A stretch of 64,000 nucleotides of DNA from Alphaproteobacteria bacterium (GTDB lineage: Bacteria; Pseudomonadota; Alphaproteobacteria; Ferrovibrionales; Ferrovibrionaceae): positions 1-64,000 of the forward strand of contig JAFKFH010000015.1 in NCBI GenBank assembly GCA_017307375.1, given 5' to 3'. The notes under the pieces are model-generated. The model was not told where the DNA came from. It worked only from the letters and a program-made list of their open reading frames with translations, and searched no databases. The position numbers and the translations under genes are program-made. This document shows positions 1-64,000 of this stretch, in pieces (the stretch's first letter is position 1; every line of letters begins with the position of its first letter).

Positions 1-2
1 CG

Positions 3-3000
3 GCCGGACGGGCGAGCGACCGTCACGCGCAACGGCTGTGGGGCCGTTCCGCCGACGGCGCCGACCTCTGGATCGCCCTGGGGTCGGACAAGGTGTCGCC
101 GCGGCCGGCGAGCATCGGGACGGCGATCGGCGACGAGCTTGCGGCGGCACGCGAAGCGACCGTCGCCGCCGGCATCGATGCCGATCGAGGCCAGCGCCGC
201 GCCGTAGCGCAGCTCGGCGCCGCGATACCGGCTCAGTTCGCGCTCGGCCGCGACGAGGGCGCAGTTCTGCGCATCGAAGCGATCAACTCGCGCGAGGATG
301 CGGCGGCGTTCCACGAGCGGATGGCCGAGCTTGCCGTGCCGATCGGCGCGGCCGTCGCCGAGCAGCCGGGTGATCGCCAGCTGTTCGATGCCGCGCGGGC
401 GCAGCGCCGGATCGTGGCATCGCTGGCCGAGATGGTCGACCTGCTCGACCGGCCGGCACCCGGACTGCGCCTCGCCGGCCTCGCGGTGGCGCAGCGGCGT
501 GCTGAACTCGCCGCGGCGAGCGATCGCGCGAGCGATCGCCAGATGGTCTCGGCGGCCGACCGGGCCGTCGCGGAGATCCGGCATCGCGGCGCCGAGCTGC
601 GCTACGGCGCGGCGCTGGCCTCGATCGGCATCGATGCCGGCGGCATCAGGCGCTTCGCGCTCGGCGACACCGACGATGCCGCTGGAGAGCCCGGGGCTGG
701 ATCCTTCGATCTCGCCACAATCGAATCGAAGCTGGTCTCGCGGCTCGCGGCCCATTCGTACCGCATCGCCGAGCCATACTCGACCCATCCCCGGCCGGAA
801 CTCGACGCCTGGTCGACGATCGAGGATATCCGCGACCTGACGCGCGGGCCCGGAGCCGACACGCAGCGCTGGCCGAAACCCGAGGATATCGAAAGCGCCG
901 TCCGCAGCGCGGTCTGGGCGATGCGCAACCACCCGGCGCACTTCCCATTCCTCGACGAGCTGGGCATGTCGGCGGTCGAGGCGGTGCCCGACCTCTATCG
1001 CGCCATACACGAGATCGCGTCGACCCCGCGCCCGGCGCGGATGCAGGCCCGCAAGGCGTCGCTAGCGCACGAGCGCTGGTTCCGCGCCGCCTTCCGCGAT
1101 CGCCAGTACCGCCCCGGGGAGCCGCGCTTCTCGCTCCCCTCCGGTGTCGTCGTGCTCGACGGAACCCGCGCCGCCGCCGAGGGATCGCCGCGCGCCGCCA
1201 AGCTCCTGCGTCATGTCGACGATCTCGCCGCGCTGCTCGAGCGGGCGCCGACGATGACCGCCGCCCTCGAGCGGCTGATGGCGTCGGCGCATGCGACACC
1301 CGAGGCCAATTCGCGACTGGCCGCGATCGCGCTGTCGGCGTCGCTGCACCCGGGCGCCCTAGACCAGGCGCGTGACGAACTGGCGGCACATGCGCGACGG
1401 CTCCTGTCGGAATCGCGCGCCTCGCTCACCGATGATCTGAGGCAACGCATCGGCAGCATCAACGAGGCGGCCCTGCACGAGGTGCTGGGCGAGGCGGGCT
1501 GGCGGCCCGGCGAACTCGCGATCACGCCGGAATTCGCGGCGGGCCGGGTGGGCAATGCGGAGCGGCTGCATTTGCTGCAGCTCCTGGGACCCGAGGCCTC
1601 GATCCCCGTGCTCGTTCACGACGCGGTGCCGGACCTCGCGATCTCGGCCGGCCTCGGCGGCAAGGCCTGGGCCGTCTGGAACCGGCATACCGGCGCGTCG
1701 ATCGCCGACTGGCGGCCGGCCGGAGCGCGGGAAGCCGTCATGCGCGGTGCCTCGGATGCCGAGCTGTCGCTGGAGGCTGCCGGGCCTCAGCATCTCGGCG
1801 ACGTCGAACCGGCTGGGATCATCAGGCCGGACACCGCAGCCGATTTCGCCATGTTTCTGCAGTCCCTGCCGCTCGATTGGCGGCGGCTCCAGGGTGCGGG
1901 TACCGCGGACCCCGAGGTCAGGACGCAGTTCCACGACTTCTGGCCGGCGATCGTGCGCCGCCAGGTCGAGCTTGCCGATCGCGACCGGGGCGCTATCGAT
2001 GCCGCCATCGACCGGGAGGCGGGCGAGACCGATGGCCGGCTCGCCGAGATCGTCGCCAATGCGGACGAGCAGCTCGCGGCCGCGTCGACGGTGATCGCGG
2101 CGCTCGAGGCGGGATTCGCCGATGCCCAGGCGCGCGGCGAGGACATGGCGGTCTATCAGGATGCCCGCGAACTGCTGGACGGCGCGGCGCTCGCACACGC
2201 CGAAGCCATGGCCGCACGAGAGTCGTTCGACCGGGAAGGCGGCTTCGTCCGCCTCGACGCCATCGAGCAGGTGCTCGACCGGCTTTCGGCAGCCTGGGAG
2301 CGGCTGGAGCCGCTGCGCGCGGCGATGGAGTCCGACATCGCTCGTCAGGATCGCCTCGAAGGCCTCTCCCCGGAAGCGCGGGCCGAGGCCGATGCCCTGC
2401 GCCGCGCCGAGATCGCCCGCGACGCGGCGCTCCTCCGGGAGCGCCGCGCGCAGTCGCGTCGCATCGAGGAAGTGTTCGCGGAGGTCGATCAGGCCTATGC
2501 CGACCCGATGGGCGAGCTGGAGGCCCGCGCGCGCCATCTCGAGACGGAGGTCGGGTCCTACGATCCCGCGGTCGAGGCCTGGCGGAAGCTGCAGGCGGAA
2601 ATCGAGAGCCTCGAGCAGCAGCGGACCGCCGCGCTCCGAAGCGCTCTGGCAGAGGCGGGGCTTGCGGATTCCGTGACGACCGTCGAACTTGCCGGACATC
2701 AGATGTTCGTCGACGGCAAGCTCGCGCTCGACGCCGACTTCGTCGAACGCGCGGCGCCGCTCGGCTACCAGCTCGACGCCGCCGGCCGCTGGCGCCCGGA
2801 AGCGGTGCAGCGGTCGGTCGAGCTCGTCGCCGATCTGATGGCGAAATTCGAGGAACCGGCCGGGCCCGCGCTCGCGATGAACGGCGCCGCGCTGCTGCCG
2901 CTTCAGGCGGCGCAATACACGCTGGCGGCGACGATGGCCGCCGACCCCGGCGATACCGCGGCCATCGCGGCGGCCCTGGCAAACGTCGACGAGATATATG

Positions 3001-6000
3001 CGAATACACGTCTCGTGGTGCCTCCCGGGGCCGACGAGCCGCCCGCTCCGGCGCCCGAGGCGGTCGGCTGGGACCTGTCGGCGCTGGTGATGGCGCTGCC
3101 GGTCTCGGCGACGCACAAGGAGCGGCTGGCGTCCGAGCTGCGGCCGGCGCTCTCGCTGGTGGCAAACCGTCATGCACTCTGGGCGGCCTACAACGCGGCC
3201 CAGGCGGCGATCCGCAGCGGCGGCGTACCGCCGCTCGCGCGTCTCGCCGGCGAGTTCGGGGTTACCCGGGCCGGCGACCCCCGCGGTCCGGTGGCGGGTG
3301 CCGAGGACCACCTGCTCTACGATATCCGCCGGATGATCCGGGAGGGCAACGAGCTGCTGGCGCGCCATGGCGCCGGATCGGGCACGGATCGCCCGGTGCA
3401 GGTGGTGATGAGTGCCGCGTGGGACGAACAGCTTGGCGGATCCGGCGACCTCGCCGCCGTTCTCGCGCCATCGCTGAGAGACGGCGGCGACCGACGTTTC
3501 GCCCTCGGCCCATCGCCGGGCGCGGGCGGAGTCCCGGTTGCGCCGCCGGCGGTGGGGCAGGGGCCGACCGTCCGGGTGATCGTGACGCTGCCGCCGGCGC
3601 TCGATCGTCGCGACGCGGCCGAGCGTGCGTCGGCAATTGCCGAGCGCATGGCCGAAGCCGTCGGCATCGCCTCGACCGCCATCGAACTCGGCCAGGACGA
3701 GCGGACGGCCAGGCTCGCATTCGGGGCGGCGACGCTCGAACAGGCAATTGCCGCTTCCAGCCGCCTGGCCGGCCACCCCCTGGTAAGCCTCGTCCTGTCG
3801 GGCGATGCCGAGCGGCCCGGGGGCGGCGAGTCCGGCGATCCTGCGGCGGCCTTGCGCGACCGTCTCGCCCGGGACGAGGCGGAGGCGCGGGATGGCCAGG
3901 GCGAGTACGTGGTCTGGGCCTATCGCGCGCCTGATGGCGCGGATCCGGCGGCGATCGCGCGGGCCGCCGGCATGTCCCCCCGGCGCATCCTGGACCAGGA
4001 CGACGGGTTGGTCGCGGAAGCGCTCGAATGGACTGTCGGATCGCTGGCCGAGGGCGCCAGAATTGCGGGGTGCGTCCGCGCTCTCGCCGGGGTCTCCGCC
4101 GGCGTCGAGTACCGCGAGGGCGACAGCCGGCTGAGGAACGACGTCGAGGCCGCGATTGCCGCGGCCGCGCGCGGCGACACCACCGGCCTGCCGATGCTCG
4201 ATGGCCTGGCACGCGCCCGGGCCGAGCGGCTCGGCTTCCCCGATCTGCTGACCAGCCCGGCTCGACCCGATCCGGTTCCGATTGCAGCCCCGGCCTCCGG
4301 TCGCGACAGCGACATGCCGGCCCGCGACAGCGGGGGCGCTTGGCGCGACATCGCCGCCGGCTGGCTGCGCCGTCTCGAGACGGCGGTTGCGACGGCCGGT
4401 CGCGACGTGTTCGTGCGGCTGGCCCGCGGCGGCCGGCAACCGGTCGCGGCCTTCGCGCTCGGCGGGCGGGAATACGTCGACGATGCCGCGGGCCTGGCGG
4501 TCAGCGGCGATCGGCTGCAACTGCAGGGGCCGGGGCGCCACGAGGTCTACCAGGTCGTCGGAATCGACGCCCGCCGCCGTCTCGTGACGCGGCCCGTCGC
4601 GGGCGAGCGGGCCGGCCTGTCGACCTCCTTCCCGGTCGAGACGGCCATCTACGGCTATCGCGGCGCCGGTCCGGACGGGCGCGGTGCCGGTTTCCTCCGC
4701 ATGACGGGCGATGGAGTGAGTCCCATGGAACGACGCGCAGCCTGGGCCGCCGCGAATGCCGTCCAGGCGCGGAAGCGGCGTGACGCCGCAACCCAGGGCG
4801 GGCCGGCGCTCGACGCGCTCGCGGCCGTCGACGCCAATCGTGCCCGTCTGTCCCGCGCCGAGCTGGGCGATCTGAAATCGGCGATCCGCGCGCTCGGCGA
4901 TCTCGAGCTCGGCTACGCCGACCGGCGCGAGCGCATGGCCCAGGCGATCGCGCAGGCCATCGGCCCGCATCTGCTGCGGCGTCTCGACTCCTGCGTCGCC
5001 GGGCCGGCAAGCAGCGAAGAGCTTGCGCGGGCCTTCGGTCTCGGCGTCGAGGTGGTTTCCGCCTATCGGGTGGCGACGATCGCCGGAGCGCAGGCGGCGG
5101 CGCGCAGCCTGTCGCTCATCGATCAGGCGCGTCAGTTCGGGCTGCAGGTCAAGGCCAAGGAGCTGACCGGGGACGGCCGCGCGCACCGGGCCACCCTTGC
5201 CCAGTACCGCCAGGATCTGCTGGCGCTGGCGCGGCGGATCAATCCGACGGTCGCGGTGGAGTTCGTCAACGGCATCTTCCATCCGCCGACCGAGGAGAAT
5301 GTCGCGACCGCGCTGGCATCCGGCGCCACCTCGGTCGCGGACGCCGTCCACCATCTTACCGAGAAGGGGGTTGCCGGCGAGTATCTCGCAGCGCGGAACC
5401 TCGCGCGGCTGTCGATCGACGTGACGAGTTTCGACCCGACCGATACCGCCGCCCACGAGATGTGGCACTCGCTCGAGACCCTCCTGACCGAGGCCGAGCA
5501 GCGGGCGCTTGCAACGAGGTTCCCCGCGACCGGCACGGTGACCCATATCGAGCGCACCGCCTACGCGTTCGGTGCCTGGGCCGCGGCTCGTGTCCGCGGC
5601 GAGCCGATACCGCTCGATGCGGCCGACAAGCACGGAGCCGCACCTGCCGAAGCCGGGCCCTCGACGATCGCGCTCGCGGAGCGCGGCTTCGAGGCGATCG
5701 AAGGCGTCACCGCGGGGGTGCGTGCCTCGCTGCGCGCGGCCGGCGTGACCAGCCTGGCGCAGGTCGATGCGATCTTCGCCTCGGCTCTCGGCGGCGACAT
5801 CGGCAAGCGGGCGGTCGCGCGCGACCGCGCGGCCGCGGCGTGGCCATCGATCAGGGCGACGCTGCCGGCCGAGGTGTCGGCCCATCTCGATGGCGCGTAT
5901 GGCGGCGAGGCTGCGGCGGGAGCCGCCTTTGCGCGCGCGATGGCGATGCGGGTCGCCGGCGAGGCCCCGGCGGATCCGGTGATGCAGGTTCTCGTGGATC

Positions 6001-9000
6001 ACCATGAGCGCGTGCTGGCCTTCGCCCTCGATCTCGGGCGGGAAGAGAGCGCCGCGGTCCCCGCCGCGTTCGAGCCGTCGGCAACGCGCCCGCCGCATCC
6101 GCTGTCGGAGCTCATGCGCTCGGCCCTGGAAGCGGAGGCCGCGCCCTACCTCGCCGAGGGCTGGCAGCTCTCGGTACTCCCGGTCGGCGCGCACCAGATG
6201 CCGGCGCTGGTCCGCAACGACCACAGCGCCGGGATACTGGTGCACATCGACGATGCGCGCAGCGAGCCCCGGTTCATCGCCCGCGCGCTGGTCGACGGCA
6301 TACCCGGGGAGCCAGGGCCGACCGCTGTCGGATCGGGGGTCGAGTTCATGACCGTCGCGGGGGCCACGGCGGGTCTCGAGGCCATGGAGGCCATGCTTGC
6401 CGGCGGCTGGCGCCAGGAGCTGACCGGACCGAACCGCATCCGGCCATTCCTGGAGGCGACACGAGCCGCCCAGGCGGCGGCGGTGCAGGCCGATCAGGCG
6501 CGCTACCTCGAACGCAAGCTCGCCGATCCGGCTCTCGGTGCGGCCGGACTGGCTGCGGCCGGATTCGACGTCGGCGCCACCTATTGGATCCATGTGCCCG
6601 ACGATCAGGTGCCGACGCTCGACATGGTCTCGAGCATCCGCCGGATGGCGATCGTCTACCCCGACCGGCAGAGCGCGGCGGGCACCGGCTTCTTCCGCCA
6701 GAAGGTCGCGCCGGTCTACCTGCGGGTCGGAGCGGTCGCCGACCTCACCGACCCGGCGGCCGATCCGGATACGCGAGCCGTCCTCAAGCGCTTCTTCGAA
6801 GCCAACCGGGAGACGCTGCGCGACATCCACTTCAACCAGCTGGCGACGCGGGAGGACGCCAAACGCCGGCGAGGCCTGGCCAGTCTGTCCGACGACGACT
6901 GCTGGAAGGTCGCGCAGGACTATGACTATCCGCGCTTCGAGGCGCTGATCGCCGATGGCGCCTGGGATCTCGCGGTCGGCGACATGCACGGCGACGGCGT
7001 CATGGCGCTGGCGGCGGAGTACCGCGAGGCCGGTGTATCGGCCATGCGCTACCGGATGCAGGACGGCACCGCGAAACTCGCCGTGCTGGACGGCCGCGAC
7101 GTGTCGCTGGCATGGGATCGCGTTCCCGCGGCGATCGAGATGGCCAAGGCCGAGCGCGAGGCCGAACGCAAGAATCTCGAGGCCTACAACGCGCATTACG
7201 ACGAGCAGGTACTGGCCGAGCGTGTCCGCGAGCGCGAGGCGGAGATCGCCGCGTTCGACCTCGCCGAGGTGCGGGCGCTCGGCTATGACACCTCGACGGC
7301 TTACTGGCACCCGGTTGCGAGCGCCGTGTTTGCCGATCTCGACGGCGTTTCCGACGCCAACAGCCGCGGCCGGCTGCACCTGGTCTACGCGAACCGCGAC
7401 CAGGCGCTGGCTCAGGGCCAGGCGCTCTACCGCAACGGCGAGCAGGAGGCCGTGCCGGTCTACGCGCGGCCCGGCCGGCTGGCGGAAATCGGCAACGAAA
7501 TTCCGGCCGCGGCACGCCGGGTCGTTACTGCAATCCACGAAGGCAACAGCCAGGTCCTCGCCGAGGCCGGGGTCGCCGATGCCGACGGCCTGATCCGGCT
7601 GGTCCAGCAGGGCCGGTGGAACGACCTGGGCGGTGCGGGCCCTGTCCTGTTCTACATGGTCCTAGGCGAGCTGCGGCGCGAGGGGTTCGATTCGGTCGCG
7701 CTGCTCGGCCCCGGCGCCGTGCCGACGCTGGTGGTTTTCGAGGAGGAGAACCTGACGCTGGCCCTCGACCGGCTGGAACAGGGGCCGGTCGCGCGCCTCA
7801 GCATGCGCCTCGACGGCACGCCGGCCATCGGCATGGGGCCGCGCACCCGCAATCTGATGCTCGGCGCAGCTCAGGCGCGCCAGCTCCTGATCGAGCAGCG
7901 TGCCAGGGTTGCCGAGCGTGCGGGCCAGGAGGAGCGCGCGAGCGATCTCAGGGGAAATGCGACGGCCCTTCAGCCGCTCACGCTCGAGGAGATTACGGCC
8001 AATGTCCGGCTCCTGGTCGACGAGGACACGATCGTGCTCCTGCGCCAGGGCGCGGATTTCGTCGCAGTCGACGCCGATGCCCGCCGCGTGGTCGCCGCCG
8101 GGTCGGGCCTGCGGCTGATCGAATATGCGGCCGGTGACATCCGGACCGAGCGGGCGACACTGGTGTCGACCGGCGATCCGGTCGCGGATTCGCTGGCGGT
8201 GACGCGGATGGCGCAGGCGGTCAACGCGGCCGGCGCGAAGATCGCCTTCGTCTCCATCGATGAGCACGGCCAGGCGGACATCCGGCACTGGACGGGCGAG
8301 GGCTATCCCGAGGTACGGCAGATCGCGCCGCATGAATGGGCGGATCTCGCGGCCACCCTGTCGGCGCGGGCCGCGGAGCGCGCCGAGGCGGCGGAGCGCC
8401 GGGCCTCGGCATGGCGGGAGGTGGCGGAACTCGCCGATCACTACACCGATCTGGCGATCGCGGCGCGAGGCGACGAGATCCCGGTCCTGGAGTCGGCCGG
8501 GACCTACTGCGTGTACGGGGCCAAGGCCGATGCGCTTGCCGCCCGATCCGCTTCCGCCGCGGCGGCGCTCGCGACCGTCGAGCTCGACGGCGGCCGCGGC
8601 GTCAGCCAGATCCGTGTCGATGCGGCGGGGCTCGACGGGATCGCGCGCGAGGCCGCGCGCAGCGGTCTCGCCGTGTCGATCGCCAGCGGTCTCGACCGGA
8701 CCAACTGGACGCCGATCGGCGTCGTGGCGCGGCAGGCAGGTCCGACACTCAATCCGGTCGGGGAGAGCGCGATGCAGCAGAACGGTTCACCGCCGCCCGG
8801 CAGCCAGATCCCGCCGGGCCAACGTCAGCCGGACCAACATCAGTCTGGCCATAATCCAACCGGCATGTCGACGGACAGCGTTCTGCGCAATATCCCCCCG
8901 GGAACACTTCGGGTTCCGGGAGCGCCGAGCCAGCCGGCACCGGGGACGACCACGGCAGCGCGAGCCGCCGATCCGCAAGCGACGGCGGCCGATCCGGGGA

Positions 9001-12000
9001 ATCCGGCAGGATCCCGCCGCGACGATTTCGTGCGGTCGATGCTGACCCGGCGCTTCGGCACCGACGCCGCCCGCATCGCCCAGGCCACCACCGAACGGGC
9101 CGAGCTCGCCGGGCGGCACAGGATCGCCGTCACCCTGGCTCTCGCCGAGGGCCGGGAGGTCGCTCCGGAGGTTCTAGCCGACTACCTGCCTGCCGAGGTC
9201 GGTATCGACCGCCCGACGGCAGAGCAGCTCGCGGCCTTCGGGTTCGCCGTCGCCGAGCCGCTCTATCTCGGTGGCGATCGCGCGGTCCGGGCGATCGCCG
9301 ACGGCCCGGCCCCGACCCTGCTGACGCCGAAGCCGGAGGAGGCGCTGTCCGCCGGTCCGGCGCTGAGCGCGTTTGTCCTGCGCTCCAGGCGGGTTGCGGA
9401 TCTGCGCCCGGGACGGCTCGATCACGATGTCCGGATGGTTCTCACCGAGTGGTACGGCGCGGGCCGCGACAAGTATCGCCTCCCCGCGCTGCCGGATTTC
9501 TTCGCCTTGATCGAGCGCGGCGCGCTGGTCGAGCATCAGGCCGCGGCCATGGCCGGCCGGGGCGAGGCAGCCAACGATGTGGCGGCGCGTGCCCTGCAGC
9601 GCGATGTGCTGTCGGCGCTGAAGCGCGCCGGCTACGACACGGCCAGGATGATCGATGCGGGCGTCGAGGTCGTCGGGGTGCTCGCGAGCGGGATCGCCCT
9701 GCCGCAGCCCGGCACCCAGGAAGACCAGCTCGCCGCGGGCACCGAGCCGGCGGCCCGGCCTGCGGCGCAAGTGACGGCGCCGGCGGTCGGCGCGGCGGCG
9801 AGCGCGGCGGCGGCTTACGGGCAGCAGGCGGCGAGGGGACCGGCTGCACCGTCCCCGTTCGGGGCCGCGCAGCCGGGCCCGGCGTCGCCGGCACAGGCCG
9901 CTTCCGCGCTCCCCCCGCTCGCCGCCGCGCCGGCCGGCGGCGGCGCGAGGTCCGCCTTCGATCTGCCCAGCGCGGCCGCGTCCGGCGACGCCGCCTCGGC
10001 ACCCGCCATCACCCTCGCCGGACTGGGTCCGGCGCGTCCGCCGCAGGCGACCGAGCTCGCGGCATCCGGCCCCAATCAGCCCTCTGGGAGGCAACCGATG
10101 CAGCAGGACTCGACCCCGGAAGCCCGCGCCCTCGAGCAGCGCCTGGGCGAGATCGTCACCCGTCTGAACGAGCTCGACCCGAAGACGCCGGCGGCCGACA
10201 TCGCCGCGCTGCTCGCCTCGGATGACGAGCCGCTCGGCCTGGCGCGCTCGGAACAGCTGGCTTCCCTGATCTATCGCGATGTCGGCGGCGAGCAGGCGGG
10301 GGTCTGGCCGTTGCAGAACGGCTATGTCCTGTTCCGCGATCCGCAGTCCGGCGCGATGTCGGCGGCGACGATGGAAGCGTTCGCGCAGATGATCTCGCCC
10401 CAGGGTGTTCTCGGCCGCGATCCGGAGGCCGCGCGGCGGTTCCCGCCGCAACTGCTCGATGCCTTCCTCGACTATCTCGACTCCGGGCGCGCGACCGATC
10501 CGGATTTCGCCGCGGACATGAACGACCTGCGCGAAGAGGTCCAGGCGATCATCTCGGAGGCGGCGCCCGGCACCTCGGTCGAACTCGCCAGGCGTCTCTA
10601 CGGCGAGCAGGCCACCGTCACCGAATCAGGGGCGCTCGGCCCGGACATGCAGCCGGTATCGGGCCTCTATTTCGACAGTCTGCGGCTGATCGCGGTGTCG
10701 ATGGATGCGACACGCGGCGACCCCGCCGCGACGGCGTACTACGAGGCCTACCGGATCCTCGAACCGCTGTTTTCGAACAGCGAGCGTCAGGCGCTGGCAT
10801 CGGCGATGCCGCTGATCGAGCAGGCCCTTGCCGGTCTCGATCGCGAGGAGGCGCAGCGGGAATACGACGAATTGCGCGCCGCGCTTGGGCGGACGCCATC
10901 GGACCATCCGTCGCATGCGCGCATCAAGGGCCAGGTCGAGGATCAGGCGGCGCTGCTGGCCCAGGCGGTCAAGGCCGAGGCGGCGGCGGGCCTGCCGGCG
11001 GCCGTCAACCAGGCCGCGCGCACCCGCGAAGTGTTCGGCCGCTTCGCGGCCGCGGCCAGGCGCGGCGAGGCCGAAGCGATCATGGCCCGCGCGGCGCGGC
11101 TGGCGGCGGCGGGAACCCCCACGGCGAGTACGGTCCTGCCGCCTGCCGGGAGCGGACGCTTCGGGACCCACCCCCGGGCCGGGACGGCGGCGCCGGCGAC
11201 AGCCCCCGCCGCCGGCCGCTGGCAGGCTGCGGCGGCCAGGATCCGGGAGGTGGGCGCGAGCGTGCTCGGCTGGACCGGTCTGTTCAGGAAGATCGACGAC
11301 GCCCATGAGCGCCGCGACCTGAAGACGTTCCAGCAGGTCGTGGCCGACTCGATGCGCGGCGCGATCGCCCAGCGCGCCGAGGTCTTCGACACCGGCGCCG
11401 AGCTGTCGTTGCGGGAGGCGTCGCGGATCGCGCGCACCGCCAATCTGCCGCGACTGGCCCAGCAATACGATCAGCTGTCGCTGCGTCTGCGCAGCCGGCC
11501 GATCTCGGCCAAGAAGCTGGTCGAGGATCTGCGCCAGCGCATTACCGACGACCGGATCCGCGAGGCGGTCCTGGCCTGCGGTTTTCACCGGGTCGCGGAC
11601 AGCGCCGATCTCGGCCTGCTCGCCGATACCAGAGAGAAGGCACGCAAGGTCTTGGCGCTCGCGACGTCGCCGACACCTCAGCGGGCGGCCGGCCGCGGCC
11701 GCGCCGGCGAACGGCCGCAGGAGGCGGCGGCCCGGGTCGGCTCGCGGCCGCTCGGGGGCGAGCCCCCCGTGGCGGCTGCATCGCCGGCCGCCGCCCAGCC
11801 GGGGGCGCGCCCCGCGGGTCCCGGCCGGCGGGCAAGCGAGCTGACGATCGGATTCTGGACCCAGGCCGAATTCGTCGCCGGGGCCCAGCAGCGGCGGATA
11901 CCGGTCGGGGTCGTGGAGAAGCTCGGCGTCGGCAATGTCGTCCAGCGCCATCCCGACGGGACGCCTGTCGTGGACAAGGTGGTCTACGGCCCGCGCGACA

Positions 12001-15000
12001 CGCCGCTTGCCAGTGTGTCCCTGGCCGATCCCGCGCTTGCGGCAGGGCTGCCCGCGACACTGACGGACGTGCAGAAGCGCGATGCGATCCTGCAGCGCGC
12101 GGTGCAGGAGCTGCACAAGCGGGTCCTGGTCGCCGAGCTGCAGGCGGGCCGCCGGATCAGCGAGGCCAATCTGCAGACTTATCCTGACCTGGCGCCGCTG
12201 GTGCCGGCCTGGCTCTACAACGACCGCGCCGACGTCGTCGCGCCGCGATCGCGCGGGGCCGAGGTCGGCATCGGCCAGGCGGTCGCGCGTGTCGGCGAGC
12301 GCCAGCTCGGGCACAGCCCGCTGCAGTTCGCTCTCGGCCGGGACGAGGCCGGCGAGCCTGTCATTGCAACGCGCTCGATGCGCGAGGCGCTCGCCGCGGC
12401 GCGCCGGTTGCTTCCAGCCACGGCGGGCCAGCCTGAGCTTCAGGTCACCAGCGCCGGGCTGCTTGCAAGATCGGCTGGCGGCGCGGCGGCCGCGATACCG
12501 GCGGCCGACGGCGGGTGGCACGTGCACCGGCCGACCGCCGACGGGCAGGCGCGGCTGATCGGCACCTTCGCCCACCCGGTCGATGCCGCCGGCGCCGCGC
12601 TGGCGCTGGCCGCCGGCGGTGCACGCGATGCCGAGATCGCTGCCGCGGCATCCGGGGTCAGTCCCGCGCCGGCGCCGACGCCGATCCAGCGTCCGCGGAT
12701 CGGCGCCTGGGGGTACTACACCGCGCCGCGCCCCGAAGCGCTCGGCGGCGGTCTATCCGTCTACTACTCCGCCGACGGCAAGCGCTTCGATCCGATCGGC
12801 CCGGCGGCGGATGCCGCCCGGGCGCACGAGGTTGCCGACGCCCATAGCCGGTCCGTCGGGCCGGAGGCGGCCGCCAGGCGCTGGGAAAACCGGTTCTATG
12901 GGGCCGGGTCGGCCGCGCTCGGCATCCCGCTCGGACTGCTCGCCGCGCGGATGGTCGATAACGCCACGGGCGGTCCGGCGATCGCCCGTGCCCTCGAACT
13001 GGTCGACCAGCATCTGGGCCAGGCACTGGCCGCGGTGCCCGGAGCAGACCCGGCGCAAGTCTACGCGCGCGCGATCGACACCCTGGCCGGGTCGATGGGC
13101 GCCGCCGGCCAGGCGGTCGGTATCGAGATGAGGGAGGCCGGAGAGATCGCGGCCGGTTATCTCGCCCGACTGCGGGACACCGGCGTCGATCCGTCGGCGG
13201 CCGTCGGCCACACCGCTGGCCATATGGGCATCGACGTCATGCTGGCCGACGGTCTGCATCGCGGCACCGAGGCGATCGCCGCCGGGATGAAGGCGCTGCC
13301 CGACGCGATCGGCGATGCGGCGGCGGCGCTGGCCTCCGGGCTGCAGGCCCCGGCCTGGCTGTCCACCGAGAGCCTGTCGGTCGCACGCGACCTCGCCGTC
13401 CAGGCGGTTGCGCGCGCGCAGGCCGATCTGGCCCAGTTCGGCGCCCCCACGGCGCGCGAGGTCTACGACGTCGCCGAGCAGCAGCTGTCCGAGCTGGTGC
13501 TGAGCGGCGATCTCTGGCGCAATCAGGGCTTCGGCGACGCCGACCGGGTCCTGGTTCAGTCCTGGGATCTCGCCCTGGGACATCTCCGCTACCTGAAGGA
13601 GAGCGGCATCGATCCCGACCGCGCTGCTGCCTATCTGCGCTCCGGCGATGCCGGGAACGCGATCCAGGCGATTGCCGATGCCTCGGGAACCGTCGTCGAG
13701 ACCGGGCAGCGGGTGTGGGATGCGGCGCTGGCCAAGATCGAATCCGCGGCACATGCCGGTTCGACCCTGGTCGGCGACGTCCACGTTTCGGCCGAGAGCG
13801 CGCTTGGCCGCCTGGCCGCTTCCGGACAGGAGGCGACCGCGCAATGGCTCGGGGTGTTCCAGCAACAGGGTGCCGATCTTGTGCGCCAGGGGGGCGAGCA
13901 GCTGGCCGTCTGGCAGCACGAGCTCGGCATCGCCGGCGAGGCCGCGCGATCCTGCATCGCGAACGCGGTGCCGGCGGCGCTCGAGCGCCCGCTCGGGCAG
14001 CGGCTGTTCGACTATGTGACCGATGCCGGCGCCGTCGATCGGGTTTCGACCGCGGTCGGGCGTGCGGTCGATGCCTGCAAGGCCGGGGCGGAGAAGGGCG
14101 GGGCGCTGGCGCGCCTCGGCCAGCACGCGGAGAGCCTGATGCAGGCGGCCAGCGAACTTGCCATGCGCACCGGTGTGCATCTGCAGGCGTTCCGGCAGGC
14201 CGTCGAACATGCTACCGGGGTCGACGCGGCCTTCCTCGCCGAGCACGCAAAGGACATGGCGCGTGCCGCCGGGCATGCGATGGGCGTTCAGTTTGCCCTC
14301 GGGCAGGGCGATGCTTCGCACACCGAGACGCACCATGCGGGCCGGGAGCTACCGCCGATGCGCTTCGATCTCGGCCGCGTCGCCCCCGCACCCGGTCCTG
14401 CGGCCAGCCTCGAGGAAATTGCGCGCGAAACCCTTGTATTCGCATCCTCGGCAGGGAAAGGCCTCTCGGCCGAAACGATCGCGGCGGCGGTGCCTGAGGT
14501 TGCCGCCCGCCATGGTCTGGCGCTCGCGGTCGGCGCCGGTGTCGCCGGTGTCGCCGGGGAAGCCCAGCCCAAACGTGCGGCCGCGGCGAAATCGGTACGC
14601 GAGGCGGCGGCGACGCTTGCCCGTGATGCGGCGCTGGCCGAGGCGCTGGCCGAAGTCGGGGCGATGCAGAAGCCGGCGCTCAGCCGGGCGGTACCGGCCC
14701 GCAGGACGGTCAGCTATCACGAGATCGTCGAGCGGCGGCCGCGCGCGATCCGCCTGATCCTCGAAGCGGGCGGCGCGCCGGTGTGGTTCCCGGCCGACGC
14801 GATCAAGATCGACACGGCGGCATCGACCGTTTCCGGCAAGGCCGCGCTGATCGATCGCAAGCTCGCCGAGGCCGCGCGGCGCGACGCCGGCAACCGGCTG
14901 GTCTCGCTGCCCGAGGCGGCCTGGTCGGGCGAGCGCTCGGTCGGCTACGACGTGCTGTTCGAATCCGAAGCGGCCGAGCCGGTCCAGGTGAGAATCTTCC

Positions 15001-18000
15001 TGCCCAGAAGTGTCCTGGCCGAGGAAAGCGCGGCCCCGGCCTGGATCGTCGGACGGGCCGTGGCGGAAGCCATGACGCGGCTCGACCTCGTGCTCGACCC
15101 TCCGGAATCCTGGAAAACGCTGGATCTGCGGCTGTCCGGAACCGGCAAACCGCCGGTGGCACTTACTGCCGCCGAAATCGCCGCGGCTGCGGCGCCGCCG
15201 GCATCTGCCCGCCGGCTCAAGCTGGCGGACGAACTGGTCGAGGCGGTCGGCGCCGAACCGGCGTCCGCCACCGCCGAGATCGGGTTGCGCCTTGCCGGTA
15301 TCCTGGCTGACCAGGACGAGGCCACGGCCGGCCTCCACCGCGCGATCGCCGCAAGGGACGGGGAGATGGTTTCGGCCTGGCTGTCCGCCGGCGCCGATCC
15401 GAACAAAGCGATCGATCCCGCCGCCGGCGCGGCATTGCACCTCGCAGCTTCCGGCGACCTGGTGTTCGCCCAGGAGATAGCGCCGCTTCTGATCGCGGAA
15501 GGCGCCGATCCGGCCCAGCGCCGCGCCTCCGACGGCGCGATCCCGCTCGACATCGTCCGCGCTCGCGAGGCAGTGTCCGCCCGCGCCGCTCGCGAGTTCT
15601 CGCTGATCAGCGCGGAGGTCGACGGGATCGCGGCGGCCGGGCCGTCCCCGCGTCTGTACTTCTCGGAGTTCAACGCACAGCTCGTCGACGCGGTGCGGTC
15701 CCAGTCCCATCGCGAATTCGAGGACGCGCTGGCGCGCGGCGCCGACCCGAACGCCATCGTCTCCGGTTGGGACACGGTCATGCACCTCGTTGCACGCGAC
15801 CTTCGGACGGCCGCCCAACTCCTTCCGGATCTCGTTCGCGAGGGAGGCAAGCTCGACGCGGTCGGCAGCGACGGGAGGACCGTCCGCCGCGTCCTCGCCG
15901 ATACGGCCGCCGCCGCGGCCGCCGCGGCGCCGGCGGACGCCGTGGCGGCGCTGAAGCGCACCCTCGATGGCGGCCAACCGGATGACGCGGCGATCGCTGG
16001 CGCTCGCCGCGAGCAGGAAGGTCTCGTCGCTCATGTCGCCTCGGCAGGCCCCGACGTCCGGCGGGTCCGGGAGCTTCTTGCCGGCGGCCACGACATCGAC
16101 GAGCGGCGCAGCGAGGACGGAATGACCGCGCTCCACGTTGCCGCCGAGCGCGGGGCGCTCGATGTGGCCGAGGTCCTGGTCGACGCCGGCGCCGACGCAG
16201 GTCTCCGGGACCTGCGCGGGCTGACGCCCGCGCAGGTCATGTCCGCCGCGGCCGCGGATGCGGATCTCGAGGCGCGGCTGCTGCAGGACCGGCTGCAGCA
16301 GGCTGAGCTGCCCGCGGCGGCCCGCCAGACCGTCGACGTTGCCGCGGAAATCAGATCGCCCCTCATGGAGATCGACGGCAGCGAACTCGACTGGGCCGCC
16401 GCGGTCGCCGCTTTCGCCGAAGCCGGATCGGGGCCGCTCGAGTTCCGGACGGCGGCAATCGCGCTGCAGGCGGGTGTGCCGGCAAGCGAGGTGGCGGTGT
16501 CCGACGACCATGTGAGTCTGCATTTCCGGGTACCGCAGGCCGCCGTTGCCCTGACCGCGGAACGCCTCGCGGATCACCCCGACGTGGCGGCGGTCACGAT
16601 CGACGGTGTGGCGTTCGCGCGCGGGGCGGACCCGGTCGAACTGCTGGACCAGGCGATTGCCCGCGGCGATGCGGCGACCGTCCGCTCGATTATCGGAGGC
16701 CTCGCACCAGAGGCGGCGGCCGCGCTGGTGAATACGCCGGTGCCCCATGCGTCCGGCAGGGCAGCGGTCCACAATGCCGCGGGTCATCCCGACATACTGC
16801 GGCTGGTGCTCGAGGCCGGTGGCGATCCGCGATTGCGGGCTTCGCCCCCCGGCGACGGGGAAACGCCGCTTCACTGCGCCGCTTCGGCGCGGTCTCCGGA
16901 GGCGGCGCAGCTGCTGATCGCGGCCGGGGCCGATCCTGCCGCTCCCGACGACAGCGGCTATACCGCGATCGGCAGCGCCCGCGCGAATGCGAGAGCCGTT
17001 GCTTCCTATTATGCCAAGGAGACGGTGCACGAACGGGACCGGGCGAACGGGTACCCGGAACTTGCCGACAGGTCGGATGCGGTGACACGTCTTGCCGGGC
17101 AGCTGGAGATCGCCGAACGTCTCGTCCGCGTCATGGGCGAGCCGCCCGAGCTGGCGCGGGCCGCTACCGGTCTGGGCGCGACCGGCCCGGCCGGAGGCCG
17201 CGACGCGGCTGACGTCGCGCGTCCGCAGGCCGCCGCGCCTGCCGTCGCGGATGGTCCGGTCTCTGCTGGCGGGCCTTCCGGCGCGGCTGAGCCCGTTGCG
17301 CCGGCTCCGCCTGCCGCCGGCGATCGTGGCCCCGAGGCCGGCGCGAAATCGCCGCTGGGCAAGTTGCTCGGCCTCTGGCAGCGGGCCGCCGGGGTCAGGT
17401 TCAAGCTCGAGGCCGATGGGGAAGTCGAGGTGGTGGCCTCCGGGGCGGCCGCCGATCGGCTGCAGGCGGCGCTCTCGGCGAGGCTCGGCCCGCCCCGCGA
17501 TGCCGGTCCGCCGCTCGACGGCGGCGAGGGGACGCGGTTCGCCTGGGCGGGGGTCGACCGGGAGATGCTCCCGGCGCTTGCGCAGGAGATCGCGGAAATG
17601 CCGGCGCAGGCGTCGCCGGTGAGGCCTTCGGCGCCGGTCGTCAATCTCCACGAGCTGCGCAGCGCGCAGGCCCGGAACGAGGCGGCTCAGTCCGAGCGGC
17701 CCGAGCGTACCTATATCCATGTCCCCCCGGGCCGTGAGCTCGATGCCTACGTTCTCGGCGCCGACCGCGACAATGCCGCCGGCATGTTCTACCTGGCGCC
17801 GTCCGCGACCCCGGAACGGCGCCAGGCCGTGCTGGGCGAGTTCGAGCCATACGAGCGCGCGCGATCCCGCTTCACCTATATCGACGTGCCGCAAGGCGCG
17901 GAGGAGCGCCGGCGGGCCACGGCCATGGGCGCGAGCTGGGACGCGATCGCCGGCCAGTACCGGATCGGCGATGGCGTTTCCCAGGAGCGTCAGGCTGCCC

Positions 18001-18776
18001 TGCTGCGGGTCTTCCCGCCGGCCGGCGCGGCGCAGCGGGACGCGGCATCCCAGCAGCGCCGGCAGTTCCGCCTCGAGGAGCAGCGTGCCTTCGGCGCCTC
18101 GTCGCCGGTGGCGGCGCGGCTCGTCGAGCCCCTGACCCCGGAGGCCAGGCCGCCAGCCGGTACCGTGGACACGAGCCTGGTCCGGGACCGCGACCGCCGG
18201 GCCGCGGGCGAGCTCGAGGACGACGCGGCGTCGGCGCAGGCGCGGTCCCGCGGGGGCGAGAAATCGCCTCATGGCATTGCCGAGGCGATGCTCGAGGCGG
18301 TGACCGAGACCGGCGGGCAGCTCGGCGGTACCGCTCGCAGCGCGCTCGACCGCTTCCGCGAGGCGCGGCGGCGGGCCCAGCTGCCCGCTGCCGCTCTTGC
18401 CGAAGGACCCGCCACGCGCACTGCTTCGCCGCTCCGGCAACCGCCGCTCGCGGCCTCGCCCGTGGCAGCCCGGCACCTGCAGGGGAATGTTCAGCCGCTC
18501 CGTGTCCCCGACCAGGCCGACCGCGCGGCAGTGGCCGAGCGGCTGCGCCGCCTCGATCTTCCCGGCCTGATCGAGCTCGGCAGGGCCACCGCGGCCCGGA
18601 TAGGGGAGGTCGAGAAGGCGAAGGGGCCGAGCGCGGCCATCCTTGCCGGCGAGCTGAGCCGAGGCCTGCACATGGTCAACGACCAGATGGTCGCGCGCGG
18701 CCAGGACCGCATCGAGGTCTTCAGGCCGCAAGCGGGCCAGGCGGCCGCGCGCCGGCCGCAGCGGGAGCGCGACTGA
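3..18776 (+). CDS. Giant large polyvalent protein, 5'-partial (zincin, ART-like, ankyrin, DUF5710-like modules)
   Basis: The frame is open from the window's left edge, so the gene almost certainly begins upstream. The first start codon inside is GTG 93 without a good RBS; residue numbers below count from it (6227 aa). Seen: zincin motif HEMWH at 1788-1792 followed by a Glu-containing helix; two ADP-ribosyltransferase-like modules starting near 2156 (GFDVGATYWIHV) and 2396 (GYDTSTAYWHPV); ankyrin-type repeats about 5080-5640 (GADPN, TALHVAAERG, TPLHCAA); two DUF5710-like modules about 5872-5975 (YIHVPPG, YIDVPQG); and recurrent FALG boxes. Composition is Ala/Arg/Gly/Pro-rich with disordered linkers. 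Polyvalent proteins of phages and conjugative elements are known multidomain counter-defence proteins thought to enter the recipient with the DNA; the neighbouring coupling protein fits that. The specific activity of this protein is inference. It ends in an Arg-rich tail, and its stop overlaps the next start (TGATG). Confidence 0.9.
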   Translation, partial: AGRASDRHAQRLWGRSADGADLWIALGSDKVSPRPASIGTAIGDELAAAREATVAAGIDADRGQRRAVAQLGAAIPAQFALGRDEGAVLRIEAINSREDAAAFHERMAELAVPIGAAVAEQPGDRQLFDAARAQRRIVASLAEMVDLLDRPAPGLRLAGLAVAQRRAELAAASDRASDRQMVSAADRAVAEIRHRGAELRYGAALASIGIDAGGIRRFALGDTDDAAGEPGAGSFDLATIESKLVSRLAAHSYRIAEPYSTHPRPELDAWSTIEDIRDLTRGPGADTQRWPKPEDIESAVRSAVWAMRNHPAHFPFLDELGMSAVEAVPDLYRAIHEIASTPRPARMQARKASLAHERWFRAAFRDRQYRPGEPRFSLPSGVVVLDGTRAAAEGSPRAAKLLRHVDDLAALLERAPTMTAALERLMASAHATPEANSRLAAIALSASLHPGALDQARDELAAHARRLLSESRASLTDDLRQRIGSINEAALHEVLGEAGWRPGELAITPEFAAGRVGNAERLHLLQLLGPEASIPVLVHDAVPDLAISAGLGGKAWAVWNRHTGASIADWRPAGAREAVMRGASDAELSLEAAGPQHLGDVEPAGIIRPDTAADFAMFLQSLPLDWRRLQGAGTADPEVRTQFHDFWPAIVRRQVELADRDRGAIDAAIDREAGETDGRLAEIVANADEQLAAASTVIAALEAGFADAQARGEDMAVYQDARELLDGAALAHAEAMAARESFDREGGFVRLDAIEQVLDRLSAAWERLEPLRAAMESDIARQDRLEGLSPEARAEADALRRAEIARDAALLRERRAQSRRIEEVFAEVDQAYADPMGELEARARHLETEVGSYDPAVEAWRKLQAEIESLEQQRTAALRSALAEAGLADSVTTVELAGHQMFVDGKLALDADFVERAAPLGYQLDAAGRWRPEAVQRSVELVADLMAKFEEPAGPALAMNGAALLPLQAAQYTLAATMAADPGDTAAIAAALANVDEIYANTRLVVPPGADEPPAPAPEAVGWDLSALVMALPVSATHKERLASELRPALSLVANRHALWAAYNAAQAAIRSGGVPPLARLAGEFGVTRAGDPRGPVAGAEDHLLYDIRRMIREGNELLARHGAGSGTDRPVQVVMSAAWDEQLGGSGDLAAVLAPSLRDGGDRRFALGPSPGAGGVPVAPPAVGQGPTVRVIVTLPPALDRRDAAERASAIAERMAEAVGIASTAIELGQDERTARLAFGAATLEQAIAASSRLAGHPLVSLVLSGDAERPGGGESGDPAAALRDRLARDEAEARDGQGEYVVWAYRAPDGADPAAIARAAGMSPRRILDQDDGLVAEALEWTVGSLAEGARIAGCVRALAGVSAGVEYREGDSRLRNDVEAAIAAAARGDTTGLPMLDGLARARAERLGFPDLLTSPARPDPVPIAAPASGRDSDMPARDSGGAWRDIAAGWLRRLETAVATAGRDVFVRLARGGRQPVAAFALGGREYVDDAAGLAVSGDRLQLQGPGRHEVYQVVGIDARRRLVTRPVAGERAGLSTSFPVETAIYGYRGAGPDGRGAGFLRMTGDGVSPMERRAAWAAANAVQARKRRDAATQGGPALDALAAVDANRARLSRAELGDLKSAIRALGDLELGYADRRERMAQAIAQAIGPHLLRRLDSCVAGPASSEELARAFGLGVEVVSAYRVATIAGAQAAARSLSLIDQARQFGLQVKAKELTGDGRAHRATLAQYRQDLLALARRINPTVAVEFVNGIFHPPTEENVATALASGATSVADAVHHLTEKGVAGEYLAARNLARLSIDVTSFDPTDTAAHEMWHSLETLLTEAEQRALATRFPATGTVTHIERTAYAFGAWAAARVRGEPIPLDAADKHGAAPAEAGPSTIALAERGFEAIEGVTAGVRASLRAAGVTSLAQVDAIFASALGGDIGKRAVARDRAAAAWPSIRATLPAEVSAHLDGAYGGEAAAGAAFARAMAMRVAGEAPADPVMQVLVDHHERVLAFALDLGREESAAVPAAFEPSATRPPHPLSELMRSALEAEAAPYLAEGWQLSVLPVGAHQMPALVRNDHSAGILVHIDDARSEPRFIARALVDGIPGEPGPTAVGSGVEFMTVAGATAGLEAMEAMLAGGWRQELTGPNRIRPFLEATRAAQAAAVQADQARYLERKLADPALGAAGLAAAGFDVGATYWIHVPDDQVPTLDMVSSIRRMAIVYPDRQSAAGTGFFRQKVAPVYLRVGAVADLTDPAADPDTRAVLKRFFEANRETLRDIHFNQLATREDAKRRRGLASLSDDDCWKVAQDYDYPRFEALIADGAWDLAVGDMHGDGVMALAAEYREAGVSAMRYRMQDGTAKLAVLDGRDVSLAWDRVPAAIEMAKAEREAERKNLEAYNAHYDEQVLAERVREREAEIAAFDLAEVRALGYDTSTAYWHPVASAVFADLDGVSDANSRGRLHLVYANRDQALAQGQALYRNGEQEAVPVYARPGRLAEIGNEIPAAARRVVTAIHEGNSQVLAEAGVADADGLIRLVQQGRWNDLGGAGPVLFYMVLGELRREGFDSVALLGPGAVPTLVVFEEENLTLALDRLEQGPVARLSMRLDGTPAIGMGPRTRNLMLGAAQARQLLIEQRARVAERAGQEERASDLRGNATALQPLTLEEITANVRLLVDEDTIVLLRQGADFVAVDADARRVVAAGSGLRLIEYAAGDIRTERATLVSTGDPVADSLAVTRMAQAVNAAGAKIAFVSIDEHGQADIRHWTGEGYPEVRQIAPHEWADLAATLSARAAERAEAAERRASAWREVAELADHYTDLAIAARGDEIPVLESAGTYCVYGAKADALAARSASAAAALATVELDGGRGVSQIRVDAAGLDGIAREAARSGLAVSIASGLDRTNWTPIGVVARQAGPTLNPVGESAMQQNGSPPPGSQIPPGQRQPDQHQSGHNPTGMSTDSVLRNIPPGTLRVPGAPSQPAPGTTTAARAADPQATAADPGNPAGSRRDDFVRSMLTRRFGTDAARIAQATTERAELAGRHRIAVTLALAEGREVAPEVLADYLPAEVGIDRPTAEQLAAFGFAVAEPLYLGGDRAVRAIADGPAPTLLTPKPEEALSAGPALSAFVLRSRRVADLRPGRLDHDVRMVLTEWYGAGRDKYRLPALPDFFALIERGALVEHQAAAMAGRGEAANDVAARALQRDVLSALKRAGYDTARMIDAGVEVVGVLASGIALPQPGTQEDQLAAGTEPAARPAAQVTAPAVGAAASAAAAYGQQAARGPAAPSPFGAAQPGPASPAQAASALPPLAAAPAGGGARSAFDLPSAAASGDAASAPAITLAGLGPARPPQATELAASGPNQPSGRQPMQQDSTPEARALEQRLGEIVTRLNELDPKTPAADIAALLASDDEPLGLARSEQLASLIYRDVGGEQAGVWPLQNGYVLFRDPQSGAMSAATMEAFAQMISPQGVLGRDPEAARRFPPQLLDAFLDYLDSGRATDPDFAADMNDLREEVQAIISEAAPGTSVELARRLYGEQATVTESGALGPDMQPVSGLYFDSLRLIAVSMDATRGDPAATAYYEAYRILEPLFSNSERQALASAMPLIEQALAGLDREEAQREYDELRAALGRTPSDHPSHARIKGQVEDQAALLAQAVKAEAAAGLPAAVNQAARTREVFGRFAAAARRGEAEAIMARAARLAAAGTPTASTVLPPAGSGRFGTHPRAGTAAPATAPAAGRWQAAAARIREVGASVLGWTGLFRKIDDAHERRDLKTFQQVVADSMRGAIAQRAEVFDTGAELSLREASRIARTANLPRLAQQYDQLSLRLRSRPISAKKLVEDLRQRITDDRIREAVLACGFHRVADSADLGLLADTREKARKVLALATSPTPQRAAGRGRAGERPQEAAARVGSRPLGGEPPVAAASPAAAQPGARPAGPGRRASELTIGFWTQAEFVAGAQQRRIPVGVVEKLGVGNVVQRHPDGTPVVDKVVYGPRDTPLASVSLADPALAAGLPATLTDVQKRDAILQRAVQELHKRVLVAELQAGRRISEANLQTYPDLAPLVPAWLYNDRADVVAPRSRGAEVGIGQAVARVGERQLGHSPLQFALGRDEAGEPVIATRSMREALAAARRLLPATAGQPELQVTSAGLLARSAGGAAAAIPAADGGWHVHRPTADGQARLIGTFAHPVDAAGAALALAAGGARDAEIAAAASGVSPAPAPTPIQRPRIGAWGYYTAPRPEALGGGLSVYYSADGKRFDPIGPAADAARAHEVADAHSRSVGPEAAARRWENRFYGAGSAALGIPLGLLAARMVDNATGGPAIARALELVDQHLGQALAAVPGADPAQVYARAIDTLAGSMGAAGQAVGIEMREAGEIAAGYLARLRDTGVDPSAAVGHTAGHMGIDVMLADGLHRGTEAIAAGMKALPDAIGDAAAALASGLQAPAWLSTESLSVARDLAVQAVARAQADLAQFGAPTAREVYDVAEQQLSELVLSGDLWRNQGFGDADRVLVQSWDLALGHLRYLKESGIDPDRAAAYLRSGDAGNAIQAIADASGTVVETGQRVWDAALAKIESAAHAGSTLVGDVHVSAESALGRLAASGQEATAQWLGVFQQQGADLVRQGGEQLAVWQHELGIAGEAARSCIANAVPAALERPLGQRLFDYVTDAGAVDRVSTAVGRAVDACKAGAEKGGALARLGQHAESLMQAASELAMRTGVHLQAFRQAVEHATGVDAAFLAEHAKDMARAAGHAMGVQFALGQGDASHTETHHAGRELPPMRFDLGRVAPAPGPAASLEEIARETLVFASSAGKGLSAETIAAAVPEVAARHGLALAVGAGVAGVAGEAQPKRAAAAKSVREAAATLARDAALAEALAEVGAMQKPALSRAVPARRTVSYHEIVERRPRAIRLILEAGGAPVWFPADAIKIDTAASTVSGKAALIDRKLAEAARRDAGNRLVSLPEAAWSGERSVGYDVLFESEAAEPVQVRIFLPRSVLAEESAAPAWIVGRAVAEAMTRLDLVLDPPESWKTLDLRLSGTGKPPVALTAAEIAAAAAPPASARRLKLADELVEAVGAEPASATAEIGLRLAGILADQDEATAGLHRAIAARDGEMVSAWLSAGADPNKAIDPAAGAALHLAASGDLVFAQEIAPLLIAEGADPAQRRASDGAIPLDIVRAREAVSARAAREFSLISAEVDGIAAAGPSPRLYFSEFNAQLVDAVRSQSHREFEDALARGADPNAIVSGWDTVMHLVARDLRTAAQLLPDLVREGGKLDAVGSDGRTVRRVLADTAAAAAAAAPADAVAALKRTLDGGQPDDAAIAGARREQEGLVAHVASAGPDVRRVRELLAGGHDIDERRSEDGMTALHVAAERGALDVAEVLVDAGADAGLRDLRGLTPAQVMSAAAADADLEARLLQDRLQQAELPAAARQTVDVAAEIRSPLMEIDGSELDWAAAVAAFAEAGSGPLEFRTAAIALQAGVPASEVAVSDDHVSLHFRVPQAAVALTAERLADHPDVAAVTIDGVAFARGADPVELLDQAIARGDAATVRSIIGGLAPEAAAALVNTPVPHASGRAAVHNAAGHPDILRLVLEAGGDPRLRASPPGDGETPLHCAASARSPEAAQLLIAAGADPAAPDDSGYTAIGSARANARAVASYYAKETVHERDRANGYPELADRSDAVTRLAGQLEIAERLVRVMGEPPELARAATGLGATGPAGGRDAADVARPQAAAPAVADGPVSAGGPSGAAEPVAPAPPAAGDRGPEAGAKSPLGKLLGLWQRAAGVRFKLEADGEVEVVASGAAADRLQAALSARLGPPRDAGPPLDGGEGTRFAWAGVDREMLPALAQEIAEMPAQASPVRPSAPVVNLHELRSAQARNEAAQSERPERTYIHVPPGRELDAYVLGADRDNAAGMFYLAPSATPERRQAVLGEFEPYERARSRFTYIDVPQGAEERRRATAMGASWDAIAGQYRIGDGVSQERQAALLRVFPPAGAAQRDAASQQRRQFRLEEQRAFGASSPVAARLVEPLTPEARPPAGTVDTSLVRDRDRRAAGELEDDAASAQARSRGGEKSPHGIAEAMLEAVTETGGQLGGTARSALDRFREARRRAQLPAAALAEGPATRTASPLRQPPLAASPVAARHLQGNVQPLRVPDQADRAAVAERLRRLDLPGLIELGRATAARIGEVEKAKGPSAAILAGELSRGLHMVNDQMVARGQDRIEVFRPQAGQAAARRPQRERD
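8760..8774 (+). promoter_or_regulatory. Internal RBS and ATG within the giant gene
   Basis: A GGGGAGAG element lies four bases before an in-frame ATG at 8772. Translation from it would begin MQQNG at residue 2894 of the giant protein, just after the second ART-like region and at the head of a Pro/Gln-rich linker. It could permit nested translation, or be the relic of a gene fused into the giant frame. Seen directly; use is unproven. Confidence 0.4.
10086..10100 (+). promoter_or_regulatory. Internal RBS and ATG within the giant gene
   Basis: GGGAGG at 10086-10091 is followed six bases later by in-frame ATG 10098, beginning MQQDS at residue 3336. Spacing and strength equal those of the better start sites in the window, and the first residues mirror those at the 8772 site. 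A Pro/Ala-rich linker precedes it. Probably an internal start or a fossil gene junction. Confidence 0.45.
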
Positions 18777-19675
18777 TGCAGGTCGGAGATCTCGTCACCG
18801 CCCTGACCGGCGATCGGCCGCCCCGCCTCGATGCGCAATCGGCCCGCCTGGCGCTGGCCGATCTGGCGGCGACCCACCCGGAGCTGCTGGCGATGGGATT
18901 GTCCCGTGCGCGGGCTCGTGCGGTCGCCGCGGGCCGCAGCGCCGGGCCGATCGACCGAGCCGTCTCACGGCACTGCCCGGAGGATGATCGTGCGGCGGCC
19001 GGCCGGACCCCGGCGCGGGGAGGCAGTCGGCTTGCGCGGTGGATGCGGCTGCGCGTGCGCGGGGCGTCCGCCGCGGCCGACGCAGCCAGCCGGGAGATGA
19101 AAGCCGCGGCCTGGTCGCACGAGGCCCGGCTGGCGGCCGACATGGCAGACCTGGTCGCCGGCAAGCGTCCGCCGGCGCGGCCTGAAACCGGCCTAGCCCT
19201 CGACGCGGCGATCGGCAATCTCGACCGGGCGATGGCGCGCGACCGGGAGGCACCGGCCCCGGATCATGACCGCCCAGACTTTGGCCGAGCCAGGTCTGGC
19301 CGCGCCGCCGACGGCGCCGCGCCGGGGCTCTCGCGTGACGCGCCGCTTCAGCCGCCGCCGGTCATTGACATCGCCATCAGGATCCCGGATCCCGGTCTCG
19401 TCGGTGCCGAGCACGCACGCCGGGTCGCCCAGGATCTCGAGACCGTCCTTCGTGGCCTTGATCCGGCCGAGCTCCTGGCGCGCCGGGACGCGGCCCGCCT
19501 CGAGGCGTCGCGCCGGCGCGGGCCGGCCGGCTCGATCCTGGCGGACGAACTGAGCCGCGGCGTCGAGCTCGTGGAGCGGGTCGCCGCCGACCGCGGCATC
19601 GGCCTGCCGGACGATGCGGCAAAGGCCGGGGCCGATCCGGCCGGCAGGCGCCGGCGGGATCAGCAGGAACGATGA
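18776..19675 (+). CDS. Hypothetical protein sharing the giant protein's C-terminal module
   Basis: 299 aa; function unknown. Its ATG overlaps the giant gene's stop by one base (TGATG), so the two are translationally coupled. The C-terminal part contains GPAGSILADELSRGVELV, matching GPSAAILAGELSRGLHMV at the end of the giant protein, each preceded by a Leu/Arg-rich helix; this is a duplicated module. The protein ends in a basic tail (GRRRRDQQER), like the giant protein (ARRPQRERD). No membrane segment or signal peptide is seen. Position between the polyvalent protein and the coupling protein suggests a transfer role, either as a second T4SS substrate or as an adaptor. That role is inference. 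Confidence 0.8.
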   Translation: MQVGDLVTALTGDRPPRLDAQSARLALADLAATHPELLAMGLSRARARAVAAGRSAGPIDRAVSRHCPEDDRAAAGRTPARGGSRLARWMRLRVRGASAAADAASREMKAAAWSHEARLAADMADLVAGKRPPARPETGLALDAAIGNLDRAMARDREAPAPDHDRPDFGRARSGRAADGAAPGLSRDAPLQPPPVIDIAIRIPDPGLVGAEHARRVAQDLETVLRGLDPAELLARRDAARLEASRRRGPAGSILADELSRGVELVERVAADRGIGLPDDAAKAGADPAGRRRRDQQER

Positions 19676-19685
19676 GGATGAACCC

Positions 19686-22328
19686 ATGAGCCGCTTCTTC
19701 CGGTCGATTGCCGGCACTCTCGCGAAGCTGCGGCGCGGCACGGCCGATGCCGCGTTCCTTGCCCTCGACGGCCTGCTTGGCAGCATGGTGGCCGAATACG
19801 ATCCCGAGCCCGAGCGGCGCAAGGCGCAGCTGTGGAAATGGTTGACCATCGGATGCACCGTGGCCGCGGCGCTGTTCGGCATCCTGATGCTCTGGCCGGT
19901 CCGGATGCTCGTCGACTATGTCGTGCTCGGCGACTGGACGATATCGGCCTGGTGGGTGCAGACCGCGGGCTATTTCGGCGGCTTCTTCCAGCATCTCGGA
20001 CTGCGGGAATGGTGGTCCGGCACGGTGCCGCTGACGGCGAGCGGCTGGCCGGCCCGCTGGGCGCCGTTCCTCTATGCGCTTTTCGTCAAGTACGACGGGG
20101 CGCGCTACGTGATTTCGCCCTATTTCGTCGTCCTGCTGCCGCCGATGCTGCTGGCGGCGCTGATCGGCCGCTCCTGCCCCTACGAGCTGCGGCCGAAATC
20201 GCAGGGCGATGCCAAATGGGCGACGGAGGAGGATCTGCGCCAGTCGGAGCTGTTCGCGCCGACCGGCATGATCCTGGGACGCGTGCCGGTCGTCGGCCAG
20301 GTCGACTCGACCCGGCGGTCGCGCGGCCACCGCCAGGATCAGTTCCTGCGCAACTGGGAGACGCTGTCGGGCATCCTGATCAGCCCGCCGGGTACCGGCA
20401 AGACGGTCCAGCTGGTGACGCAGATCCTCGCCGACTGGCCCGACCACCTGCCCAGGCGTCTCTTCGGGATCCTGCCCGCCGGACGCAAGCCGGCGCCGGT
20501 ACCCGGCCCGTCGATGCTGATCAATGATCCGAAGGGCGAGATCTACAACACGACGTCGGCCTACCGTGCGACGCTCGGCCCGGTCGTCAAGCTCGCCTGG
20601 GCCGAGACCGACCCGGGACTGGACTGCTGGAATCCGCTCGATCCCAGCAACTATCCCTACGGCCTCGAGGGCGTCGAGCTGCGGCGGTCGATCCTCGCAC
20701 TCCTCGATCCGCTCTACGGCCCCTATCGCGGCGCGGCGCTCGGCCAGCTCCTGCTGCTGACCCAGCTGCGCCACGACTGGGCCGACATGCTCGCCGCGGG
20801 CCCGCAGATCCTGCTGTCCGACGAGCACGGCGCCGAGCTGTGGCAGGGGCTGCCGCATGGCGGCCGTCCGGCCCCGGACCTGGTCGCGGCATCGGTCGCG
20901 GGCCTGCGGCCGCATATCGACCGCCTCTACAAGGTCTATGCGGAACGTGAGAAATATCTCGAGAGCCTCGCCGCCATCCTGATCCCCGAAACCGTCGAAC
21001 AGCACTGGCGCATCACCGGCCGCGAGGCGCTCGCCGGCATGATGGGGCTCGAGATCGCCCGCGCCGAAAACGACCCGGTCAATTACGGCGAGCCGAGCAT
21101 ACCGAAGGTCCTCGACTGGCTGAATGCCTGCACGGGCGGGCGCGGCTTCAGCGATCCGCGCGAGGAGCCGGTGGTGCCGGGCGCCGAAGGCGAGGCTCAC
21201 GGCGCCGGCAAGTATCTCGGCCAGGGCAATGTCGGCTCGGCCAATGATCCGACCGGCGGCGACGCCGACACCGACATGACCGCCCAGCTGCTCGAAGCAG
21301 CGATCGAGGAGGCTACCCGCAACGGCTACCCGCCCCGCGTCATCAACGACCTGAATGCCCTCCGGATGAAGCCGGACAGGGAACGAGGATCGGTGATCTC
21401 GACGGCGGGCGGCGCGATCAACATCTTCAAGAACGCCGCGGTCCGGGCGCGGACGAGCCGTTCGACTTTCAGAATCACCGATTTCAGGGGGGTTCCCAAC
21501 GGCCGGACATCCGGCATGAAGGTCGATCCGATCACGGTCTATCTCGTGGTGCCGCTGAAGGATGCCAATTCGCTCGGCCGCGTTACGTCGCTGCTGCTCG
21601 AGGCCGCCGCCGGCATCCTGCTCTCCGAAGACGACGAGGACGTCAAACGGCGCAAGGCGGCAGGCACGATGCGCCCGGTGCTGCTGCTGATCGACGAGTT
21701 CTGGACGCTGCAGCGGTCGGATTCGCTCCGGCAGCTGCCGGCTCTGGGCCGCGGCCTCTGGGCCATGCTCCTGCTGGTCGGGCAAACCGACGGCCAGATC
21801 GCCAGCAAATACGGGTCGGATGGTCCGAACGCGGTGAAGGAGCTGAAGGCGTCGTGCCACTACAAGCTTTATCCCGCCCAGAACGACATGGAGTCGGCGA
21901 AAGGCGTGAGCGAACTGATCGGCAACCAGACGGTCATCACCCGCAATCGCAGCGAGCAGAAAGGCTTCGGGAAAGGCGTGAATCCCTTCTCGCACAACCT
22001 CAACACCTCGTTCGCCGGCATCCCGCTGATCCGGGCCGAACAGCTTACCCGTCTGCAGAAGCTCGACCCGCGAAAGAACCAGTGGGGATGGCAGCTCGTG
22101 CGCTTCGGCGAGCACAACATCATCTGCCGGCCGGCGGCCTGGTTCGACATGCCGCAGCTCGCCGGGCGCGCAGGCAAGCTCGCGGCGCCGCGGCCGATCG
22201 TCCGCCTGGAGACCGCGGTTCCGCGGGCGGTGCGAGCCGTCCCCGCCGCGCCGCCGCGGCCGAGCTTCGCCGACGTCGCGGCCCGCGCCAATGCGCGGAT
22301 CGCCCCGATCGCCGCCGATCGTCGATGA
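19686..22328 (+). CDS. virD4: Type IV secretion coupling protein (VirD4/TraG family ATPase)
   Basis: 880 aa from ATG 19686, preceded by a purine-rich stretch; an in-frame ATG at 19614 would lie inside the preceding gene and is less likely. Two N-terminal membrane segments (about 53-80 and 143-161) precede a cytoplasmic ATPase domain with Walker A PPGTGKT near residue 234 and Walker B LLLIDEFWTL near 663, followed by a GRGLWAMLLLVGQT strand. This is the arrangement of VirD4/TraG coupling proteins, which recruit the relaxosome and protein substrates to the T4SS. It is longer than typical members, with an insert between the Walker motifs. It is the third gene of an operon headed by the giant polyvalent protein, so that protein is a natural candidate substrate. 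Its stop overlaps the next gene by ATGA. Confidence 0.95.
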   Translation: MSRFFRSIAGTLAKLRRGTADAAFLALDGLLGSMVAEYDPEPERRKAQLWKWLTIGCTVAAALFGILMLWPVRMLVDYVVLGDWTISAWWVQTAGYFGGFFQHLGLREWWSGTVPLTASGWPARWAPFLYALFVKYDGARYVISPYFVVLLPPMLLAALIGRSCPYELRPKSQGDAKWATEEDLRQSELFAPTGMILGRVPVVGQVDSTRRSRGHRQDQFLRNWETLSGILISPPGTGKTVQLVTQILADWPDHLPRRLFGILPAGRKPAPVPGPSMLINDPKGEIYNTTSAYRATLGPVVKLAWAETDPGLDCWNPLDPSNYPYGLEGVELRRSILALLDPLYGPYRGAALGQLLLLTQLRHDWADMLAAGPQILLSDEHGAELWQGLPHGGRPAPDLVAASVAGLRPHIDRLYKVYAEREKYLESLAAILIPETVEQHWRITGREALAGMMGLEIARAENDPVNYGEPSIPKVLDWLNACTGGRGFSDPREEPVVPGAEGEAHGAGKYLGQGNVGSANDPTGGDADTDMTAQLLEAAIEEATRNGYPPRVINDLNALRMKPDRERGSVISTAGGAINIFKNAAVRARTSRSTFRITDFRGVPNGRTSGMKVDPITVYLVVPLKDANSLGRVTSLLLEAAAGILLSEDDEDVKRRKAAGTMRPVLLLIDEFWTLQRSDSLRQLPALGRGLWAMLLLVGQTDGQIASKYGSDGPNAVKELKASCHYKLYPAQNDMESAKGVSELIGNQTVITRNRSEQKGFGKGVNPFSHNLNTSFAGIPLIRAEQLTRLQKLDPRKNQWGWQLVRFGEHNIICRPAAWFDMPQLAGRAGKLAAPRPIVRLETAVPRAVRAVPAAPPRPSFADVAARANARIAPIAADRR

Positions 22329-23074
22329 CGATGACAATGACGGAGGCGCGCATTTCGTCACCGTCGAAATCGATTTCCCGGCTGCGCCATGAAGCGCTGG
22401 CTCCGTTGGTGAAGATCCTGCATGAGGAGCTCGCTGTCGCCGTCCTCGACGTGCTGGTCGGCGACCCGGAGATCGCGGACCGGGCATCGTTGGTTGCGGC
22501 CAGTTCGGACATCGACGCGCTGGGGCCGGTCCTCTTCAGGGAAACATCGCATCGGGTCGCGTGGTCGCATGTCGCCGGCGGTCACCGGCTACAGCTGGCC
22601 AGATCGCTCGCCGGACTTCGGCAAACCGCTGCCACGTTGCAATCGCTCTACCGCGATCGCTGGCTCGAGGTCAGGCAGGTCGCGTCGGTGATCGTCGGCA
22701 GTGTCGCCACCGAGGTCGAGACCGATCTCCTGTCGGTGTTGCTCGAGGCGGCGTTGCGCCTCGGCGATGCCGATCCGGGCGACTGGTCCGCCCACGCCGA
22801 ACTGCATCTTCTCGACCTCGCCGAGCGGGCTCGACGTGCGGACAGCCTGCTGCGCCTCGGCCGTGACCTTGGCGCCGGCGATGTGGAATCGTCGCTGGCG
22901 GCGGAACAGATCGACGACGAACTTCGGCGGATTGTCGTCGATCTCCGCCGTATCTCCGCCCCGGTGGCACTATGGGAGACTCTCCAGGAGCTCCTGCTGA
23001 TGGATCCTGGTCGCCGCTGGTCGTTGATCCTGCAGCTGGCGCGACACTATGCCCGATTTCGCGGCAAGCCCTGA
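22325..23074 (+). CDS. Hypothetical protein coupled to the coupling protein
   Basis: 249 aa, not recognised. ATG 22325 overlaps the VirD4 stop (ATGA). The product looks all-alpha: long Leu/Ala/Arg-rich helices, few Cys, no signal peptide and no membrane segment. It begins with a Met-Thr repeat (MTMTMTEA). Being last of the giant protein / 299-aa / VirD4 operon it may serve the coupling complex, but nothing in the sequence fixes a function. An in-frame extension upstream overlaps virD4 deeply and is not a credible start. Confidence 0.75.
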   Translation: MTMTMTEARISSPSKSISRLRHEALAPLVKILHEELAVAVLDVLVGDPEIADRASLVAASSDIDALGPVLFRETSHRVAWSHVAGGHRLQLARSLAGLRQTAATLQSLYRDRWLEVRQVASVIVGSVATEVETDLLSVLLEAALRLGDADPGDWSAHAELHLLDLAERARRADSLLRLGRDLGAGDVESSLAAEQIDDELRRIVVDLRRISAPVALWETLQELLLMDPGRRWSLILQLARHYARFRGKP

Positions 23075-23526
23075 TCGTTCCCGCCAGGCGTTCAGTTCGA
23101 ACTGTCGAGCCTGAACATATTGGCCCTGGGCAGACTGGCGCGCATCCCGGCGGCGAAGCGCTCGGGCAAATGTTCGGCCCGAATTGCTGCGGGAAAGCGG
23201 TCCCGCCTTCCGCGCTCGTGAAATGGCGGCAGGCCGCCGTCGGGGCATGGCCAGGCTATCTAGCGGCCAACGAGGCCTGCGGATCAGCAATCCGGAAGGC
23301 GACGGCCGGGCGCAGCGATCGGCCCGGCGGGCGCGATACTCGGCCGATCTTCGAACGATCGCCGGCATCGCCCGATTTTCCTCGTCGGCGGGGTCGGGCA
23401 AGCCGTCTGGACTTCACGGCGACTGACGGACGCCTGGGCGCAAAACTCGGACTCGATCAAGCAGCCATCGATGGTTCTACTGCTCCCGGGCGCCTGACGC
23501 GCCCGCAACGAGAGAGGACATGAGCG
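23075..23526. other. Intergenic stretch, no gene recognised
   Basis: About 450 bases between the end of the virD4 operon and the GNAT-like gene. Reading frames here are GC-rich shadows without start context or recognisable protein character. A gagagg element at the right end serves as ribosome-binding site for the next gene. I see no clear terminator hairpin or promoter. Confidence 0.5.
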
Positions 23527-24282
23527 ATGCTTGATTCTGCTGCTATCCAGGCGACCTCCACCGCGGCGGCCACCGATCACCTGCTCGATACCGCGCTCGA
23601 CCAGATCTACCGCGAGGTCCTCCGGTCGTTCGACGTGCTGATCGTCCGCGAGCACGATTTCGCCGCCCGGCGCAATACGCTCGCGGCGGTCAGGGCTGAT
23701 GACTGGACGTTCCGGACGCTGCCGATGTACGACCCCGCCTACAACCGGCTCGAACCCCACAATGCATTCTGGCTGCAGCTGAAGGGGCGCCGCGGGCAGG
23801 GCCTGCTGGCGACGCTGTCGATGCGCGTCTGGACGGCCGACGATGTCGCCGATCTGCTAGCCTCGAACCGGATCCTCGAGGACGGATCGGCTCCGGCCCG
23901 GTGCGGCAGCATCATCACCTGGAAAGGTGCCGCCGGCCCGTCGCCGCTGCGCGGCAACCTGGGCTGGCTCGGCGGTGCGTGGGTCGATCCGAGCCTCCGG
24001 CGCCGGCGCCTGCCGGCGCTGATGCTCGCCTATGCCCAGGCGGTGCTGCTACGCAACTACCGGGTCGACTTCAGCTTCGGCCTCCTCGAGCACGAGAAGC
24101 GGCGCCTGCTCGAGACCAGCTACCGTTTCGCCGGGGTGGAGGAGGGGGCCGAGCTGTTGTGGCAGGGCCGCCAGACTATACCGCTGCTGCTCTGCTGGAA
24201 CAGCGCGGCGGACATGTTGCGGATCGTGGAAGAAACCGTCGCCGCGGCCGGCGACGCAGCGGCGGGCGAGGGGAGCCGATGA
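23527..24282 (+). CDS. GNAT-like N-acetyltransferase (tentative)
   Basis: 251 aa from ATG 23527; gagagg lies about ten bases upstream. An ATG at 23520 is in another frame and stops at once. The middle of the protein (GWLGGAWVDPSLRRRRL followed by an Ala/Leu-rich helix) resembles the beta4-alpha3 acyl-CoA-binding segment of the GNAT fold (V-P-x-x-R/K-G-x-G), with the glycines replaced by Arg. Length suits a single GNAT domain with extensions. No substrate can be named. It lies in a cargo segment between the two transfer operons, convergent with the PAS-like gene. Confidence 0.6.
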   Translation: MLDSAAIQATSTAAATDHLLDTALDQIYREVLRSFDVLIVREHDFAARRNTLAAVRADDWTFRTLPMYDPAYNRLEPHNAFWLQLKGRRGQGLLATLSMRVWTADDVADLLASNRILEDGSAPARCGSIITWKGAAGPSPLRGNLGWLGGAWVDPSLRRRRLPALMLAYAQAVLLRNYRVDFSFGLLEHEKRRLLETSYRFAGVEEGAELLWQGRQTIPLLLCWNSAADMLRIVEETVAAAGDAAAGEGSR

Positions 24283-24294
24283 TCTAGCAGGTGT

Positions 24295-24318
24295 CGCGCC
24301 GGGCCCAGGCCCGGCGCG
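24295..24318. terminator. GC-rich perfect hairpin between convergent genes
   Basis: An 11-bp perfect inverted repeat (CGCGCCGGGCC / GGCCCGGCGCG) separated by two bases lies between the stops of two convergent genes. It has no T-tract, so it would be a weak intrinsic terminator or a transcript-end stabiliser acting in both directions. Confidence 0.5.
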
Positions 24319-24339
24319 CGCCGGCGACGCGGGTCGCGG

Positions 24340-24840
24340 TCAGTTGGCGCGCTGGCCCAGTCTCCGGTATCCGGCGCTGATCGTGCAGACGGCGTCGGGT
24401 ATGCCGCGATGATACATCGGCAGCGCGATCCGCTCGTAGACGAAGCGCTTGCCCTCGACGAGCCCGGAAAACCGGTGCATCACCGGCAAGCCGGTCTCGA
24501 GCGCTTCGGCGAGCGCTGCCGCCGCCGCCTCGACATAGGCCTGATCGGGGATGTCCTGGACACGCATGCCCAGCGGGTTGAACTTCTGGAACACCCCGAC
24601 CGGGAAACGCCAGCCGCTCGCGGCCAGGCACCAGGCCTTGATGTTGTCGACCGCGTCGGGATCGGCGATCAGCAGCGTGCCGGTGTCGCCGAGCAGCACG
24701 TTGCTGCGGAACAGCTTGTCCTCGACGGCGCTGAACTCGGTCCTGTCGGTTCCGCCGATCGCGGCCCAGGTTTCGAGGACCTCGACGAGATGCGGATCCG
24801 TGATGTCCTCCAGCCGTCCTCGCGTGAAGCACGATACCAT
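24340..24840 (-). CDS. PAS-like sensory domain protein
   Basis: 166 aa from the ATG at 24840; longer in-frame starts exist but the sequence before this Met looks non-coding. The fold signature is PAS-like: an N-terminal helix (WAAIGGTDRTEF), a central segment with a FQKFNPLGMRV strand, and a C-terminal strand pair (VYERIALPMYHRG...DAVCTISAGYRRL) typical of the stand-alone PAS proteins common in Rhodospirillales. No output domain is attached. It could sense a ligand or act through a partner. It is divergent from the EamA exporter and convergent with the GNAT-like gene. Family assignment is by eye only. Confidence 0.6.
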   Translation of the reverse strand: MVSCFTRGRLEDITDPHLVEVLETWAAIGGTDRTEFSAVEDKLFRSNVLLGDTGTLLIADPDAVDNIKAWCLAASGWRFPVGVFQKFNPLGMRVQDIPDQAYVEAAAAALAEALETGLPVMHRFSGLVEGKRFVYERIALPMYHRGIPDAVCTISAGYRRLGQRAN

Positions 24841-24943
24841 GGTTCGCTTTCCCCGGCCTTCATATGCAGAACAAACCGGCCTATCGACAACCAGCGATAC
24901 TCGGCTCATCCTCCCGACGTCGTCAAGCACTGGAGAGCAGCTC

Positions 24944-25873
24944 ATGACCGCGGTTCCCGAGCCTGGTCGCCACGCCTATCGGGACATCCTCCCCTATGCC
25001 GGGGCGATATTGGCAATGCTGCTGTTCGCCGGCAACTACATTGCGGGACGGCATGCGGCGGGTCGCGGTTTTCTTCCCGCCGATCTCGTCGCCCTTCGCT
25101 ACGCGATCGCCGCGGCCGCGACATTGCCGCTGCTGCTGCGCCATGGGTCAGTCTCTCATCTCGCGGGAATCGGATGGCGCAAGGGCGCGATCCTGACGCT
25201 GCTCGCCGGCGCGCCCTACACGGCGCTCGGCTTTGCCGGGCTGGCACTGGCGCCTGCCGGCCATGGTGCCGTGCTCAACCCCGGCTGCATGATGGTGGCC
25301 GGCGTTTTCCTCTCCGCCGTCGTCTTCCGTGAGCGGCCCGGCGCGGGGGCGCTCGCCGGCATGGCGATCGTCATCGCCGGCCTGGTGCTGGTGGCCGCTG
25401 GCAGCATCGTTCAAGGCAGCGCGCCGGGCAGCGTCGATGTCCGGATCGGCGACCTGCTGCTGGCGGGTTCGGGGCTGCAATACGCGATATTCATGATCCT
25501 GGTCCGGCGCTGGCGGATCGGCGCGTTGCAGGGCACGGCGGCGCTCAATCTGATCTCCGCAATCCTTTGGCTGCCGCCCTATCTGTTGCTCACGGGAACC
25601 GGGATGTTCGAGCGCCTGCCGCTGGCCGACATCGCGTTCCAGGCGGTCCTCCAGGGGATCGTCATCGGGGTGATCGCCGGTGTGCTCTACATCCATGCCG
25701 TCGGCGCGCTCGGCCCGGCCCGCGCCGCCTTCTTCCCCGCGTCTCTTCCCGTCATCGGCACCGTGCTGGCCACCATCCTGCTCGGTGAGCCGATGACGCT
25801 GCCGCAGATCGGCGGGGCGCTGGCGGTCTGCGCCGGCATGGTGCTGGCGCTCGCCCCGCCGCGCCAGCGCTGA
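24944..25873 (+). CDS. EamA/DMT-family transporter
   Basis: 309 aa from ATG 24944, with ggagag about eight bases upstream. About ten hydrophobic segments arranged as two repeated halves; the first begins AMLLFAGNYIAGRHAAG, the usual EamA opening (FWGxNxxxxr), and the second half carries the GVLYIHAVGALGPARAAFF segment typical of the repeat. This is an inner-membrane drug/metabolite exporter of unknown substrate. It ends ten bases from the convergent prepilin peptidase gene. Probable cargo rather than a part of the transfer machinery. Confidence 0.85.
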   Translation: MTAVPEPGRHAYRDILPYAGAILAMLLFAGNYIAGRHAAGRGFLPADLVALRYAIAAAATLPLLLRHGSVSHLAGIGWRKGAILTLLAGAPYTALGFAGLALAPAGHGAVLNPGCMMVAGVFLSAVVFRERPGAGALAGMAIVIAGLVLVAAGSIVQGSAPGSVDVRIGDLLLAGSGLQYAIFMILVRRWRIGALQGTAALNLISAILWLPPYLLLTGTGMFERLPLADIAFQAVLQGIVIGVIAGVLYIHAVGALGPARAAFFPASLPVIGTVLATILLGEPMTLPQIGGALAVCAGMVLALAPPRQR

Positions 25874-25883
25874 GCCCCAGGGT

Positions 25884-26522
25884 TCAGCCAAGCAGCCTGA
25901 GCGTCGGGAACAGCGCAGCGACAACCGGGAGCGTCAGCGAGACCAGGATGATTGCCGGCGCCAGGTAGGCGCCGAACGGAATCCGCCGCTTGCGACCGCG
26001 CCGGCCGATGGCGGCCACGGACCGCGCTGCGGCGCAGGCGAGCACCAGCGCCGCCGCAGCGCCGTGCGGGCCGGTCCAGGCCGCAGCCGCCGCCAGCAGC
26101 TTGAAGTCGCCGCCGGGCAGCCCGGCCGACGGCGACAGAAGATCGAGCAGCCGCCAGCCGACGACAAAGGCCACACAGGCGGCCGCGGCGGCCGCGAACG
26201 ATCCGGGGTCGCGCCAGGCCGCGACCAGCAGGCCAAGCGCCGCCAGCGGCAGCGTCAGCCGGTCCGGCAGCCGGTAGGTCCTGCAATCGATCCGCGCGAG
26301 TGCCGCCAGCGCGGTCGCCAGCAGGAGCCAGGCACATCGCTCCGCTTCCGTGTCGAAGACCGCCGCGGCGGGCAGGCCGAGGACCGCCCCCGCCGCGGCG
26401 AGAAGCCGGGCGTCGCGGTGCCACAGCCGGACGATACCGGCGGCCGCGAAACCGATCCGCGCCATCAGGAGGGCCGACAGCGAGCCGAAGACCGCCGCGC
26501 AGAACACGGTCAGATTGGTCAC
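25884..26522 (-). CDS. Prepilin peptidase (A24 family)
   Basis: 212 aa from GTG 26522, which overlaps the ArdC stop as GTGA. A polytopic membrane protein of about seven segments. The two aspartates of A24 aspartic proteases are visible: DCRTYRLPDRLT after the third segment and GGDFKLL (the G-x-GD type motif) later. The N-terminal zinc/methylase domain of full PilD is missing, as in CpaA/TadV-type enzymes. It would cleave a class III-like leader at the inner membrane. It is the last gene of the T4SS operon, so its substrate may be a pilin-like T4SS component; VirB2 itself has an ordinary Sec signal. That pairing is inference. Confidence 0.8.
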   Translation of the reverse strand: MTNLTVFCAAVFGSLSALLMARIGFAAAGIVRLWHRDARLLAAAGAVLGLPAAAVFDTEAERCAWLLLATALAALARIDCRTYRLPDRLTLPLAALGLLVAAWRDPGSFAAAAAACVAFVVGWRLLDLLSPSAGLPGGDFKLLAAAAAWTGPHGAAAALVLACAAARSVAAIGRRGRKRRIPFGAYLAPAIILVSLTLPVVAALFPTLRLLG

Positions 26523-27670
26523 GGCCTGGGACCGCCGCCGCCGGCGCCAGGCCTGCCGGTCGACGCCAGGCTGGTTGATGCCTGGATGGATGATGCTTGG
26601 GCGACGATGAAATCGGCGGCCTTCTGAGCCTCGCCCGCAGCCCAGAAGAAGTCCCGCCGGCGGTCGCGGGATGCCAGGTTCTCCATCCAGCCGCGAACAT
26701 AGGTCCCGTGGTCGGGCCTGAGCACGGTACCGAGGCCGAAGCGGCCGCAGAGAAACGCGGCGCCGAGCTCGGCGACCATCTCCTCCTTGGCGCGCTCCGG
26801 CCGCCGGCTGTAGCCGGCGAGGCTCGACCGCTTGAGCCGGTTCCGGGACCCGGTCGCATGGACATGTTCGTGCGCGAGGACCGCTGCATAGTATTCGAGT
26901 CCCGAGAGCCCGTCGTAGTCGCCATAAGCCGCTTCCGCCGGGCTGGTTATGCGGTCGCATGCCGGGTTCCAGAAGGCCTGGTGGCCGCCATGGACGAGAG
27001 CGGGTCCGCGCAGGCCGGTCCGCGTCGATCGCCAGTCGGCCAGCAGCTGCAACAGCGCCCGGGCGGCCTGGCTCGGCAGCGGCGGCGCCGGCGGCCGGAT
27101 GTCGAGGCCCTCGATCTGCGCGACATTGAACCAGGGCTCCCGCGTGAACCCGATCAGCGGTCGCAGCTCGCCTCCCTCGGGATCGCCGCCGAGCGGTCCG
27201 CTCTTCGGCGCATTAGCGCTTCCAGCCTGCCAGCGCTTTGCCGGTGCTGCGTCGTCGAAGACCGGTACGAGGATGACCGTGCCGGTCTCGCCGGCGCGGA
27301 TCCGGCCGCGCTTGCGTTCCCATTGCTCGGCCGGCGCCCACAGATTGGCCTTGAACCCGCGCCGCTTGCAGGCCACGGACAGGGTGAGGAGATTGCTGGT
27401 CCGGAAGCGCCGGCCGGAGAACGCGTTTTCCGGCAGCCCCCCTTCCAGCGCGTGCCAGGGCATGCGCCAGACACCGTTCGGCCCCTCGCAGGCGCCGGAA
27501 AGGATATCCTGGGCGATCTGGGCGTAGCCGTCGTCGACGGCGACGATCTCGCCGCCGGCCCCCGTCGACCGCTCTTCCGCGGTCGACCGCCCATCCGCCG
27601 TCGACCGCTCTTCCGCGGTCGACCGCCCATCCGCCGCTGAACGCCCTTTTGCCGTCTGCGGTCCCGGCAT
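26519..27670 (-). CDS. ArdC-like antirestriction protein (ssDNA-binding plus zincin domain)
   Basis: 383 aa. Residues from about 45 (YAQIAQDILSG...WRMPWHALEGG) match the ArdC/DUF1738 ssDNA-binding domain, including the NAFSGRRFRTSNLLTL segment. The C-terminal half has the zincin motif LAHEHVHATG and the downstream EEMVAELGAAFLCGRFG helix that supplies the third ligand. ArdC-type proteins are carried into recipients and protect incoming DNA from restriction. The first 45 residues are a low-complexity tail encoded by an exact 36-bp tandem repeat. It lies four bases after the 118-aa gene and overlaps the prepilin peptidase gene. ATG 27670 gives the full ORF, though a shorter start after the repeat is possible. 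Confidence 0.88.
   Translation of the reverse strand: MPGPQTAKGRSAADGRSTAEERSTADGRSTAEERSTGAGGEIVAVDDGYAQIAQDILSGACEGPNGVWRMPWHALEGGLPENAFSGRRFRTSNLLTLSVACKRRGFKANLWAPAEQWERKRGRIRAGETGTVILVPVFDDAAPAKRWQAGSANAPKSGPLGGDPEGGELRPLIGFTREPWFNVAQIEGLDIRPPAPPLPSQAARALLQLLADWRSTRTGLRGPALVHGGHQAFWNPACDRITSPAEAAYGDYDGLSGLEYYAAVLAHEHVHATGSRNRLKRSSLAGYSRRPERAKEEMVAELGAAFLCGRFGLGTVLRPDHGTYVRGWMENLASRDRRRDFFWAAGEAQKAADFIVAQASSIQASTSLASTGRPGAGGGGPRP
27564..27635. repeat. 36-bp exact tandem duplication in the ArdC gene
   Basis: Two identical 36-bp units (27564-27599 and 27600-27635), each containing two GTCGACCGC boxes, encode a repeated polar dodecapeptide (STADGRSTAEER-like) ahead of the ssDNA-binding domain. 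The unit is a multiple of three, so copy number could change without frameshift. Confidence 0.9.
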
Positions 27671-27674
27671 GGCG

Positions 27675-28031
27675 TCAGCGCCCGCCCCTGCAGGCGGCGA
27701 GGCGCACCGCGCCGCCGAAATAGGCCGTCTGCTCGCTTCCGTCGCTCATCAGGATCGCCGCCGCCATGCTTCCGGCGGGCACGAGCATATGCTCGTCGCC
27801 GACGGCCACCACCGCCGGTCCGAACCAGACCTGGCGATAGCACAGCGCCCGGGGCGTCCCCGGGGAAGTCATCGCTGCCGATCCAGGATCGGCCGCCTTC
27901 TGGCCGCCGCCCGCCGCCCCGCTCGCGGGCTCGGCATGCGGTGCGGCCTTGTCCTCGGCGATCACCTGGCAGGGCCTCGCCGCTGCCGCGATCACGATCA
28001 GCATGGCTGCTACACTTCGGATCGTGGTCAT
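27675..28031 (-). CDS. Small secreted hypothetical protein
   Basis: 118 aa. An N-terminal signal peptide is visible (basic MTTIR, hydrophobic AAMLIVIAAAA core, cleavage probably near VIAED), followed by an Ala/Gly-rich linker and a compact C-terminal part with two Cys (ALCYRQVW, RLAACRGG). Probably periplasmic, perhaps accessory to the T4SS channel since it sits tightly between the HerA-like ATPase and ArdC genes (12 and 4 base gaps). No family recognised. Confidence 0.7.
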   Translation of the reverse strand: MTTIRSVAAMLIVIAAAARPCQVIAEDKAAPHAEPASGAAGGGQKAADPGSAAMTSPGTPRALCYRQVWFGPAVVAVGDEHMLVPAGSMAAAILMSDGSEQTAYFGGAVRLAACRGGR

Positions 28032-28043
28032 GATGCCTCCCGG

Positions 28044-29411
28044 TCAGCCGACGATGTCGACTTCGAAGAACGCGCTGAGCTCGAGCTCGTCGCTCGCTCG
28101 CCGCCGCGTCTGCACCAGCGCCGTGCGGGTCGGGCGGATGAATTTCAGCTTGCCCTTCGGCAACGCGAGGCGCCGCTCGAGCGACGCGTGATACATGTCG
28201 TCGACCCCCAGGATCATCTTCGACGCCGCAGACGAGACGATCGCCTCGGGAAACGTCATGATCTCCTGGCTGGCGAGGATGACCATCACCCCGAATTTCC
28301 GCGCCTCGCGGAACAGGATGTTGAGAATGTGCTCGTCATGTTTGTCGACGAAGGCGCTTGCCTCGTCGAGCACGATGGCGGTATCCGGCCCGCGGGCCTC
28401 GCCACGGGCCTTCGCCTCGGCGAACAGCTTGCCCAGAAGGCATTCGACGAAAAACTGCTGCTCGTTGCGGCTGATCGCGCTGATGTCGTAGCGCCATACC
28501 GGACGCGTCGCGGCGAACTCCGGGGCCTGGCCCTTGAACAGTCCCGACCCCTCGAGCGTTTCGAGGCGATCGTAGAGTCCCTTGACGACGTCGAACGAGT
28601 CCCAGGCAATCAGCTCCTCGATCTCGGCCCCGGTTTCGACGCGGTTTACCGCCTCGCCGATCGTCTCGACGAATTTCCGTTTCGCGGCGTCGAGCGCGAC
28701 CTCGACGTCGTCGCCGCGCAGGTTCCTGACCTTGAGGGCGCTGAGCTTCTTCGACAGCTTGCAGACGTCCTCGAGGACCCGCGCCGCCGACCCGGGCACG
28801 CCGATCTTCAGCTGCACCAGCTTCTGGTAGACGTCGCGGCGCAGATCGGCGAGGACCGGCTGCCGCTTGGGCGCCCTGGCCCAGTCGCGGGGATCGAAAT
28901 CGAGCGACCAGCTGCGGACGTTGCCCGCCTCGAAACCGTAGCGGGCATAGAGATCGAGCAACAACCTGAGCAACGCCGACCGCTGCTTCTCGCCGAGCGT
29001 CGCCTGGCGCAGCATCAGCGAGACGAACGTCATCGCCGCCCGGCGGGGGCCGCCGTGGTCGGGATCGGCGGCGACTTCGAGCGGGTTGAGACCGGCCTGC
29101 GTAGCCTCCGAAAACACCCGTGTGTCGGTGATGTCCGGATCGACGTGCAGATCGCCGTGCGGGTCGATCAGGTGGACACGGACGCCGGCCCGGCCCAGTT
29201 CCCGCACGATCCGCCTCAACTGATGCGACTTTCCCGAGCCCGAAGAACCGGCGAGGATGAGGTGGCCGTTGAGCGAGCCGGCGGCGTCGATCGCGAACTC
29301 GACCCGCTGTCCGGCGCGGCTCCCCGATCGCAGCGTGGTGCTGCCCAGCATGACCCTGAAATGCGGTGCGTTTCGGATCTCCCGCCGCGGCTGCTGGCTA
29401 GCGACCACCAT
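28044..29411 (-). CDS. HerA/VirB4-like ATPase (DUF87 type)
   Basis: 455 aa from ATG 29411, which lies just inside the end of the upstream gene (14-base overlap). Walker A is GSSGSGKS close to the N-terminus, followed by VRVHLIDPHGD; Walker B is AIVLDEASAFV, and a sensor-like MVILASQEIMTFPE follows. This is the HerA/FtsK superfamily arrangement used by DNA translocases and VirB4-type motors. It differs from the VirB4 elsewhere in this operon in lacking the large N-terminal domain and membrane segments. Role unknown: a second cytoplasmic motor for DNA processing or substrate loading is plausible. Confidence 0.8.
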   Translation of the reverse strand: MVVASQQPRREIRNAPHFRVMLGSTTLRSGSRAGQRVEFAIDAAGSLNGHLILAGSSGSGKSHQLRRIVRELGRAGVRVHLIDPHGDLHVDPDITDTRVFSEATQAGLNPLEVAADPDHGGPRRAAMTFVSLMLRQATLGEKQRSALLRLLLDLYARYGFEAGNVRSWSLDFDPRDWARAPKRQPVLADLRRDVYQKLVQLKIGVPGSAARVLEDVCKLSKKLSALKVRNLRGDDVEVALDAAKRKFVETIGEAVNRVETGAEIEELIAWDSFDVVKGLYDRLETLEGSGLFKGQAPEFAATRPVWRYDISAISRNEQQFFVECLLGKLFAEAKARGEARGPDTAIVLDEASAFVDKHDEHILNILFREARKFGVMVILASQEIMTFPEAIVSSAASKMILGVDDMYHASLERRLALPKGKLKFIRPTRTALVQTRRRASDELELSAFFEVDIVG

Positions 29412-29757
29412 GCTGTTGCTCCCTGATCTCAGACATGCCGCCGGACACCCCGCGATAGGGCAGCGAGGCGAAGCCCCCGACCCCATCGACCTCGTCGACG
29501 TCGCCCGACACGGCTAGCCGCTCGAGCGCCCTGACGATGCCATGCGCGATGATCAGCCCTTCGATCGCGCTGCCGGCAACCAGGCCGACGAATGCGACGA
29601 AGATCAGCGAGAACCGGTCGAGCGGCTCGATGGTCAGCGGCGATCCGGGCCAGACCGAGACGATCGGCAGCAGGGCCGCGACCCCGACGACGGCGATCGG
29701 CCAGAGCAATACTCGTGTCACTGTCCTGGCGGCCGAGCCGCCCGCGGTACTTTCCAT
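29398..29757 (-). CDS. Small inner-membrane protein in the T4SS operon
   Basis: 119 aa from ATG 29757. Two predicted membrane segments (VLLWPIAVVGVAALLPIVSVW and FSLIFVAFVGLVAGSAIEGLII) are followed by a short cytoplasmic tail of about 45 residues. It lies 13 bases after virB11 and overlaps the HerA-like ATPase gene, so it may tether that ATPase to the membrane. No family recognised. Confidence 0.7.
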   Translation of the reverse strand: MESTAGGSAARTVTRVLLWPIAVVGVAALLPIVSVWPGSPLTIEPLDRFSLIFVAFVGLVAGSAIEGLIIAHGIVRALERLAVSGDVDEVDGVGGFASLPYRGVSGGMSEIREQQHGGR

Positions 29758-29770
29758 TGCCGACGGTCCT

Positions 29771-30958
29771 TCAGCCGAACTTTCCCAGATGCTGCAATGC
29801 CGCCGCCGCGGCCCCGCGGAGGATCTGCCGCGTCTCGTCGTCGCCGGACGCGCCGATCCGCAGATCGGCGATGGCGCGTACCAGGGCCGCATCCTCGGTA
29901 CCGGTGAGCCCGAGCAGCGATGACCACCAGGCGGCCGCCGGCGGCCGGCCGGCCGCGCGCGGCTCCCCGGACGTGCCGCGGCCGAGGATCGAGCGCCAGT
30001 CCAGCTCGGCAGGTGTCTCGACGGTCGTGCGCCGGCTGTTGTCCTCGCCGCGCGTCACATGGACCACCAGGTCCACCGTCTTCGCCAGATAGGGGACGAT
30101 CGCCTCGGCATCCCGGCCGGTCGCCAGCTCGTAGTTGCGCCGCCAGGCCTCGAGCCCCTCGATGCCGCTGTTGCTGTGCGCCGTCAGGCACAGGCCCTTG
30201 TGGCCGGTGTTGAGCACCCGGTACATCGCGGCGGCGTTGTGGATGCTCAGCTCGCCGCAGAACAGCTGATCCGGCCGCAACCGCAATACCGAATCCAGCA
30301 CGATCTCGTAGGTCAGCTCGCTGTCGGACGCCCAGCGCGACAGCAGGATATGCACGTAATTCGGCAGGTCGGCGGGGATGTCGATCTCGTCGACGTCCTC
30401 CAGGATGATCGGGCGCAGATGTCGCGGGAAGAAATCCCTGATGATCAGGTTCATCAGCGTTGTCTTGCCGGCGCCGGTGCCGCCGAGGATCATGATCGTC
30501 GCGCCCTCGCGCATCGCCGTCCCGATCCGGGCGATCGCTTCGTCGTCGAGGCCGAACGATGCCAGATCGCGGCGCTTCCGCCGCTTGACCCGGATCGCCA
30601 GCGCGACGCCGCTCGTGACGTTCGCGCCGGTCATCACCTGCAGACGGTGGCCACCCGGCAGCGAGCAACCGAGCACCGGACGCTTCGGCGAGAAGCGGCG
30701 CTCCGAGAGCTGGCCCATGCCGACGGCGAACCCGTCGATCCAGTCGCGGGTGATCTCGGGCATCTTGTGCGCCTCCCAGCCCGAGCCTCCGTCATTATGT
30801 TCGAGCTCGACCATCACACGGCCGGGCTCGTTGATGACGATCTCGATCACCCGGTCCTTGCTGTCCCGCAGATACGGCAGCAGCGGGCGGGCCAACGCCT
30901 CGAACAGTGCCTGGCGTTCCTCGGCGGCCCGCTCGTTGCCGACGATCCCGCCGGTCAC
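29771..30958 (-). CDS. virB11: VirB11/TrbB-type secretion ATPase
   Basis: 395 aa from GTG 30958, overlapping the virB10 stop (GTGA). The N-terminal domain (about 1-150) precedes a RecA-like domain with Walker A GGTGAGKTT, Asp box IILEDVDEID, Walker B LRLRPDQLFCGEL and His box AHSNS. This is the hexameric traffic ATPase at the base of the T4SS. Walker B carries GEL where most family members have GEI/GEV. The C-terminus is extended by about 60 residues beyond the usual end. Strong assignment. Confidence 0.95.
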   Translation of the reverse strand: MTGGIVGNERAAEERQALFEALARPLLPYLRDSKDRVIEIVINEPGRVMVELEHNDGGSGWEAHKMPEITRDWIDGFAVGMGQLSERRFSPKRPVLGCSLPGGHRLQVMTGANVTSGVALAIRVKRRKRRDLASFGLDDEAIARIGTAMREGATIMILGGTGAGKTTLMNLIIRDFFPRHLRPIILEDVDEIDIPADLPNYVHILLSRWASDSELTYEIVLDSVLRLRPDQLFCGELSIHNAAAMYRVLNTGHKGLCLTAHSNSGIEGLEAWRRNYELATGRDAEAIVPYLAKTVDLVVHVTRGEDNSRRTTVETPAELDWRSILGRGTSGEPRAAGRPPAAAWWSSLLGLTGTEDAALVRAIADLRIGASGDDETRQILRGAAAAALQHLGKFG

Positions 30959-32550
30959 GGCACCGCCCTCGGCACGCCGACGGGGGCTTGGAGAGCGGAA
31001 GGTGGGGTGGCGGAGGCCGGGGACGCGGACGCTGCGATCCCCGGCTGGCCGCCACCGCGCGGCTGCGCGGGGCCGGATGCCGGCCCGGAGCGCGGCTCGC
31101 GGCCGGCGACGGGTACCGGCATCAGCTCCAGGGTTCCTGTATCGTCGAGCTCGTCGACGCGCCGCAGCCACAGATCCTCCATCGGCGTGACGATGATCCT
31201 GGTGCCCTGCGGGATCTGGATGATCGGCCTGACCTTGAGTTTTTCGCGAGCGATCTCGTTTACCGTCGCGCCCAGGTTCTGGCTGACCGAGTTGGCGGCG
31301 GCGACGGTGGCGGCCGAGCGCGTGTCCTGCTGCACGACACCCATGCCCGGGTAGCCATAGAGCGTCGACTGCTGTTGCCCGAGCGTCGCGACACCCTGGA
31401 CAATGCCGGTGACGATCGACGTCGTCAGGGCCAGGCCAAGCCTCTCCCAGGTCCGGTCGTCGACGTCGCCGGGTGTGCCCGAACGGCCCATGAGGTCGGC
31501 ATTCGGGTCGTGAATCAGGATCTGGATGCCGTCCGGCCGGATGATGCGTTCCCACAGGATCGGCAGGCGCGTTTCGCCCTGTGCCTGGAGCGGCTGGTAG
31601 CGTCCGACCAGCCGCGACCCGCCGGGAATCACGATCAGCCTGCCGCTCCGGCCGTAGACGTTACGGCCGACCACCGCGGTCGCGCGCCCGCCGATCTGGC
31701 TGTCGATCGCGACCTCGAGCGTGGCCTCGATATAGGCATCGGCGGTGATCACCCGCTCGCGGTCCACCGGCAGCGACGACAGGCGCTTGGGCGTGCCGGC
31801 CCCATAATCCTGGGAGGAACCGGCATTCGAGCGGGCGCCGGCGTCGCGCCGCATGATCGCCTCCTGGCTGGTGATCCACCGGGCTCCATCGGCGTTGCGT
31901 CCGCTCAGGGCAGCCCCGGCCCGCCGGTCCCGGTCGGCCTTCAGCGCCGTCACCGGGTCGACCTGGGGCTCCGCCTGCGCGCCCGTCGTGCCCGGCGGTG
32001 GCGCCGGCGCAATGATCATCGGCGAGATCGCCGGCGGCGGTGCCGGGGGCTCGGTCACCGACGCGGTGAGAGCAACCTGCGGCGACGCCGAGGGATCGCC
32101 CTGCACCGGCAGCACCAGTCTGCCGGTGGAGCGGCCCGCGTTGTCGCCGCGCAGCTCGATCGTCGCCGTGCATCGCGCGCCGGGCGCGATCACCTCCTTG
32201 CAGTCCTGCTGGACAAGCGCGAAGGCGCCGATCTCGCCCACGAGTCTCGCGGCGCCGCCGAGCCTTACCGGCTCGTCGCCGACATTCTCCCATTCGATGA
32301 CCGAGCGGCGTGCCGTGCCCTGGACCGTGGTCATGTCGATCGCCGGCGGCCGGGCATCGATCCTGCCGGGGCGCTTGGCCGGCTCGTCGACCAGGACATC
32401 CTTCGCGAGCCGGGGCGCGAGCGGCGCAGCGGGTTGCTCGGCCGGCTTGCGCGTGTAGACGACGATGCCCAGCACGGCCGTCACCGCGACCAGCAGCCCG
32501 AGCGCCACCCATTTCAGCGCGGTCTTGCCGGCGCCGGCCGGTTCGGTCAC
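30955..32550 (-). CDS. virB10: VirB10/TrbI core-complex protein with an extra Ig-like domain
   Basis: 531 aa from GTG 32550, overlapping the virB9 stop (GTGA). One N-terminal membrane segment (about 14-32) is followed by a region at 78-166 that looks like an Ig/ASH-type beta domain: WENVGDEPVRL, a Cys pair CKEVIAPGARC and LVLPVQG. After a Pro-rich linker comes the conserved VirB10/TrbI barrel domain (LIVIPGGSRLVGRY, TPMEDLWL near the end). VirB10 spans both membranes and couples the ATPases to the outer-membrane pore. The Ig-like insert is unusual for VirB10, which normally has only a Pro-rich stretch there. Confidence 0.93.
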   Translation of the reverse strand: MTEPAGAGKTALKWVALGLLVAVTAVLGIVVYTRKPAEQPAAPLAPRLAKDVLVDEPAKRPGRIDARPPAIDMTTVQGTARRSVIEWENVGDEPVRLGGAARLVGEIGAFALVQQDCKEVIAPGARCTATIELRGDNAGRSTGRLVLPVQGDPSASPQVALTASVTEPPAPPPAISPMIIAPAPPPGTTGAQAEPQVDPVTALKADRDRRAGAALSGRNADGARWITSQEAIMRRDAGARSNAGSSQDYGAGTPKRLSSLPVDRERVITADAYIEATLEVAIDSQIGGRATAVVGRNVYGRSGRLIVIPGGSRLVGRYQPLQAQGETRLPILWERIIRPDGIQILIHDPNADLMGRSGTPGDVDDRTWERLGLALTTSIVTGIVQGVATLGQQQSTLYGYPGMGVVQQDTRSAATVAAANSVSQNLGATVNEIAREKLKVRPIIQIPQGTRIIVTPMEDLWLRRVDELDDTGTLELMPVPVAGREPRSGPASGPAQPRGGGQPGIAASASPASATPPSALQAPVGVPRAVP

Positions 32551-33716
32551 GGCGCGAACCTCGGCTGCTCCTTGCCGAGATCGCTGTCGATGATGGCGGC
32601 GCGCGAGGCGATGCCCGGCCGCGCATCCCTGATACAGACCACCTTGGCGCCCGATTTGAGGGTGATGTCGCCGATCGCCTCGACGATCAGGATCTGGCCC
32701 CGATCACCGGTCGTCCGGGTGTTGACCGGCATGTCCACGTCGTCGACGACGAGGAACGCCGCCGGGATCGAAATGCGATCGGCGCGATCACCGAAATCGA
32801 GCATCGTCCAGTAGCCGTCGGAGAAGACGCGGTCGGGCGCGATCTCGCGCGACGCGTCGTCGCGCACCCAGATGCTGAACCCGTCCCACCGGAAGCGGGA
32901 GGGGTCGTTGGGCAGGCGCCGGGCGAAGTCCGGACCCGGCGTATCGCCGGCAGCACCCCCGGCCGCGCGCCGGGACGTGCCGCCGCCGCGGCAGAGGCCC
33001 GGCGCCTCGATCTCGACCCGCAGGTCGGGAACCTGCGGATCCTGAAAATCCACCGAGAGCAGATAGAAATCGTAGATCGTGCCGCTCGCGGTCACGATCG
33101 TCATGTTGCTGTCGACGCCGACGAATTCGGGCGCGATCGTCACCCGGTTCGACCAGGGCTGTGCCACCCGGAACGCGCCGCTGTCGCCGACGACGACATC
33201 GTCGATCCGCTCGCATCCCGGGAGGATCACGGTCGTGGTCATGTAGCGCCGCGCCCTGATCCGGATCGGCGTGTCACGCTCATGGGCGACGCGCTTCACG
33301 CCCGGCCCGACCTGGCCCGGCGCGGCGACCATGGTTTTCCACGCGCGCTGGATCATGTCGAGCGATGCCGTCGGGTCGGCCGTCTTCTGACCGGCGCTAT
33401 TCTGGTCGGCACCCGGGGGCAGGGCGACCGGCGCGGCCTGTGCCCCGCTCCGGTCGATGCGGCGGGGCGCTCCCTGCAGGTCGTTGAGCACCGACCCGGC
33501 CGGCGCCGCCGCGGCGGCCGGCGGCGATCCCATGCGCGCCGCCTGCCCGCCGCCGGCGGGCGCAACACCGGTCACCGCGCCCGGCGCGACCGGGCGCGGG
33601 GCGCCGATGTCCGGCGGCAGGGCCTGAGCGATCGCCGGCAGCCTCGCCGTTCCCGCCAGCAGCGCCGCCGCCGTGGCTACGGCCACGAGCCATGCCGGGA
33701 CATGCCGTGCCGTCAT
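32547..33716 (-). CDS. virB9: VirB9/TrbG core-complex protein
   Basis: 389 aa from ATG 33716 (ATGA overlap with virB8). A Sec signal peptide (AWLVAVATAAALLAGTARLPAIA) is followed by an Ala/Pro-rich linker of about 110 residues. The conserved beta-rich domains then start at YMTTTVILPGCERIDDVV and continue through FSIWVRDDAS and RISIPAAFLVVDD. This is the periplasmic/outer-membrane ring protein that partners VirB7 and VirB10. It is longer than typical VirB9 because of the linker. Confidence 0.9.
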   Translation of the reverse strand: MTARHVPAWLVAVATAAALLAGTARLPAIAQALPPDIGAPRPVAPGAVTGVAPAGGGQAARMGSPPAAAAAPAGSVLNDLQGAPRRIDRSGAQAAPVALPPGADQNSAGQKTADPTASLDMIQRAWKTMVAAPGQVGPGVKRVAHERDTPIRIRARRYMTTTVILPGCERIDDVVVGDSGAFRVAQPWSNRVTIAPEFVGVDSNMTIVTASGTIYDFYLLSVDFQDPQVPDLRVEIEAPGLCRGGGTSRRAAGGAAGDTPGPDFARRLPNDPSRFRWDGFSIWVRDDASREIAPDRVFSDGYWTMLDFGDRADRISIPAAFLVVDDVDMPVNTRTTGDRGQILIVEAIGDITLKSGAKVVCIRDARPGIASRAAIIDSDLGKEQPRFAP

Positions 33717-34456
33717 AGCTGGGTCCTCACATAGTGGGTTACGGTGAAACCGAAGGGATTGGTCAGATCGACATCCTGCAGGTCGACCTGGTTCAGCGTC
33801 GTCTGCAGGAATGTTATCCGGACACTCGCTCGCCAGCTCTCCCGCTTGAGCTCGCGGCCCTGCTGGTCGTATTGGATGGTGACGAAGTCGACGAGCCAGA
33901 AATCCGGCCCCTGCTCGGTGATCGAGGCACTGTCGGCGATCGCGCGCCGCTGTATCTTGCGCTGGCGGGCCTCGATCATCGCCTCCTCGGCCTGCTCGCG
34001 ATAGGCCCGGATCACCTCGGGCGTCGCCCGCCGGGCGATCCATTCGACGATGCGCGCCTGCTGCTGGCCGTCGGGATTGAGCTCGTTGCGCTTCTCGATC
34101 CATTCGCGCACCCAGTAGCGCGTCATCACCTTCAGCGGCGTCGATCGCTCGGTCAGTGGCTCGACCGTTACGACCTGCTCCGACTTCGGGTGCACGCTCA
34201 GCATCAGCGGCATCACCCGCATCAGCGGGAAGAGTTCGTGAATGATCGAGCCGAGCACCAGGTTCAGGCACAGGCTCAGCGCGGCAATGATCGCGAACAC
34301 CTTGTTCGCCCAGATCGACGCCCGGTCGGATGGCCCGACCCGCAGCCGCCGCGGGAATGCGCCCTCGATCGGGGTGCGCTCCTCGTCGATCGCCGTCGCC
34401 GCGGGGCTCGATCCCGCGCGGCCGAACCGGCCCGAGAACCAGTCGGCGATGCTCAT
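33713..34456 (-). CDS. virB8: VirB8/TrbF inner-membrane assembly protein
   Basis: 247 aa. One membrane segment near 49-68 (VFAIIAALSLCLNLVLGSII) follows a cytoplasmic N-terminus; the periplasmic NTF2-like domain contains YWVREWIEKRNELNPDG and the ending NPFGFTVTHYVRTQL characteristic of VirB8/TrbF. It nucleates the T4SS inner-membrane complex. The gene lies three bases after the VirB7 stop and overlaps virB9. Confidence 0.93.
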   Translation of the reverse strand: MSIADWFSGRFGRAGSSPAATAIDEERTPIEGAFPRRLRVGPSDRASIWANKVFAIIAALSLCLNLVLGSIIHELFPLMRVMPLMLSVHPKSEQVVTVEPLTERSTPLKVMTRYWVREWIEKRNELNPDGQQQARIVEWIARRATPEVIRAYREQAEEAMIEARQRKIQRRAIADSASITEQGPDFWLVDFVTIQYDQQGRELKRESWRASVRITFLQTTLNQVDLQDVDLTNPFGFTVTHYVRTQL

Positions 34457-34459
34457 TCT

Positions 34460-34702
34460 CTACCCCAGCGTCTCGATCATGCGCTCGCGCCATCCCGCCG
34501 GCGCCGGCGCCTGCTCGATTTCGAAGCAGGCGATCCGGGCACCCGGGATGGCCGCGCGCCGGCATGGACTGGCGCGATAGTCGTCGCGGTCGCGGCCGAC
34601 GCCGAGCGGCGTCTCGTATTTGCTGCCGCATCCGGCGGTTGCCACGGCCAGGGTGGCCAGCAGCGAGAACCTGAAGAGCCGCGCGGCGAGACCGGCGCTC
34701 AC
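34460..34702 (-). CDS. virB7: VirB7-like lipoprotein
   Basis: 80 aa from GTG 34702, overlapping the stop of the VirB5-like gene (GTGA). Signal peptide with lipobox VATAGC, so the mature N-terminus is a lipidated Cys near residue 21. The mature part is short, with two further Cys (SPCRRA, RIACFEI) that could pair with VirB9. Position between the B5-like and virB8 genes, size and lipobox all fit VirB7, which stabilises VirB9 in the outer membrane. Family sequence conservation is always weak for VirB7. Confidence 0.8.
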   Translation of the reverse strand: MSAGLAARLFRFSLLATLAVATAGCGSKYETPLGVGRDRDDYRASPCRRAAIPGARIACFEIEQAPAPAGWRERMIETLG

Positions 34703-35688
34703 GGCGTGCCCTGCTGCCAGGGCAGGCCCTGGACCGTCGTCGTCTGCGGCACGGCGCTGGCGCCTGCCTGTCCGCCTGTCACGGGGCGGTTGACCAGCAC
34801 CTCGGCCGCCTGCATGCGCAATCCCGCCGCGGCCAGCACCCGCAAGCCGGCCACTTCCTCGTAGAGCGCCGTGACGCTCGCGGTGAGCACAGCCATCTGC
34901 TGCCGCAGCTCGGTCGCCGACAACGCGGCCTGCTGCATCGATTCGACCCGTTGCGAGGCGGCCGACGCGGCGGCCAGGCCGTGCGCGGCCAGGCCGATCG
35001 CGTCGAGCGCTGCTTCCTCGAGCTCGCGTGATCGCCTGACCTGGATCTGGGTCAGCGCGACCTGGGTGCTCTGCATCGAGGGCCGCTGCAGCTGCCCGCG
35101 CATGTAGCCGATCGCGCTGGGTGCGGTCGTGAACACGTTCGCCGGCGCCCGGGTCCCGTAGTAGCTGAATGACGGGGTCGAAACCTTGGCCCAGGTCGAC
35201 GACTGCCCGACCGAGCGCTGGAGCATGTCGAATCCGGCCGACAGACCGGCGGCAACCACGGGATCCCGCGGGTCGATGCCGATCTGCTCGAGCCCCTCGC
35301 CGATCGCATATCGCGTAGAGGAGCCGGCCGGGCTCGTCACCTGCCAGAGCGAGCCGGGCATCGAACCGAAGGTGGCGCTGCCGCTCGAGAACCGTGGCAC
35401 GCTGCCGAACCCGCCGCTCCCCGACCCCAGGAACATCTTCTCCATTCCGGCCTGGCCGGCCATGGCCAGCAACGGCCCCGGCAATCCGGTCGATTGCGCA
35501 AGCTTGTCGATGCCGTACTGCATCAGCTGCTGAACCCCGGTCTGGGCGAGGGCCTGCGCGACCTGCTGGACGTTCTGCGAGTAGTTGCTCGGGTCGAAGA
35601 CCGTAATCGCGGCGGCGTCGCCGGCAGGCCCGCCGACCATCGATCCCGCGACCAGAATCGCGGCGGCAACCCGTCTGAGATCCGTCAT
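34699..35688 (-). CDS. trbJ: VirB5/TrbJ-like T4SS protein
   Basis: 329 aa from ATG 35688 (ATGA overlap with virB4). A Sec signal peptide ends near GDAAA; the mature protein begins ITVFDPSNYSQNVQQVAQAL, the hallmark start of TrbJ/VirB5 proteins, and continues with helical segments up to a coiled-coil-like C-terminal region (RRSRELEEAALDAIGLAAHG). VirB5/TrbJ is a minor pilus or adhesin component. The central Ser/Gly-rich segment (GSGSGGFGSVPRFSSGSATFG) is unusual. Confidence 0.88.
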   Translation of the reverse strand: MTDLRRVAAAILVAGSMVGGPAGDAAAITVFDPSNYSQNVQQVAQALAQTGVQQLMQYGIDKLAQSTGLPGPLLAMAGQAGMEKMFLGSGSGGFGSVPRFSSGSATFGSMPGSLWQVTSPAGSSTRYAIGEGLEQIGIDPRDPVVAAGLSAGFDMLQRSVGQSSTWAKVSTPSFSYYGTRAPANVFTTAPSAIGYMRGQLQRPSMQSTQVALTQIQVRRSRELEEAALDAIGLAAHGLAAASAASQRVESMQQAALSATELRQQMAVLTASVTALYEEVAGLRVLAAAGLRMQAAEVLVNRPVTGGQAGASAVPQTTTVQGLPWQQGTP

Positions 35689-38183
35689 CGTGCACCCTCC
35701 CTGAACCGCGCCGCCCAGTCGATGTAATCCTGCAACCCCGTGCCATCGGGCTGGATCAGCCGCGCGGCCTGCTGACGGTAGTCGGCGCCGGACCGGAATA
35801 CGGCCGCGTAGTCGCGAAGCGGCGCAGTGGAGAAATCCAGCATCATCGACTCCACCGGCTCGTCGTCGCCGCCGCTGCGGATGACCAGTGCCGGCCAGTC
35901 GAGCCAGCGCGCCTGTGATGCCTCGCCGCGCACCGCCATCCACTGGCGGGCGTTCAAGTTGTAGGCCTCGTAGGCGCGGCGCTCGGCCGTCCGGTCGGGA
36001 AAGATCACCTTCGTCGGCATCGCCTGGCGCATCGTGCTGGCGAACGCCGGGTCGATCTGGTCCACGGCGGTGGGGTCCTGGAACATCGCGATCACGGAGA
36101 TACCGTTCTTCCGGCCCCAGTCGAGCAGCATCGCCTGGAAATGCTTGCGGAAAACCGGGTGCAGCAGCATCTGCCGCGCCTCGTCGATGATGACGATGAT
36201 CCGGCAGCCCTCGGCAGCCTGCAGCGCGGCGATGCAATGGAACAGGTCCATGCAGATCGGTGCGGCCAGGACCTCGTCCTCGAGGACGGATGTCATGTCG
36301 AACACCGTCACGGGCGTCCGCCCGAGGGGGACGTCGTCGATCGTCGCGGCAAACACGCTGCCATACTGCTTGGGGTCGATCCACTTGCGGAAGCCGGCCT
36401 CGGCCGAAGGGGAGGACTTCAGCATCGGCCAGAGCGCGGAGAACGTCCGGTTCGGTTTGGGCAGGTCGGGCAGCGTGCGCAGCGCGTGCCCGATTGCCGT
36501 CTCGGCGGCATCGTCGCTCTCGTCGGTATTGCACATCAGCCGGAGCATCCGCCGGATATGCTCGAGGTTGCTCTGGTTCAGGTCGCGCTGCAGCGGCTGC
36601 AGGCTCGCACTGGTCGTGCCGGGATAGCCTTTCTGCAGCGTCGCATAGGTCGCTTCGCGGCCGAGCGATCTCGCCCAGGCGTAACACCCGAACCGGCGGT
36701 CCATCACCACGACCTTGACCTTCTCATGACGGGCGATCGCACCGGTCGCGAGCAGGCACATCGCCGTCGTCTTGCCGGAACCCGGCTTGCCGATCGCCAT
36801 CAGATGGGCCAGCGCCTCGGCGTCATCCGAAATATGGAGCTGCAGGTTGTATGGGGTGCCGGCTTCGGTCGGCAGCAGCAGCAACGGTCCCGGCCCGAAC
36901 GCACTGCGCGGCAGGCCCTTCGGCCAGGACTCGAAGGCGACGAACTCGGCGACGTTGTGGGTGACCAGGAGCGACTGGCGATAGCGGTCGTCATAGGTCG
37001 GAAACTGGGCGAAATAGTAGGGCGCCGCCAGGTCGCGCTCGATCACCGGGTTGACCGAGAATTCCATAAAGGCCTTGCGCACGGCATTCGCCGTGCCCAT
37101 CGCCTCGCCCGGCGAGTTGCCCAGCGCGAGCACGGCCAGTTCGTAGGGGACGAGTGAGGATCGGGTTGCCGAGCCCGGTGAGATCGCTTCTTTCACCGCT
37201 TCGTATTGCTGTTCAATCGAGCGGCTGAACCTGGCGCTGGCCGCCAGCTGCTCCTTCTTCGACAACACCAGATCGGCCTCGGTGTGATCGAGCACCCGGA
37301 ACCGGTGGCAGATCACGAGCTCCGCCTGGATCGTCAGCAGCCGGCCGACGAGCTCCTCGGCGGATTCCGCGCCCCACCGGGCGACGGTCACGAAATAGCC
37401 GAACTTTTCGGCGCCTGGCCCGCAGGAGAACGTCAGCAGACCGTCATGATCGTCGATCTCGACCGGCCCGCCGACCAGGGCCGACGCGGCGGTCGGGTCG
37501 CCCTCCGGCAGTCGCGCCACCGGGCCCGCGATCGCTGGATTGACGATCCGCGCCCACCAGGACAGCAGCGTCGAGATCCTGTCGCGGGTCTGCACCACCT
37601 CGCGCGGATGGAATGGCTCGAGTTGCCCGAGCGTCAGGTCGATGGCCTCCTCGAGACGCCGCCGCGCCCCTTCGGTGCCGCCGCGCACGCTGAGCACGAT
37701 CGTGTGGTCGGTCTCGTAGGAGTCGACGAACCGCTCCTCGAACCGCGAGATCAGCCTCGTGCTGACCCGCCCGTCCTCGACGACGTCGAGGTCCCGCGGT
37801 CGCAGCTGCCGGCGGCTGAACACCCTGACCTCGACGGCCTTTCCCGCCAAGCCGTCGATCCAGTTCCTGCGCCTCGTGTAGAGCCCCCGGATCTCCTCCG
37901 CCGACCGGCCGCTGACCGGCGTTCCCGCCACTTCGATCGTCGCCGCCAGCGATCCGTCGGTGCAGCGCAGCAGGCGGCCGCCCTGAAGCACCTCGACGAA
38001 CGGCAGATGGTCGGCGAGGCTGACCGGTGTCGGATCGTCGAGCAGGAAGCGGGAGAGCGCGGGTACCGCGAAGACCGCCGCGGCACTCGCGGCGACGGCG
38101 GACGCGGCGAGGCCGAAGGCGATCCGCCCGATCGACCCCTGCTGCACCAGCGCGCTGGCGATGTCGCCGGCGAAGTCGCTCAT
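35685..38183 (-). CDS. virB4: VirB4/TrbE ATPase
   Basis: 832 aa. N-terminal membrane segment (about 20-45), CagE/TrbE/VirB4 N-terminal domain, then the motor domain with Walker A GKPGSGKTT and Walker B CRIIVIIDEARQML, plus SVIAMFQDP as sensor strand. VirB4 powers pilus biogenesis and substrate transfer. The start follows virB3 by 19 bases. Full length, no sign of damage. Confidence 0.95.
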   Translation of the reverse strand: MSDFAGDIASALVQQGSIGRIAFGLAASAVAASAAAVFAVPALSRFLLDDPTPVSLADHLPFVEVLQGGRLLRCTDGSLAATIEVAGTPVSGRSAEEIRGLYTRRRNWIDGLAGKAVEVRVFSRRQLRPRDLDVVEDGRVSTRLISRFEERFVDSYETDHTIVLSVRGGTEGARRRLEEAIDLTLGQLEPFHPREVVQTRDRISTLLSWWARIVNPAIAGPVARLPEGDPTAASALVGGPVEIDDHDGLLTFSCGPGAEKFGYFVTVARWGAESAEELVGRLLTIQAELVICHRFRVLDHTEADLVLSKKEQLAASARFSRSIEQQYEAVKEAISPGSATRSSLVPYELAVLALGNSPGEAMGTANAVRKAFMEFSVNPVIERDLAAPYYFAQFPTYDDRYRQSLLVTHNVAEFVAFESWPKGLPRSAFGPGPLLLLPTEAGTPYNLQLHISDDAEALAHLMAIGKPGSGKTTAMCLLATGAIARHEKVKVVVMDRRFGCYAWARSLGREATYATLQKGYPGTTSASLQPLQRDLNQSNLEHIRRMLRLMCNTDESDDAAETAIGHALRTLPDLPKPNRTFSALWPMLKSSPSAEAGFRKWIDPKQYGSVFAATIDDVPLGRTPVTVFDMTSVLEDEVLAAPICMDLFHCIAALQAAEGCRIIVIIDEARQMLLHPVFRKHFQAMLLDWGRKNGISVIAMFQDPTAVDQIDPAFASTMRQAMPTKVIFPDRTAERRAYEAYNLNARQWMAVRGEASQARWLDWPALVIRSGGDDEPVESMMLDFSTAPLRDYAAVFRSGADYRQQAARLIQPDGTGLQDYIDWAARFREGAR

Positions 38184-38202
38184 GACTGTTCCCCAGCGTT
38201 CA

Positions 38203-38583
38203 TCAGATCAGCCTGATCCGTCCGGGCCGGACACGAACGAGCCTGGAGCGTGGCGCCCGCCGTGACGTGAACGGGCGCGCGGTCAGCCAGCGCGCGAACT
38301 TGACATCCCAATGGAACGGGTCCTGCCGGTAACGATACCCGGCATAGATCACGACCACGGCGGTGACGCCGAAGAAACTCAGCGGTGAGAATCCGAACCT
38401 CGGGGCGCCACTGTCGACGATCCGCCAGAGCACGCTGGCGAGAAGCGGCAGGGCGCCGACGAGCAATCCGGTCACCCACCCGATGCCCCAGAGCAGCAGC
38501 GGGCAATAGAGGAGGTGATCGGGATAGCACACCGCCGGCATGATCGGGGCGCGCGACTTCTGAACGGATTCCTCGTGCGGCAT
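38203..38583 (-). CDS. virB3: VirB3-like inner-membrane protein
   Basis: 126 aa. Two hydrophobic segments (about 25-55 and 68-82) followed by a conserved-looking RQDPFHWDVKFARWL motif and a basic tail. Its place between the VirB2 pilin and VirB4, its size and topology identify it as VirB3, the VirB4 partner in the inner membrane. Confidence 0.85.
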   Translation of the reverse strand: MPHEESVQKSRAPIMPAVCYPDHLLYCPLLLWGIGWVTGLLVGALPLLASVLWRIVDSGAPRFGFSPLSFFGVTAVVVIYAGYRYRQDPFHWDVKFARWLTARPFTSRRAPRSRLVRVRPGRIRLI

Positions 38584-38599
38584 CGGCTGAGCCCGCTCA

Positions 38600-38953
38600 C
38601 TAGGTGAAGAACGACTGCAGCCACGGGATCGCCTGCGGCAACGCCGCGACGAACACCAGCCCGCCGATGATCGTCCACATCCAGGCGGAGTTCCATTTCT
38701 TGGTCGCGATCGCGACCAGCACCATCACGGTAGCGCCGATCACGGCGCCGATCGAGACGAGGTTGCCCAGGCTGGTCAGCGTATTGGTCCCCAGCTTCTC
38801 GACCCCGGCGAAAGGCGATGTGCCACTCGCCGCGGCGGCCTCGCCGGCGGCGGCGAGCGCGAGGCCGGATGCGGCCCAGATCGTCCGCCGCCAGATCGCC
38901 CGGCGTGCGACGCCCGGGCACACCGGAAATATCGTTTTCGACGTCATCAACAT
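38600..38953 (-). CDS. virB2: VirB2-like pilin
   Basis: 117 aa from ATG 38953, five bases after a strong GGGGAGG-type site (38959-38965 on the complement); ATG 38947 is an alternative, and an ATG at 38974 lies upstream of the ribosome-binding site. Long basic signal region, then a hydrophobic stretch ending near GEAAAAS, and a mature pilin of about 75 residues with two membrane helices (LVSIGAVIGATVMVLVAIAT and MWTIIGGLVFVAALPQAI) joined by a KKWN loop, as in VirB2/TrbC. First gene of the leftward T4SS operon. Confidence 0.88.
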   Translation of the reverse strand: MLMTSKTIFPVCPGVARRAIWRRTIWAASGLALAAAGEAAAASGTSPFAGVEKLGTNTLTSLGNLVSIGAVIGATVMVLVAIATKKWNSAWMWTIIGGLVFVAALPQAIPWLQSFFT

Positions 38954-39018
38954 TTTGACCCCTCCGAACGTCAATTGAGCGAGGCACCGCGCCGCGGCGC
39001 CGTTAGCCAGGAGAACTC

Positions 39019-39405
39019 ATGGAAAAGCCGGTCAGCCGCCGCATCCCCCACGTTGCTCACTTGCATCCCGACCTCGCGCCCCATATCCGGGATGTCGGCC
39101 TGGGCCTCGACGACCTCATCCTCAACCCGATGGCCTATGGCCCACTCGTCGACCAGATCCGCAAGCTCAACCGGATGACCGGCTTCGGCGGCCGCAAGCT
39201 CATCAAGGTCCCGCTCACCGCGGACGCGGACGCCAAGTTGAAGCAGTTGCTGGCGATGCATGGTCACGATCGTCCGATCCCCCGCGTTCACGAACTCCTG
39301 GGGGCGGCGCTGCTCGCCGCGCGCTCGAACACCCTCTGCAGCACCTACGCAGCCAGGCGACCTCTCGTGATCGACCCGCCGCCTGCCGAGGGCGCCGCCG
39401 CGTAG
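39019..39405 (+). CDS. Small hypothetical protein between the T4SS and relaxase genes
   Basis: 128 aa with a good RBS (aggaga six bases before the ATG). Divergent from virB2 with only about 65 bases between starts, so the promoters face away from each other. Soluble; contains LGLDDLILNPMAYGPLVDQIRKLNRMTGFGG split by turns, and a basic centre. No family recognised. Position beside the relaxase makes a relaxosome accessory or a regulator of the T4SS operon possible. Confidence 0.7.
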   Translation: MEKPVSRRIPHVAHLHPDLAPHIRDVGLGLDDLILNPMAYGPLVDQIRKLNRMTGFGGRKLIKVPLTADADAKLKQLLAMHGHDRPIPRVHELLGAALLAARSNTLCSTYAARRPLVIDPPPAEGAAA

Positions 39406-39483
39406 CCAGCCGCGTCGCTCCGACCATGAGACGCACCAGCCCGGGCTATTGTTGGCCGCGAGGGCAAAAAAACTTCTGACTGC

Positions 39484-42156
39484 CTATTCGCCGCGGTCCC
39501 GATCCCCCCGGAGCGGACCCGGACGGCCTGCCATCGGCGCGTCACGGCGCGCGGCGATCGCCCGGATGGCCTCGGCGAATCCCGCCACCGGGACGAGGTC
39601 GGCCGCGGCGACGATGGATGGTCCTGGCCTTGCAAGAGCCGCGGCGAGCGCGAGTTCCTCACGGCGCGCCGTCTCCAGCCGGCGGCGCAGCATCGTCTGA
39701 TCGTCCGACGTGATGTCCCCCACCCTGGCCCGCGCCAGGATGCTCAGGTCCTGATCCAGCGCCTCGTCCCGCGCCCGCCGCGCCGCGTCGTCCCGCCGCC
39801 TTGCTTCCTCGCGGAGAATCCTGTCCGCATCGCTCCAGCGCTCGATCGATCCGTCCCACCACGACGCCAGCGGCCCTGTCGGCGCCTGGACAAGCTCGCC
39901 GCCGGCGAAACCGGGCCGGGGATGCGGCTGACGCGTCAGCCGGGCCCCGACATAGTCGGCGAGCAGACCGGTCGGGATATCGGGCCGCAAGCAGCGCCGA
40001 AGCATCGCGGTGACATCGACGATCTGCGCCGTCGCAGGACCGCCGTCACTGTCGGCGGCTCCCGCCACCGGCGGCGGGAGACTCCCCGTCCGCGGGCCGC
40101 CAAGCCGGCCTGCGGCCGCCGCCAGATCCTCGGCCCGGCCCAGCACCAGAGTCCGCCTCTCCTGGCTCACCCAGTCCAGCGCGAACCGGCAGGCCCAGGC
40201 GCCCGGCGCCAGCCGCTCGACCAGCTCTCGCCGGCGGACGATCCTGTCTCGCGAGCGATCGGCGGTCGCGGGCGCGCCGACGGCTTGACCGATGGCCTCG
40301 CGGATTTCGCTCTCCGCGCCACGCGCCTCCTCGGCGATCGCCTGCAGCCGCGCCACGCGGCGACGGTCGCCGCGCCCAGGCCGCGCCGAAAGCCTGGCCA
40401 GTTCGCGGCGCGCCCAGGCCTGGCGGGCCCGGGCGCGGGCCGTCGCAACCTCGACTTTCGTCCGCCAGGGTGCGAGCGCCTCGTCCGCCGCGGCGCGCTG
40501 GCGGGCATGGGCCATCACCGCGTCCGCCAGGTCGCTCGCTGCGGCGGCAAAGGCCTGGCCGTGGTCGACGGCCCGCTCGATGACGAGCTCGCGGCCGACA
40601 GGCAAGGGAGTACCTGCCGGATCGCCCTGGCCAAGCTTCAGCCGTCCGGCCTCGCGAACCATGGCAACCGCGTCCGCGACGGCCTCGGCGACCGCGGTGA
40701 GCTCGCCGCGCAACTTGCGCTCCTCGTCCCAGCGCCGGTAGTCGAGCTCCCTCCTCAGGTTGCGGATCCCGGCGATCGTCGGCACACCCGCCCGCTCGAG
40801 GCCGGTCCGCCAGGCGCCCAGATGCTCCGAGGGACGCTTTTCGACACCCATCGCGCGATAGGAGCGCGGATCGTAGAACCTCGCTCCGAGAGACTGCTCC
40901 GGTCGCACCCTGACGAGCGCGCGATTGGCCGCCTCCGCCCACGCGGCGCGCAGCAGCCTGACCCATTCCGGACCCTGGTGTTCCCGATCCTTCCGCGCTT
41001 CGAACACCCATCCCAGGTCGCGACGGCCGGCCACGGTCCGCTCGCTCGGCGCACCGGCCCAGAGCGTGCGCAGCAGGCGGCGACCGGCAACCGTCCCGGC
41101 GCGCCTCGCAACCAGCGCCGCGTCGCGCACCCGACCGCGGAACACCACCCCCAGCGAGCCGCTGCGGCGTGTGCAGAGCGTCGCACCCAGCGGCTCGAGT
41201 TCCGCCGTCATCTCGCTGAGCACCTGGCGGCGCCGGACCCCGCTCGCGAGGATCTCCGCGATCTCCCCCCAGTCGCTGGACCGTGGGCCTCCGGCGCCGG
41301 GGCTCGGCCCGGCCGGCGGCCGCGCCAGCACCCGCCGGTCCGAATAGACGAGATGCGCATGGAGGTTCCGCGGGTCGCCACCTTTGTCGGGGTGGTGGAC
41401 CGCCACGTGGTAGGGCAGGCCGCGCGCCGCAAAGACCTGCACGAACTCCGACAGCGCACGGCGGATCTCCCGCGGATGATCGGCAAGTTCATGGGGAATC
41501 TCGAACGTCACCCGCGCCTGGACCCGGCCGCCCTGCTTCTCGCTGGCCTCGCGCGCCAGCCAGAACGCGAACTGCTCGGGTTCCGTCGCGCCCAGTGACC
41601 CGAAGACGATCGGCCCAAGCTCGTCGGCCATCACTTCCTCGCGCCGGGACGGATCGTCGGCGCGGTTGACGTATTGCTGGTAGCGCACGGCCGACCCGGG
41701 CGAGCCCCGCCCCCTGCCTGCACTCTGCCAGCGTTGCACGGCCGCGGTCCCACGCCAGCCGAAACCCGCCGCCTGCTGCCTCGTGCAACGGTCCTTCGGC
41801 ACCCACCAGCAGCCGCTTGCCCGATCGAATTTACCGCCGAGCTCCCTGACCCCGCGCGTCTCGCCGCGGGGGGGCATCACATAGATCCTCTCGGGGTGAC
41901 TGCGCGCCCGATCCGCCAGGCTGGCCTGCCGGCCGGCCTTGCCGGCGCCGACATGCGACAGATGCAGATAGAACGGCTCCGCCCCGTTCGCCGCGCGCCC
42001 GCGGCTCGATCGCTGAAGCGGAATCCGGTAGGCGCCCCGCGACATCGACGCATAGCGGCCGGTCAGCAGGAATTTTTCCGACTTCCCTTCCTCATCGACC
42101 AGCCGCCCCGCGCGGCGGAACCAGTCGTCTTCGTCGCCGTCGCCACGCCGCGTCAT
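39484..42156 (-). CDS. MobA/MobL-type relaxase with N-terminal DUF5710-like domain
   Basis: 890 aa from ATG 42156, with AAGGAG eight bases upstream. A DUF5710-like module at about 90-122 (RIYVMPPRG...DRASGCWWVPKD) precedes the relaxase core, whose metal-binding motif is PYHVAVHHPDKGGDPRNLHAHLV written in two parts: H250/H254/H255 and NLHAH at 264-268, after an EIPHEL motif as in MobQ enzymes. The catalytic Tyr is not certain; RYQQYVN (about 158-164) is one candidate. The C-terminal half is a long Arg/Ala-rich helical region. The tail (LRGDRDRGE) is basic like the T4SS substrate signals. Leftward and separate from both transfer operons; its upstream region is the likely oriT. Confidence 0.9.
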   Translation of the reverse strand: MTRRGDGDEDDWFRRAGRLVDEEGKSEKFLLTGRYASMSRGAYRIPLQRSSRGRAANGAEPFYLHLSHVGAGKAGRQASLADRARSHPERIYVMPPRGETRGVRELGGKFDRASGCWWVPKDRCTRQQAAGFGWRGTAAVQRWQSAGRGRGSPGSAVRYQQYVNRADDPSRREEVMADELGPIVFGSLGATEPEQFAFWLAREASEKQGGRVQARVTFEIPHELADHPREIRRALSEFVQVFAARGLPYHVAVHHPDKGGDPRNLHAHLVYSDRRVLARPPAGPSPGAGGPRSSDWGEIAEILASGVRRRQVLSEMTAELEPLGATLCTRRSGSLGVVFRGRVRDAALVARRAGTVAGRRLLRTLWAGAPSERTVAGRRDLGWVFEARKDREHQGPEWVRLLRAAWAEAANRALVRVRPEQSLGARFYDPRSYRAMGVEKRPSEHLGAWRTGLERAGVPTIAGIRNLRRELDYRRWDEERKLRGELTAVAEAVADAVAMVREAGRLKLGQGDPAGTPLPVGRELVIERAVDHGQAFAAAASDLADAVMAHARQRAAADEALAPWRTKVEVATARARARQAWARRELARLSARPGRGDRRRVARLQAIAEEARGAESEIREAIGQAVGAPATADRSRDRIVRRRELVERLAPGAWACRFALDWVSQERRTLVLGRAEDLAAAAGRLGGPRTGSLPPPVAGAADSDGGPATAQIVDVTAMLRRCLRPDIPTGLLADYVGARLTRQPHPRPGFAGGELVQAPTGPLASWWDGSIERWSDADRILREEARRRDDAARRARDEALDQDLSILARARVGDITSDDQTMLRRRLETARREELALAAALARPGPSIVAAADLVPVAGFAEAIRAIAARRDAPMAGRPGPLRGDRDRGE

Positions 42157-42174
42157 CGCCTAACTCCTTCTCGC

Positions 42175-42300
42175 CGCTCCCTCTCAGACGCCGCGGGCCG
42201 GCAAAATGTCGCGCGCTCAGCGAAAAAAATGCATGCGCGTGAGTAATTGCGCGTTGGGAAAAATTTGGCGGTTTTCTGAACCCGGAATTGATCGCCTGAG
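42175..42300. other. Candidate oriT / nic region
   Basis: This AT-richer block lies directly upstream of the relaxase gene. TAATTGCGC at 42244-42252 matches, over nine bases, the nic region of the RSF1010/pTiC58-type oriT (TAAGTGCG/CCCT or TAATTGCGCCC as I recall it), cut by MobQ-type relaxases. TGCGCGT occurs twice with a 14-bp period (42234-42240 and 42248-42254), and ATGCAT lies next to it. Assignment rests on motif and position. Confidence 0.5.
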
Positions 42301-42455
42301 CACCGAAGGCTCGATCATCCGGAACCGTCAATGAGATGGCCTGGCCGCGATCGCCGGAGTCCGGCCGGATTTTTTTTCGTGCAAACGCGATTTTCCGCGA
42401 CGGCCCGGCGTCTGAGCCTCGACGACGAATCTGATCGAGCTCGGGAGCGACTTCC

Positions 42456-42545
42456 ATGGCAGTCGGAATGACGACGATCGCGGCCAATACCAACCGGCAT
42501 CGAGCCCGGGAGCGCGGCCACCGCGACCTCGGGAGCGCGCGATGA
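42456..42545 (+). CDS. Possible 29-aa leader peptide of the second transfer operon
   Basis: ATG 42456 opens a 29-codon frame (MAVGMTTIAANTN... then Arg/His-rich) whose TGA overlaps the ATG of the next gene (ATGA), the same coupling used throughout this operon. A gggag element precedes it by about ten bases. Too short to judge; it may be a translated leader that couples initiation of the first real gene. Confidence 0.35.
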   Translation: MAVGMTTIAANTNRHRARERGHRDLGSAR

Positions 42546-43051
42546 ACGCAAGGGCGGGTCAGGGATTGCGACCGGGCTCAAAGGGTGCCGATCCCGGCCT
42601 GAACCCGCCGGCGCAAGGCGGGCAGGGAGGAAGCAAGGAGGCTGGCGGCGACGGCGGACCCACCGCCACCGCTCCGGCCAATGGTGACCAGAATGCCGGC
42701 GCGCGCGCGCGCTGGGACGATGGCCTGGACCCGCGCTTCGATCCGGCGCCTGCGGACAACATGGAACGGCAGCTCTACCGGCTGAGAGAGTCGCTGATCG
42801 ACCTTGACGGGCGGATCGCCGGGCTGAAATCAGATCGCCGCAGGGCCGCCGGCGAGGCGCGAAACGTCGAGCAACGCATCTACGAGCGGCGACGGAAGCG
42901 CAAGCTCGAATCGGTCGAGGAAGCGCTGACGAAGGCGGGCTTGAGCGCCGACGCGTTGCTGCGAATGCTGGCCGAGAATCCACGCGCGCTCGACGCGCTG
43001 AGATTCGCGGCCTCGGCGCGGCGCGACGATGGTTCCGGTGCCGGGCAATGA
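42542..43051 (+). CDS. Hypothetical protein with disordered N-terminus and coiled coil
   Basis: 169 aa. Residues 1-65 are Gly/Ala/Pro/Gln-rich and likely disordered; about 72-125 form a charged coiled coil (RQLYRLRESLIDLD, EARNVEQRIYERRRKRK), then a short helical end. First robust gene of the rightward operon that leads to virB6; the stop overlaps the next start (ATGA). Could be a relaxosome or nucleoid-binding accessory because it is basic and faces the oriT candidate. Function not recognised. Confidence 0.7.
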   Translation: MNARAGQGLRPGSKGADPGLNPPAQGGQGGSKEAGGDGGPTATAPANGDQNAGARARWDDGLDPRFDPAPADNMERQLYRLRESLIDLDGRIAGLKSDRRRAAGEARNVEQRIYERRRKRKLESVEEALTKAGLSADALLRMLAENPRALDALRFAASARRDDGSGAGQ

Positions 43052-44493
43052 CACGGGGATGGGGAGGCCAGGAACGGGCAGGCGTCGCCATCCTCCGTGT
43101 CATCCGATCTCTGGTCGTCGGATCCGTGGCCAGCCGGTGGATGCTCGGCGTATGGCTGCTGGCCATGGGTCTGGGCGGGGCGGGCGCCCAGCCGTCACCA
43201 TACGCCGCGGCCGCCGGCGACCCCGCGGCGGCGTACAGCCCGGGCAGCGCGCCCGGGCCGGGCGCACCCGGACCCTATGCGGTGGAGCCCGGGCGCCGCG
43301 CCTATGCCGGCTGCCTCGACGTCATCGACTATGCCCGCGGCGCGGCAATGCCGCAGTTCCGCCTGCGGACGGCGGGTCAGGGTGATCAGGCCGGCACGAT
43401 CTGGATCGGCCACTGCCAGCCGGACCTCGCGACGGTCTGGCCGATCGTCGACGAACGGTCATGCCCCTGGGCGGTGCAGCCATTCGAGGGGGTCGCCGTC
43501 GAGGCGATGCGCCAGGTCTATCAGCGGGGCGCCGCGGGACGGAAAGTTCAGGTAACCGGATGCCTGCCGCGCAGGGGCTCTCGTGTCGCGCAACTGGTCT
43601 ATGTCTTTGAGGGCTGCCCGTTCGTCCACGCGTTCGATCTCGGGATCAGCTACGGCGAGATCCGCTCGCTCTATCCGGTCGATGGCAGCTGGTTCGAGGG
43701 CGAACGCTGCGGGCTGCGCGACCGCGAGCATGTCGGGGTGATCCCCGACGAGATCATGGCCCGTCTGCCGCCGAGCTGGCATCAACTGGTCTGGTTCCCG
43801 AGCCTGTTTCCTCACCGGATTGCCGAATGCGCGCCGCTGCAGCTGCCGCGGGGCCACGTCGTCCGGCGGTTCGAGACATCCATTGATGTGCAGGCGAGCA
43901 ACGGGCAGCTCCGGCGGATCGTCATCGTTCCGTGCCAACCCTCGGAACGGCTCGACGGCAATGTGTCGAAGCTGCGCGAGGGCTGCGAGGGGCTCTGGCT
44001 GCACGACATCGAGGCCGGCGTCTCGTTCGGCGCAGCCAGGTTCCTGGTCGGTGGGGGCGGGAACGGCGGCGATCAGGATCGATCCGATGCGGAAACGACC
44101 GACTGCTACCGGGACATCGATGTGACCTGGCCGCATGCCGAGCAGATCGCCTCGTTCGAGGACGAGCCGCCGATCGCGGCGACCTGGCCATGGTATCGGC
44201 TGGTGATGGACCGGCCGGGCGATCCCGTCGAGATCGTGGCGCCGCGGCGTGCATCGCTGCCGATCCCGTGGATCGAAACCGAACGGCGCGAGGTCGAGAC
44301 CGGCGAGGTCGAGATCGCCGATTGCGCTCGGTTCTACCGCCGCGCGGCCGCCGTGAGTTTCAGGAAACCGATCGCGTTCCATCCCGAGCGTGACGATGCC
44401 GACCAGTTCGACTGGGCGACGACCGTCGTCGGCGCATTCGCGGCGCTGCCCTACCGCGTCTCATCGAGCTGCCCGGGAGGGCCAGGCGAATGA
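43048..44493 (+). CDS. Secreted Cys-rich conjugation-associated protein
   Basis: 481 aa from ATG 43048 (ATGA overlap); a second possible start is the Met before LGVWLLAMGLGGAGA, which is the signal-peptide core ending near GAGAQ. The mature protein carries more than ten Cys in pairs (CLDVIDYA, IGHCQPD, RSCPWAV, VTGCLPRR, EGCPFV, CGLRDREH, ECAPLQ, VPCQPSE, GCEGLW, DCYRDI, DCARFY), suggesting a disulphide-rich periplasmic or outer-membrane protein like TraN/TraU in general character, without a recognisable match. Sits among T4SS genes upstream of virB6. Confidence 0.72.
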   Translation: MTRGWGGQERAGVAILRVIRSLVVGSVASRWMLGVWLLAMGLGGAGAQPSPYAAAAGDPAAAYSPGSAPGPGAPGPYAVEPGRRAYAGCLDVIDYARGAAMPQFRLRTAGQGDQAGTIWIGHCQPDLATVWPIVDERSCPWAVQPFEGVAVEAMRQVYQRGAAGRKVQVTGCLPRRGSRVAQLVYVFEGCPFVHAFDLGISYGEIRSLYPVDGSWFEGERCGLRDREHVGVIPDEIMARLPPSWHQLVWFPSLFPHRIAECAPLQLPRGHVVRRFETSIDVQASNGQLRRIVIVPCQPSERLDGNVSKLREGCEGLWLHDIEAGVSFGAARFLVGGGGNGGDQDRSDAETTDCYRDIDVTWPHAEQIASFEDEPPIAATWPWYRLVMDRPGDPVEIVAPRRASLPIPWIETERREVETGEVEIADCARFYRRAAAVSFRKPIAFHPERDDADQFDWATTVVGAFAALPYRVSSSCPGGPGE

Positions 44494-45029
44494 CCACGAA
44501 TGAGCAAAACGCGACCACGGACCGCATGGCCCAGGGCCGGATAGCCAAGGGAAGTCCGGTCAGGGGCGGTCCGGTCGAAGCCGGACCGGCCAAGGGCAGT
44601 TCGGCCACGGGCAGTGCCGTCCGTCCCGCGAGGCCGCTGACCCGGCGCGTCCTCTATCACCTGCTGCTCTGGTGCTGCGTCGTCGTCGCGGCATCGCTCC
44701 TGCTCGATCTCGTTTCGCCTCACGATCCACGACCAGCTCCGCCGGCGATCGGCGGCAAGCCGGCCGAGGTCGCCAGCCGGATCGCCAACGGCCACCGGCT
44801 CCTCGAGCGGGTGCTGGTAGGTCTTCAGTTGGGGCTGGCCTGCAGCCTGCTCGCCCTCTGTGCGGCCGCGGCGATCTACTACAGGGTCGTCAAGCTGTCC
44901 CGCGCGCATGGCGCTATCGCCGCCGTCGTCGACCGGATGCGGTCGTGGGCGTCGCCACCCGATGCGGCGGCGGACACCGATCTCCAGACCGGCCACCCGG
45001 CATCCAACGACGGGAGAGAACCGAAATGA
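44490..45029 (+). CDS. Inner-membrane hypothetical protein of the virB6 operon
   Basis: 179 aa from ATG 44490 (ATGA overlap with the preceding gene). The N-terminal 50 residues are Gly/Pro-rich with three GPxxAGPxKG-like repeats; two membrane segments follow (YHLLLWCCVVVAASLLLDLV and LVGLQLGLACSLLALCAAAA) with a short periplasmic loop between. The C-terminus is cytoplasmic. Probably an accessory of the VirB6 complex; family unknown. Confidence 0.7.
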   Translation: MTTNEQNATTDRMAQGRIAKGSPVRGGPVEAGPAKGSSATGSAVRPARPLTRRVLYHLLLWCCVVVAASLLLDLVSPHDPRPAPPAIGGKPAEVASRIANGHRLLERVLVGLQLGLACSLLALCAAAAIYYRVVKLSRAHGAIAAVVDRMRSWASPPDAAADTDLQTGHPASNDGREPK

Positions 45030-46405
45030 CAGCGCGATCGACCTTGCTGCGCCTGACGGGGGCGGTCGTCCTCGCCGTCGCCGCGGCTTTCCAACCTGCC
45101 ACGGCCTCGGCCGCAGCCCAGCAATGTACCGCTTCCGCGATATCGGCCGGCGGCGCCTACGACTGCTGGCTCTGCAGCGCGTTCGAGTACATGGCTTATC
45201 TCAGCGCCGCCTACGGCCAGAAAGTCTACACCGCCATGGCCATCGATGCCGCCAACGTGCTCGGCGTGCTCGCACTGGTCTCCGGCCACGTATGGGCACT
45301 CAAGATCATCCTGCTGCCCGGCGAATCCCGGGCAGCTCTCGATGAACTGCTCAAGCGCGCCGGCTGGCTCATCGCCGCCGCGCTGCTCCTGTCGGCCAAC
45401 GGCGTCGTCATCTCCTACGACTACATTTTCACCGCCATGCAGCAGGCGGCCGGCGATGTCGGCACCGCGATCATGGCCTATGCGAGCAGTATCGGCGGTG
45501 CCCCGCAGCTGGCGAGCGTCGTCGGCGGCGGGGCACCTGCGGGTCTCGCCCTGACGGCAGACCAGAGCGCCGCCGGCGCGGCGATCGCGGCCGCCTATAC
45601 CGGGATCTGGGCCCAGGTCGAGCACACCCTGACCCCGCTGGTGTGCTTCTCGATGAGCCAGATATCCGAGGCAGGGTTCTCGCTGTCGGTCATTCCGCGC
45701 GCGATCATGTACCTGCTGCTCCTGACCCCCTACATCTTTGTCATGGGCGTGTTCGCGGCGCTCCTTCTGCAGTCGCAGTTCTACTTCACCGCCATTTCGG
45801 CGGTGACGCCGGTGCTGGTCCTGTTCCTGGTATTCGACAAGACCCGCGGCATGTTCGGCCAGGCGCTCAAGGTCCTGCTGACCGGATCGTTCACGATCGT
45901 GTTCTGCGCCGTCGCGATGGGATTCACCGGCATGGTGATCGCGGTGGCGATCCACGAGCTCGTGGGGCTCGCTGCCGCCGCCGGCAGCAGCGCGGCGCTC
46001 GAGATCGGCTCGGCCTCGTCGTTCTGGGATGCGACCGGCGCGCCGCCGGCCGCCGTGGTGCTCGACAATCCGAGAGAGCCCTACATGTCGATGGCCTATC
46101 TCAAGACCCTGATGATCGGTTTCATCTCGATCCTGCTGCATCTGGCGGCGCCGCGCATCGCCGCCAATATCGGCGGCGCGACGGATTCGGCGATGAGCGC
46201 CGCGGCGGTCGTCGGGATCGGCCAGCTCGGTGCCAGCCGCGGCGTCATGGCGGGCAAGGGGGCATTGCTGGGGCGCGATCCCAGCCAGTTCGGCGGCCTC
46301 GCCGGCGCGGTGTTCGGCGGGGCCGCCTCCGTCGGCCGGCGCGGCGCCGACATGCTCGGGTCGCTCAATCCGTTCTCACGCCGGCTGAAGGAGTCCGAGG
46401 AATGA
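45026..46405 (+). CDS. virB6: VirB6/TrbL-like polytopic T4SS protein
   Basis: 459 aa from ATG 45026 (ATGA overlap; gggagag about ten bases upstream). An N-terminal Sec signal (VVLAVAAAFQPATASAA) is followed by a Cys-rich segment (CTAS, DCWLCSAFEYMA) and five or more membrane segments, including LYILLL-type helices and AALLLQSQFYFTAISAV as in VirB6/TrbL. It forms the inner-membrane channel. It is the one VirB core component absent from the leftward operon, so the T4SS is split between two divergently oriented loci. Confidence 0.88.
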   Translation: MTARSTLLRLTGAVVLAVAAAFQPATASAAAQQCTASAISAGGAYDCWLCSAFEYMAYLSAAYGQKVYTAMAIDAANVLGVLALVSGHVWALKIILLPGESRAALDELLKRAGWLIAAALLLSANGVVISYDYIFTAMQQAAGDVGTAIMAYASSIGGAPQLASVVGGGAPAGLALTADQSAAGAAIAAAYTGIWAQVEHTLTPLVCFSMSQISEAGFSLSVIPRAIMYLLLLTPYIFVMGVFAALLLQSQFYFTAISAVTPVLVLFLVFDKTRGMFGQALKVLLTGSFTIVFCAVAMGFTGMVIAVAIHELVGLAAAAGSSAALEIGSASSFWDATGAPPAAVVLDNPREPYMSMAYLKTLMIGFISILLHLAAPRIAANIGGATDSAMSAAAVVGIGQLGASRGVMAGKGALLGRDPSQFGGLAGAVFGGAASVGRRGADMLGSLNPFSRRLKESEE

Positions 46406-46884
46406 AGTCATTTCACCTGCCGAGGCTGCTGCCGCTCGCGGCCGCGATCCTCCTGGCGGCGAGCGGCTGTACCAGGAGCCTCAACGACATGAGTGGCCAG
46501 CTCGGGATGACGCCGGCGCCGGCGGCGGAAGCGCCGCCCGTTCCCGACCTGGCGAGCCCGCAACAGGAGGAACAACCCGAGTCCGACGAGCTCTGGCATG
46601 CGCGGTCGGGCGAGTGGCTGGTCGCCGTCGTGACGCGCTGGGCACACGACGCCGGCTGGCAGAAACCGATCAACGACAGCGACTGGGACTGGCCCATCGA
46701 GACCGGCGCGACGTTTCAGGGATCGCTGCGGCAGGCGCTCAACCATCTCGCACGCGGCATCGTCGCCAAGCCGGCACCGGAAATCGGGATGTGGGAGTGG
46801 AACCGCTCGATCGTCATCATGTCGTCGGACGGCCGGCGGCGCACTGCCGCCGGCACTCAGCCGCCGGCGGTCGCCGGGCAGTGA
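46402..46884 (+). CDS. Lipoprotein with TcpQ/PilL-like C-terminal domain
   Basis: 160 aa from ATG 46402 (ATGA overlap with virB6). The signal peptide ends in the lipobox LLAASGC, so the mature protein is lipidated at about Cys 23. The C-terminal part (LWHARSGEWLVAVVTRW then AGW, DWPIETGATF, GSLRQALNHLA and WNRSIVI) follows the pattern of TcpQ/PilL C-terminal domains (LRxGxxLxxxLxxWAxxAGW), which dock lipoproteins into outer-membrane secretin-like complexes. Alongside the A24 prepilin peptidase this hints at type IV pilus-derived parts in the transfer apparatus. The domain call is moderately sure. Confidence 0.72.
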   Translation: MKSFHLPRLLPLAAAILLAASGCTRSLNDMSGQLGMTPAPAAEAPPVPDLASPQQEEQPESDELWHARSGEWLVAVVTRWAHDAGWQKPINDSDWDWPIETGATFQGSLRQALNHLARGIVAKPAPEIGMWEWNRSIVIMSSDGRRRTAAGTQPPAVAGQ

Positions 46885-46966
46885 CCAGGATGGGCGGCTG
46901 AGGCAAGGGCGGGCGGCGGCCGTAGCGCCGCCTGCAGCCGCAGCGTCGATCAACCGGACGCGCCGA

Positions 46967-47386
46967 TCAGCCGGACGTCTTGTCGATCACGGTGATCGGC
47001 CAGGCGGTGCACGCCCGTGGCTCGGCCGAATCCGGCGGCGCCGTGTCCGGACTGAACTCGAAGGTCACCGTCACGCCGGGACCGGGGCCGGGGACCACGA
47101 CGGTATCGATATCGACGGTGAGGTGGACGATGTCGACGTCGCCGGCCGCCGCTCTGGCCAGCATGATGTCCTCCAGGCTCAGCTCGCCGGCGCCCTCCTC
47201 GGCGGAGGGCTCCTCGGGCATCCGCGATGCAGCCTTCATGGCCGCGCGGATGGCCTCGCGCGGGAAATCGCTGGCCACGGCGGCGCGGCGCGCTTCCTCG
47301 TCGGGCCGGTCGGTCGGACCGGATCCGGCGGGGCTGCGGAGAGCGCTCGTGCTCTTCCACTCGTCTCTGGCCATGATCGTCTGCAT
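46967..47386 (-). CDS. Hypothetical protein
   Basis: 139 aa from ATG 47386 (gaggaggg about ten bases upstream), or from the internal Met at 47374, which has its own gacggag site. Soluble; polar N-terminal half (DEEARRAAVASDF, REAIRAAMKAAS) and a beta-looking C-terminus with a short GPGPG turn. Convergent with the TcpQ-like gene; the 80-base gap between them contains a GGCGGC/GCCGCC inverted repeat without T-tract. No family recognised. Confidence 0.6.
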   Translation of the reverse strand: MQTIMARDEWKSTSALRSPAGSGPTDRPDEEARRAAVASDFPREAIRAAMKAASRMPEEPSAEEGAGELSLEDIMLARAAAGDVDIVHLTVDIDTVVVPGPGPGVTVTFEFSPDTAPPDSAEPRACTAWPITVIDKTSG

Positions 47387-47917
47387 CTCCGTCCGGACCC
47401 TCCTCGCGCCGATGTTCGAGGCTCCTGTGGCCCCTGTACCCAGGACGGTTCACGGGCTGCAATCGTCGCGACGAGGCTAAAAATCAGGCTCAGGCACAAT
47501 TTAGACGGTAGAAATGGGCACTTCTACCCCCAATCCCGCGTATCGGCGGATTTTCGATCCGAAAATCTCCTGCGGATATGTCCTCGAGGTTGTGGCGCGG
47601 GTAATTCCTGCGCTGTTTCCCTGCTTATTGCCGGCGCAAAAGGATGTCTCTGGAAGTCGAGGAATTCTTCAAAAGAAAAACCCTGTCTGCCTCGCCGATA
47701 GGAAGGCCCTTTTTCAGGACGCCCTCGTCCTACCCCCCAGGAGATCGGGGGCAATGCACCATTTTTTTGGATGCCCGCGATTTTTCTTGTCGTACCCCAG
47801 GAAAGCGGAGGCAATTTAAGTCGCCGGGCGCGCGGGTAACGGTCTCGGCGAGAAACCGCGCCTTCATCGCTTCGAGCCGCGGCCTTTTGTCCATCCCGGA
47901 TAATCAGTCCCGGATAA
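47387..47917. other. Gene-poor stretch with imperfect direct repeat
   Basis: About 530 bases, less GC-rich than the surroundings, downstream of the sigma-factor gene. No convincing gene: frames on both strands lack start context. Two imperfect copies of a motif of the form GTCnTACCCC...CAGGA...GGnGGCAAT lie at 47727-47755 and 47789-47815, each next to a T-run; the first can fold (CCCCC / GGGGG). Confidence 0.5.
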
Positions 47918-48727
47918 TCAGTCGGAGGCGACGAGCTCGCTCAGCGACGAGATACCCGCGGCGGCAAGTTTCGCCCGCGCCTCTCGTCGCGCGACGTGGA
48001 TGGTCGACCTGACGAACGCGTTGGACCGGTCGAGCAACGCCGCGGCCTCGGACGAGGAATAGTCGTGGTGATGGACCAGGATCAACACCTCACGGCGATG
48101 CGCCGGGATGGTCGACAGAACCGCATTGGCGGAGTCCGCGATCGCCACGTCGGCCTCATGGTCGCGCCAACTGCTGAGCGCAGTCGCATTGATCGGGTCG
48201 CTGAGGTCGTCGCTCGTGTTGTCGACGAGCACCTCCGACCTGGTGCGCCGCAGCCGGTCGATGCTCAGATTGTGGGCGATGCGAAAGATCCAGTTGGCGA
48301 CCGGCTTCTCGCGCTGCGCGATGGTGCCCAGATAACTCTCCGGCCGAGTCCAGACGCGCTCCCATGTATCCTGGACCACGTCCAGGATCGAGGCCCGCTG
48401 CCGCCGGAGAACCTTGGCGACGGCACGTTCGAGCGGCACCTGATAGGTCTGGGCAAGTTTTTCGAAGGCACGTTGAGCCCTCGCAAAACCATCCGGCTGA
48501 TCAAATCGGGCCGCAACCAGCCGGAGCACCGCGAGATCGCTCGCCGCCTGCTCCTCCGTGACCGTGATGCGGAACGACCCATAGTCGTCCTGCGAACGGC
48601 CGGGCGAGCGGCCGGGCGAGCGGCCGGATCGACGCGCCTTCCTGGGAACGTCCCCTGCCGAGGTTCGGCCACCGGAAGAACCTTGGTCGTGCGTCGCGGC
48701 ATGATCGTGCGTCGCAGCTCTCTTCAT
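47918..48727 (-). CDS. ECF-type RNA polymerase sigma factor
   Basis: 269 aa from ATG 48727, preceded by a gtgggg element; an in-frame ATG at 48877 would extend it into sequence of non-coding character. Region 2 is visible as DVVQDTWERVWTRPESY through NWIFRIAHNLSIDRLRR, region 4 as LSTIPAHRREVLILV with a helix-turn-helix SSSEAAALLDRSNAFVRS. The first 60 residues are a basic, polar extension. No anti-sigma partner is adjacent. It is divergent from the OmpA-domain gene, an obvious candidate target. A palindrome in the shared intergenic region may bind another regulator. Confidence 0.88.
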   Translation of the reverse strand: MKRAATHDHAATHDQGSSGGRTSAGDVPRKARRSGRSPGRSPGRSQDDYGSFRITVTEEQAASDLAVLRLVAARFDQPDGFARAQRAFEKLAQTYQVPLERAVAKVLRRQRASILDVVQDTWERVWTRPESYLGTIAQREKPVANWIFRIAHNLSIDRLRRTRSEVLVDNTSDDLSDPINATALSSWRDHEADVAIADSANAVLSTIPAHRREVLILVHHHDYSSSEAAALLDRSNAFVRSTIHVARREARAKLAAAGISSLSELVASD

Positions 48728-48945
48728 GTCCCCACTCGCACCCCGTTCAACCCTGCGCTGCGTCAGGTTTTGGCCATGTTTTGTGTACGCGCTGGCCGAC
48801 AGTACAACTAGACAAACTTTGGGGTCAACCTGGCTTGGCAGTTCTACCGCCAAAAAGCGCCGCCTCGACTGTGGCAATTTTTAGCAAATTTGGCGAAATT
48901 CGGCGGCTGTCGTCATTGGACGAAAGTTCCTTTATCTAGAAATCA

Positions 48946-48964
48946 TGACAACTAATGGTTGTCA
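48946..48964. promoter_or_regulatory. Perfect inverted repeat, probable operator
   Basis: TGACAAC and GTTGTCA separated by five bases form a perfect 19-bp dyad within an AT-richer intergenic region between the divergent sigma-factor and OmpA-domain genes. The symmetry suits a dimeric repressor. The surrounding 48780-49094 interval holds no other gene I can support. Confidence 0.55.
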
Positions 48965-49094
48965 CGCGGTTTGTAGAGCGTGGATTCCCGGGCTATTGGT
49001 CGCCTCCACTCGGTCGATGCTAATTTTTCTGGAATCGGCACAACATTTCACTCGGCTGGCGCGTCTCTGGTGTGTCGGGAGATCGGAGGGACCC

Positions 49095-50450
49095 ATGATC
49101 ACGCGCCGAATGACAACCTATGCCGCCGCACTCAATGCCGGAGCAGTACTCCTGCTGGCCGGCCAGGCCGGTGCCGCCGGGGTTGTGCGGCCGTATGCGG
49201 GGGACGAACTGCCGGGCATGGCGGCGCCGCTCCCCGGGGTGAGCCGAGCACCCCTGCCCGCGATCACCGTCCAGCCGGAGCCGCCGATTGCGCCCGCGCT
49301 GGCACAGCCCCTACCGGATCCGGCCCCCGTCGCGCCGAAAGCCCTGCTCCCGCCGCCTCAACCACAGACCGCGCCGGCAGTTCCGGCCGCATCGGCCGCA
49401 ACGCCGGCCAGGCCGCCGGCAGCCCGGCAACCGGATGCCGGGCTGCAGACGGTCGGGCAGCCGGCCATCGCAGCCCCCGTCCCGACGCCACCGACGATTT
49501 CCGCCTCCCCGGCTCCCGTCTCGATCCTCCCCCCGACCTCCCCCATCGAGACGGGAGCACAAGCCCCGCGCCAGCAGCAAAATGCTGCTGGCGCGGGCAA
49601 ACCTCGGCACAACGCAGCGGCCAGGCCGCAGCGCGCCCCGCACGCGCCGACCGTTCCCGGTTATTGCCGCCGCTATCACTGCACGGTGAACCCCGACGGC
49701 TCGTTGTCGTTCGCCCGGGAATCGCGCGATCCGAGATTGGCCTCGCCGCGGTCTCCCGCTGATGTCGTAGCCATCGGCGGCGGGGCCTCGCCGCATGACC
49801 GGCCATCCGCCAGCGCGGAGCCGCCCGTGGCGCACGATATCGTCGGACCGGCCGGGGTGCCGATCGCGAGCAGTGCCGCGCCGGCCGATCTCGAGGCAAT
49901 CGTCGTCGAGGCGATCGCCGCCCATCGCGGCGACACGGCCCCGGAGCCCGGCGGAGGTGGGCGCATGGCCGGCTCGCCTGAGAGCGGGCCGCAACGCCGG
50001 GCAGCGGGAGCGCCGCTTGCTCTTGTTCCGGCGTCGAGCGGGCCGGCATCAAGCGGATCAGCCTCCGCTCCCATCGCCTCCGGGCCTGGCGTCACCGCGA
50101 CTGGCGCAACCGCTGCCGGGATGACGACATTCCTGGCGTTCGCGCCGGCGTCCGCGGCGCCGTCCAGGACAGGAATTGCCGAGATCGTCGCGGCCGCCGG
50201 CGAGCTTCCCGGCGCCAGCGTGATGATCAGCGGCTACGGCAGCATTGCCCAGCTCGCCGAGAACCGTGCGGTGGCGGTTCGCGACAGTCTCATCGAGGCC
50301 GGCCTGCCGCGCAACCGGCTCGTCCTGACGGCGACCGGTACCGAGGCCGAGGGTGTGGTCATCCGGATCGACCCCAGGCGCCCTGTACAGGATTCTCGAC
50401 CCGGACAGGCCAGATCCGAACAGGCGCGCAGTACCCGGCGATCGGCCTGA
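49095..50450 (+). CDS. Secreted Pro/Ala-rich protein with C-terminal OmpA-like domain
   Basis: 451 aa from ATG 49095, four bases after GGAGGG; longer starts lie in non-coding AT-richer DNA. Signal peptide ends near GQAGA. A long Pro/Ala-rich linker (about 40-330, with one CRRYHC segment) leads to a C-terminal domain (VMISGYGSIAQLAENRAVAV, then LIEAGLPRNRLVLTATGTE) that follows the OmpA/MotB peptidoglycan-binding pattern. The domain is short and the segment with the usual Asp (NxxLSxxRA) reads AQLAENRA. Probably spans the periplasm and contacts the cell wall. Divergent from the sigma factor. Confidence 0.72.
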   Translation: MITRRMTTYAAALNAGAVLLLAGQAGAAGVVRPYAGDELPGMAAPLPGVSRAPLPAITVQPEPPIAPALAQPLPDPAPVAPKALLPPPQPQTAPAVPAASAATPARPPAARQPDAGLQTVGQPAIAAPVPTPPTISASPAPVSILPPTSPIETGAQAPRQQQNAAGAGKPRHNAAARPQRAPHAPTVPGYCRRYHCTVNPDGSLSFARESRDPRLASPRSPADVVAIGGGASPHDRPSASAEPPVAHDIVGPAGVPIASSAAPADLEAIVVEAIAAHRGDTAPEPGGGGRMAGSPESGPQRRAAGAPLALVPASSGPASSGSASAPIASGPGVTATGATAAGMTTFLAFAPASAAPSRTGIAEIVAAAGELPGASVMISGYGSIAQLAENRAVAVRDSLIEAGLPRNRLVLTATGTEAEGVVIRIDPRRPVQDSRPGQARSEQARSTRRSA

Positions 50451-50470
50451 GCCTCGCCGGATCCTCCCGC

Positions 50471-52000
50471 GTGTCCAGGTTCAGCCTGGCCCGGCTCGCA
50501 CCGGGCGCGACAGGGATCGGAGCCGCAATCTGCTGGGTGTTCACCGCATCCTGGCTGTTCGGCGCCCTCCAGCGTGACTGGTTCGGTTTCGATCCCGCCA
50601 GCCCGCGGCACTGGAGCTTGCTGCGCGACATCCTCGCGTCCGGTGCACTGCGCTGGTCATGGCGTGCCTGGGTCCTCTGGCCGTCGAGCTGGATCGCCGG
50701 CATCGTCGCGGTCCTGATCGGTGCCTGGGCGTGGTATCGTGTCGGCGCCAACGCGGCCGCCGAGCAGCTCGCCGCCGGCGGCGCGCGGGCGTCGGCCGAG
50801 GCCGCGATATCAGCGGGCGAGGCGGCCCCGGCCGCCAGCGCCGCCTTGACAGCCAGCGCCGCCTTGACAGCCAGCCCCTCCCAGACGGCGGCGGCGGCAC
50901 AGGAGCCGCCAGCCAAATCGCACCCGCGCGCGCCGCCGACGCTCGACACCTCGGTGCTGCGGCCCGTCGCGGCCACGGGGAGCGCCGGCGGCGCGGTCGA
51001 CGATGACGAGGCCGGAAACGGGCATGACGAGGCCGCGCCGCGGCCTGTCGCAGCGGTGCAGATGCCGTCCGATGAAGCGGCCGAGCCCCTGTTGCCGACC
51101 GACGAACTGGCATCTGCGGCCGAACAGCTCCGCGAGGAGATCGGCCATCGCCGGGAAATGCTGGCCGACGCCGAGGCCGCGGGCGACGGGGAAACCGCCG
51201 ACTTTCTCGCCGAGAAGCTCGGCGAACTCGAGTTCGAACTCGCCGAGATCGAGGCGGTCCTGGCGGACGCAGACCGGGCCGATACAGGTCGAGCCTCCGC
51301 GGGTATTCAGCCGGAAATCCCGGCCGGGATACCCGGGGAGGCTCGGGCCGGGTTCCCAGTGGCCGACGCCACTGCCGACGCGATCGAGCAGCTCGCGCGC
51401 CTGGCCTATGGCGAGGGGACGCCGGAGGCGATCGAGGCCGAAGAGACGTTCGACATCGCCCTGCCGGGATCGGCCTGGCAGGCCGCCGCGTCGGCCGCGA
51501 TCCTGTCGCGGTGCACGCCGGGCCCGGTCGAGATCCTGACGTCATGGAGCATTCCCGCGCCGGCAGGCGGCGTGGTCCAGCCGGTCGACCTGCTTGCCGT
51601 CACCGATGCGGGCATCATCGCGCTCATCGGCTGGGACCGGCCGTCGTCGTCGATCGCCGTCGGCACAGACGAGGAGGCCTGGACCGATGGCGACGGCCGG
51701 ACCTGGCTCTCGGCAGCGGCCCGCGCCGTGCTTGCCTCGGCGAGGCTGCACGAGACGGTGCCGGCCATGGTCCTCGGACTCTCGGAGACACTCGACGCGA
51801 CGATCCGTGGCGGCGACACGTCGTTCATCCGCGTGGTGCTGTTCTCCACCCGCCCGCTGCCGGAGCGTTTCGATCGCGACGAGCTCGACGCCAGGTCGAT
51901 CGCGATCGTCGGCCAGCACGACCGGCTGACCGTGAGCGACCGCAAACCTCTCGACGGTCTCGTCGATGATGTCTGGCACCGGCTGATGAGCGCGCACTGA
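50471..52000 (+). CDS. Membrane-anchored protein with coiled coil, function unknown
   Basis: 509 aa from GTG 50471, 20 bases after the OmpA-domain gene, so probably co-transcribed. Two N-terminal membrane segments (about 12-33 and 70-90), an Ala-rich linker containing an 18-bp tandem repeat (50837-50872), an acidic coiled coil about 210-270 (EQLREEIGHRREMLADAE, EKLGELEFELAEIEAVLAD), and a C-terminal alpha/beta domain (VDLLAVTDAGIIALIGWDRP...VVLFSTRPLPERF) that looks like a compact nuclease- or NERD-like fold but lacks motifs I can name. Confidence 0.65.
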   Translation: MSRFSLARLAPGATGIGAAICWVFTASWLFGALQRDWFGFDPASPRHWSLLRDILASGALRWSWRAWVLWPSSWIAGIVAVLIGAWAWYRVGANAAAEQLAAGGARASAEAAISAGEAAPAASAALTASAALTASPSQTAAAAQEPPAKSHPRAPPTLDTSVLRPVAATGSAGGAVDDDEAGNGHDEAAPRPVAAVQMPSDEAAEPLLPTDELASAAEQLREEIGHRREMLADAEAAGDGETADFLAEKLGELEFELAEIEAVLADADRADTGRASAGIQPEIPAGIPGEARAGFPVADATADAIEQLARLAYGEGTPEAIEAEETFDIALPGSAWQAAASAAILSRCTPGPVEILTSWSIPAPAGGVVQPVDLLAVTDAGIIALIGWDRPSSSIAVGTDEEAWTDGDGRTWLSAAARAVLASARLHETVPAMVLGLSETLDATIRGGDTSFIRVVLFSTRPLPERFDRDELDARSIAIVGQHDRLTVSDRKPLDGLVDDVWHRLMSAH

Positions 52001-52521
52001 TGGTCGCGGCCGACACCGATCCGATGGTGGATTCTGCACAGCGCGGTCCGGTCCCGCGGGCTGTCGACTCCTCGCGGAGATGTTGACCGCCCGGCATAGG
52101 CGCCGCACGCACCGGCCCGAGGGCCGGTCGGTCGCTGATTCGATTCCTACGCGATCGCGGCGCGCACGCGCCGCCTGCCACTTGCCGGCGGCAATTCAGC
52201 GCCGGCGAGGCCGCCTTGCGACACGCATGGCGAGCAGACATCGGCAAACAAACAGCAAGGAGGGGACTGCCTGAACGCAGCCGAACACCGCCGCAATCGG
52301 CGGTAGGGAGCTCTCGGAACCACGGCAATGCCTGACCCGCACTGCCGATCCGAGCGAGCCGGTGATCGATGCTCAAACCCGAGCCACGACCCTACGGCCA
52401 GCCCCCTCGAAAATCAAGACTGGAGCGCCAACGCGCCACGGGTTTTTGTTGCCTCCCGGCAGCAACCCGTGGCTCGAAGTGCACCGTTTGCTGCGTGCCG
52501 GCAGTCCCCGGGGATGGGGAA
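52001..52521. other. Intergenic stretch upstream of the RepC-like gene
   Basis: About 520 bases without a gene I can support; short frames have no RBS and no protein character. Immediately before the next gene there is a ggggatgggg purine run that serves as its ribosome-binding site. It may carry the promoter of the replication gene. Confidence 0.5.
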
Positions 52522-54003
52522 ATGAGCGGCTACGATTGGACACATGCGCGCGGATACGATGCCGCGTTCGATGCCGCGCTGGCCGACTATGTCGACCGGC
52601 TCGCGGCTCAGTCGGCCGGCACCGCCGGCGCCGCCTTGGCGACGGCGGCGAGGCAAGCCATGGCCAAGGCCGGGCAGCCGGAAACCGCGAAGCCGGACAC
52701 CGTGGCGGAGGCCCTGCCGGTGACCCTGCCGCAGACTCTCGCGGCGGCAGCGTCACGGCCGCGACGGCCGAGCCTTCGGCCGAGGCGGCCAGCGAGCCTG
52801 GGGCCGCGCCTGACACCGGCTGCCCTGGATCTGCTCCGCGTGCTCGCCCAGCTCGCGCGCTCCGGCGAGGTCGCGCCGACGAAGGCGGAACTGGGAACGC
52901 GCATCGGTCGGCACATGGACACCGTCCGCCGCGCGCTCCGCTGCCTCGAGGCCGAGAACCTGATCGACACCCAGCATCGGCACGGACCCAGACCGGATTG
53001 CGATCGGCCCTCGATCTATCGGGTGCTCCCGCTCGGCTGGGCCTGGCTCGGCTGGCGTGCCCAAGCGACCGACGATCCGGCGACCGACGATCCGGCGCCC
53101 GAAGATCGGGCGACCGCCGAACGGGTAACGGACGCTCGGGAAAGTGACGCTCGGGAAACCGACGCTCGGGAAACCGACGCTCGGGCATCGGACAGCCGGG
53201 TAACGGACAACCGGACCGGCCATCCGGTGCCGGCCGCAGCCCCCGCGGCGGCCAGGGGCATGGCCCCTCGCTGCCGTCCTCGTAGCGAAATTATGCGGCA
53301 CCCTTCGGAGTCAGAATCAGATTCTGTAGAAGGGAAGATGAGCGCGCCCGGCCGGGGCGCCACCGGCGCCCCTGGCGAGCCCGCTTCGCTCGCCTCGACG
53401 GAGACAGGGCCATCTGCCAGTGGCCGACCGGACACGTCGCCGCCTGCCACACCGATTCATGGTGCTCGGCAGGAGCCGAGGGGCGGAGCCGCCCGCCGCT
53501 CCCGGGCACGTGCCGGAATGCCCGCCGGGCGCGGCGGCGAGGCCGGAGAGGGAGCTTCTCTGGACGCACTGGCACGGGCGGCCGTCGTTACGCTTTCGGC
53601 CCGTGGCGCCTTCCTGGGCAGCCGTGGCGGGCCGCAGACGAGCCCCTGGGCGGCGCTCGACTACCTGCGACGCACCGAGCTCAGCAAATTCCACGGCGCG
53701 GCCTGGTCGCGGGCCGTCGAGGTTCACGGCGCGAGATGTTGCCTGCTCGCGGCAGCGGTCGCGATGCTCCGGTCCCGGTCTGCGGATGGACGCGGCATTG
53801 CCGACGACCGGAGCCGGGCGAGCTATCTCGGCGGCATCCTCAGGGTCGAGACGCCCAACCCCGCGGCGAGCCTGAGGTTTCTCCTGAGCGATCAGGAGCC
53901 GCGGCCAGGCGAGCGATCGCGCGAACACGCGTCGCAGCCGACGAGCCGGCGGAACCTGAACAAAGCAAGGAAGAATCAGCGAGATTTGCGGCCTGGAGGA
54001 TGA
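52522..54003 (+). CDS. RepC-like replication initiator with winged-helix domain
   Basis: 493 aa from ATG 52522 (ggggatgggga just upstream); an in-frame ATG at 52369 precedes it without support. Residues about 95-175 form a winged HTH (LTPAALDLLRVLAQLA, TKAELGTRIGRHMDTVRRALR, YRVLPLGW). The middle is an Asp/Arg/Thr pentapeptide-repeat linker followed by disordered sequence. The C-terminal part (WSRAVEVHGARCCLLAAAVA, ASYLGGILRVE, AASLRFLL) follows the RepC C-terminal layout (AxxxxGxxxAAxxxAxIL...SPGGYLRxL). RepC initiates replication at an origin inside its own gene. No repA/repB partners are seen upstream, so this is a divergent relative at best. Confidence 0.6.
   Translation: MSGYDWTHARGYDAAFDAALADYVDRLAAQSAGTAGAALATAARQAMAKAGQPETAKPDTVAEALPVTLPQTLAAAASRPRRPSLRPRRPASLGPRLTPAALDLLRVLAQLARSGEVAPTKAELGTRIGRHMDTVRRALRCLEAENLIDTQHRHGPRPDCDRPSIYRVLPLGWAWLGWRAQATDDPATDDPAPEDRATAERVTDARESDARETDARETDARASDSRVTDNRTGHPVPAAAPAAARGMAPRCRPRSEIMRHPSESESDSVEGKMSAPGRGATGAPGEPASLASTETGPSASGRPDTSPPATPIHGARQEPRGGAARRSRARAGMPAGRGGEAGEGASLDALARAAVVTLSARGAFLGSRGGPQTSPWAALDYLRRTELSKFHGAAWSRAVEVHGARCCLLAAAVAMLRSRSADGRGIADDRSRASYLGGILRVETPNPAASLRFLLSDQEPRPGERSREHASQPTSRRNLNKARKNQRDLRPGG
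53068..53217 (+). repeat. Ten 15-bp tandem repeats inside the RepC-like gene
   Basis: Ten consecutive 15-bp units encode pentapeptides of the form T/S-D-x-R/P-x. Units 5-8 share GACGCTCGGG. In RepC-family genes the replication origin lies within repC, so these may act as iterons as well as coding a flexible linker. Confidence 0.85.
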
Positions 54004-54076
54004 AATTCCTGCCGTTATCTCTGGGCATCGCAGACCGGTGCCGGTATAATCGGGACCTCAGACGCGGAGGTCGGGC

Positions 54077-54340
54077 ATGCTCAAGTCAGCGGGCGGGCGA
54101 GTGGCGGGGAACGGGCGCGGCACGCTCGTGGCGATGACCGAGGACGACCTGCTGCGCCGGCTGAATGCCGATCGCGCAGCCCGCGGCCGAGGGCCGCTCT
54201 CGGCGACGGAGATGAAGCGGGCGCTTGCCGAACTCCGCAGCCATGGCCTCGTCGAGGCAGCCATCGACACGGGCCCCGACAGGCGTCCCATCAAGACAGG
54301 CGGCGTCAAGACAGGCGGCATCAAGATCGGGGGCGCCTAG
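54077..54340 (+). CDS. Small winged-helix-like protein
   Basis: 87 aa; GGAGG about eight bases before the ATG. MTEDDLLRRLNADRAARGRG followed by LSATEMKRALAELRSHGLVEAAI has the helix pattern of a small winged HTH. The last 15 residues are a KTGGV/KTGGI/KIGGA repeat encoded by a 15-bp tandem repeat. It follows the RepC-like gene by about 70 bases and converges on the XRE regulator. A copy-number or accessory DNA-binding role is possible. Confidence 0.6.
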   Translation: MLKSAGGRVAGNGRGTLVAMTEDDLLRRLNADRAARGRGPLSATEMKRALAELRSHGLVEAAIDTGPDRRPIKTGGVKTGGIKIGGA

Positions 54341-54360
54341 ACGCGCGGGTCTGACCGCGG

Positions 54361-54876
54361 TCACGGCCTCCGGCGAGGCCGCCCGACCGGCGGCTTGCCG
54401 CCGCCCAGCACCAGGGCAAGCCTGGCGAGCTTGGATCGGACCGTGGCGTCGGGGATCCCGTTGATGACCGACACCAGCGCCCGGTCGCCCGGGGTGAGCG
54501 CCTCGACCGGAGCACCCGCGGTCGCTTCCGAGATCAGATCGGCGATATCGATTTCCAGGCGGCGGGCAATCAGAATCGCCTCGCCGGCGGTGAACGCCCG
54601 CTGGCCGTTTTCGCATTTCTGTACCAGCTGGTAGACGGCGCCGATCTCGGCGGCGAGATCCTCCATGCTCAGCCCGGCCGCCATGCGTCGGGCACGGACG
54701 ATCGCGCCGATCCGCGCGTCGAGATCCTCCGCGGCCCTCGCGGCCGGATTGTCGCGATTTGGCCGCCGACCTAACCTGCGGACTCTGGGCGGCTCATCAG
54801 TCAGAGGTCTGCTCTCCCTGGTTGGCCATCGCGTCCGGTCGCGAGAGCGGTCAAGGTTGTAATTATAACCACTCAA
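54361..54876 (-). CDS. XRE-family transcriptional regulator
   Basis: 171 aa. The HTH lies at about 54-110 (IVRARRMAAGLSMEDLAAEIG, VYQLVQKCENGQRAFTAGEAI), the classic Cro/CI pattern with a short C-terminal helical region after it. The only start that includes the whole HTH is TTG 54876; the next Met lies within helix 1. No good RBS precedes it. A palindrome (54855-54870) overlaps the first codons, so autorepression at the start is likely. It faces away from the DnaB operon across an AT-rich region, making it a candidate repressor of replication functions. Confidence 0.85.
   Translation of the reverse strand: MSGYNYNLDRSRDRTRWPTRESRPLTDEPPRVRRLGRRPNRDNPAARAAEDLDARIGAIVRARRMAAGLSMEDLAAEIGAVYQLVQKCENGQRAFTAGEAILIARRLEIDIADLISEATAGAPVEALTPGDRALVSVINGIPDATVRSKLARLALVLGGGKPPVGRPRRRP
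54855..54870. promoter_or_regulatory. Palindrome at the XRE start, probable operator
   Basis: GGTTGTAATTATAACC is a near-perfect 16-bp dyad (14 of 16 positions symmetric) lying over codons 3-8 of the XRE regulator gene. Its AT core and position suggest the binding site of the regulator itself. Confidence 0.55.
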
Positions 54877-55333
54877 CTACCGTTACGAGCTAGCGCGCGA
54901 TCCCCTGGCCCCATGCCTCCGTCGCGCGGCGGTACTATTACACGATTTTCCGGCGTTGAGCAGATATCTGTTCGATGCCGCCAGCAAGGACGAAACAAGG
55001 GCGCGTTCCCCGATCGACGCCGATCGATTTTAATATGATTGATTCATCATTAATTATATCGATAGGGAATGTGCCAATCATGCATGTATTGTGACGATCT
55101 ATATAATCATCCAACAAGAAAAACTCGTGTGTTATTTGGTGATTTTCATAGCGTCACTGATGGTGTTCCCGATTTAATCCCTGGACGATCGGCCATGAAT
55201 ATCGGATGCCGGCAAGGTTTACGGTTGTCGACTACCGCAGTCAGGTCGGCCGCAGAAAAATTTGTCGGGGGTGCGACATTTCGGCCCGGCCGGACGTCTT
55301 AGGAGCGGGAACGCCCATGGGACGGAGAATCGG
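54877..55333. other. AT-rich intergenic region, possible origin or divergent promoters
   Basis: About 455 bases between the divergent XRE and Zn-cluster/dnaB genes. It contains a CAGATATCTG palindrome at 54961-54970 that matches the GATATCTG site family near 58 kb, and a markedly AT-rich tract at about 55025-55180 with several ATCGAT/GATC words. Such a tract can serve as a DNA-unwinding element. A 77-codon frame starting at 55069 has a Cys-x2-Cys-x2-Cys start but no RBS, and I do not call it. Confidence 0.5.
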
Positions 55334-55765
55334 ATGGAATCGCGCCCAACCATTGCCGGAGCCGCGCCACCGGCGGGCCGGCTCGATGTCGACGCGGCCT
55401 GGCGCCGGCTTTCGGCCGAGCAGCAGGCCGCGATCGGGGTGGCGGCGATCACGGCGATGCTCGGCGATCGCGGGAGGTCAGGCGGGATGCTTCTGCCGAC
55501 CGGTTACGAGGCCGCGGCCGTGGAGGGCGAGGCACTGCTGGCCGCCGCCGTCGCGCGGGTGCTGCCGGACGCTTGGGCGAACCATGCGTTGCCGGATCTG
55601 GCCCTGCTGGGGATCAGGACCTGCCGGCAATGCGGCTGCACCGATGCCTGCGGCTGCCCGGAGCCATGCTGCTGGGTCGGCGCCGAACTCTGCAGCGGTT
55701 GCCTCGAAACCGGTCCAGGCGCCGTGGCGTCAGCCGGGTCGGCGTCGGTCGGGTCTCGGCCATGA
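55334..55765 (+). CDS. Zn-cluster protein coupled to DnaB
   Basis: 143 aa from ATG 55334 (ggag about nine bases upstream). The N-terminal two-thirds are helical (WRRLSAEQQAAIGVAAITAML). The C-terminus has a dense Cys cluster, CRQCGCTDACGCPEPC, then CSGC, a metal-binding pattern found in small phage and plasmid proteins. The stop overlaps the dnaB start (ATGA), suggesting a functional link with the helicase such as loading, but that is inference. Confidence 0.7.
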   Translation: MESRPTIAGAAPPAGRLDVDAAWRRLSAEQQAAIGVAAITAMLGDRGRSGGMLLPTGYEAAAVEGEALLAAAVARVLPDAWANHALPDLALLGIRTCRQCGCTDACGCPEPCCWVGAELCSGCLETGPGAVASAGSASVGSRP

Positions 55766-57228
55766 CGGCCGCGTCGCCGAGCCCGGACGAAACTTCGAGC
55801 GGCCGGCGCGGCGTCGAGCCGGCCTACCGGGCGCTCCCGCACAACATCGAGGCCGAGCAGGCGTTGCTGGGCGCGCTCCTGGTCAACAACGACGCTGCCG
55901 GCCGAGTCCAGGGATTCCTGCAGGCCGAGCATTTCTTCAACCTGGCTCATCAGCGGATCTACCGGGCCGCCGCGACGCTGATCGAGCGCGGACAGATCGC
56001 CAACCCGGTCACGCTGAAGGGTTTGTTCGATCGCGACGATGCGCTGAAGGACCTGGGCGGCGCCAGCTATCTCGCGCGCCTGGCCGGCGCCGCAATCACC
56101 ATCATCAACGTCGGTGAGTATGGACGACTGATCCACGATCTCGCTGTCCGGCGCGAACTGATCCGGGTCGGCGAGGAGATGGTGAACAACGCCTACGACG
56201 CCGCCCTCGACATCGCCGCGGCCAGGCAGATCGAGCAGGCCGAGGCCAGGCTGTTCTCGCTGGCCGAGAACGGTCGGTCGGAGAGCGGCTTCGTCAATTT
56301 CCGGGCGGCGATCCGCGCGTCGCTCGAGCTGGCCGAGGCTGCCTTGGGTACCGGCGGCGTATCGGGTGTCGCCTGCGGTCTGCGCGACGTCGACCGCATG
56401 CTCGGAGGGTTCCATAATTCCGACCTGCTGATCCTCGCCGGCCGTCCGTCGATGGGCAAGACGGCGCTGGCCACGACCATGGCCTTCAATGCCGCGCGCA
56501 TCTGGCTCGAGACCAATGGCGAGCGCGGCGCCGGCGTCGCCTTCTTCAGCCTGGAAATGTCGGCCGACCAGCTCGCCACCCGCATCCTGTCGATGCAGGC
56601 CGAGATCCCGTCGGAGAAGTTCCGCAGGGGCGACATGACCGACGAGGAATTCCAGAAGCGGCTGATCCCGTCGGCGCAGCTGCTCGAGCAGGTGCCGTTC
56701 TTCATCGACGATACCGGCGCGATCCCGATCTCGACGCTGCGCGCCCGGGCGCGCCGCCTCAAGCGCCAGCACCCCGAGATCGGGCTGATCGTCATCGACT
56801 ACCTCCAGCTCGTCCGCGGCTCGTCGGCCAGGGCCGGCGAGAACCGCGTCCAGGAAGTGTCGGAGGTGACGCAGGGGCTGAAGGCGCTGGCCAAGGAGCT
56901 CAACCTGCCGGTGCTGGCGCTGTCGCAGCTGTCGCGCCAGGTCGAGGCGCGCGAGGACAAGCGGCCGCAGCTGTCCGACCTGCGCGAGTCCGGCTCGATC
57001 GAGCAGGACGCCGACGTCGTCATGTTCGTCTATCGCGAGGAGTACTACGAGATGCGCCGGCAGCCGGCGATGGACACCCCGGAGCATTTCGCCTGGCAGG
57101 AGCGGATGGACGCGATCCGCGACCAGGCCGAAGTGATCGTCGGCAAGCAGCGCCATGGCCCGATCGGCAACGTCATCGTCAAGTTCGAATCCCCGTTCAC
57201 CAGGTTCTCCGACTACAGCGCGGACTGA
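55762..57228 (+). CDS. dnaB: Replicative DNA helicase DnaB
   Basis: 488 aa from ATG 55762 (ATGA overlap). N-terminal DnaB domain from LPHNIEAEQALLGALL; the RecA-like domain has Walker A AGRPSMGKTAL near residue 225, FFSLEMS, Walker B LIVIDYLQLV and the DnaB signature LRESGSIEQDADVVMFVYR. Full length and intact. A DnaB carried on the element frees it from dependence on the host helicase, as in some phages and large plasmids. No loader (DnaC-like) is recognised nearby, unless the upstream Zn protein plays that part. Confidence 0.97.
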   Translation: MTAASPSPDETSSGRRGVEPAYRALPHNIEAEQALLGALLVNNDAAGRVQGFLQAEHFFNLAHQRIYRAAATLIERGQIANPVTLKGLFDRDDALKDLGGASYLARLAGAAITIINVGEYGRLIHDLAVRRELIRVGEEMVNNAYDAALDIAAARQIEQAEARLFSLAENGRSESGFVNFRAAIRASLELAEAALGTGGVSGVACGLRDVDRMLGGFHNSDLLILAGRPSMGKTALATTMAFNAARIWLETNGERGAGVAFFSLEMSADQLATRILSMQAEIPSEKFRRGDMTDEEFQKRLIPSAQLLEQVPFFIDDTGAIPISTLRARARRLKRQHPEIGLIVIDYLQLVRGSSARAGENRVQEVSEVTQGLKALAKELNLPVLALSQLSRQVEAREDKRPQLSDLRESGSIEQDADVVMFVYREEYYEMRRQPAMDTPEHFAWQERMDAIRDQAEVIVGKQRHGPIGNVIVKFESPFTRFSDYSAD

Positions 57229-57253
57229 CTGCCTTCAGCCGAAGGAGTGGATC

Positions 57254-57814
57254 GTGACGAAGTTCTGGCGGCTATCGCTCCCGATCTTGTTCTGGACGGT
57301 CCTCTCGAGCGCCTGCTTCGGCGGGAACGATTACGCGCGGTCGGAGGGCTATCCGGTGTTCGATCCCGGCCAGGCGAGGGCGCGGGCGATGGCCGCAATG
57401 GGCCGTGCGCCTGTACGCATCGCCGATCCGTGCGGGCGAGCCGGTACCGAGGACGGTCGTGTCAGCCCGGTCGTCGCCGCCGATCGCATCCGATCCCTTG
57501 CAAGCCGGGATTTTGCCGTTGGCAGTGCCATCATCCATCTGCAGTGCAGCAATCGCGGCTTGGCATCGATCTTCCTGGGCATCGATCTTCCTGGGCATCG
57601 ACCTTCCGAGCCCGTAGGTGAGTCGGCCGAGCCGCGCCCCCGCTGGTTCGTCAGCGATCCCTGCGGCCGGGCCGGGACGGTCGCCGGCGGCGTTGCGCAA
57701 ATGCTGCCGTCAGCTTCGGCAACGAACAGGCCCCCGGAGCTCCCGACGGCGATCGTCGAACTGACAAGCGGCGACGGCTCCTTCGCGCTTCTTCACCTGA
57801 TGCAGGGACAGTGA
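57254..57814 (+). CDS. Lipoprotein with duplicated DPCGRAGT motif
   Basis: 186 aa from GTG 57254, with GAAGGAG six bases upstream. Lipobox LSSAC, so probably lipidated at about Cys 21. The motif DPCGRAGT occurs in both halves, each followed by an AIIHLQ- or ALLHLM-type ending, indicating a duplicated unit. Between the halves, 16-bp tandem repeats are read successively in all three frames (SIFLG, IDLPG, HRPSE); loss or gain of one unit would end translation within some tens of bases. It lies 25 bases after dnaB. Function unknown. Confidence 0.65.
   Translation: MTKFWRLSLPILFWTVLSSACFGGNDYARSEGYPVFDPGQARARAMAAMGRAPVRIADPCGRAGTEDGRVSPVVAADRIRSLASRDFAVGSAIIHLQCSNRGLASIFLGIDLPGHRPSEPVGESAEPRPRWFVSDPCGRAGTVAGGVAQMLPSASATNRPPELPTAIVELTSGDGSFALLHLMQGQ
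57564..57608. repeat. 16-bp tandem repeats within the lipoprotein gene
   Basis: CATCGATCTTCCTGGG occurs at 57564-57579 and 57580-57595, with a diverged partial third copy from 57596. The period is not a multiple of three. Frames reached by slippage terminate close by, at about 57617 and 57621. Confidence 0.9.
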
Positions 57815-57960
57815 CGGCCGCGCGACAGCGCGCCCGGTCGATGTTTCAATCTCTGCGCCGCCTCACCAAGGATGCAGAAGCGCGGGCCAGGTGCCCGCTC
57901 CGGGCTTCCGCGATTCCGAACTCGTGCGATGGTCGCGCGATATCGGCCGGGTTGCGGCGA

Positions 57961-58047
57961 TAATGGATATCTGCTAAACAGCATTAATGGATATCTGTTA
58001 TTGATGGTGAGGAGATATCGCGTTGCCCGACGAACGGATATCCGCTA
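57961..58047. repeat. Array of four GATATC-cored sites spaced 24/24/23 bp
   Basis: GATATC cores lie at 57966, 57990, 58014 and 58037. The best-kept unit is TAATGGATATCTGYTA (57961-57976 and 57985-58000); the third and fourth are diverged (AGATATCGCG, GGATATCCGCTA). The array runs into the RBS and start codon of the next gene. Even spacing on one DNA face suggests iterons or a cooperative operator. Confidence 0.8.
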
Positions 58048-58313
58048 TTCCCCGGCGGATGGCACGCCCGAAGATCTTTGTCGACACCATGCCGTTCCGC
58101 GACGTCGCGGGGACGTTCGCGTCGATGGACAAGGTGCTGGTGACCGAGCTCGGCGAGGACCGGATCGGGTTGCTCCGGCTCGCACTGGATCAAGAGCTGT
58201 CGCGCCGCCAACGGGAAACGCCCGAGCAGACAAAGCGGCGGATCGAGGCCTATCGCGCCGATCTCGCCGAGCGGACGGCCAGCCAGACCCGCGCCAAGCC
58301 ACGTACCCGCTGA
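58023..58313 (+). CDS. Small hypothetical protein under the GATATC array
   Basis: 96 aa from TTG 58023, with AGGAG at 58010-58014, eight bases upstream; ATG 58062 is the alternative. Basic and helical (LRLALDQELSRRQRE, KRRIEAYRADLAE), no Cys cluster. Its RBS and start lie inside the GATATC array, so binding there would block translation or transcription of this gene: it may encode the binding protein or be its target. No family recognised. Confidence 0.6.
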   Translation: MPDERISAIPRRMARPKIFVDTMPFRDVAGTFASMDKVLVTELGEDRIGLLRLALDQELSRRQRETPEQTKRRIEAYRADLAERTASQTRAKPRTR

Positions 58314-58422
58314 GATCCTCAACAACGCGATCCACCGCTGAGGGGCGCGGCCGCAGCCGCGACCTTCCGGGCACGCCTCGCCGCTCGACGGCTTGAATCG
58401 GGGCTGTCGCATCGCGCTTAGT

Positions 58423-58458
58423 AGATATCTTCTATTTCCATTTAAGAGGTATCTGCTA
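58423..58458. repeat. Two more GATATC-type sites, 24 bp apart
   Basis: AGATATCTTCTA at 58423 and AGGTATCTGCTA at 58447 repeat the same oriented motif with the same 24-bp period as the array about 400 bases upstream. They lie about 50 bases before the ASCH gene, the same arrangement as for the 96-aa gene. Confidence 0.75.
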
Positions 58459-58509
58459 AAATTGGCCGGATGTTTCGGTCGCAACGAATTGCAGGTGGTG
58501 AGGGCTAGC

Positions 58510-58989
58510 ATGGAGATGCCGACACATGCCCTATCGGTCCGCGCCCCCTGGTGGTGGGCGATCCTGCACGCCGGAAAGGACGTAGAGAACCGCAGCCGCC
58601 GGAACGGCTTTCGCGGTCGCGTGTGGCTGCATGCAAGCGCTTGGCATCGCCCGACCGCCATCGCGATCGACATGGGATCCATGGCCGATGTCTACGACCA
58701 CACGCCATGGCAGACGCGGGATCCGCGCCACAATCGGGTAAGGGACTTCAATATCGACAAACACGAGGCCCTTCGAGACTTGAAAACGGCCGGCGGCCAT
58801 ATCGTCGGTTCCGTCGAGGTCGTCGATTGCGTGACCGCTTCAGCCAGTCCCTGGTTCTGCGGCCCGGTTGGATTCGTGCTGCGCGACCCCGTCGTGCTCT
58901 CCAGGCCGATCCCGTGCAAAGGCGCGCTGGGCTTCTTTCGCGTGCCGGCCTCCGTGCTGGCCGACTTCGAGGCGACGGAGGCGATTTGA
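58510..58989 (+). CDS. ASCH-domain protein
   Basis: 159 aa from ATG 58510 (gtgagg ahead) or ATG 58516. It opens ALSVRAPWWWAILHAGKDVENRSRR, read here in two pieces: the SVRAPWWWAIL strand-helix and the KDVENRS loop, both typical of ASCH domains. IVGSVEVVDC and a FFRVP ending complete the barrel. ASCH domains bind RNA or modified nucleosides, and some are RNases or amidohydrolases; this family type is common in phages. Its start overlaps nothing upstream, and its stop is joined to the next start (TGATG). Confidence 0.82.
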   Translation: MEMPTHALSVRAPWWWAILHAGKDVENRSRRNGFRGRVWLHASAWHRPTAIAIDMGSMADVYDHTPWQTRDPRHNRVRDFNIDKHEALRDLKTAGGHIVGSVEVVDCVTASASPWFCGPVGFVLRDPVVLSRPIPCKGALGFFRVPASVLADFEATEAI

Positions 58990-59216
58990 TGGCCTACACG
59001 AAATCTGGCGAAGAAATGAAAAAGGCCGCCAAGGCCATGTCCGATCTGAACATGTTCGCCGCTATCATCGCGCTGCTGGAAAGCGGGCTGATTTCGGCAG
59101 ACTGCTACGTGGCATCCGAAAAGATCCGCAGGATCTGCAATATCGAAGAAGGCAAATGTCTTCGGCGTTACGATGCCGCGATCAAGAAGGCGGGCGGCGG
59201 CACTCATGGCCTTTAG
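58989..59216 (+). CDS. Small hypothetical protein coupled to the ASCH gene
   Basis: 75 aa from ATG 58989, sharing one base with the ASCH stop (TGATG). Basic and alpha-helical (EEMKKAAKAMSDLNMFAAI, SEKIRRICNIEEGKCLRRYD). Probably made together with the ASCH protein and a possible partner. No family recognised. Confidence 0.6.
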   Translation: MAYTKSGEEMKKAAKAMSDLNMFAAIIALLESGLISADCYVASEKIRRICNIEEGKCLRRYDAAIKKAGGGTHGL

Positions 59217-59231
59217 CCCCCGCATTTTTCT

Positions 59232-60155
59232 TCATACCCGATCCGAGAACCGGTTATGTGCCGTGATCCGGCAGGCGAAGGGGTCGACCTCCCGCGCGAA
59301 GATCTCGTCCCGCAGGAACGCCAGTTCGTCGTCGAACCTTTCCTCCGCCACGTCGACGAACCACGCGCGCGGCTTGCCGTTGGCCTCGCCGTTCCAGCGA
59401 TAGCGCCGTGCCTTCAGGCGGTCCTTCAGCTCGAACGGAGCGCCCTCGGCCCAGATGCGCCAGCCCGGCCGCCTGGCGGCGTCGAGCAGCTGCTGCAGCG
59501 CGAGTTCGCCGCTGATCGGCTGCCGGCGGGCCAGCAGCTCGATCGCCGCGAGGCAATCGTCGATGGCACGATGGCCATCGAAGAAGAAACCCTGCCGGGC
59601 GGCGAGGTAGCCGAGCTTGGTTCCCTCGAAGCCCTCGTCCGACCATGGCACCTGCGACATCGAGCAGGCCCAGGGCCTGGTTGCGAAGATCCCGTCGAGA
59701 CCCTCGGCAAAGGGCCGGTCGAAGGCTGCGTTGTGCGCGATGACAACCGCCGCGCCGCCGGCCATCGCCCTGACGGCATCGAGGTCGACGGCCTTGCCCT
59801 CGACCATGGCGTCATCGATGCCGGTCAACGCCGAGATCTCCGGAGGTATCGGACGGGATGGCTGACGCAGGCTCGCATAGGGCTCGCCGATCTCGAAGAT
59901 CTTGCCGTCCGCCCCATAGGTAAAGGGCACCATCGCGATCTCGATGATCTCGTCGCGGGTCGGGTCGAGCCCGGTGGTCTCCAGGTCGAGGAAGACAGCC
60001 CGCCGGGTCGGGGTGCCGTCGGCCGGGTTGAGCATAGAGCGCGGCCGCAGGCGCCGCAGCACCCGGTAGTCGGGGGACGCCTCCAGCTCGGCCGCCATCC
60101 GCTCGAGCTCGGCTGGGCCGGGGCTTGCGATGGCCACCGCCGCGGCTTCCGCCAT
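59232..60155 (-). CDS. DEDDh 3'-5' exonuclease (DnaQ/RNase T-like)
   Basis: 307 aa from ATG 60155; GTG 60158 would give one residue more. ExoI motif FLDLETTGLDP, ExoII AHNAAFDRPF and ExoIII HRAIDDCLA carry the D-E-D-H-D active-site residues of a DnaQ-type exonuclease. A C-terminal domain of about 90 residues (WAEGAPFELKDRLKARRYRW) follows, with the LKxRGYRW-like pattern seen in stand-alone plasmid and phage exonucleases. It overlaps the HigA stop and may form an operon with higBA. Role in DNA processing or repair is likely. Confidence 0.9.
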   Translation of the reverse strand: MAEAAAVAIASPGPAELERMAAELEASPDYRVLRRLRPRSMLNPADGTPTRRAVFLDLETTGLDPTRDEIIEIAMVPFTYGADGKIFEIGEPYASLRQPSRPIPPEISALTGIDDAMVEGKAVDLDAVRAMAGGAAVVIAHNAAFDRPFAEGLDGIFATRPWACSMSQVPWSDEGFEGTKLGYLAARQGFFFDGHRAIDDCLAAIELLARRQPISGELALQQLLDAARRPGWRIWAEGAPFELKDRLKARRYRWNGEANGKPRAWFVDVAEERFDDELAFLRDEIFAREVDPFACRITAHNRFSDRV

Positions 60156-60466
60156 CACGCCACCAGCCGCTTGAGCGTATCGAGGCCATTCCCCGCGGCG
60201 GCGCGCGCGGCCTGCAGCTCATAATCCGCCTGCAGGCGTACCCAGAACTCGGGCGCAGTGCCCAGGCACTTCGACAGGCGCAGCGCGGTGTCGCCGCTGA
60301 TCGCCCGGCGCTCCTTGACGATCTGGTCGATGCGGGTCAGCGGCACCTGCATGGCCTTGGCCAGCGCATAGGCGCTGATGCCGAGGGGAGCAAGGAATTC
60401 CTCGCGCAGCACCTCCCCCGGATGCATCGGCGGCAACTGGACGAATTCGGTCCGGGATTTCGGCAT
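60155..60466 (-). CDS. higA: HigA-family antitoxin
   Basis: 103 aa. LPPMHPGEVLREEFLAPLG is the usual HigA opening, followed by the HTH (ISAYALAKAMQVPLTRIDQIV) and LSKCLGTAPEFWVRLQADYEL. It neutralises the adjacent HigB toxin and represses the operon. It lies 12 bases after higB, with the toxin first as usual for this family. Confidence 0.93.
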   Translation of the reverse strand: MPKSRTEFVQLPPMHPGEVLREEFLAPLGISAYALAKAMQVPLTRIDQIVKERRAISGDTALRLSKCLGTAPEFWVRLQADYELQAARAAAGNGLDTLKRLVA

Positions 60467-60478
60467 GGCGGGATCTCC

Positions 60479-60760
60479 TCAATGATCGTCGACGACTTCG
60501 ATTTCGCAGGCGCCGTCGGTCTCCGACCAGCGAAAGCAGACGCGGTACTGGTCGTTGATCCGGATCGAATGCTGCCCTGCCCTGTCGCCGGCCAGCTGCT
60601 CGAGGCGGTTGGCCGGGGGGATCCGCTGGTCGGCGAGCGTCGCTGCATGCAACACCATCAGGACCTTGCGTCGGGCGACCTTGCGCAGGTCGGCCGGGAA
60701 CCGCTTGTCGAACCTGCCGCTGGCGATCTCTTCCGCCAACCCATGCTTCCACCGCTTCAT
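60479..60760 (-). CDS. higB: HigB-family toxin (RelE-like mRNA interferase)
   Basis: 93 aa. RLEQLAGDRAGQHSIRINDQYRVCFRW is the HigB signature, seen here as PANRLEQLAGDR followed by SIRINDQYRVCF; the N-terminal helices carry DLRKVARRKVLMVLHAA. HigB cleaves mRNA in the ribosome and stabilises plasmids by post-segregational killing. An operator dyad lies about 30 bases upstream. Confidence 0.93.
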   Translation of the reverse strand: MKRWKHGLAEEIASGRFDKRFPADLRKVARRKVLMVLHAATLADQRIPPANRLEQLAGDRAGQHSIRINDQYRVCFRWSETDGACEIEVVDDH

Positions 60761-60786
60761 GCCGGGAGCATATAGGCTTGACGATA

Positions 60787-60803
60787 GTGACGCAATACGT
60801 CAC
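60787..60803 (-). promoter_or_regulatory. higBA operator and promoter
   Basis: GTGACGCAATACGTCAC is a perfect 6-bp dyad with a five-base spacer. Read leftward, TTGCGT within it and TATGCT 17 bases further make a plausible -35/-10 pair ahead of higB. HigA-HigB binding here would repress the operon. Confidence 0.6.
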
Positions 60804-60898
60804 CATCTGTAGCGAGGGTTGAAAATAAATTTCACCCCCATATTCCGGCGCAGCCCGGCGCACGCACCTCGGGGAAAACGGCAGGCGGGGGAAGATCG

Positions 60899-61333
60899 AT
60901 GGCCAAGTACAACGTCACCTATGCCTGCGGCCATGTTGCGGAGAAGCAGCTCTATGGCCCGATGGACGACCGTCAGCGCTATCTCGCCTGGGCCGCGCGA
61001 TCCGCAAACTGCCCGAGCTGCCGGCAGGCCGGGGCAGATCAGGCGATCAGCGACATCGAGGCAGAGCACGAACTCCCCGCGCTTACCGGCTCCGAGAAGC
61101 AAGCCAAATGGGGCCGCGAGATCCGGGCCGAGAAGATCGCCGGCGTCGTCGAGTTCGTGCAGAAGAACAGACCGGCGACCATGACCGACGAACAGGCCAC
61201 GAAGTTCGACCAGCAGTATTCGGCGGTCATGCAGCTTCTCTACGGGCGGACCGAGGCTGGTTGGTGGATCGATCGGCGCTCAGCGCCGGGCCAGGAGATC
61301 GCCAAGGCCGCGTTCGCGGAGACCAGGCGTTGA
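60899..61333 (+). CDS. Small zinc-binding hypothetical protein
   Basis: 144 aa; gggggaag a few bases before the ATG. The N-terminal part has Cys/His ligands (YACGHVAEK, ANCPSCRQ) of a treble-clef-like zinc site; the remainder is helical with a coiled segment (WGREIRAEKIAGVVEFVQ). Similar small proteins occur on plasmids and phages without known function. Its stop overlaps the next gene (TTGA). Confidence 0.72.
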   Translation: MAKYNVTYACGHVAEKQLYGPMDDRQRYLAWAARSANCPSCRQAGADQAISDIEAEHELPALTGSEKQAKWGREIRAEKIAGVVEFVQKNRPATMTDEQATKFDQQYSAVMQLLYGRTEAGWWIDRRSAPGQEIAKAAFAETRR

Positions 61334-61719
61334 CCGGCACGGTCGTCTCCATCGCCGGCCAGCCGGCACCGCGCACGGCGCATCCCCCCGGGCCGGCGGC
61401 GGAGGCGATTGTCAATATCGCGCGGCTGAGTGAGGAGGAAAGCGCTTCCAGGCTGTTCGGCTTCCTGACGCCACGGCTTGCGGCGCGGTTCGATCCGGCC
61501 CTCGATGCCTTGACGGTCAGAGTCGACCGCGCTATCACCCTGCGGGCCGAGAATGACCTCGTGCTGACCTGCCGGTGGGGCCGGCTCTGGGAGTCTGGCG
61601 ACAACGAGGCGGCCGGTTGGCATCCATGCGCGCTGTTCTTTGCACTGCGGCCGAGCTGGCGCCGCAGGGTGTTCGATGCCCTGAACCCAGAAGCGGCCGA
61701 TGGCCCCGCCCGCCGATGA
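61330..61719 (+). CDS. Hypothetical protein
   Basis: 129 aa from TTG 61330, whose TTGA overlap with the preceding stop is the reason for this start; no ATG or GTG is suitably placed near the N-terminus. Soluble, with ARFDPALDALTVRVDRAI and ENDLVLTCRWGRLWESG giving a mixed alpha/beta look. No family recognised. The next gene begins 20 bases before its end. Confidence 0.55.
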   Translation: MTGTVVSIAGQPAPRTAHPPGPAAEAIVNIARLSEEESASRLFGFLTPRLAARFDPALDALTVRVDRAITLRAENDLVLTCRWGRLWESGDNEAAGWHPCALFFALRPSWRRRVFDALNPEAADGPARR

Positions 61720-62194
61720 CTATATCTGGTTCGTGATGCTCAACCAGGGCGGAGGCCGCGCGGTGACCCGCGACGAGGTTCCGGCCGCGGCGTTGGGCGC
61801 CGTGCGACCCCTCGTGGAACGTGACGGGCCCAAGCCCTTCGACCTCGGCTTTCTCCGGGGCGAGTTGCTATCCATCGCGCGCGGAGCGACGCTGGTCGCC
61901 TCGGTTCGAAGCGGAGGGCGCGACCTCTGCAGGATCGGCATCTGCAACCGCTCCCAGGCATCGAAGGGCCTATGGCGCGACCTTCATGGCACGCCGCTTG
62001 CCGCCTATGCGACGGCCGGCCTCCCGCCGCGGCAGGCCCCGCGGGCCGCACTCGGGCTCGCACGCTTCCTGCGCGACGAACCACGCGAGGTCGTGCACGC
62101 CATGATCGGCTGGACGAAAGCCATAGCCTGGTGCTGGGCTTCGACCGCCGGCCGCCAGGCGGGCTGTAGTGAGGAGCAGAGCGATGAACGATGA
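61700..62194 (+). CDS. Hypothetical protein
   Basis: 164 aa from ATG 61700, overlapping the previous gene by 20 bases and the next by 11. Soluble; contains DYIWFVMLNQGGG, DLCRIGICNRSQASKGLWRD split by turns, and a helical C-terminus. Function not recognised. Membership of a compact rightward set of four overlapping genes ending with the MazG-like gene is the main support that it is coding. Confidence 0.6.
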   Translation: MAPPADDYIWFVMLNQGGGRAVTRDEVPAAALGAVRPLVERDGPKPFDLGFLRGELLSIARGATLVASVRSGGRDLCRIGICNRSQASKGLWRDLHGTPLAAYATAGLPPRQAPRAALGLARFLRDEPREVVHAMIGWTKAIAWCWASTAGRQAGCSEEQSDER

Positions 62195-62636
62195 CCATCC
62201 GTCGCTGTCCCGCGACATCGATCAACCGATGCCTGGCAAGGGCGCCAGCTTTCAGGCGCGGGTGGCGCCCTGGATACTGGACTGTTTCGGCCCTGTCGTC
62301 GCGAAGGACCGGCAGGAACGCGGCGATCGGCTGCTCGAGGAAGTTCTCGAGCTGCTGCAGTCCGGCGGCTATCCGCCCGAGCGGGTAGCCGCCCTCGTTG
62401 CCTATGTCTACGGCCGGCCGGCCGGCGAGCCGGCCCAGGAAGTCGGCGGCGTCATGGTGACGCTCGCCGCGTATTGCCTGGCCCACGAGCTCGACATGCA
62501 TGAGGCGGGCGATGCCGAGCTGTCGCGCGTTTCCGAGCCTGCGACGATCGCCAGGATTCGGGCGAAGCAGGCGGCGAAACCGACGGGTTCGGCGCTGCCG
62601 ATCCCTGTGCCAGGGGGAGCGACCGTCGACAAATGA
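62184..62636 (+). CDS. MazG-like nucleotide pyrophosphohydrolase-related protein
   Basis: 150 aa from ATG 62184, seven bases after GAGGAG. ERGDRLLEEVLELLQSGG resembles the E-x-x-E metal-binding helix of MazG-type all-alpha NTP pyrophosphatases; YVYGRPAGEPAQEVGGVM and the VTLAAYCLAHELD helix with a following Glu complete the pattern seen in short phage MazG-like proteins. Such enzymes hydrolyse non-canonical or signalling nucleotides. The C-terminal KQAAKPTGSALP segment is typical of that phage group. Confidence 0.72.
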   Translation: MNDDHPSLSRDIDQPMPGKGASFQARVAPWILDCFGPVVAKDRQERGDRLLEEVLELLQSGGYPPERVAALVAYVYGRPAGEPAQEVGGVMVTLAAYCLAHELDMHEAGDAELSRVSEPATIARIRAKQAAKPTGSALPIPVPGGATVDK

Positions 62637-62767
62637 TCGCGTTGCCGGGATCCCTTCAGCCGTGAGAAGCGCGGCAGTCTGACCGATCCGACCGAGGCCC
62701 GCCGACTGGTCGCGTCATCGGCATCGGAGCCGCCAGATTCGCCGCCCTGAGCGTGCGCTGACACCTG

Positions 62768-62784
62768 TCGCTGATTTTCAGCGA
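62768..62784. promoter_or_regulatory. Perfect inverted repeat downstream of the MazG-like gene
   Basis: TCGCTGA and TCAGCGA separated by TTT form a perfect 7-bp stem with a three-base loop. No T-tract follows on either strand, so it could be a weak terminator of the preceding operon or an operator of the following small gene. Confidence 0.45.
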
Positions 62785-62936
62785 TCACAACAAAACAATC
62801 CGGCCTGCCGAAACGTCTGCAAAGCAGCCGGCCGTCCAGGCCTGCGGCCGGGGCAAGCGATCACCGAGGTATCCGAGCGATTACGCATCGCTGAGTCCGG
62901 GCATTGCCATACGTTGGATCGAGAGGAGCGTCGCCC

Positions 62937-63140
62937 ATGACCGATTTGTGTGGCCATTCTCGTCGTCGAGCCCGTGGCCGCAGCGGCAGGTTCTTCTCGA
63001 CCCGATGCCCGGACGCAAATTGCGAGGGCACGTTGGTCGAGGAGGAGGCAGGGCGGTGGCGCTGCAACGGCCTGACGCATGTCGCGCCAACTTCCCGTTT
63101 GGTCGCTTGTCGCATGGAGCGCTGCGCCGGGGATTACTGA
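62937..63140 (+). CDS. Small zinc-ribbon-like protein
   Basis: 67 aa from ATG 62937, eight bases after GAGGAG. FFSTRCPDANCEGTLVEEE and RWRCNGL form a short zinc-ribbon-like arrangement, with further Cys at the end (VACRMERCAG). Proteins of this size and pattern are common on phages and plasmids. Its last bases overlap the stop of the convergent gene. Confidence 0.65.
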   Translation: MTDLCGHSRRRARGRSGRFFSTRCPDANCEGTLVEEEAGRWRCNGLTHVAPTSRLVACRMERCAGDY

Positions 63141-63829
63141 TCTGCCCGAGGACCTGAACCAGGGCCTCGCCAGCCGATATCGCTGTAGACGGCGACGCGG
63201 AATTCCTCGAGATCGCGTGCTTCCTCCGCCAGCGCACGCAGACGGCGCCCCTGCGCATCCCACTGATGGATGTCGGCCTTCTGGTCCAGGTACCGGCGCA
63301 GTCGCTTCCAGACGAACTCGATTACCTGATTCCAGACGATCTGGGCGACCTGCTGATACCGGTCCGCGAGCTCGGTATTGTAGCTCATGCCGAAGGCTAT
63401 CAGTCGCACGCGGAGCCCGTCGCCGGCGTAGAGGCCAGTCCGGTAGAGGGCTGACGCAGCCGGCCCTATCGACCGAGGCGGCAGGCAGCCGATGGCAGCA
63501 AGCACGCGATCGATGTTCTGGCGCTCGGGTTTGGTCCAGGGTCCGTTCAGCATGCAGCGCTGCCCCCTCTTGACCTCGGCGATCACGACGTCGATGGCGC
63601 GGCCGTCCAAGCCGAGTGTCTCGCGGTCGTCCGCCATGACGTCGTCGGGATCATCGATCAGCCGCTCGGCGCGGTGCGGAAAGCGCACGCCCAGCAGATC
63701 GGCGTCGGTGCGCTGTCCACCGCGGCCGCCCGGATGGACGACGAAGTTCTCGATCTGCAGATAGCCGTTCAGCCGGAGGTACCAGTAGGCGAGCTTCTCG
63801 GCATCGAGCGGCTCGGCGGGCGTGGTCAT
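63134..63829 (-). CDS. Hypothetical protein with PD-(D/E)xK-like nuclease motif
   Basis: 231 aa. YWYLRLNGYLQIENFVVHP leads to TDADLLGVRFPHR and, about 45 residues later, IDVVIAEVKRGQ: the spacing and the D ... E-x-K residues in hydrophobic strands are those of the restriction-endonuclease-like fold. The rest is helical (QVAQIVWNQVIEFVWKRL). Could be a nuclease in defence or repair, or an inactive relative. Convergent with the zinc-ribbon gene. No partner methylase is seen. Confidence 0.65.
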   Translation of the reverse strand: MTTPAEPLDAEKLAYWYLRLNGYLQIENFVVHPGGRGGQRTDADLLGVRFPHRAERLIDDPDDVMADDRETLGLDGRAIDVVIAEVKRGQRCMLNGPWTKPERQNIDRVLAAIGCLPPRSIGPAASALYRTGLYAGDGLRVRLIAFGMSYNTELADRYQQVAQIVWNQVIEFVWKRLRRYLDQKADIHQWDAQGRRLRALAEEARDLEEFRVAVYSDIGWRGPGSGPRADQ

Positions 63830-63882
63830 CGATGAGGCCCCTTCAGCCTGGCCGCCCGGCGGGATCGGGCGGTCGTCCTATG

Positions 63883-64000
63883 CTAACGGCAGCCTCGCTC
63901 GACCACCAGCCGGTCATCGTCGCTGCCGGCTGTTCCGGCGATCACCACCAGCGTCTCGACGTCCGGAACCGTCGCGACCGGACGGCGATCCGGCCTCCCG
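63883..64000 (-). CDS. 3' end of a gene continuing beyond the window
   Basis: On the complement, the frame ending at TAG 63883-63885 is open to the window edge (38 codons before the stop) and reads with plausible protein character (VPDVETLVVIAGTAG then DRLVVERGCR). It lies 53 bases upstream of the preceding leftward gene. Too little is visible to identify it, and it could be chance. Confidence 0.4.
   Translation of the reverse strand, partial: GRPDRRPVATVPDVETLVVIAGTAGSDDDRLVVERGCR

What the first reader, a model, noticed from the sequence alone, without database searches (positions are those of the whole stretch)
3..23074. Giant polyvalent protein heads the coupling-protein operon
Seen: one frame of more than 6250 codons, open at the left edge, is coupled by TGATG to a 299-aa gene; VirD4 follows ten bases later and is itself coupled by ATGA to a 249-aa gene. 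Known: large polyvalent proteins of conjugative elements and phages combine peptidase, ART and other domains and are thought to travel with DNA. Inference: co-expression with the coupling protein makes the giant protein a dedicated T4SS cargo for protecting incoming DNA. Its size is exceptional and its domain set may be new.
Basis: partly seen in the sequence, partly recalled or inferred. Interest (0 to 1): 0.85.

Follow-up and report, generated by a model that had tools for sequence, protein, structure and literature searches.

The report
Giant conjugation polyprotein with export tail
A large bacterial plasmid devotes a seventh of its DNA to one gigantic multi-domain protein, made together with the pump that sends DNA into other cells; it looks built to be shipped through that pump and perhaps cut into separate tools on arrival, but nobody has tested this.

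Summary
The window starts at a contig end whose 149 bases exactly repeat the other end, so the contig is a circular plasmid of ~237.4 kb. The frame continues across the join: ~11,452 codons, 1.2 MDa, 14.5% of the plasmid. A Rhizorhabdus MAG has the same frame on three contigs, 84% identical, no stops, dN/dS 0.24, then the same TGATG-coupled gene and virD4.

It is a conjugative polyvalent protein: methylase/SNF2 dyad, three HExxH segments, an ART-fold segment, ankyrins. Most of its length matches nothing.

Two features were not found described in my searches. (1) [RQ][FY][AS][LI]G recurs between domains: 9 copies (0.16 expected), 8 and 3 in two other giants, 1 in 182 other plasmid genes; 0 in five other polyvalent-type ORFs. 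(2) The last ~95 residues recur at the C-terminus of the coupled 299-aa protein and of a 478-aa plasmid protein; the relaxase lacks them. I read (2) as a type IV export signal and (1) as a processing site; both roles are inferred.

Verdict: new variant of a known kind.

The parts
3..18776 (+). C-terminal 6,257 codons of the giant gene; window bases 1-149 repeat the contig's far end, and the N-terminal 5,284 codons lie at C31:221736-237587 (likely start ATG at C31:221856)
5196..5606 (+). zincin-like segment 3 (HEMWH, then E..AYAFGAWA); segments 1 (HEAYH) and 2 (HESWH) lie outside the window
   Evidence: no Pfam match, AlphaFold model poor
6555..7229 (+). ART-fold segment (copy 1)
   Evidence: AlphaFold pLDDT 75.8; fold comparisons
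7245..7847 (+). homologous segment, probable second ART-fold copy
   Evidence: alignments A3, A5
9225..9707 (+). possible third, diverged copy of the ART-like segment (by eye)
   Evidence: sequence; not tested further
10500..10847 (+). degenerate zincin-like segment 4 (YYEAY in place of HExxH)
15336..16952 (+). ankyrin repeats
   Evidence: Pfam Ank_2 4.7e-23
17709..17981 (+). two DUF5710-like stretches (one scored E 0.025, under its cut-off; the other by eye)
18489..18773 (+). C-terminal module with basic tail (RRPQRERD), candidate T4SS export signal
234..248 (+). linker motif QFALG
651..665 (+). linker motif RFALG
1125..1139 (+). linker motif variant RFSLP
3495..3509 (+). linker motif RFALG
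4449..4463 (+). linker motif variant AFALG
6018..6032 (+). linker motif variant AFALD
12324..12338 (+). linker motif QFALG
14289..14303 (+). linker motif QFALG
18776..19675 (+). 299-aa protein, start overlaps the giant's stop; its last 88 residues (19409-19672) carry the same C-terminal module
19686..22328 (+). VirD4-type coupling protein
   Evidence: Pfam PF02534, PF12696
22325..23074 (+). 249-aa protein, no family found
26522..27670 (-). separate ArdC protein with MPTase-PolyVal domain
   Evidence: PF08401, PF18818
29774..30958 (-). VirB11-type ATPase
   Evidence: PF00437
30958..32550 (-). VirB10/TrbI
   Evidence: PF03743
32550..33716 (-). VirB9/CagX
   Evidence: PF03524
35688..38183 (-). 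832-aa ATPase of VirB4 size and position
   Evidence: only weak DUF87 / TrwB_AAD_bind matches
39487..42156 (-). MobA/MobL relaxase; lacks the C-terminal module
   Evidence: PF03389

Best explanation
The gene encodes one 11.4k-residue conjugative polyvalent protein that works as an exported tool chain. Shown: a single reading frame under selection; dyad, ART fold and ankyrins; start-stop overlap with a 299-aa gene just before virD4; a C-terminal module shared by three proteins of the plasmid; a recurrent pentapeptide outside the mapped domains. Inferred: the C-terminal module plus basic tail is read by the neighbouring VirD4 as an export signal, so giant and small partner are threaded, unfolded, into the recipient along with or before the DNA. 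There the protein's own zincin-like domains cut at the [RQ]F[AS]LG-type linkers and free the units. The methylase-helicase unit protects the incoming DNA against restriction; ART-fold and other units act on host proteins.
For: Polyvalent membership: residues 2192-3613 align at 42.6% to the A. argentinense giant and match 1,960 of 72,556 plasmid records, 1,093 of them over at least 80%; this is the methylase-helicase dyad that the founding paper names among the commonest modules (passages). Synteny: giant upstream of virD4 in two Azospirillum and one Rhizorhabdus element, adjacent and convergent in T. lucentensis. Export module: Smith-Waterman z 33 (giant/478 aa) and 8.1 (giant/299 aa), none of 500 shuffles reaching them; the A. 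argentinense giant and its 1,928-aa neighbour share a C-terminal module of their own (z 10.6). Three copies found in the genome, all on this plasmid (13 of 237 candidates scored there). Analogue: BID domain plus positively charged tail, the bipartite type IV signal of alphaproteobacteria (passages). Processing: motif 9 vs 0.16, 8 vs 0.09, 3 vs 0.07 expected; F kept at 13 of 13 sites although flanks are less conserved than average (0.74 vs 0.838); none of 13 F[AS]LG sites inside a mapped domain (P 0.02, borders partly by eye); codons vary between sites; the part of the dyad shared with free-standing 1,643-1,696-aa proteins on three other plasmids (giant 2207-3701) lies between motif sites 2187 and 4011. 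Synonymous divergence rises about threefold after residue ~10,300 and stays high through the 299-aa gene and virD4, as if tail and coupling protein had travelled together.
Against: No export or cleavage data. The plasmid's relaxase and ArdC, expected cargo, lack the module; so does the 160-aa protein between the A. argentinense giant's neighbour and virD4; the Thalassospira giant and its 799-aa neighbour share none. Modules of different elements are not alignable (hhalign probability 2.5% or less). Zincin identity rests on HExxH...E: Pfam MPTase-PolyVal finds in this genome only ArdC and one protein on contig C5, hhalign to an ArdC pair fails, the model is poor. The motif is absent from 5 of 9 polyvalent-type ORFs counted, including L101, which has a HELYH, and from three free-standing dyads. 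F is kept at 93% everywhere in the giant, so 13 of 13 is not by itself unusual. The free-standing dyads have 54-81 residues ahead of the aligned part, more than the ~20 between motif 2187 and the alignment start, so motif and natural N-terminus do not coincide. ART-like copies share no obvious catalytic triad. I know of no T4SS substrate near 1.2 MDa (recalled).
Confidence: 0.4

Rival explanations
1. Polyvalent protein that stays in the donor or resident cell. It is made with VirD4 only because transfer genes are co-regulated, and protects or services the plasmid (methylation, conflict with other elements). The C-terminal module holds giant, 299-aa and 478-aa proteins together in one complex.
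For: Export is unproven; the relaxase lacks the module; the 299-aa start overlaps the giant's stop, as for complex partners; the 478-aa gene lies two genes from a nuclease gene, far from the T4SS genes.
Against: The module is strictly C-terminal and ends in a basic tail in all copies aligned; a second element has its own shared C-terminal module beside its virD4.
Confidence: 0.3
2. The recurrent [RQ][FY][AS][LI]G is a docking motif, not a cleavage site: for example a repeated binding site for a host or plasmid protein such as the sliding clamp (that resemblance is recalled, no call), or a strand that caps each domain.
For: F, a small residue and L are the best-kept positions, as in short docking motifs; polyvalent ORF L101 has a HELYH but no motif.
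Against: Sites lie outside mapped domains; so many docking sites in one chain would be unusual (inference).
Confidence: 0.35
3. Motif and linkers are relics of how the gene grew: recombination between polyvalent genes at shared linkers, with no present function.
For: Tandem helical segments at residues ~1190-2190 tend to follow a motif; a recombination-like step in dS near residue 10,300.
Against: Codons at the sites differ, and the core is kept while flanks decay, which points to selection on the peptide.
Confidence: 0.15
4. Assembly or gene-calling artefact: several genes fused by error.
For: The window starts at a contig end.
Against: Same unbroken frame in a separate MAG, dN/dS at or below 0.55 in every 250-codon window; 8,997-aa and 9,130-codon counterparts in two Azospirillum records.
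Confidence: 0.01

Closest known systems
Polyvalent proteins of conjugative elements (Iyer et al. 2017, PMC5512222)
   Same: Methylase-SNF2 dyad, ART fold, zincin-like segments, T4SS context; processing by zincins is already proposed there as a general theme
   Different: The paper reports 2-15 domains per protein; here ~11.4k residues, mostly unmatched, with a recurrent linker motif and a shared C-terminal module, neither of which I met in the sections and passages I read
Giant of Azospirillum argentinense plasmid p5 (WP_137118925.1, 8,997 aa, annotated AAA family ATPase)
   Same: Dyad, zincin-like segments, ART-like region, linker motif, upstream of virD4
   Different: Has an AAA+ ATPase domain; a different C-terminal module, shared with a second 1,928-aa protein; aligned pieces are 27-44% identical
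BID domain plus basic tail (alphaproteobacterial T4SS signal, PMC6509941)
   Same: A C-terminal module of about 100 residues ending in positive charge, shared by several proteins of one plasmid
   Different: No BID match of the giant's C-terminal slice or of the 299-aa protein in the Pfam scan at E<=1; the relaxase lacks the module
Phage P1 DdrB / N4 virion RNA polymerase (as described in PMC5512222)
   Same: Large proteins carrying an MPTase domain; DdrB is known to be cut
   Different: Phage-packaged; no repeated linker motif mentioned in that section

Membership tests
Polyvalent proteins | Unrelated activities joined in one chain | tested here: met
   Dyad, ART fold, ankyrins
Polyvalent proteins | SNF2 ATPase - adenine methylase module | tested here: met
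   42.6% to the A. argentinense dyad; 1,960 of 72,556 plasmid records match; Pfam matches themselves are below cut-off
Polyvalent proteins | Zincin-like MPTase | tested here: inconclusive
   Three HExxH with downstream E, unchanged in the Rhizorhabdus homolog (3 vs 0.18 by shuffling, at most 2 in 400), but no Pfam, hhalign or fold support
Polyvalent proteins | Encoded with T4SS/relaxase genes | tested here: met
   VirD4, VirB9, VirB10, VirB11, MobA/L relaxase
Polyvalent proteins | Carried into the recipient | not testable with these tools
   Needs a translocation assay
Polyvalent proteins of conjugative elements | ArdC-N domain (common, 93% in the paper; not defining) | tested here: not met
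   No ArdC-N match in the giant's slices; ArdC is a separate gene at 26522-27670
ART-PolyVal (PF18760) | Profile match | tested here: not met
   No match in the own genome at E<=0.001
ART superfamily | ART fold | tested here: met
   VIA-align rows named as ADP-ribosylating or NAD-using by their titles: ParT (Z 6.1, 6.0), diphtheria-toxin homolog (5.8), Tpt1/KptA (4.4-5.1), PARP14 (4.1); rows 1-4 and others (cyanophage pre-ejectosome 7.9, anti-CRISPR 7.5, NatT, MbcT, RES) are ART-type by recall. All Z under 8, so moderate support; Foldseek itself had no PDB match at E<=0.001
ART superfamily | Catalytic residues | tested here: inconclusive
   No shared triad recognised across copies
BID-type T4SS signal | Profile match to BID | tested here: not met
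   Pfam scan of the C-terminal slice and the 299-aa protein, E<=1
VirD4 coupling proteins | T4SS-DNA_transf and TraG-D_C domains | tested here: met

The most novel reading that the evidence does not exclude
A bacterial polyprotein for conjugation: one ~1.2-MDa chain with a single C-terminal VirD4 address tag is exported, and its own zincins cut it at up to 18 or so [RQA]F[AS]LG-type linkers into a kit of separate enzymes in the recipient, in the way RNA viruses make polyproteins. The tag-plus-linker grammar would let many enzymes share one export signal.
Probability: 0.25. Interest if true: 0.88.

Novelty: new variant of a known kind. Interest (0 to 1): 0.62.

Why it matters
Why polyvalent proteins are fused into one chain is open; the founding paper proposes that zincins free the parts but names no cleavage site in the sections and passages I read. 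A conserved linker peptide gives a concrete, mutable site, and a C-terminal module shared with a 299-aa protein gives a small, easily assayed test of export. If both hold, conjugative plasmids deliver a set of early enzymes through one signal, which bears on how plasmids survive entry into new hosts.

Tried and rejected
Rejected: contig-edge artefact (homolog). A viral origin got no support: zincin alignment A2 found no relative in viral contigs (20 stretches matched the pattern, none confirmed); A3 could not be searched.

Led nowhere: PDB sequence searches of A2 (best E 0.9, a nanobody) and A3 (none); NCBIfam, PHROGs and PADLOC gave, above noise, only matches over the ankyrin region; zincin AlphaFold model pLDDT 57, not used for fold searches; profile comparison of C-terminal modules between elements; a hit-list search of plasmids with the 478-aa protein (none) and with the giant's last 2,257 residues (none); paper searches: only named a form of the motif (RFSL, with 'polyvalent') and it found no paper.

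Against the motif being general: zero in 5 of 9 polyvalent-type ORFs counted (thal2, L101, L102, Vibrio phage D171, Planktothrix phage), zero in three free-standing dyads, and no form ending in G in the listed sites of a Subdoligranulum ORF. I chose F[AS]LG after reading the giant, so the counts in other giants and in the 182 other called genes are the fairer tests; the giants share homologous domains and are not wholly independent.

Synteny: a giant frame next to VirD4 in 5 of 16 VirD4 loci looked at (own, Rhizorhabdus L030, A. argentinense L007, A. brasilense L032, T. lucentensis L008; not seen in L026, L027, L028, L029, L031, L033, L034, L035, L036, L037, L057; several of these are short contigs or show only 10 kb on each side). 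One search returned 51 loci, of which I read 9; one search matched 1,375 plasmid records, of which I opened the best 6. Only the own genome among 18 of the order has this VirD4 at E<=1e-60. In one search (class, E<=1e-40) 18 of 385 genomes matched, own included; I did not read the 17 others, whose VirD4 matches are 34-41% identical over parts.

Limits of the module search: one search scored 13 of 237 candidates in the own genome (at most 13 in the others), 150 of 235 in the Rhizorhabdus genome; further copies could have been missed there. On the plasmid itself every open frame of 50 or more codons was scored without filters.
Full report
What is there. The left edge is not the end of the gene. 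The window is contig C31:1-64000 of a 7.54-Mb, 41-contig assembly; C31 has 237,587 bases and its last 149 equal its first 149 exactly. The frame that leaves the far end is the one that enters the window, giving 11,492 codons between stops. An ATG at codon 41 is conserved in the homolog while the earlier ATG at codon 21 is not, so the likely product is 11,452 aa, about 1.2 MDa, 14.5% of a circle of 237,438 bases. The start is uncertain by up to 28 residues (GTG at codon 13, ATG at 21).

Independent confirmation. A VirD4 search found a Rhizorhabdus MAG (86% in the best VirD4 segment). Its genome holds the giant on three contigs: giant positions 1-4625, 4563-5880 and 5912-11492, at 84.6, 87.5 and 82.4% identity, no stop inside. 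Over 11,248 aligned codons dN/dS is 0.24 with dS 0.42; the highest 250-codon window is 0.55. The giant's stop again overlaps the start of a 289-aa homolog of the 299-aa protein (both at L030:9118), followed by virD4.

Domains. In the window part Pfam finds ankyrin repeats and otherwise only sub-threshold matches; in the N-terminal part, sub-threshold methylase and helicase matches. BLAST against the A. argentinense p5 giant (8,997 aa; records) shows residues 2192-3613 to be the methylase-SNF2 dyad at 42.6%. That segment matches 1,960 of 72,556 plasmid records; in three of the four regions that I opened it is a free-standing annotated protein of 1,643-1,696 aa, the fourth having no annotation. 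HExxH occurs at 438, 4828 and 7053 against 0.18 expected; the latter two belong to one homologous segment with a downstream E that both other giants share, and a fourth copy is degenerate. All three HExxH are unchanged in the Rhizorhabdus homolog. The ART-like segment 7420-7644 gave a usable model (pLDDT 75.8). Foldseek in the PDB had nothing at E<=0.001; its best was a cyanophage pre-ejectosome chain at 0.0093. VIA-align ranked that chain first (Z 7.9), then an anti-CRISPR protein (7.5), then a run of toxins including the ADP-ribosylating ParT, with Tpt1 and PARP14 lower; that the first two, NatT, MbcT and the RES toxins are of ART type is recalled. In the viral library one of four hits at E<=0.001 is labelled ART-PolyVal-like, and eight more of the 50 listed carry a PolyVal-ART label. 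Z under 8 alone would be weak; the agreement of the rows makes the fold likely. Activity is open.

Linker motif. F[AS]LG occurs 13 times (0.46 expected, at most 3 in 300 shuffles). As [RQ][FY][AS][LI]G the counts are 9, 8, 3 and 1 in the giant, the A. argentinense giant, the Thalassospira giant and the A. argentinense 1,928-aa protein (0.16, 0.09, 0.07, 0.03 expected), 1 in 182 other called genes of the plasmid (0.72 expected), and 0 in five other polyvalent-type ORFs. One of these five, L102, has RFSL at three sites within 560 residues. In the Rhizorhabdus homolog F is kept at 13 of 13 sites, L at 12, G at 10; neighbouring residues are 74% identical against 83.8% overall; but all F residues of the giant are kept at 93%, so F alone is not special. 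Codons differ between sites. No F[AS]LG lies in a mapped domain, these covering 24.8% of the length (P 0.02; borders partly set by eye); of the looser F[AS]L, 2 of 21 do. Motif 2187 stands about 20 residues before the region shared with free-standing dyads (2207-3701) and the next is at 4011, but those proteins have 54-81 more residues at their start, so the match of unit and bracket is only approximate. In A. argentinense the bracket is looser still: 331 and 4017 around a dyad at 583-1973.

C-terminal module. One search showed a 74% DNA match between the giant's end and C31:80136-80418 (-), the end of a 478-aa gene. The 299-aa protein ends in the same module: a profile from the giant, its Rhizorhabdus homolog and the 478-aa protein scores it at 24.5 bits, the best of 2,000 shuffles at 6.8. 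In alignment A6 the invariant columns include R20, L22, D23, G46, E55, R58, G59, R70, G71 and, in the tail, R88, R89, E93, R94. In 385 genomes of the class the search found three stop-free copies, all on this plasmid, and two marginal hits elsewhere that contain stops; at most 13 candidates per genome were scored. The Rhizorhabdus genome has two (giant and 289-aa protein); A. brasilense and two Thalassospira genomes gave none. A. argentinense shows the same pattern with a module that does not align to this one: giant and 1,928-aa neighbour, z 10.6. This parallels the BID domain, which with a positive tail is the type IV signal of alphaproteobacterial relaxases, toxins and effectors (passages of PMC6509941). 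The relaxase and ArdC here do not carry it.

History. In 250-codon windows dS is 0.25-0.70 up to about residue 10,250 and 1.1-1.5 after it; the 299-aa gene has 1.4 and virD4 0.93. A recombination breakpoint inside the gene would separate body from tail. It fits a model in which tail and coupling protein must match, though one breakpoint is weak evidence.

Reading. I judge polyvalent membership near certain, export through VirD4 somewhat more likely than not (about 0.55), and cutting at the motif about 0.35; the joint confidence was lowered from 0.42 to 0.40 on checking, because few module candidates were scored and the dyad bracket is only approximate. Protein translocation by a conjugative T4SS is established for smaller proteins (start of the abstract of PMC8406263), and substrates must unfold (abstract of PMC5826034), so length alone does not forbid it. 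Proteins above 5,000 aa are known by the tens of thousands, and 67 bacterial plasmids were reported with one (passages of PMC11573180), so size is notable, not unique. Papers: PMC5512222 abstract, sections 6, 8, 9, 29, 32, 33 and found passages; PMC6509941, PMC6362355, PMC9791958, PMC11573180 found passages; PMC5826034 abstract and outline; PMC8406263 start of abstract in a listing. None of these passages describes the motif or the module; that is a statement about them and the searches listed, not about all print.

Noticed in passing
window ~15150-22328 (giant residue ~10,300 onward) versus L030/L090: Synonymous divergence from the Rhizorhabdus homolog jumps about threefold inside the giant and stays high through the 299-aa gene and virD4, as if body and tail had different histories.
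   Followed up: partly
L015:5300-8300 (giant residues ~1190-2190), one more near giant residue 6267: Tandem, diverged segments with a recurrent LPVSxxR-like block, several preceded by the linker motif; no family match.
   Followed up: no
L009:39196-45001 and L007:1-31977 (NZ_CP032326.1 244195-276976): A. argentinense p5 devotes 33 kb to an 8,997-aa giant with an AAA+ ATPase domain and a 1,928-aa second protein with HESVH, both just before virD4; the record calls the giant 'AAA family ATPase'.
   Followed up: partly
C31:80136-82488 (L016:16136-18488, -): The 478-aa protein with the giant's C-terminal module lies two genes from a staphylococcal-nuclease homolog; it may be another cargo protein.
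   Followed up: partly
L102 (G105:C12:258000-277999): Another polyvalent ORF (3,606 codons) with RFSL at three spaced sites, hinting that the linker motif has a wider, looser form.
   Followed up: partly
window 24944-25873: EamA-type transporter gene inside the transfer region.
   Followed up: no
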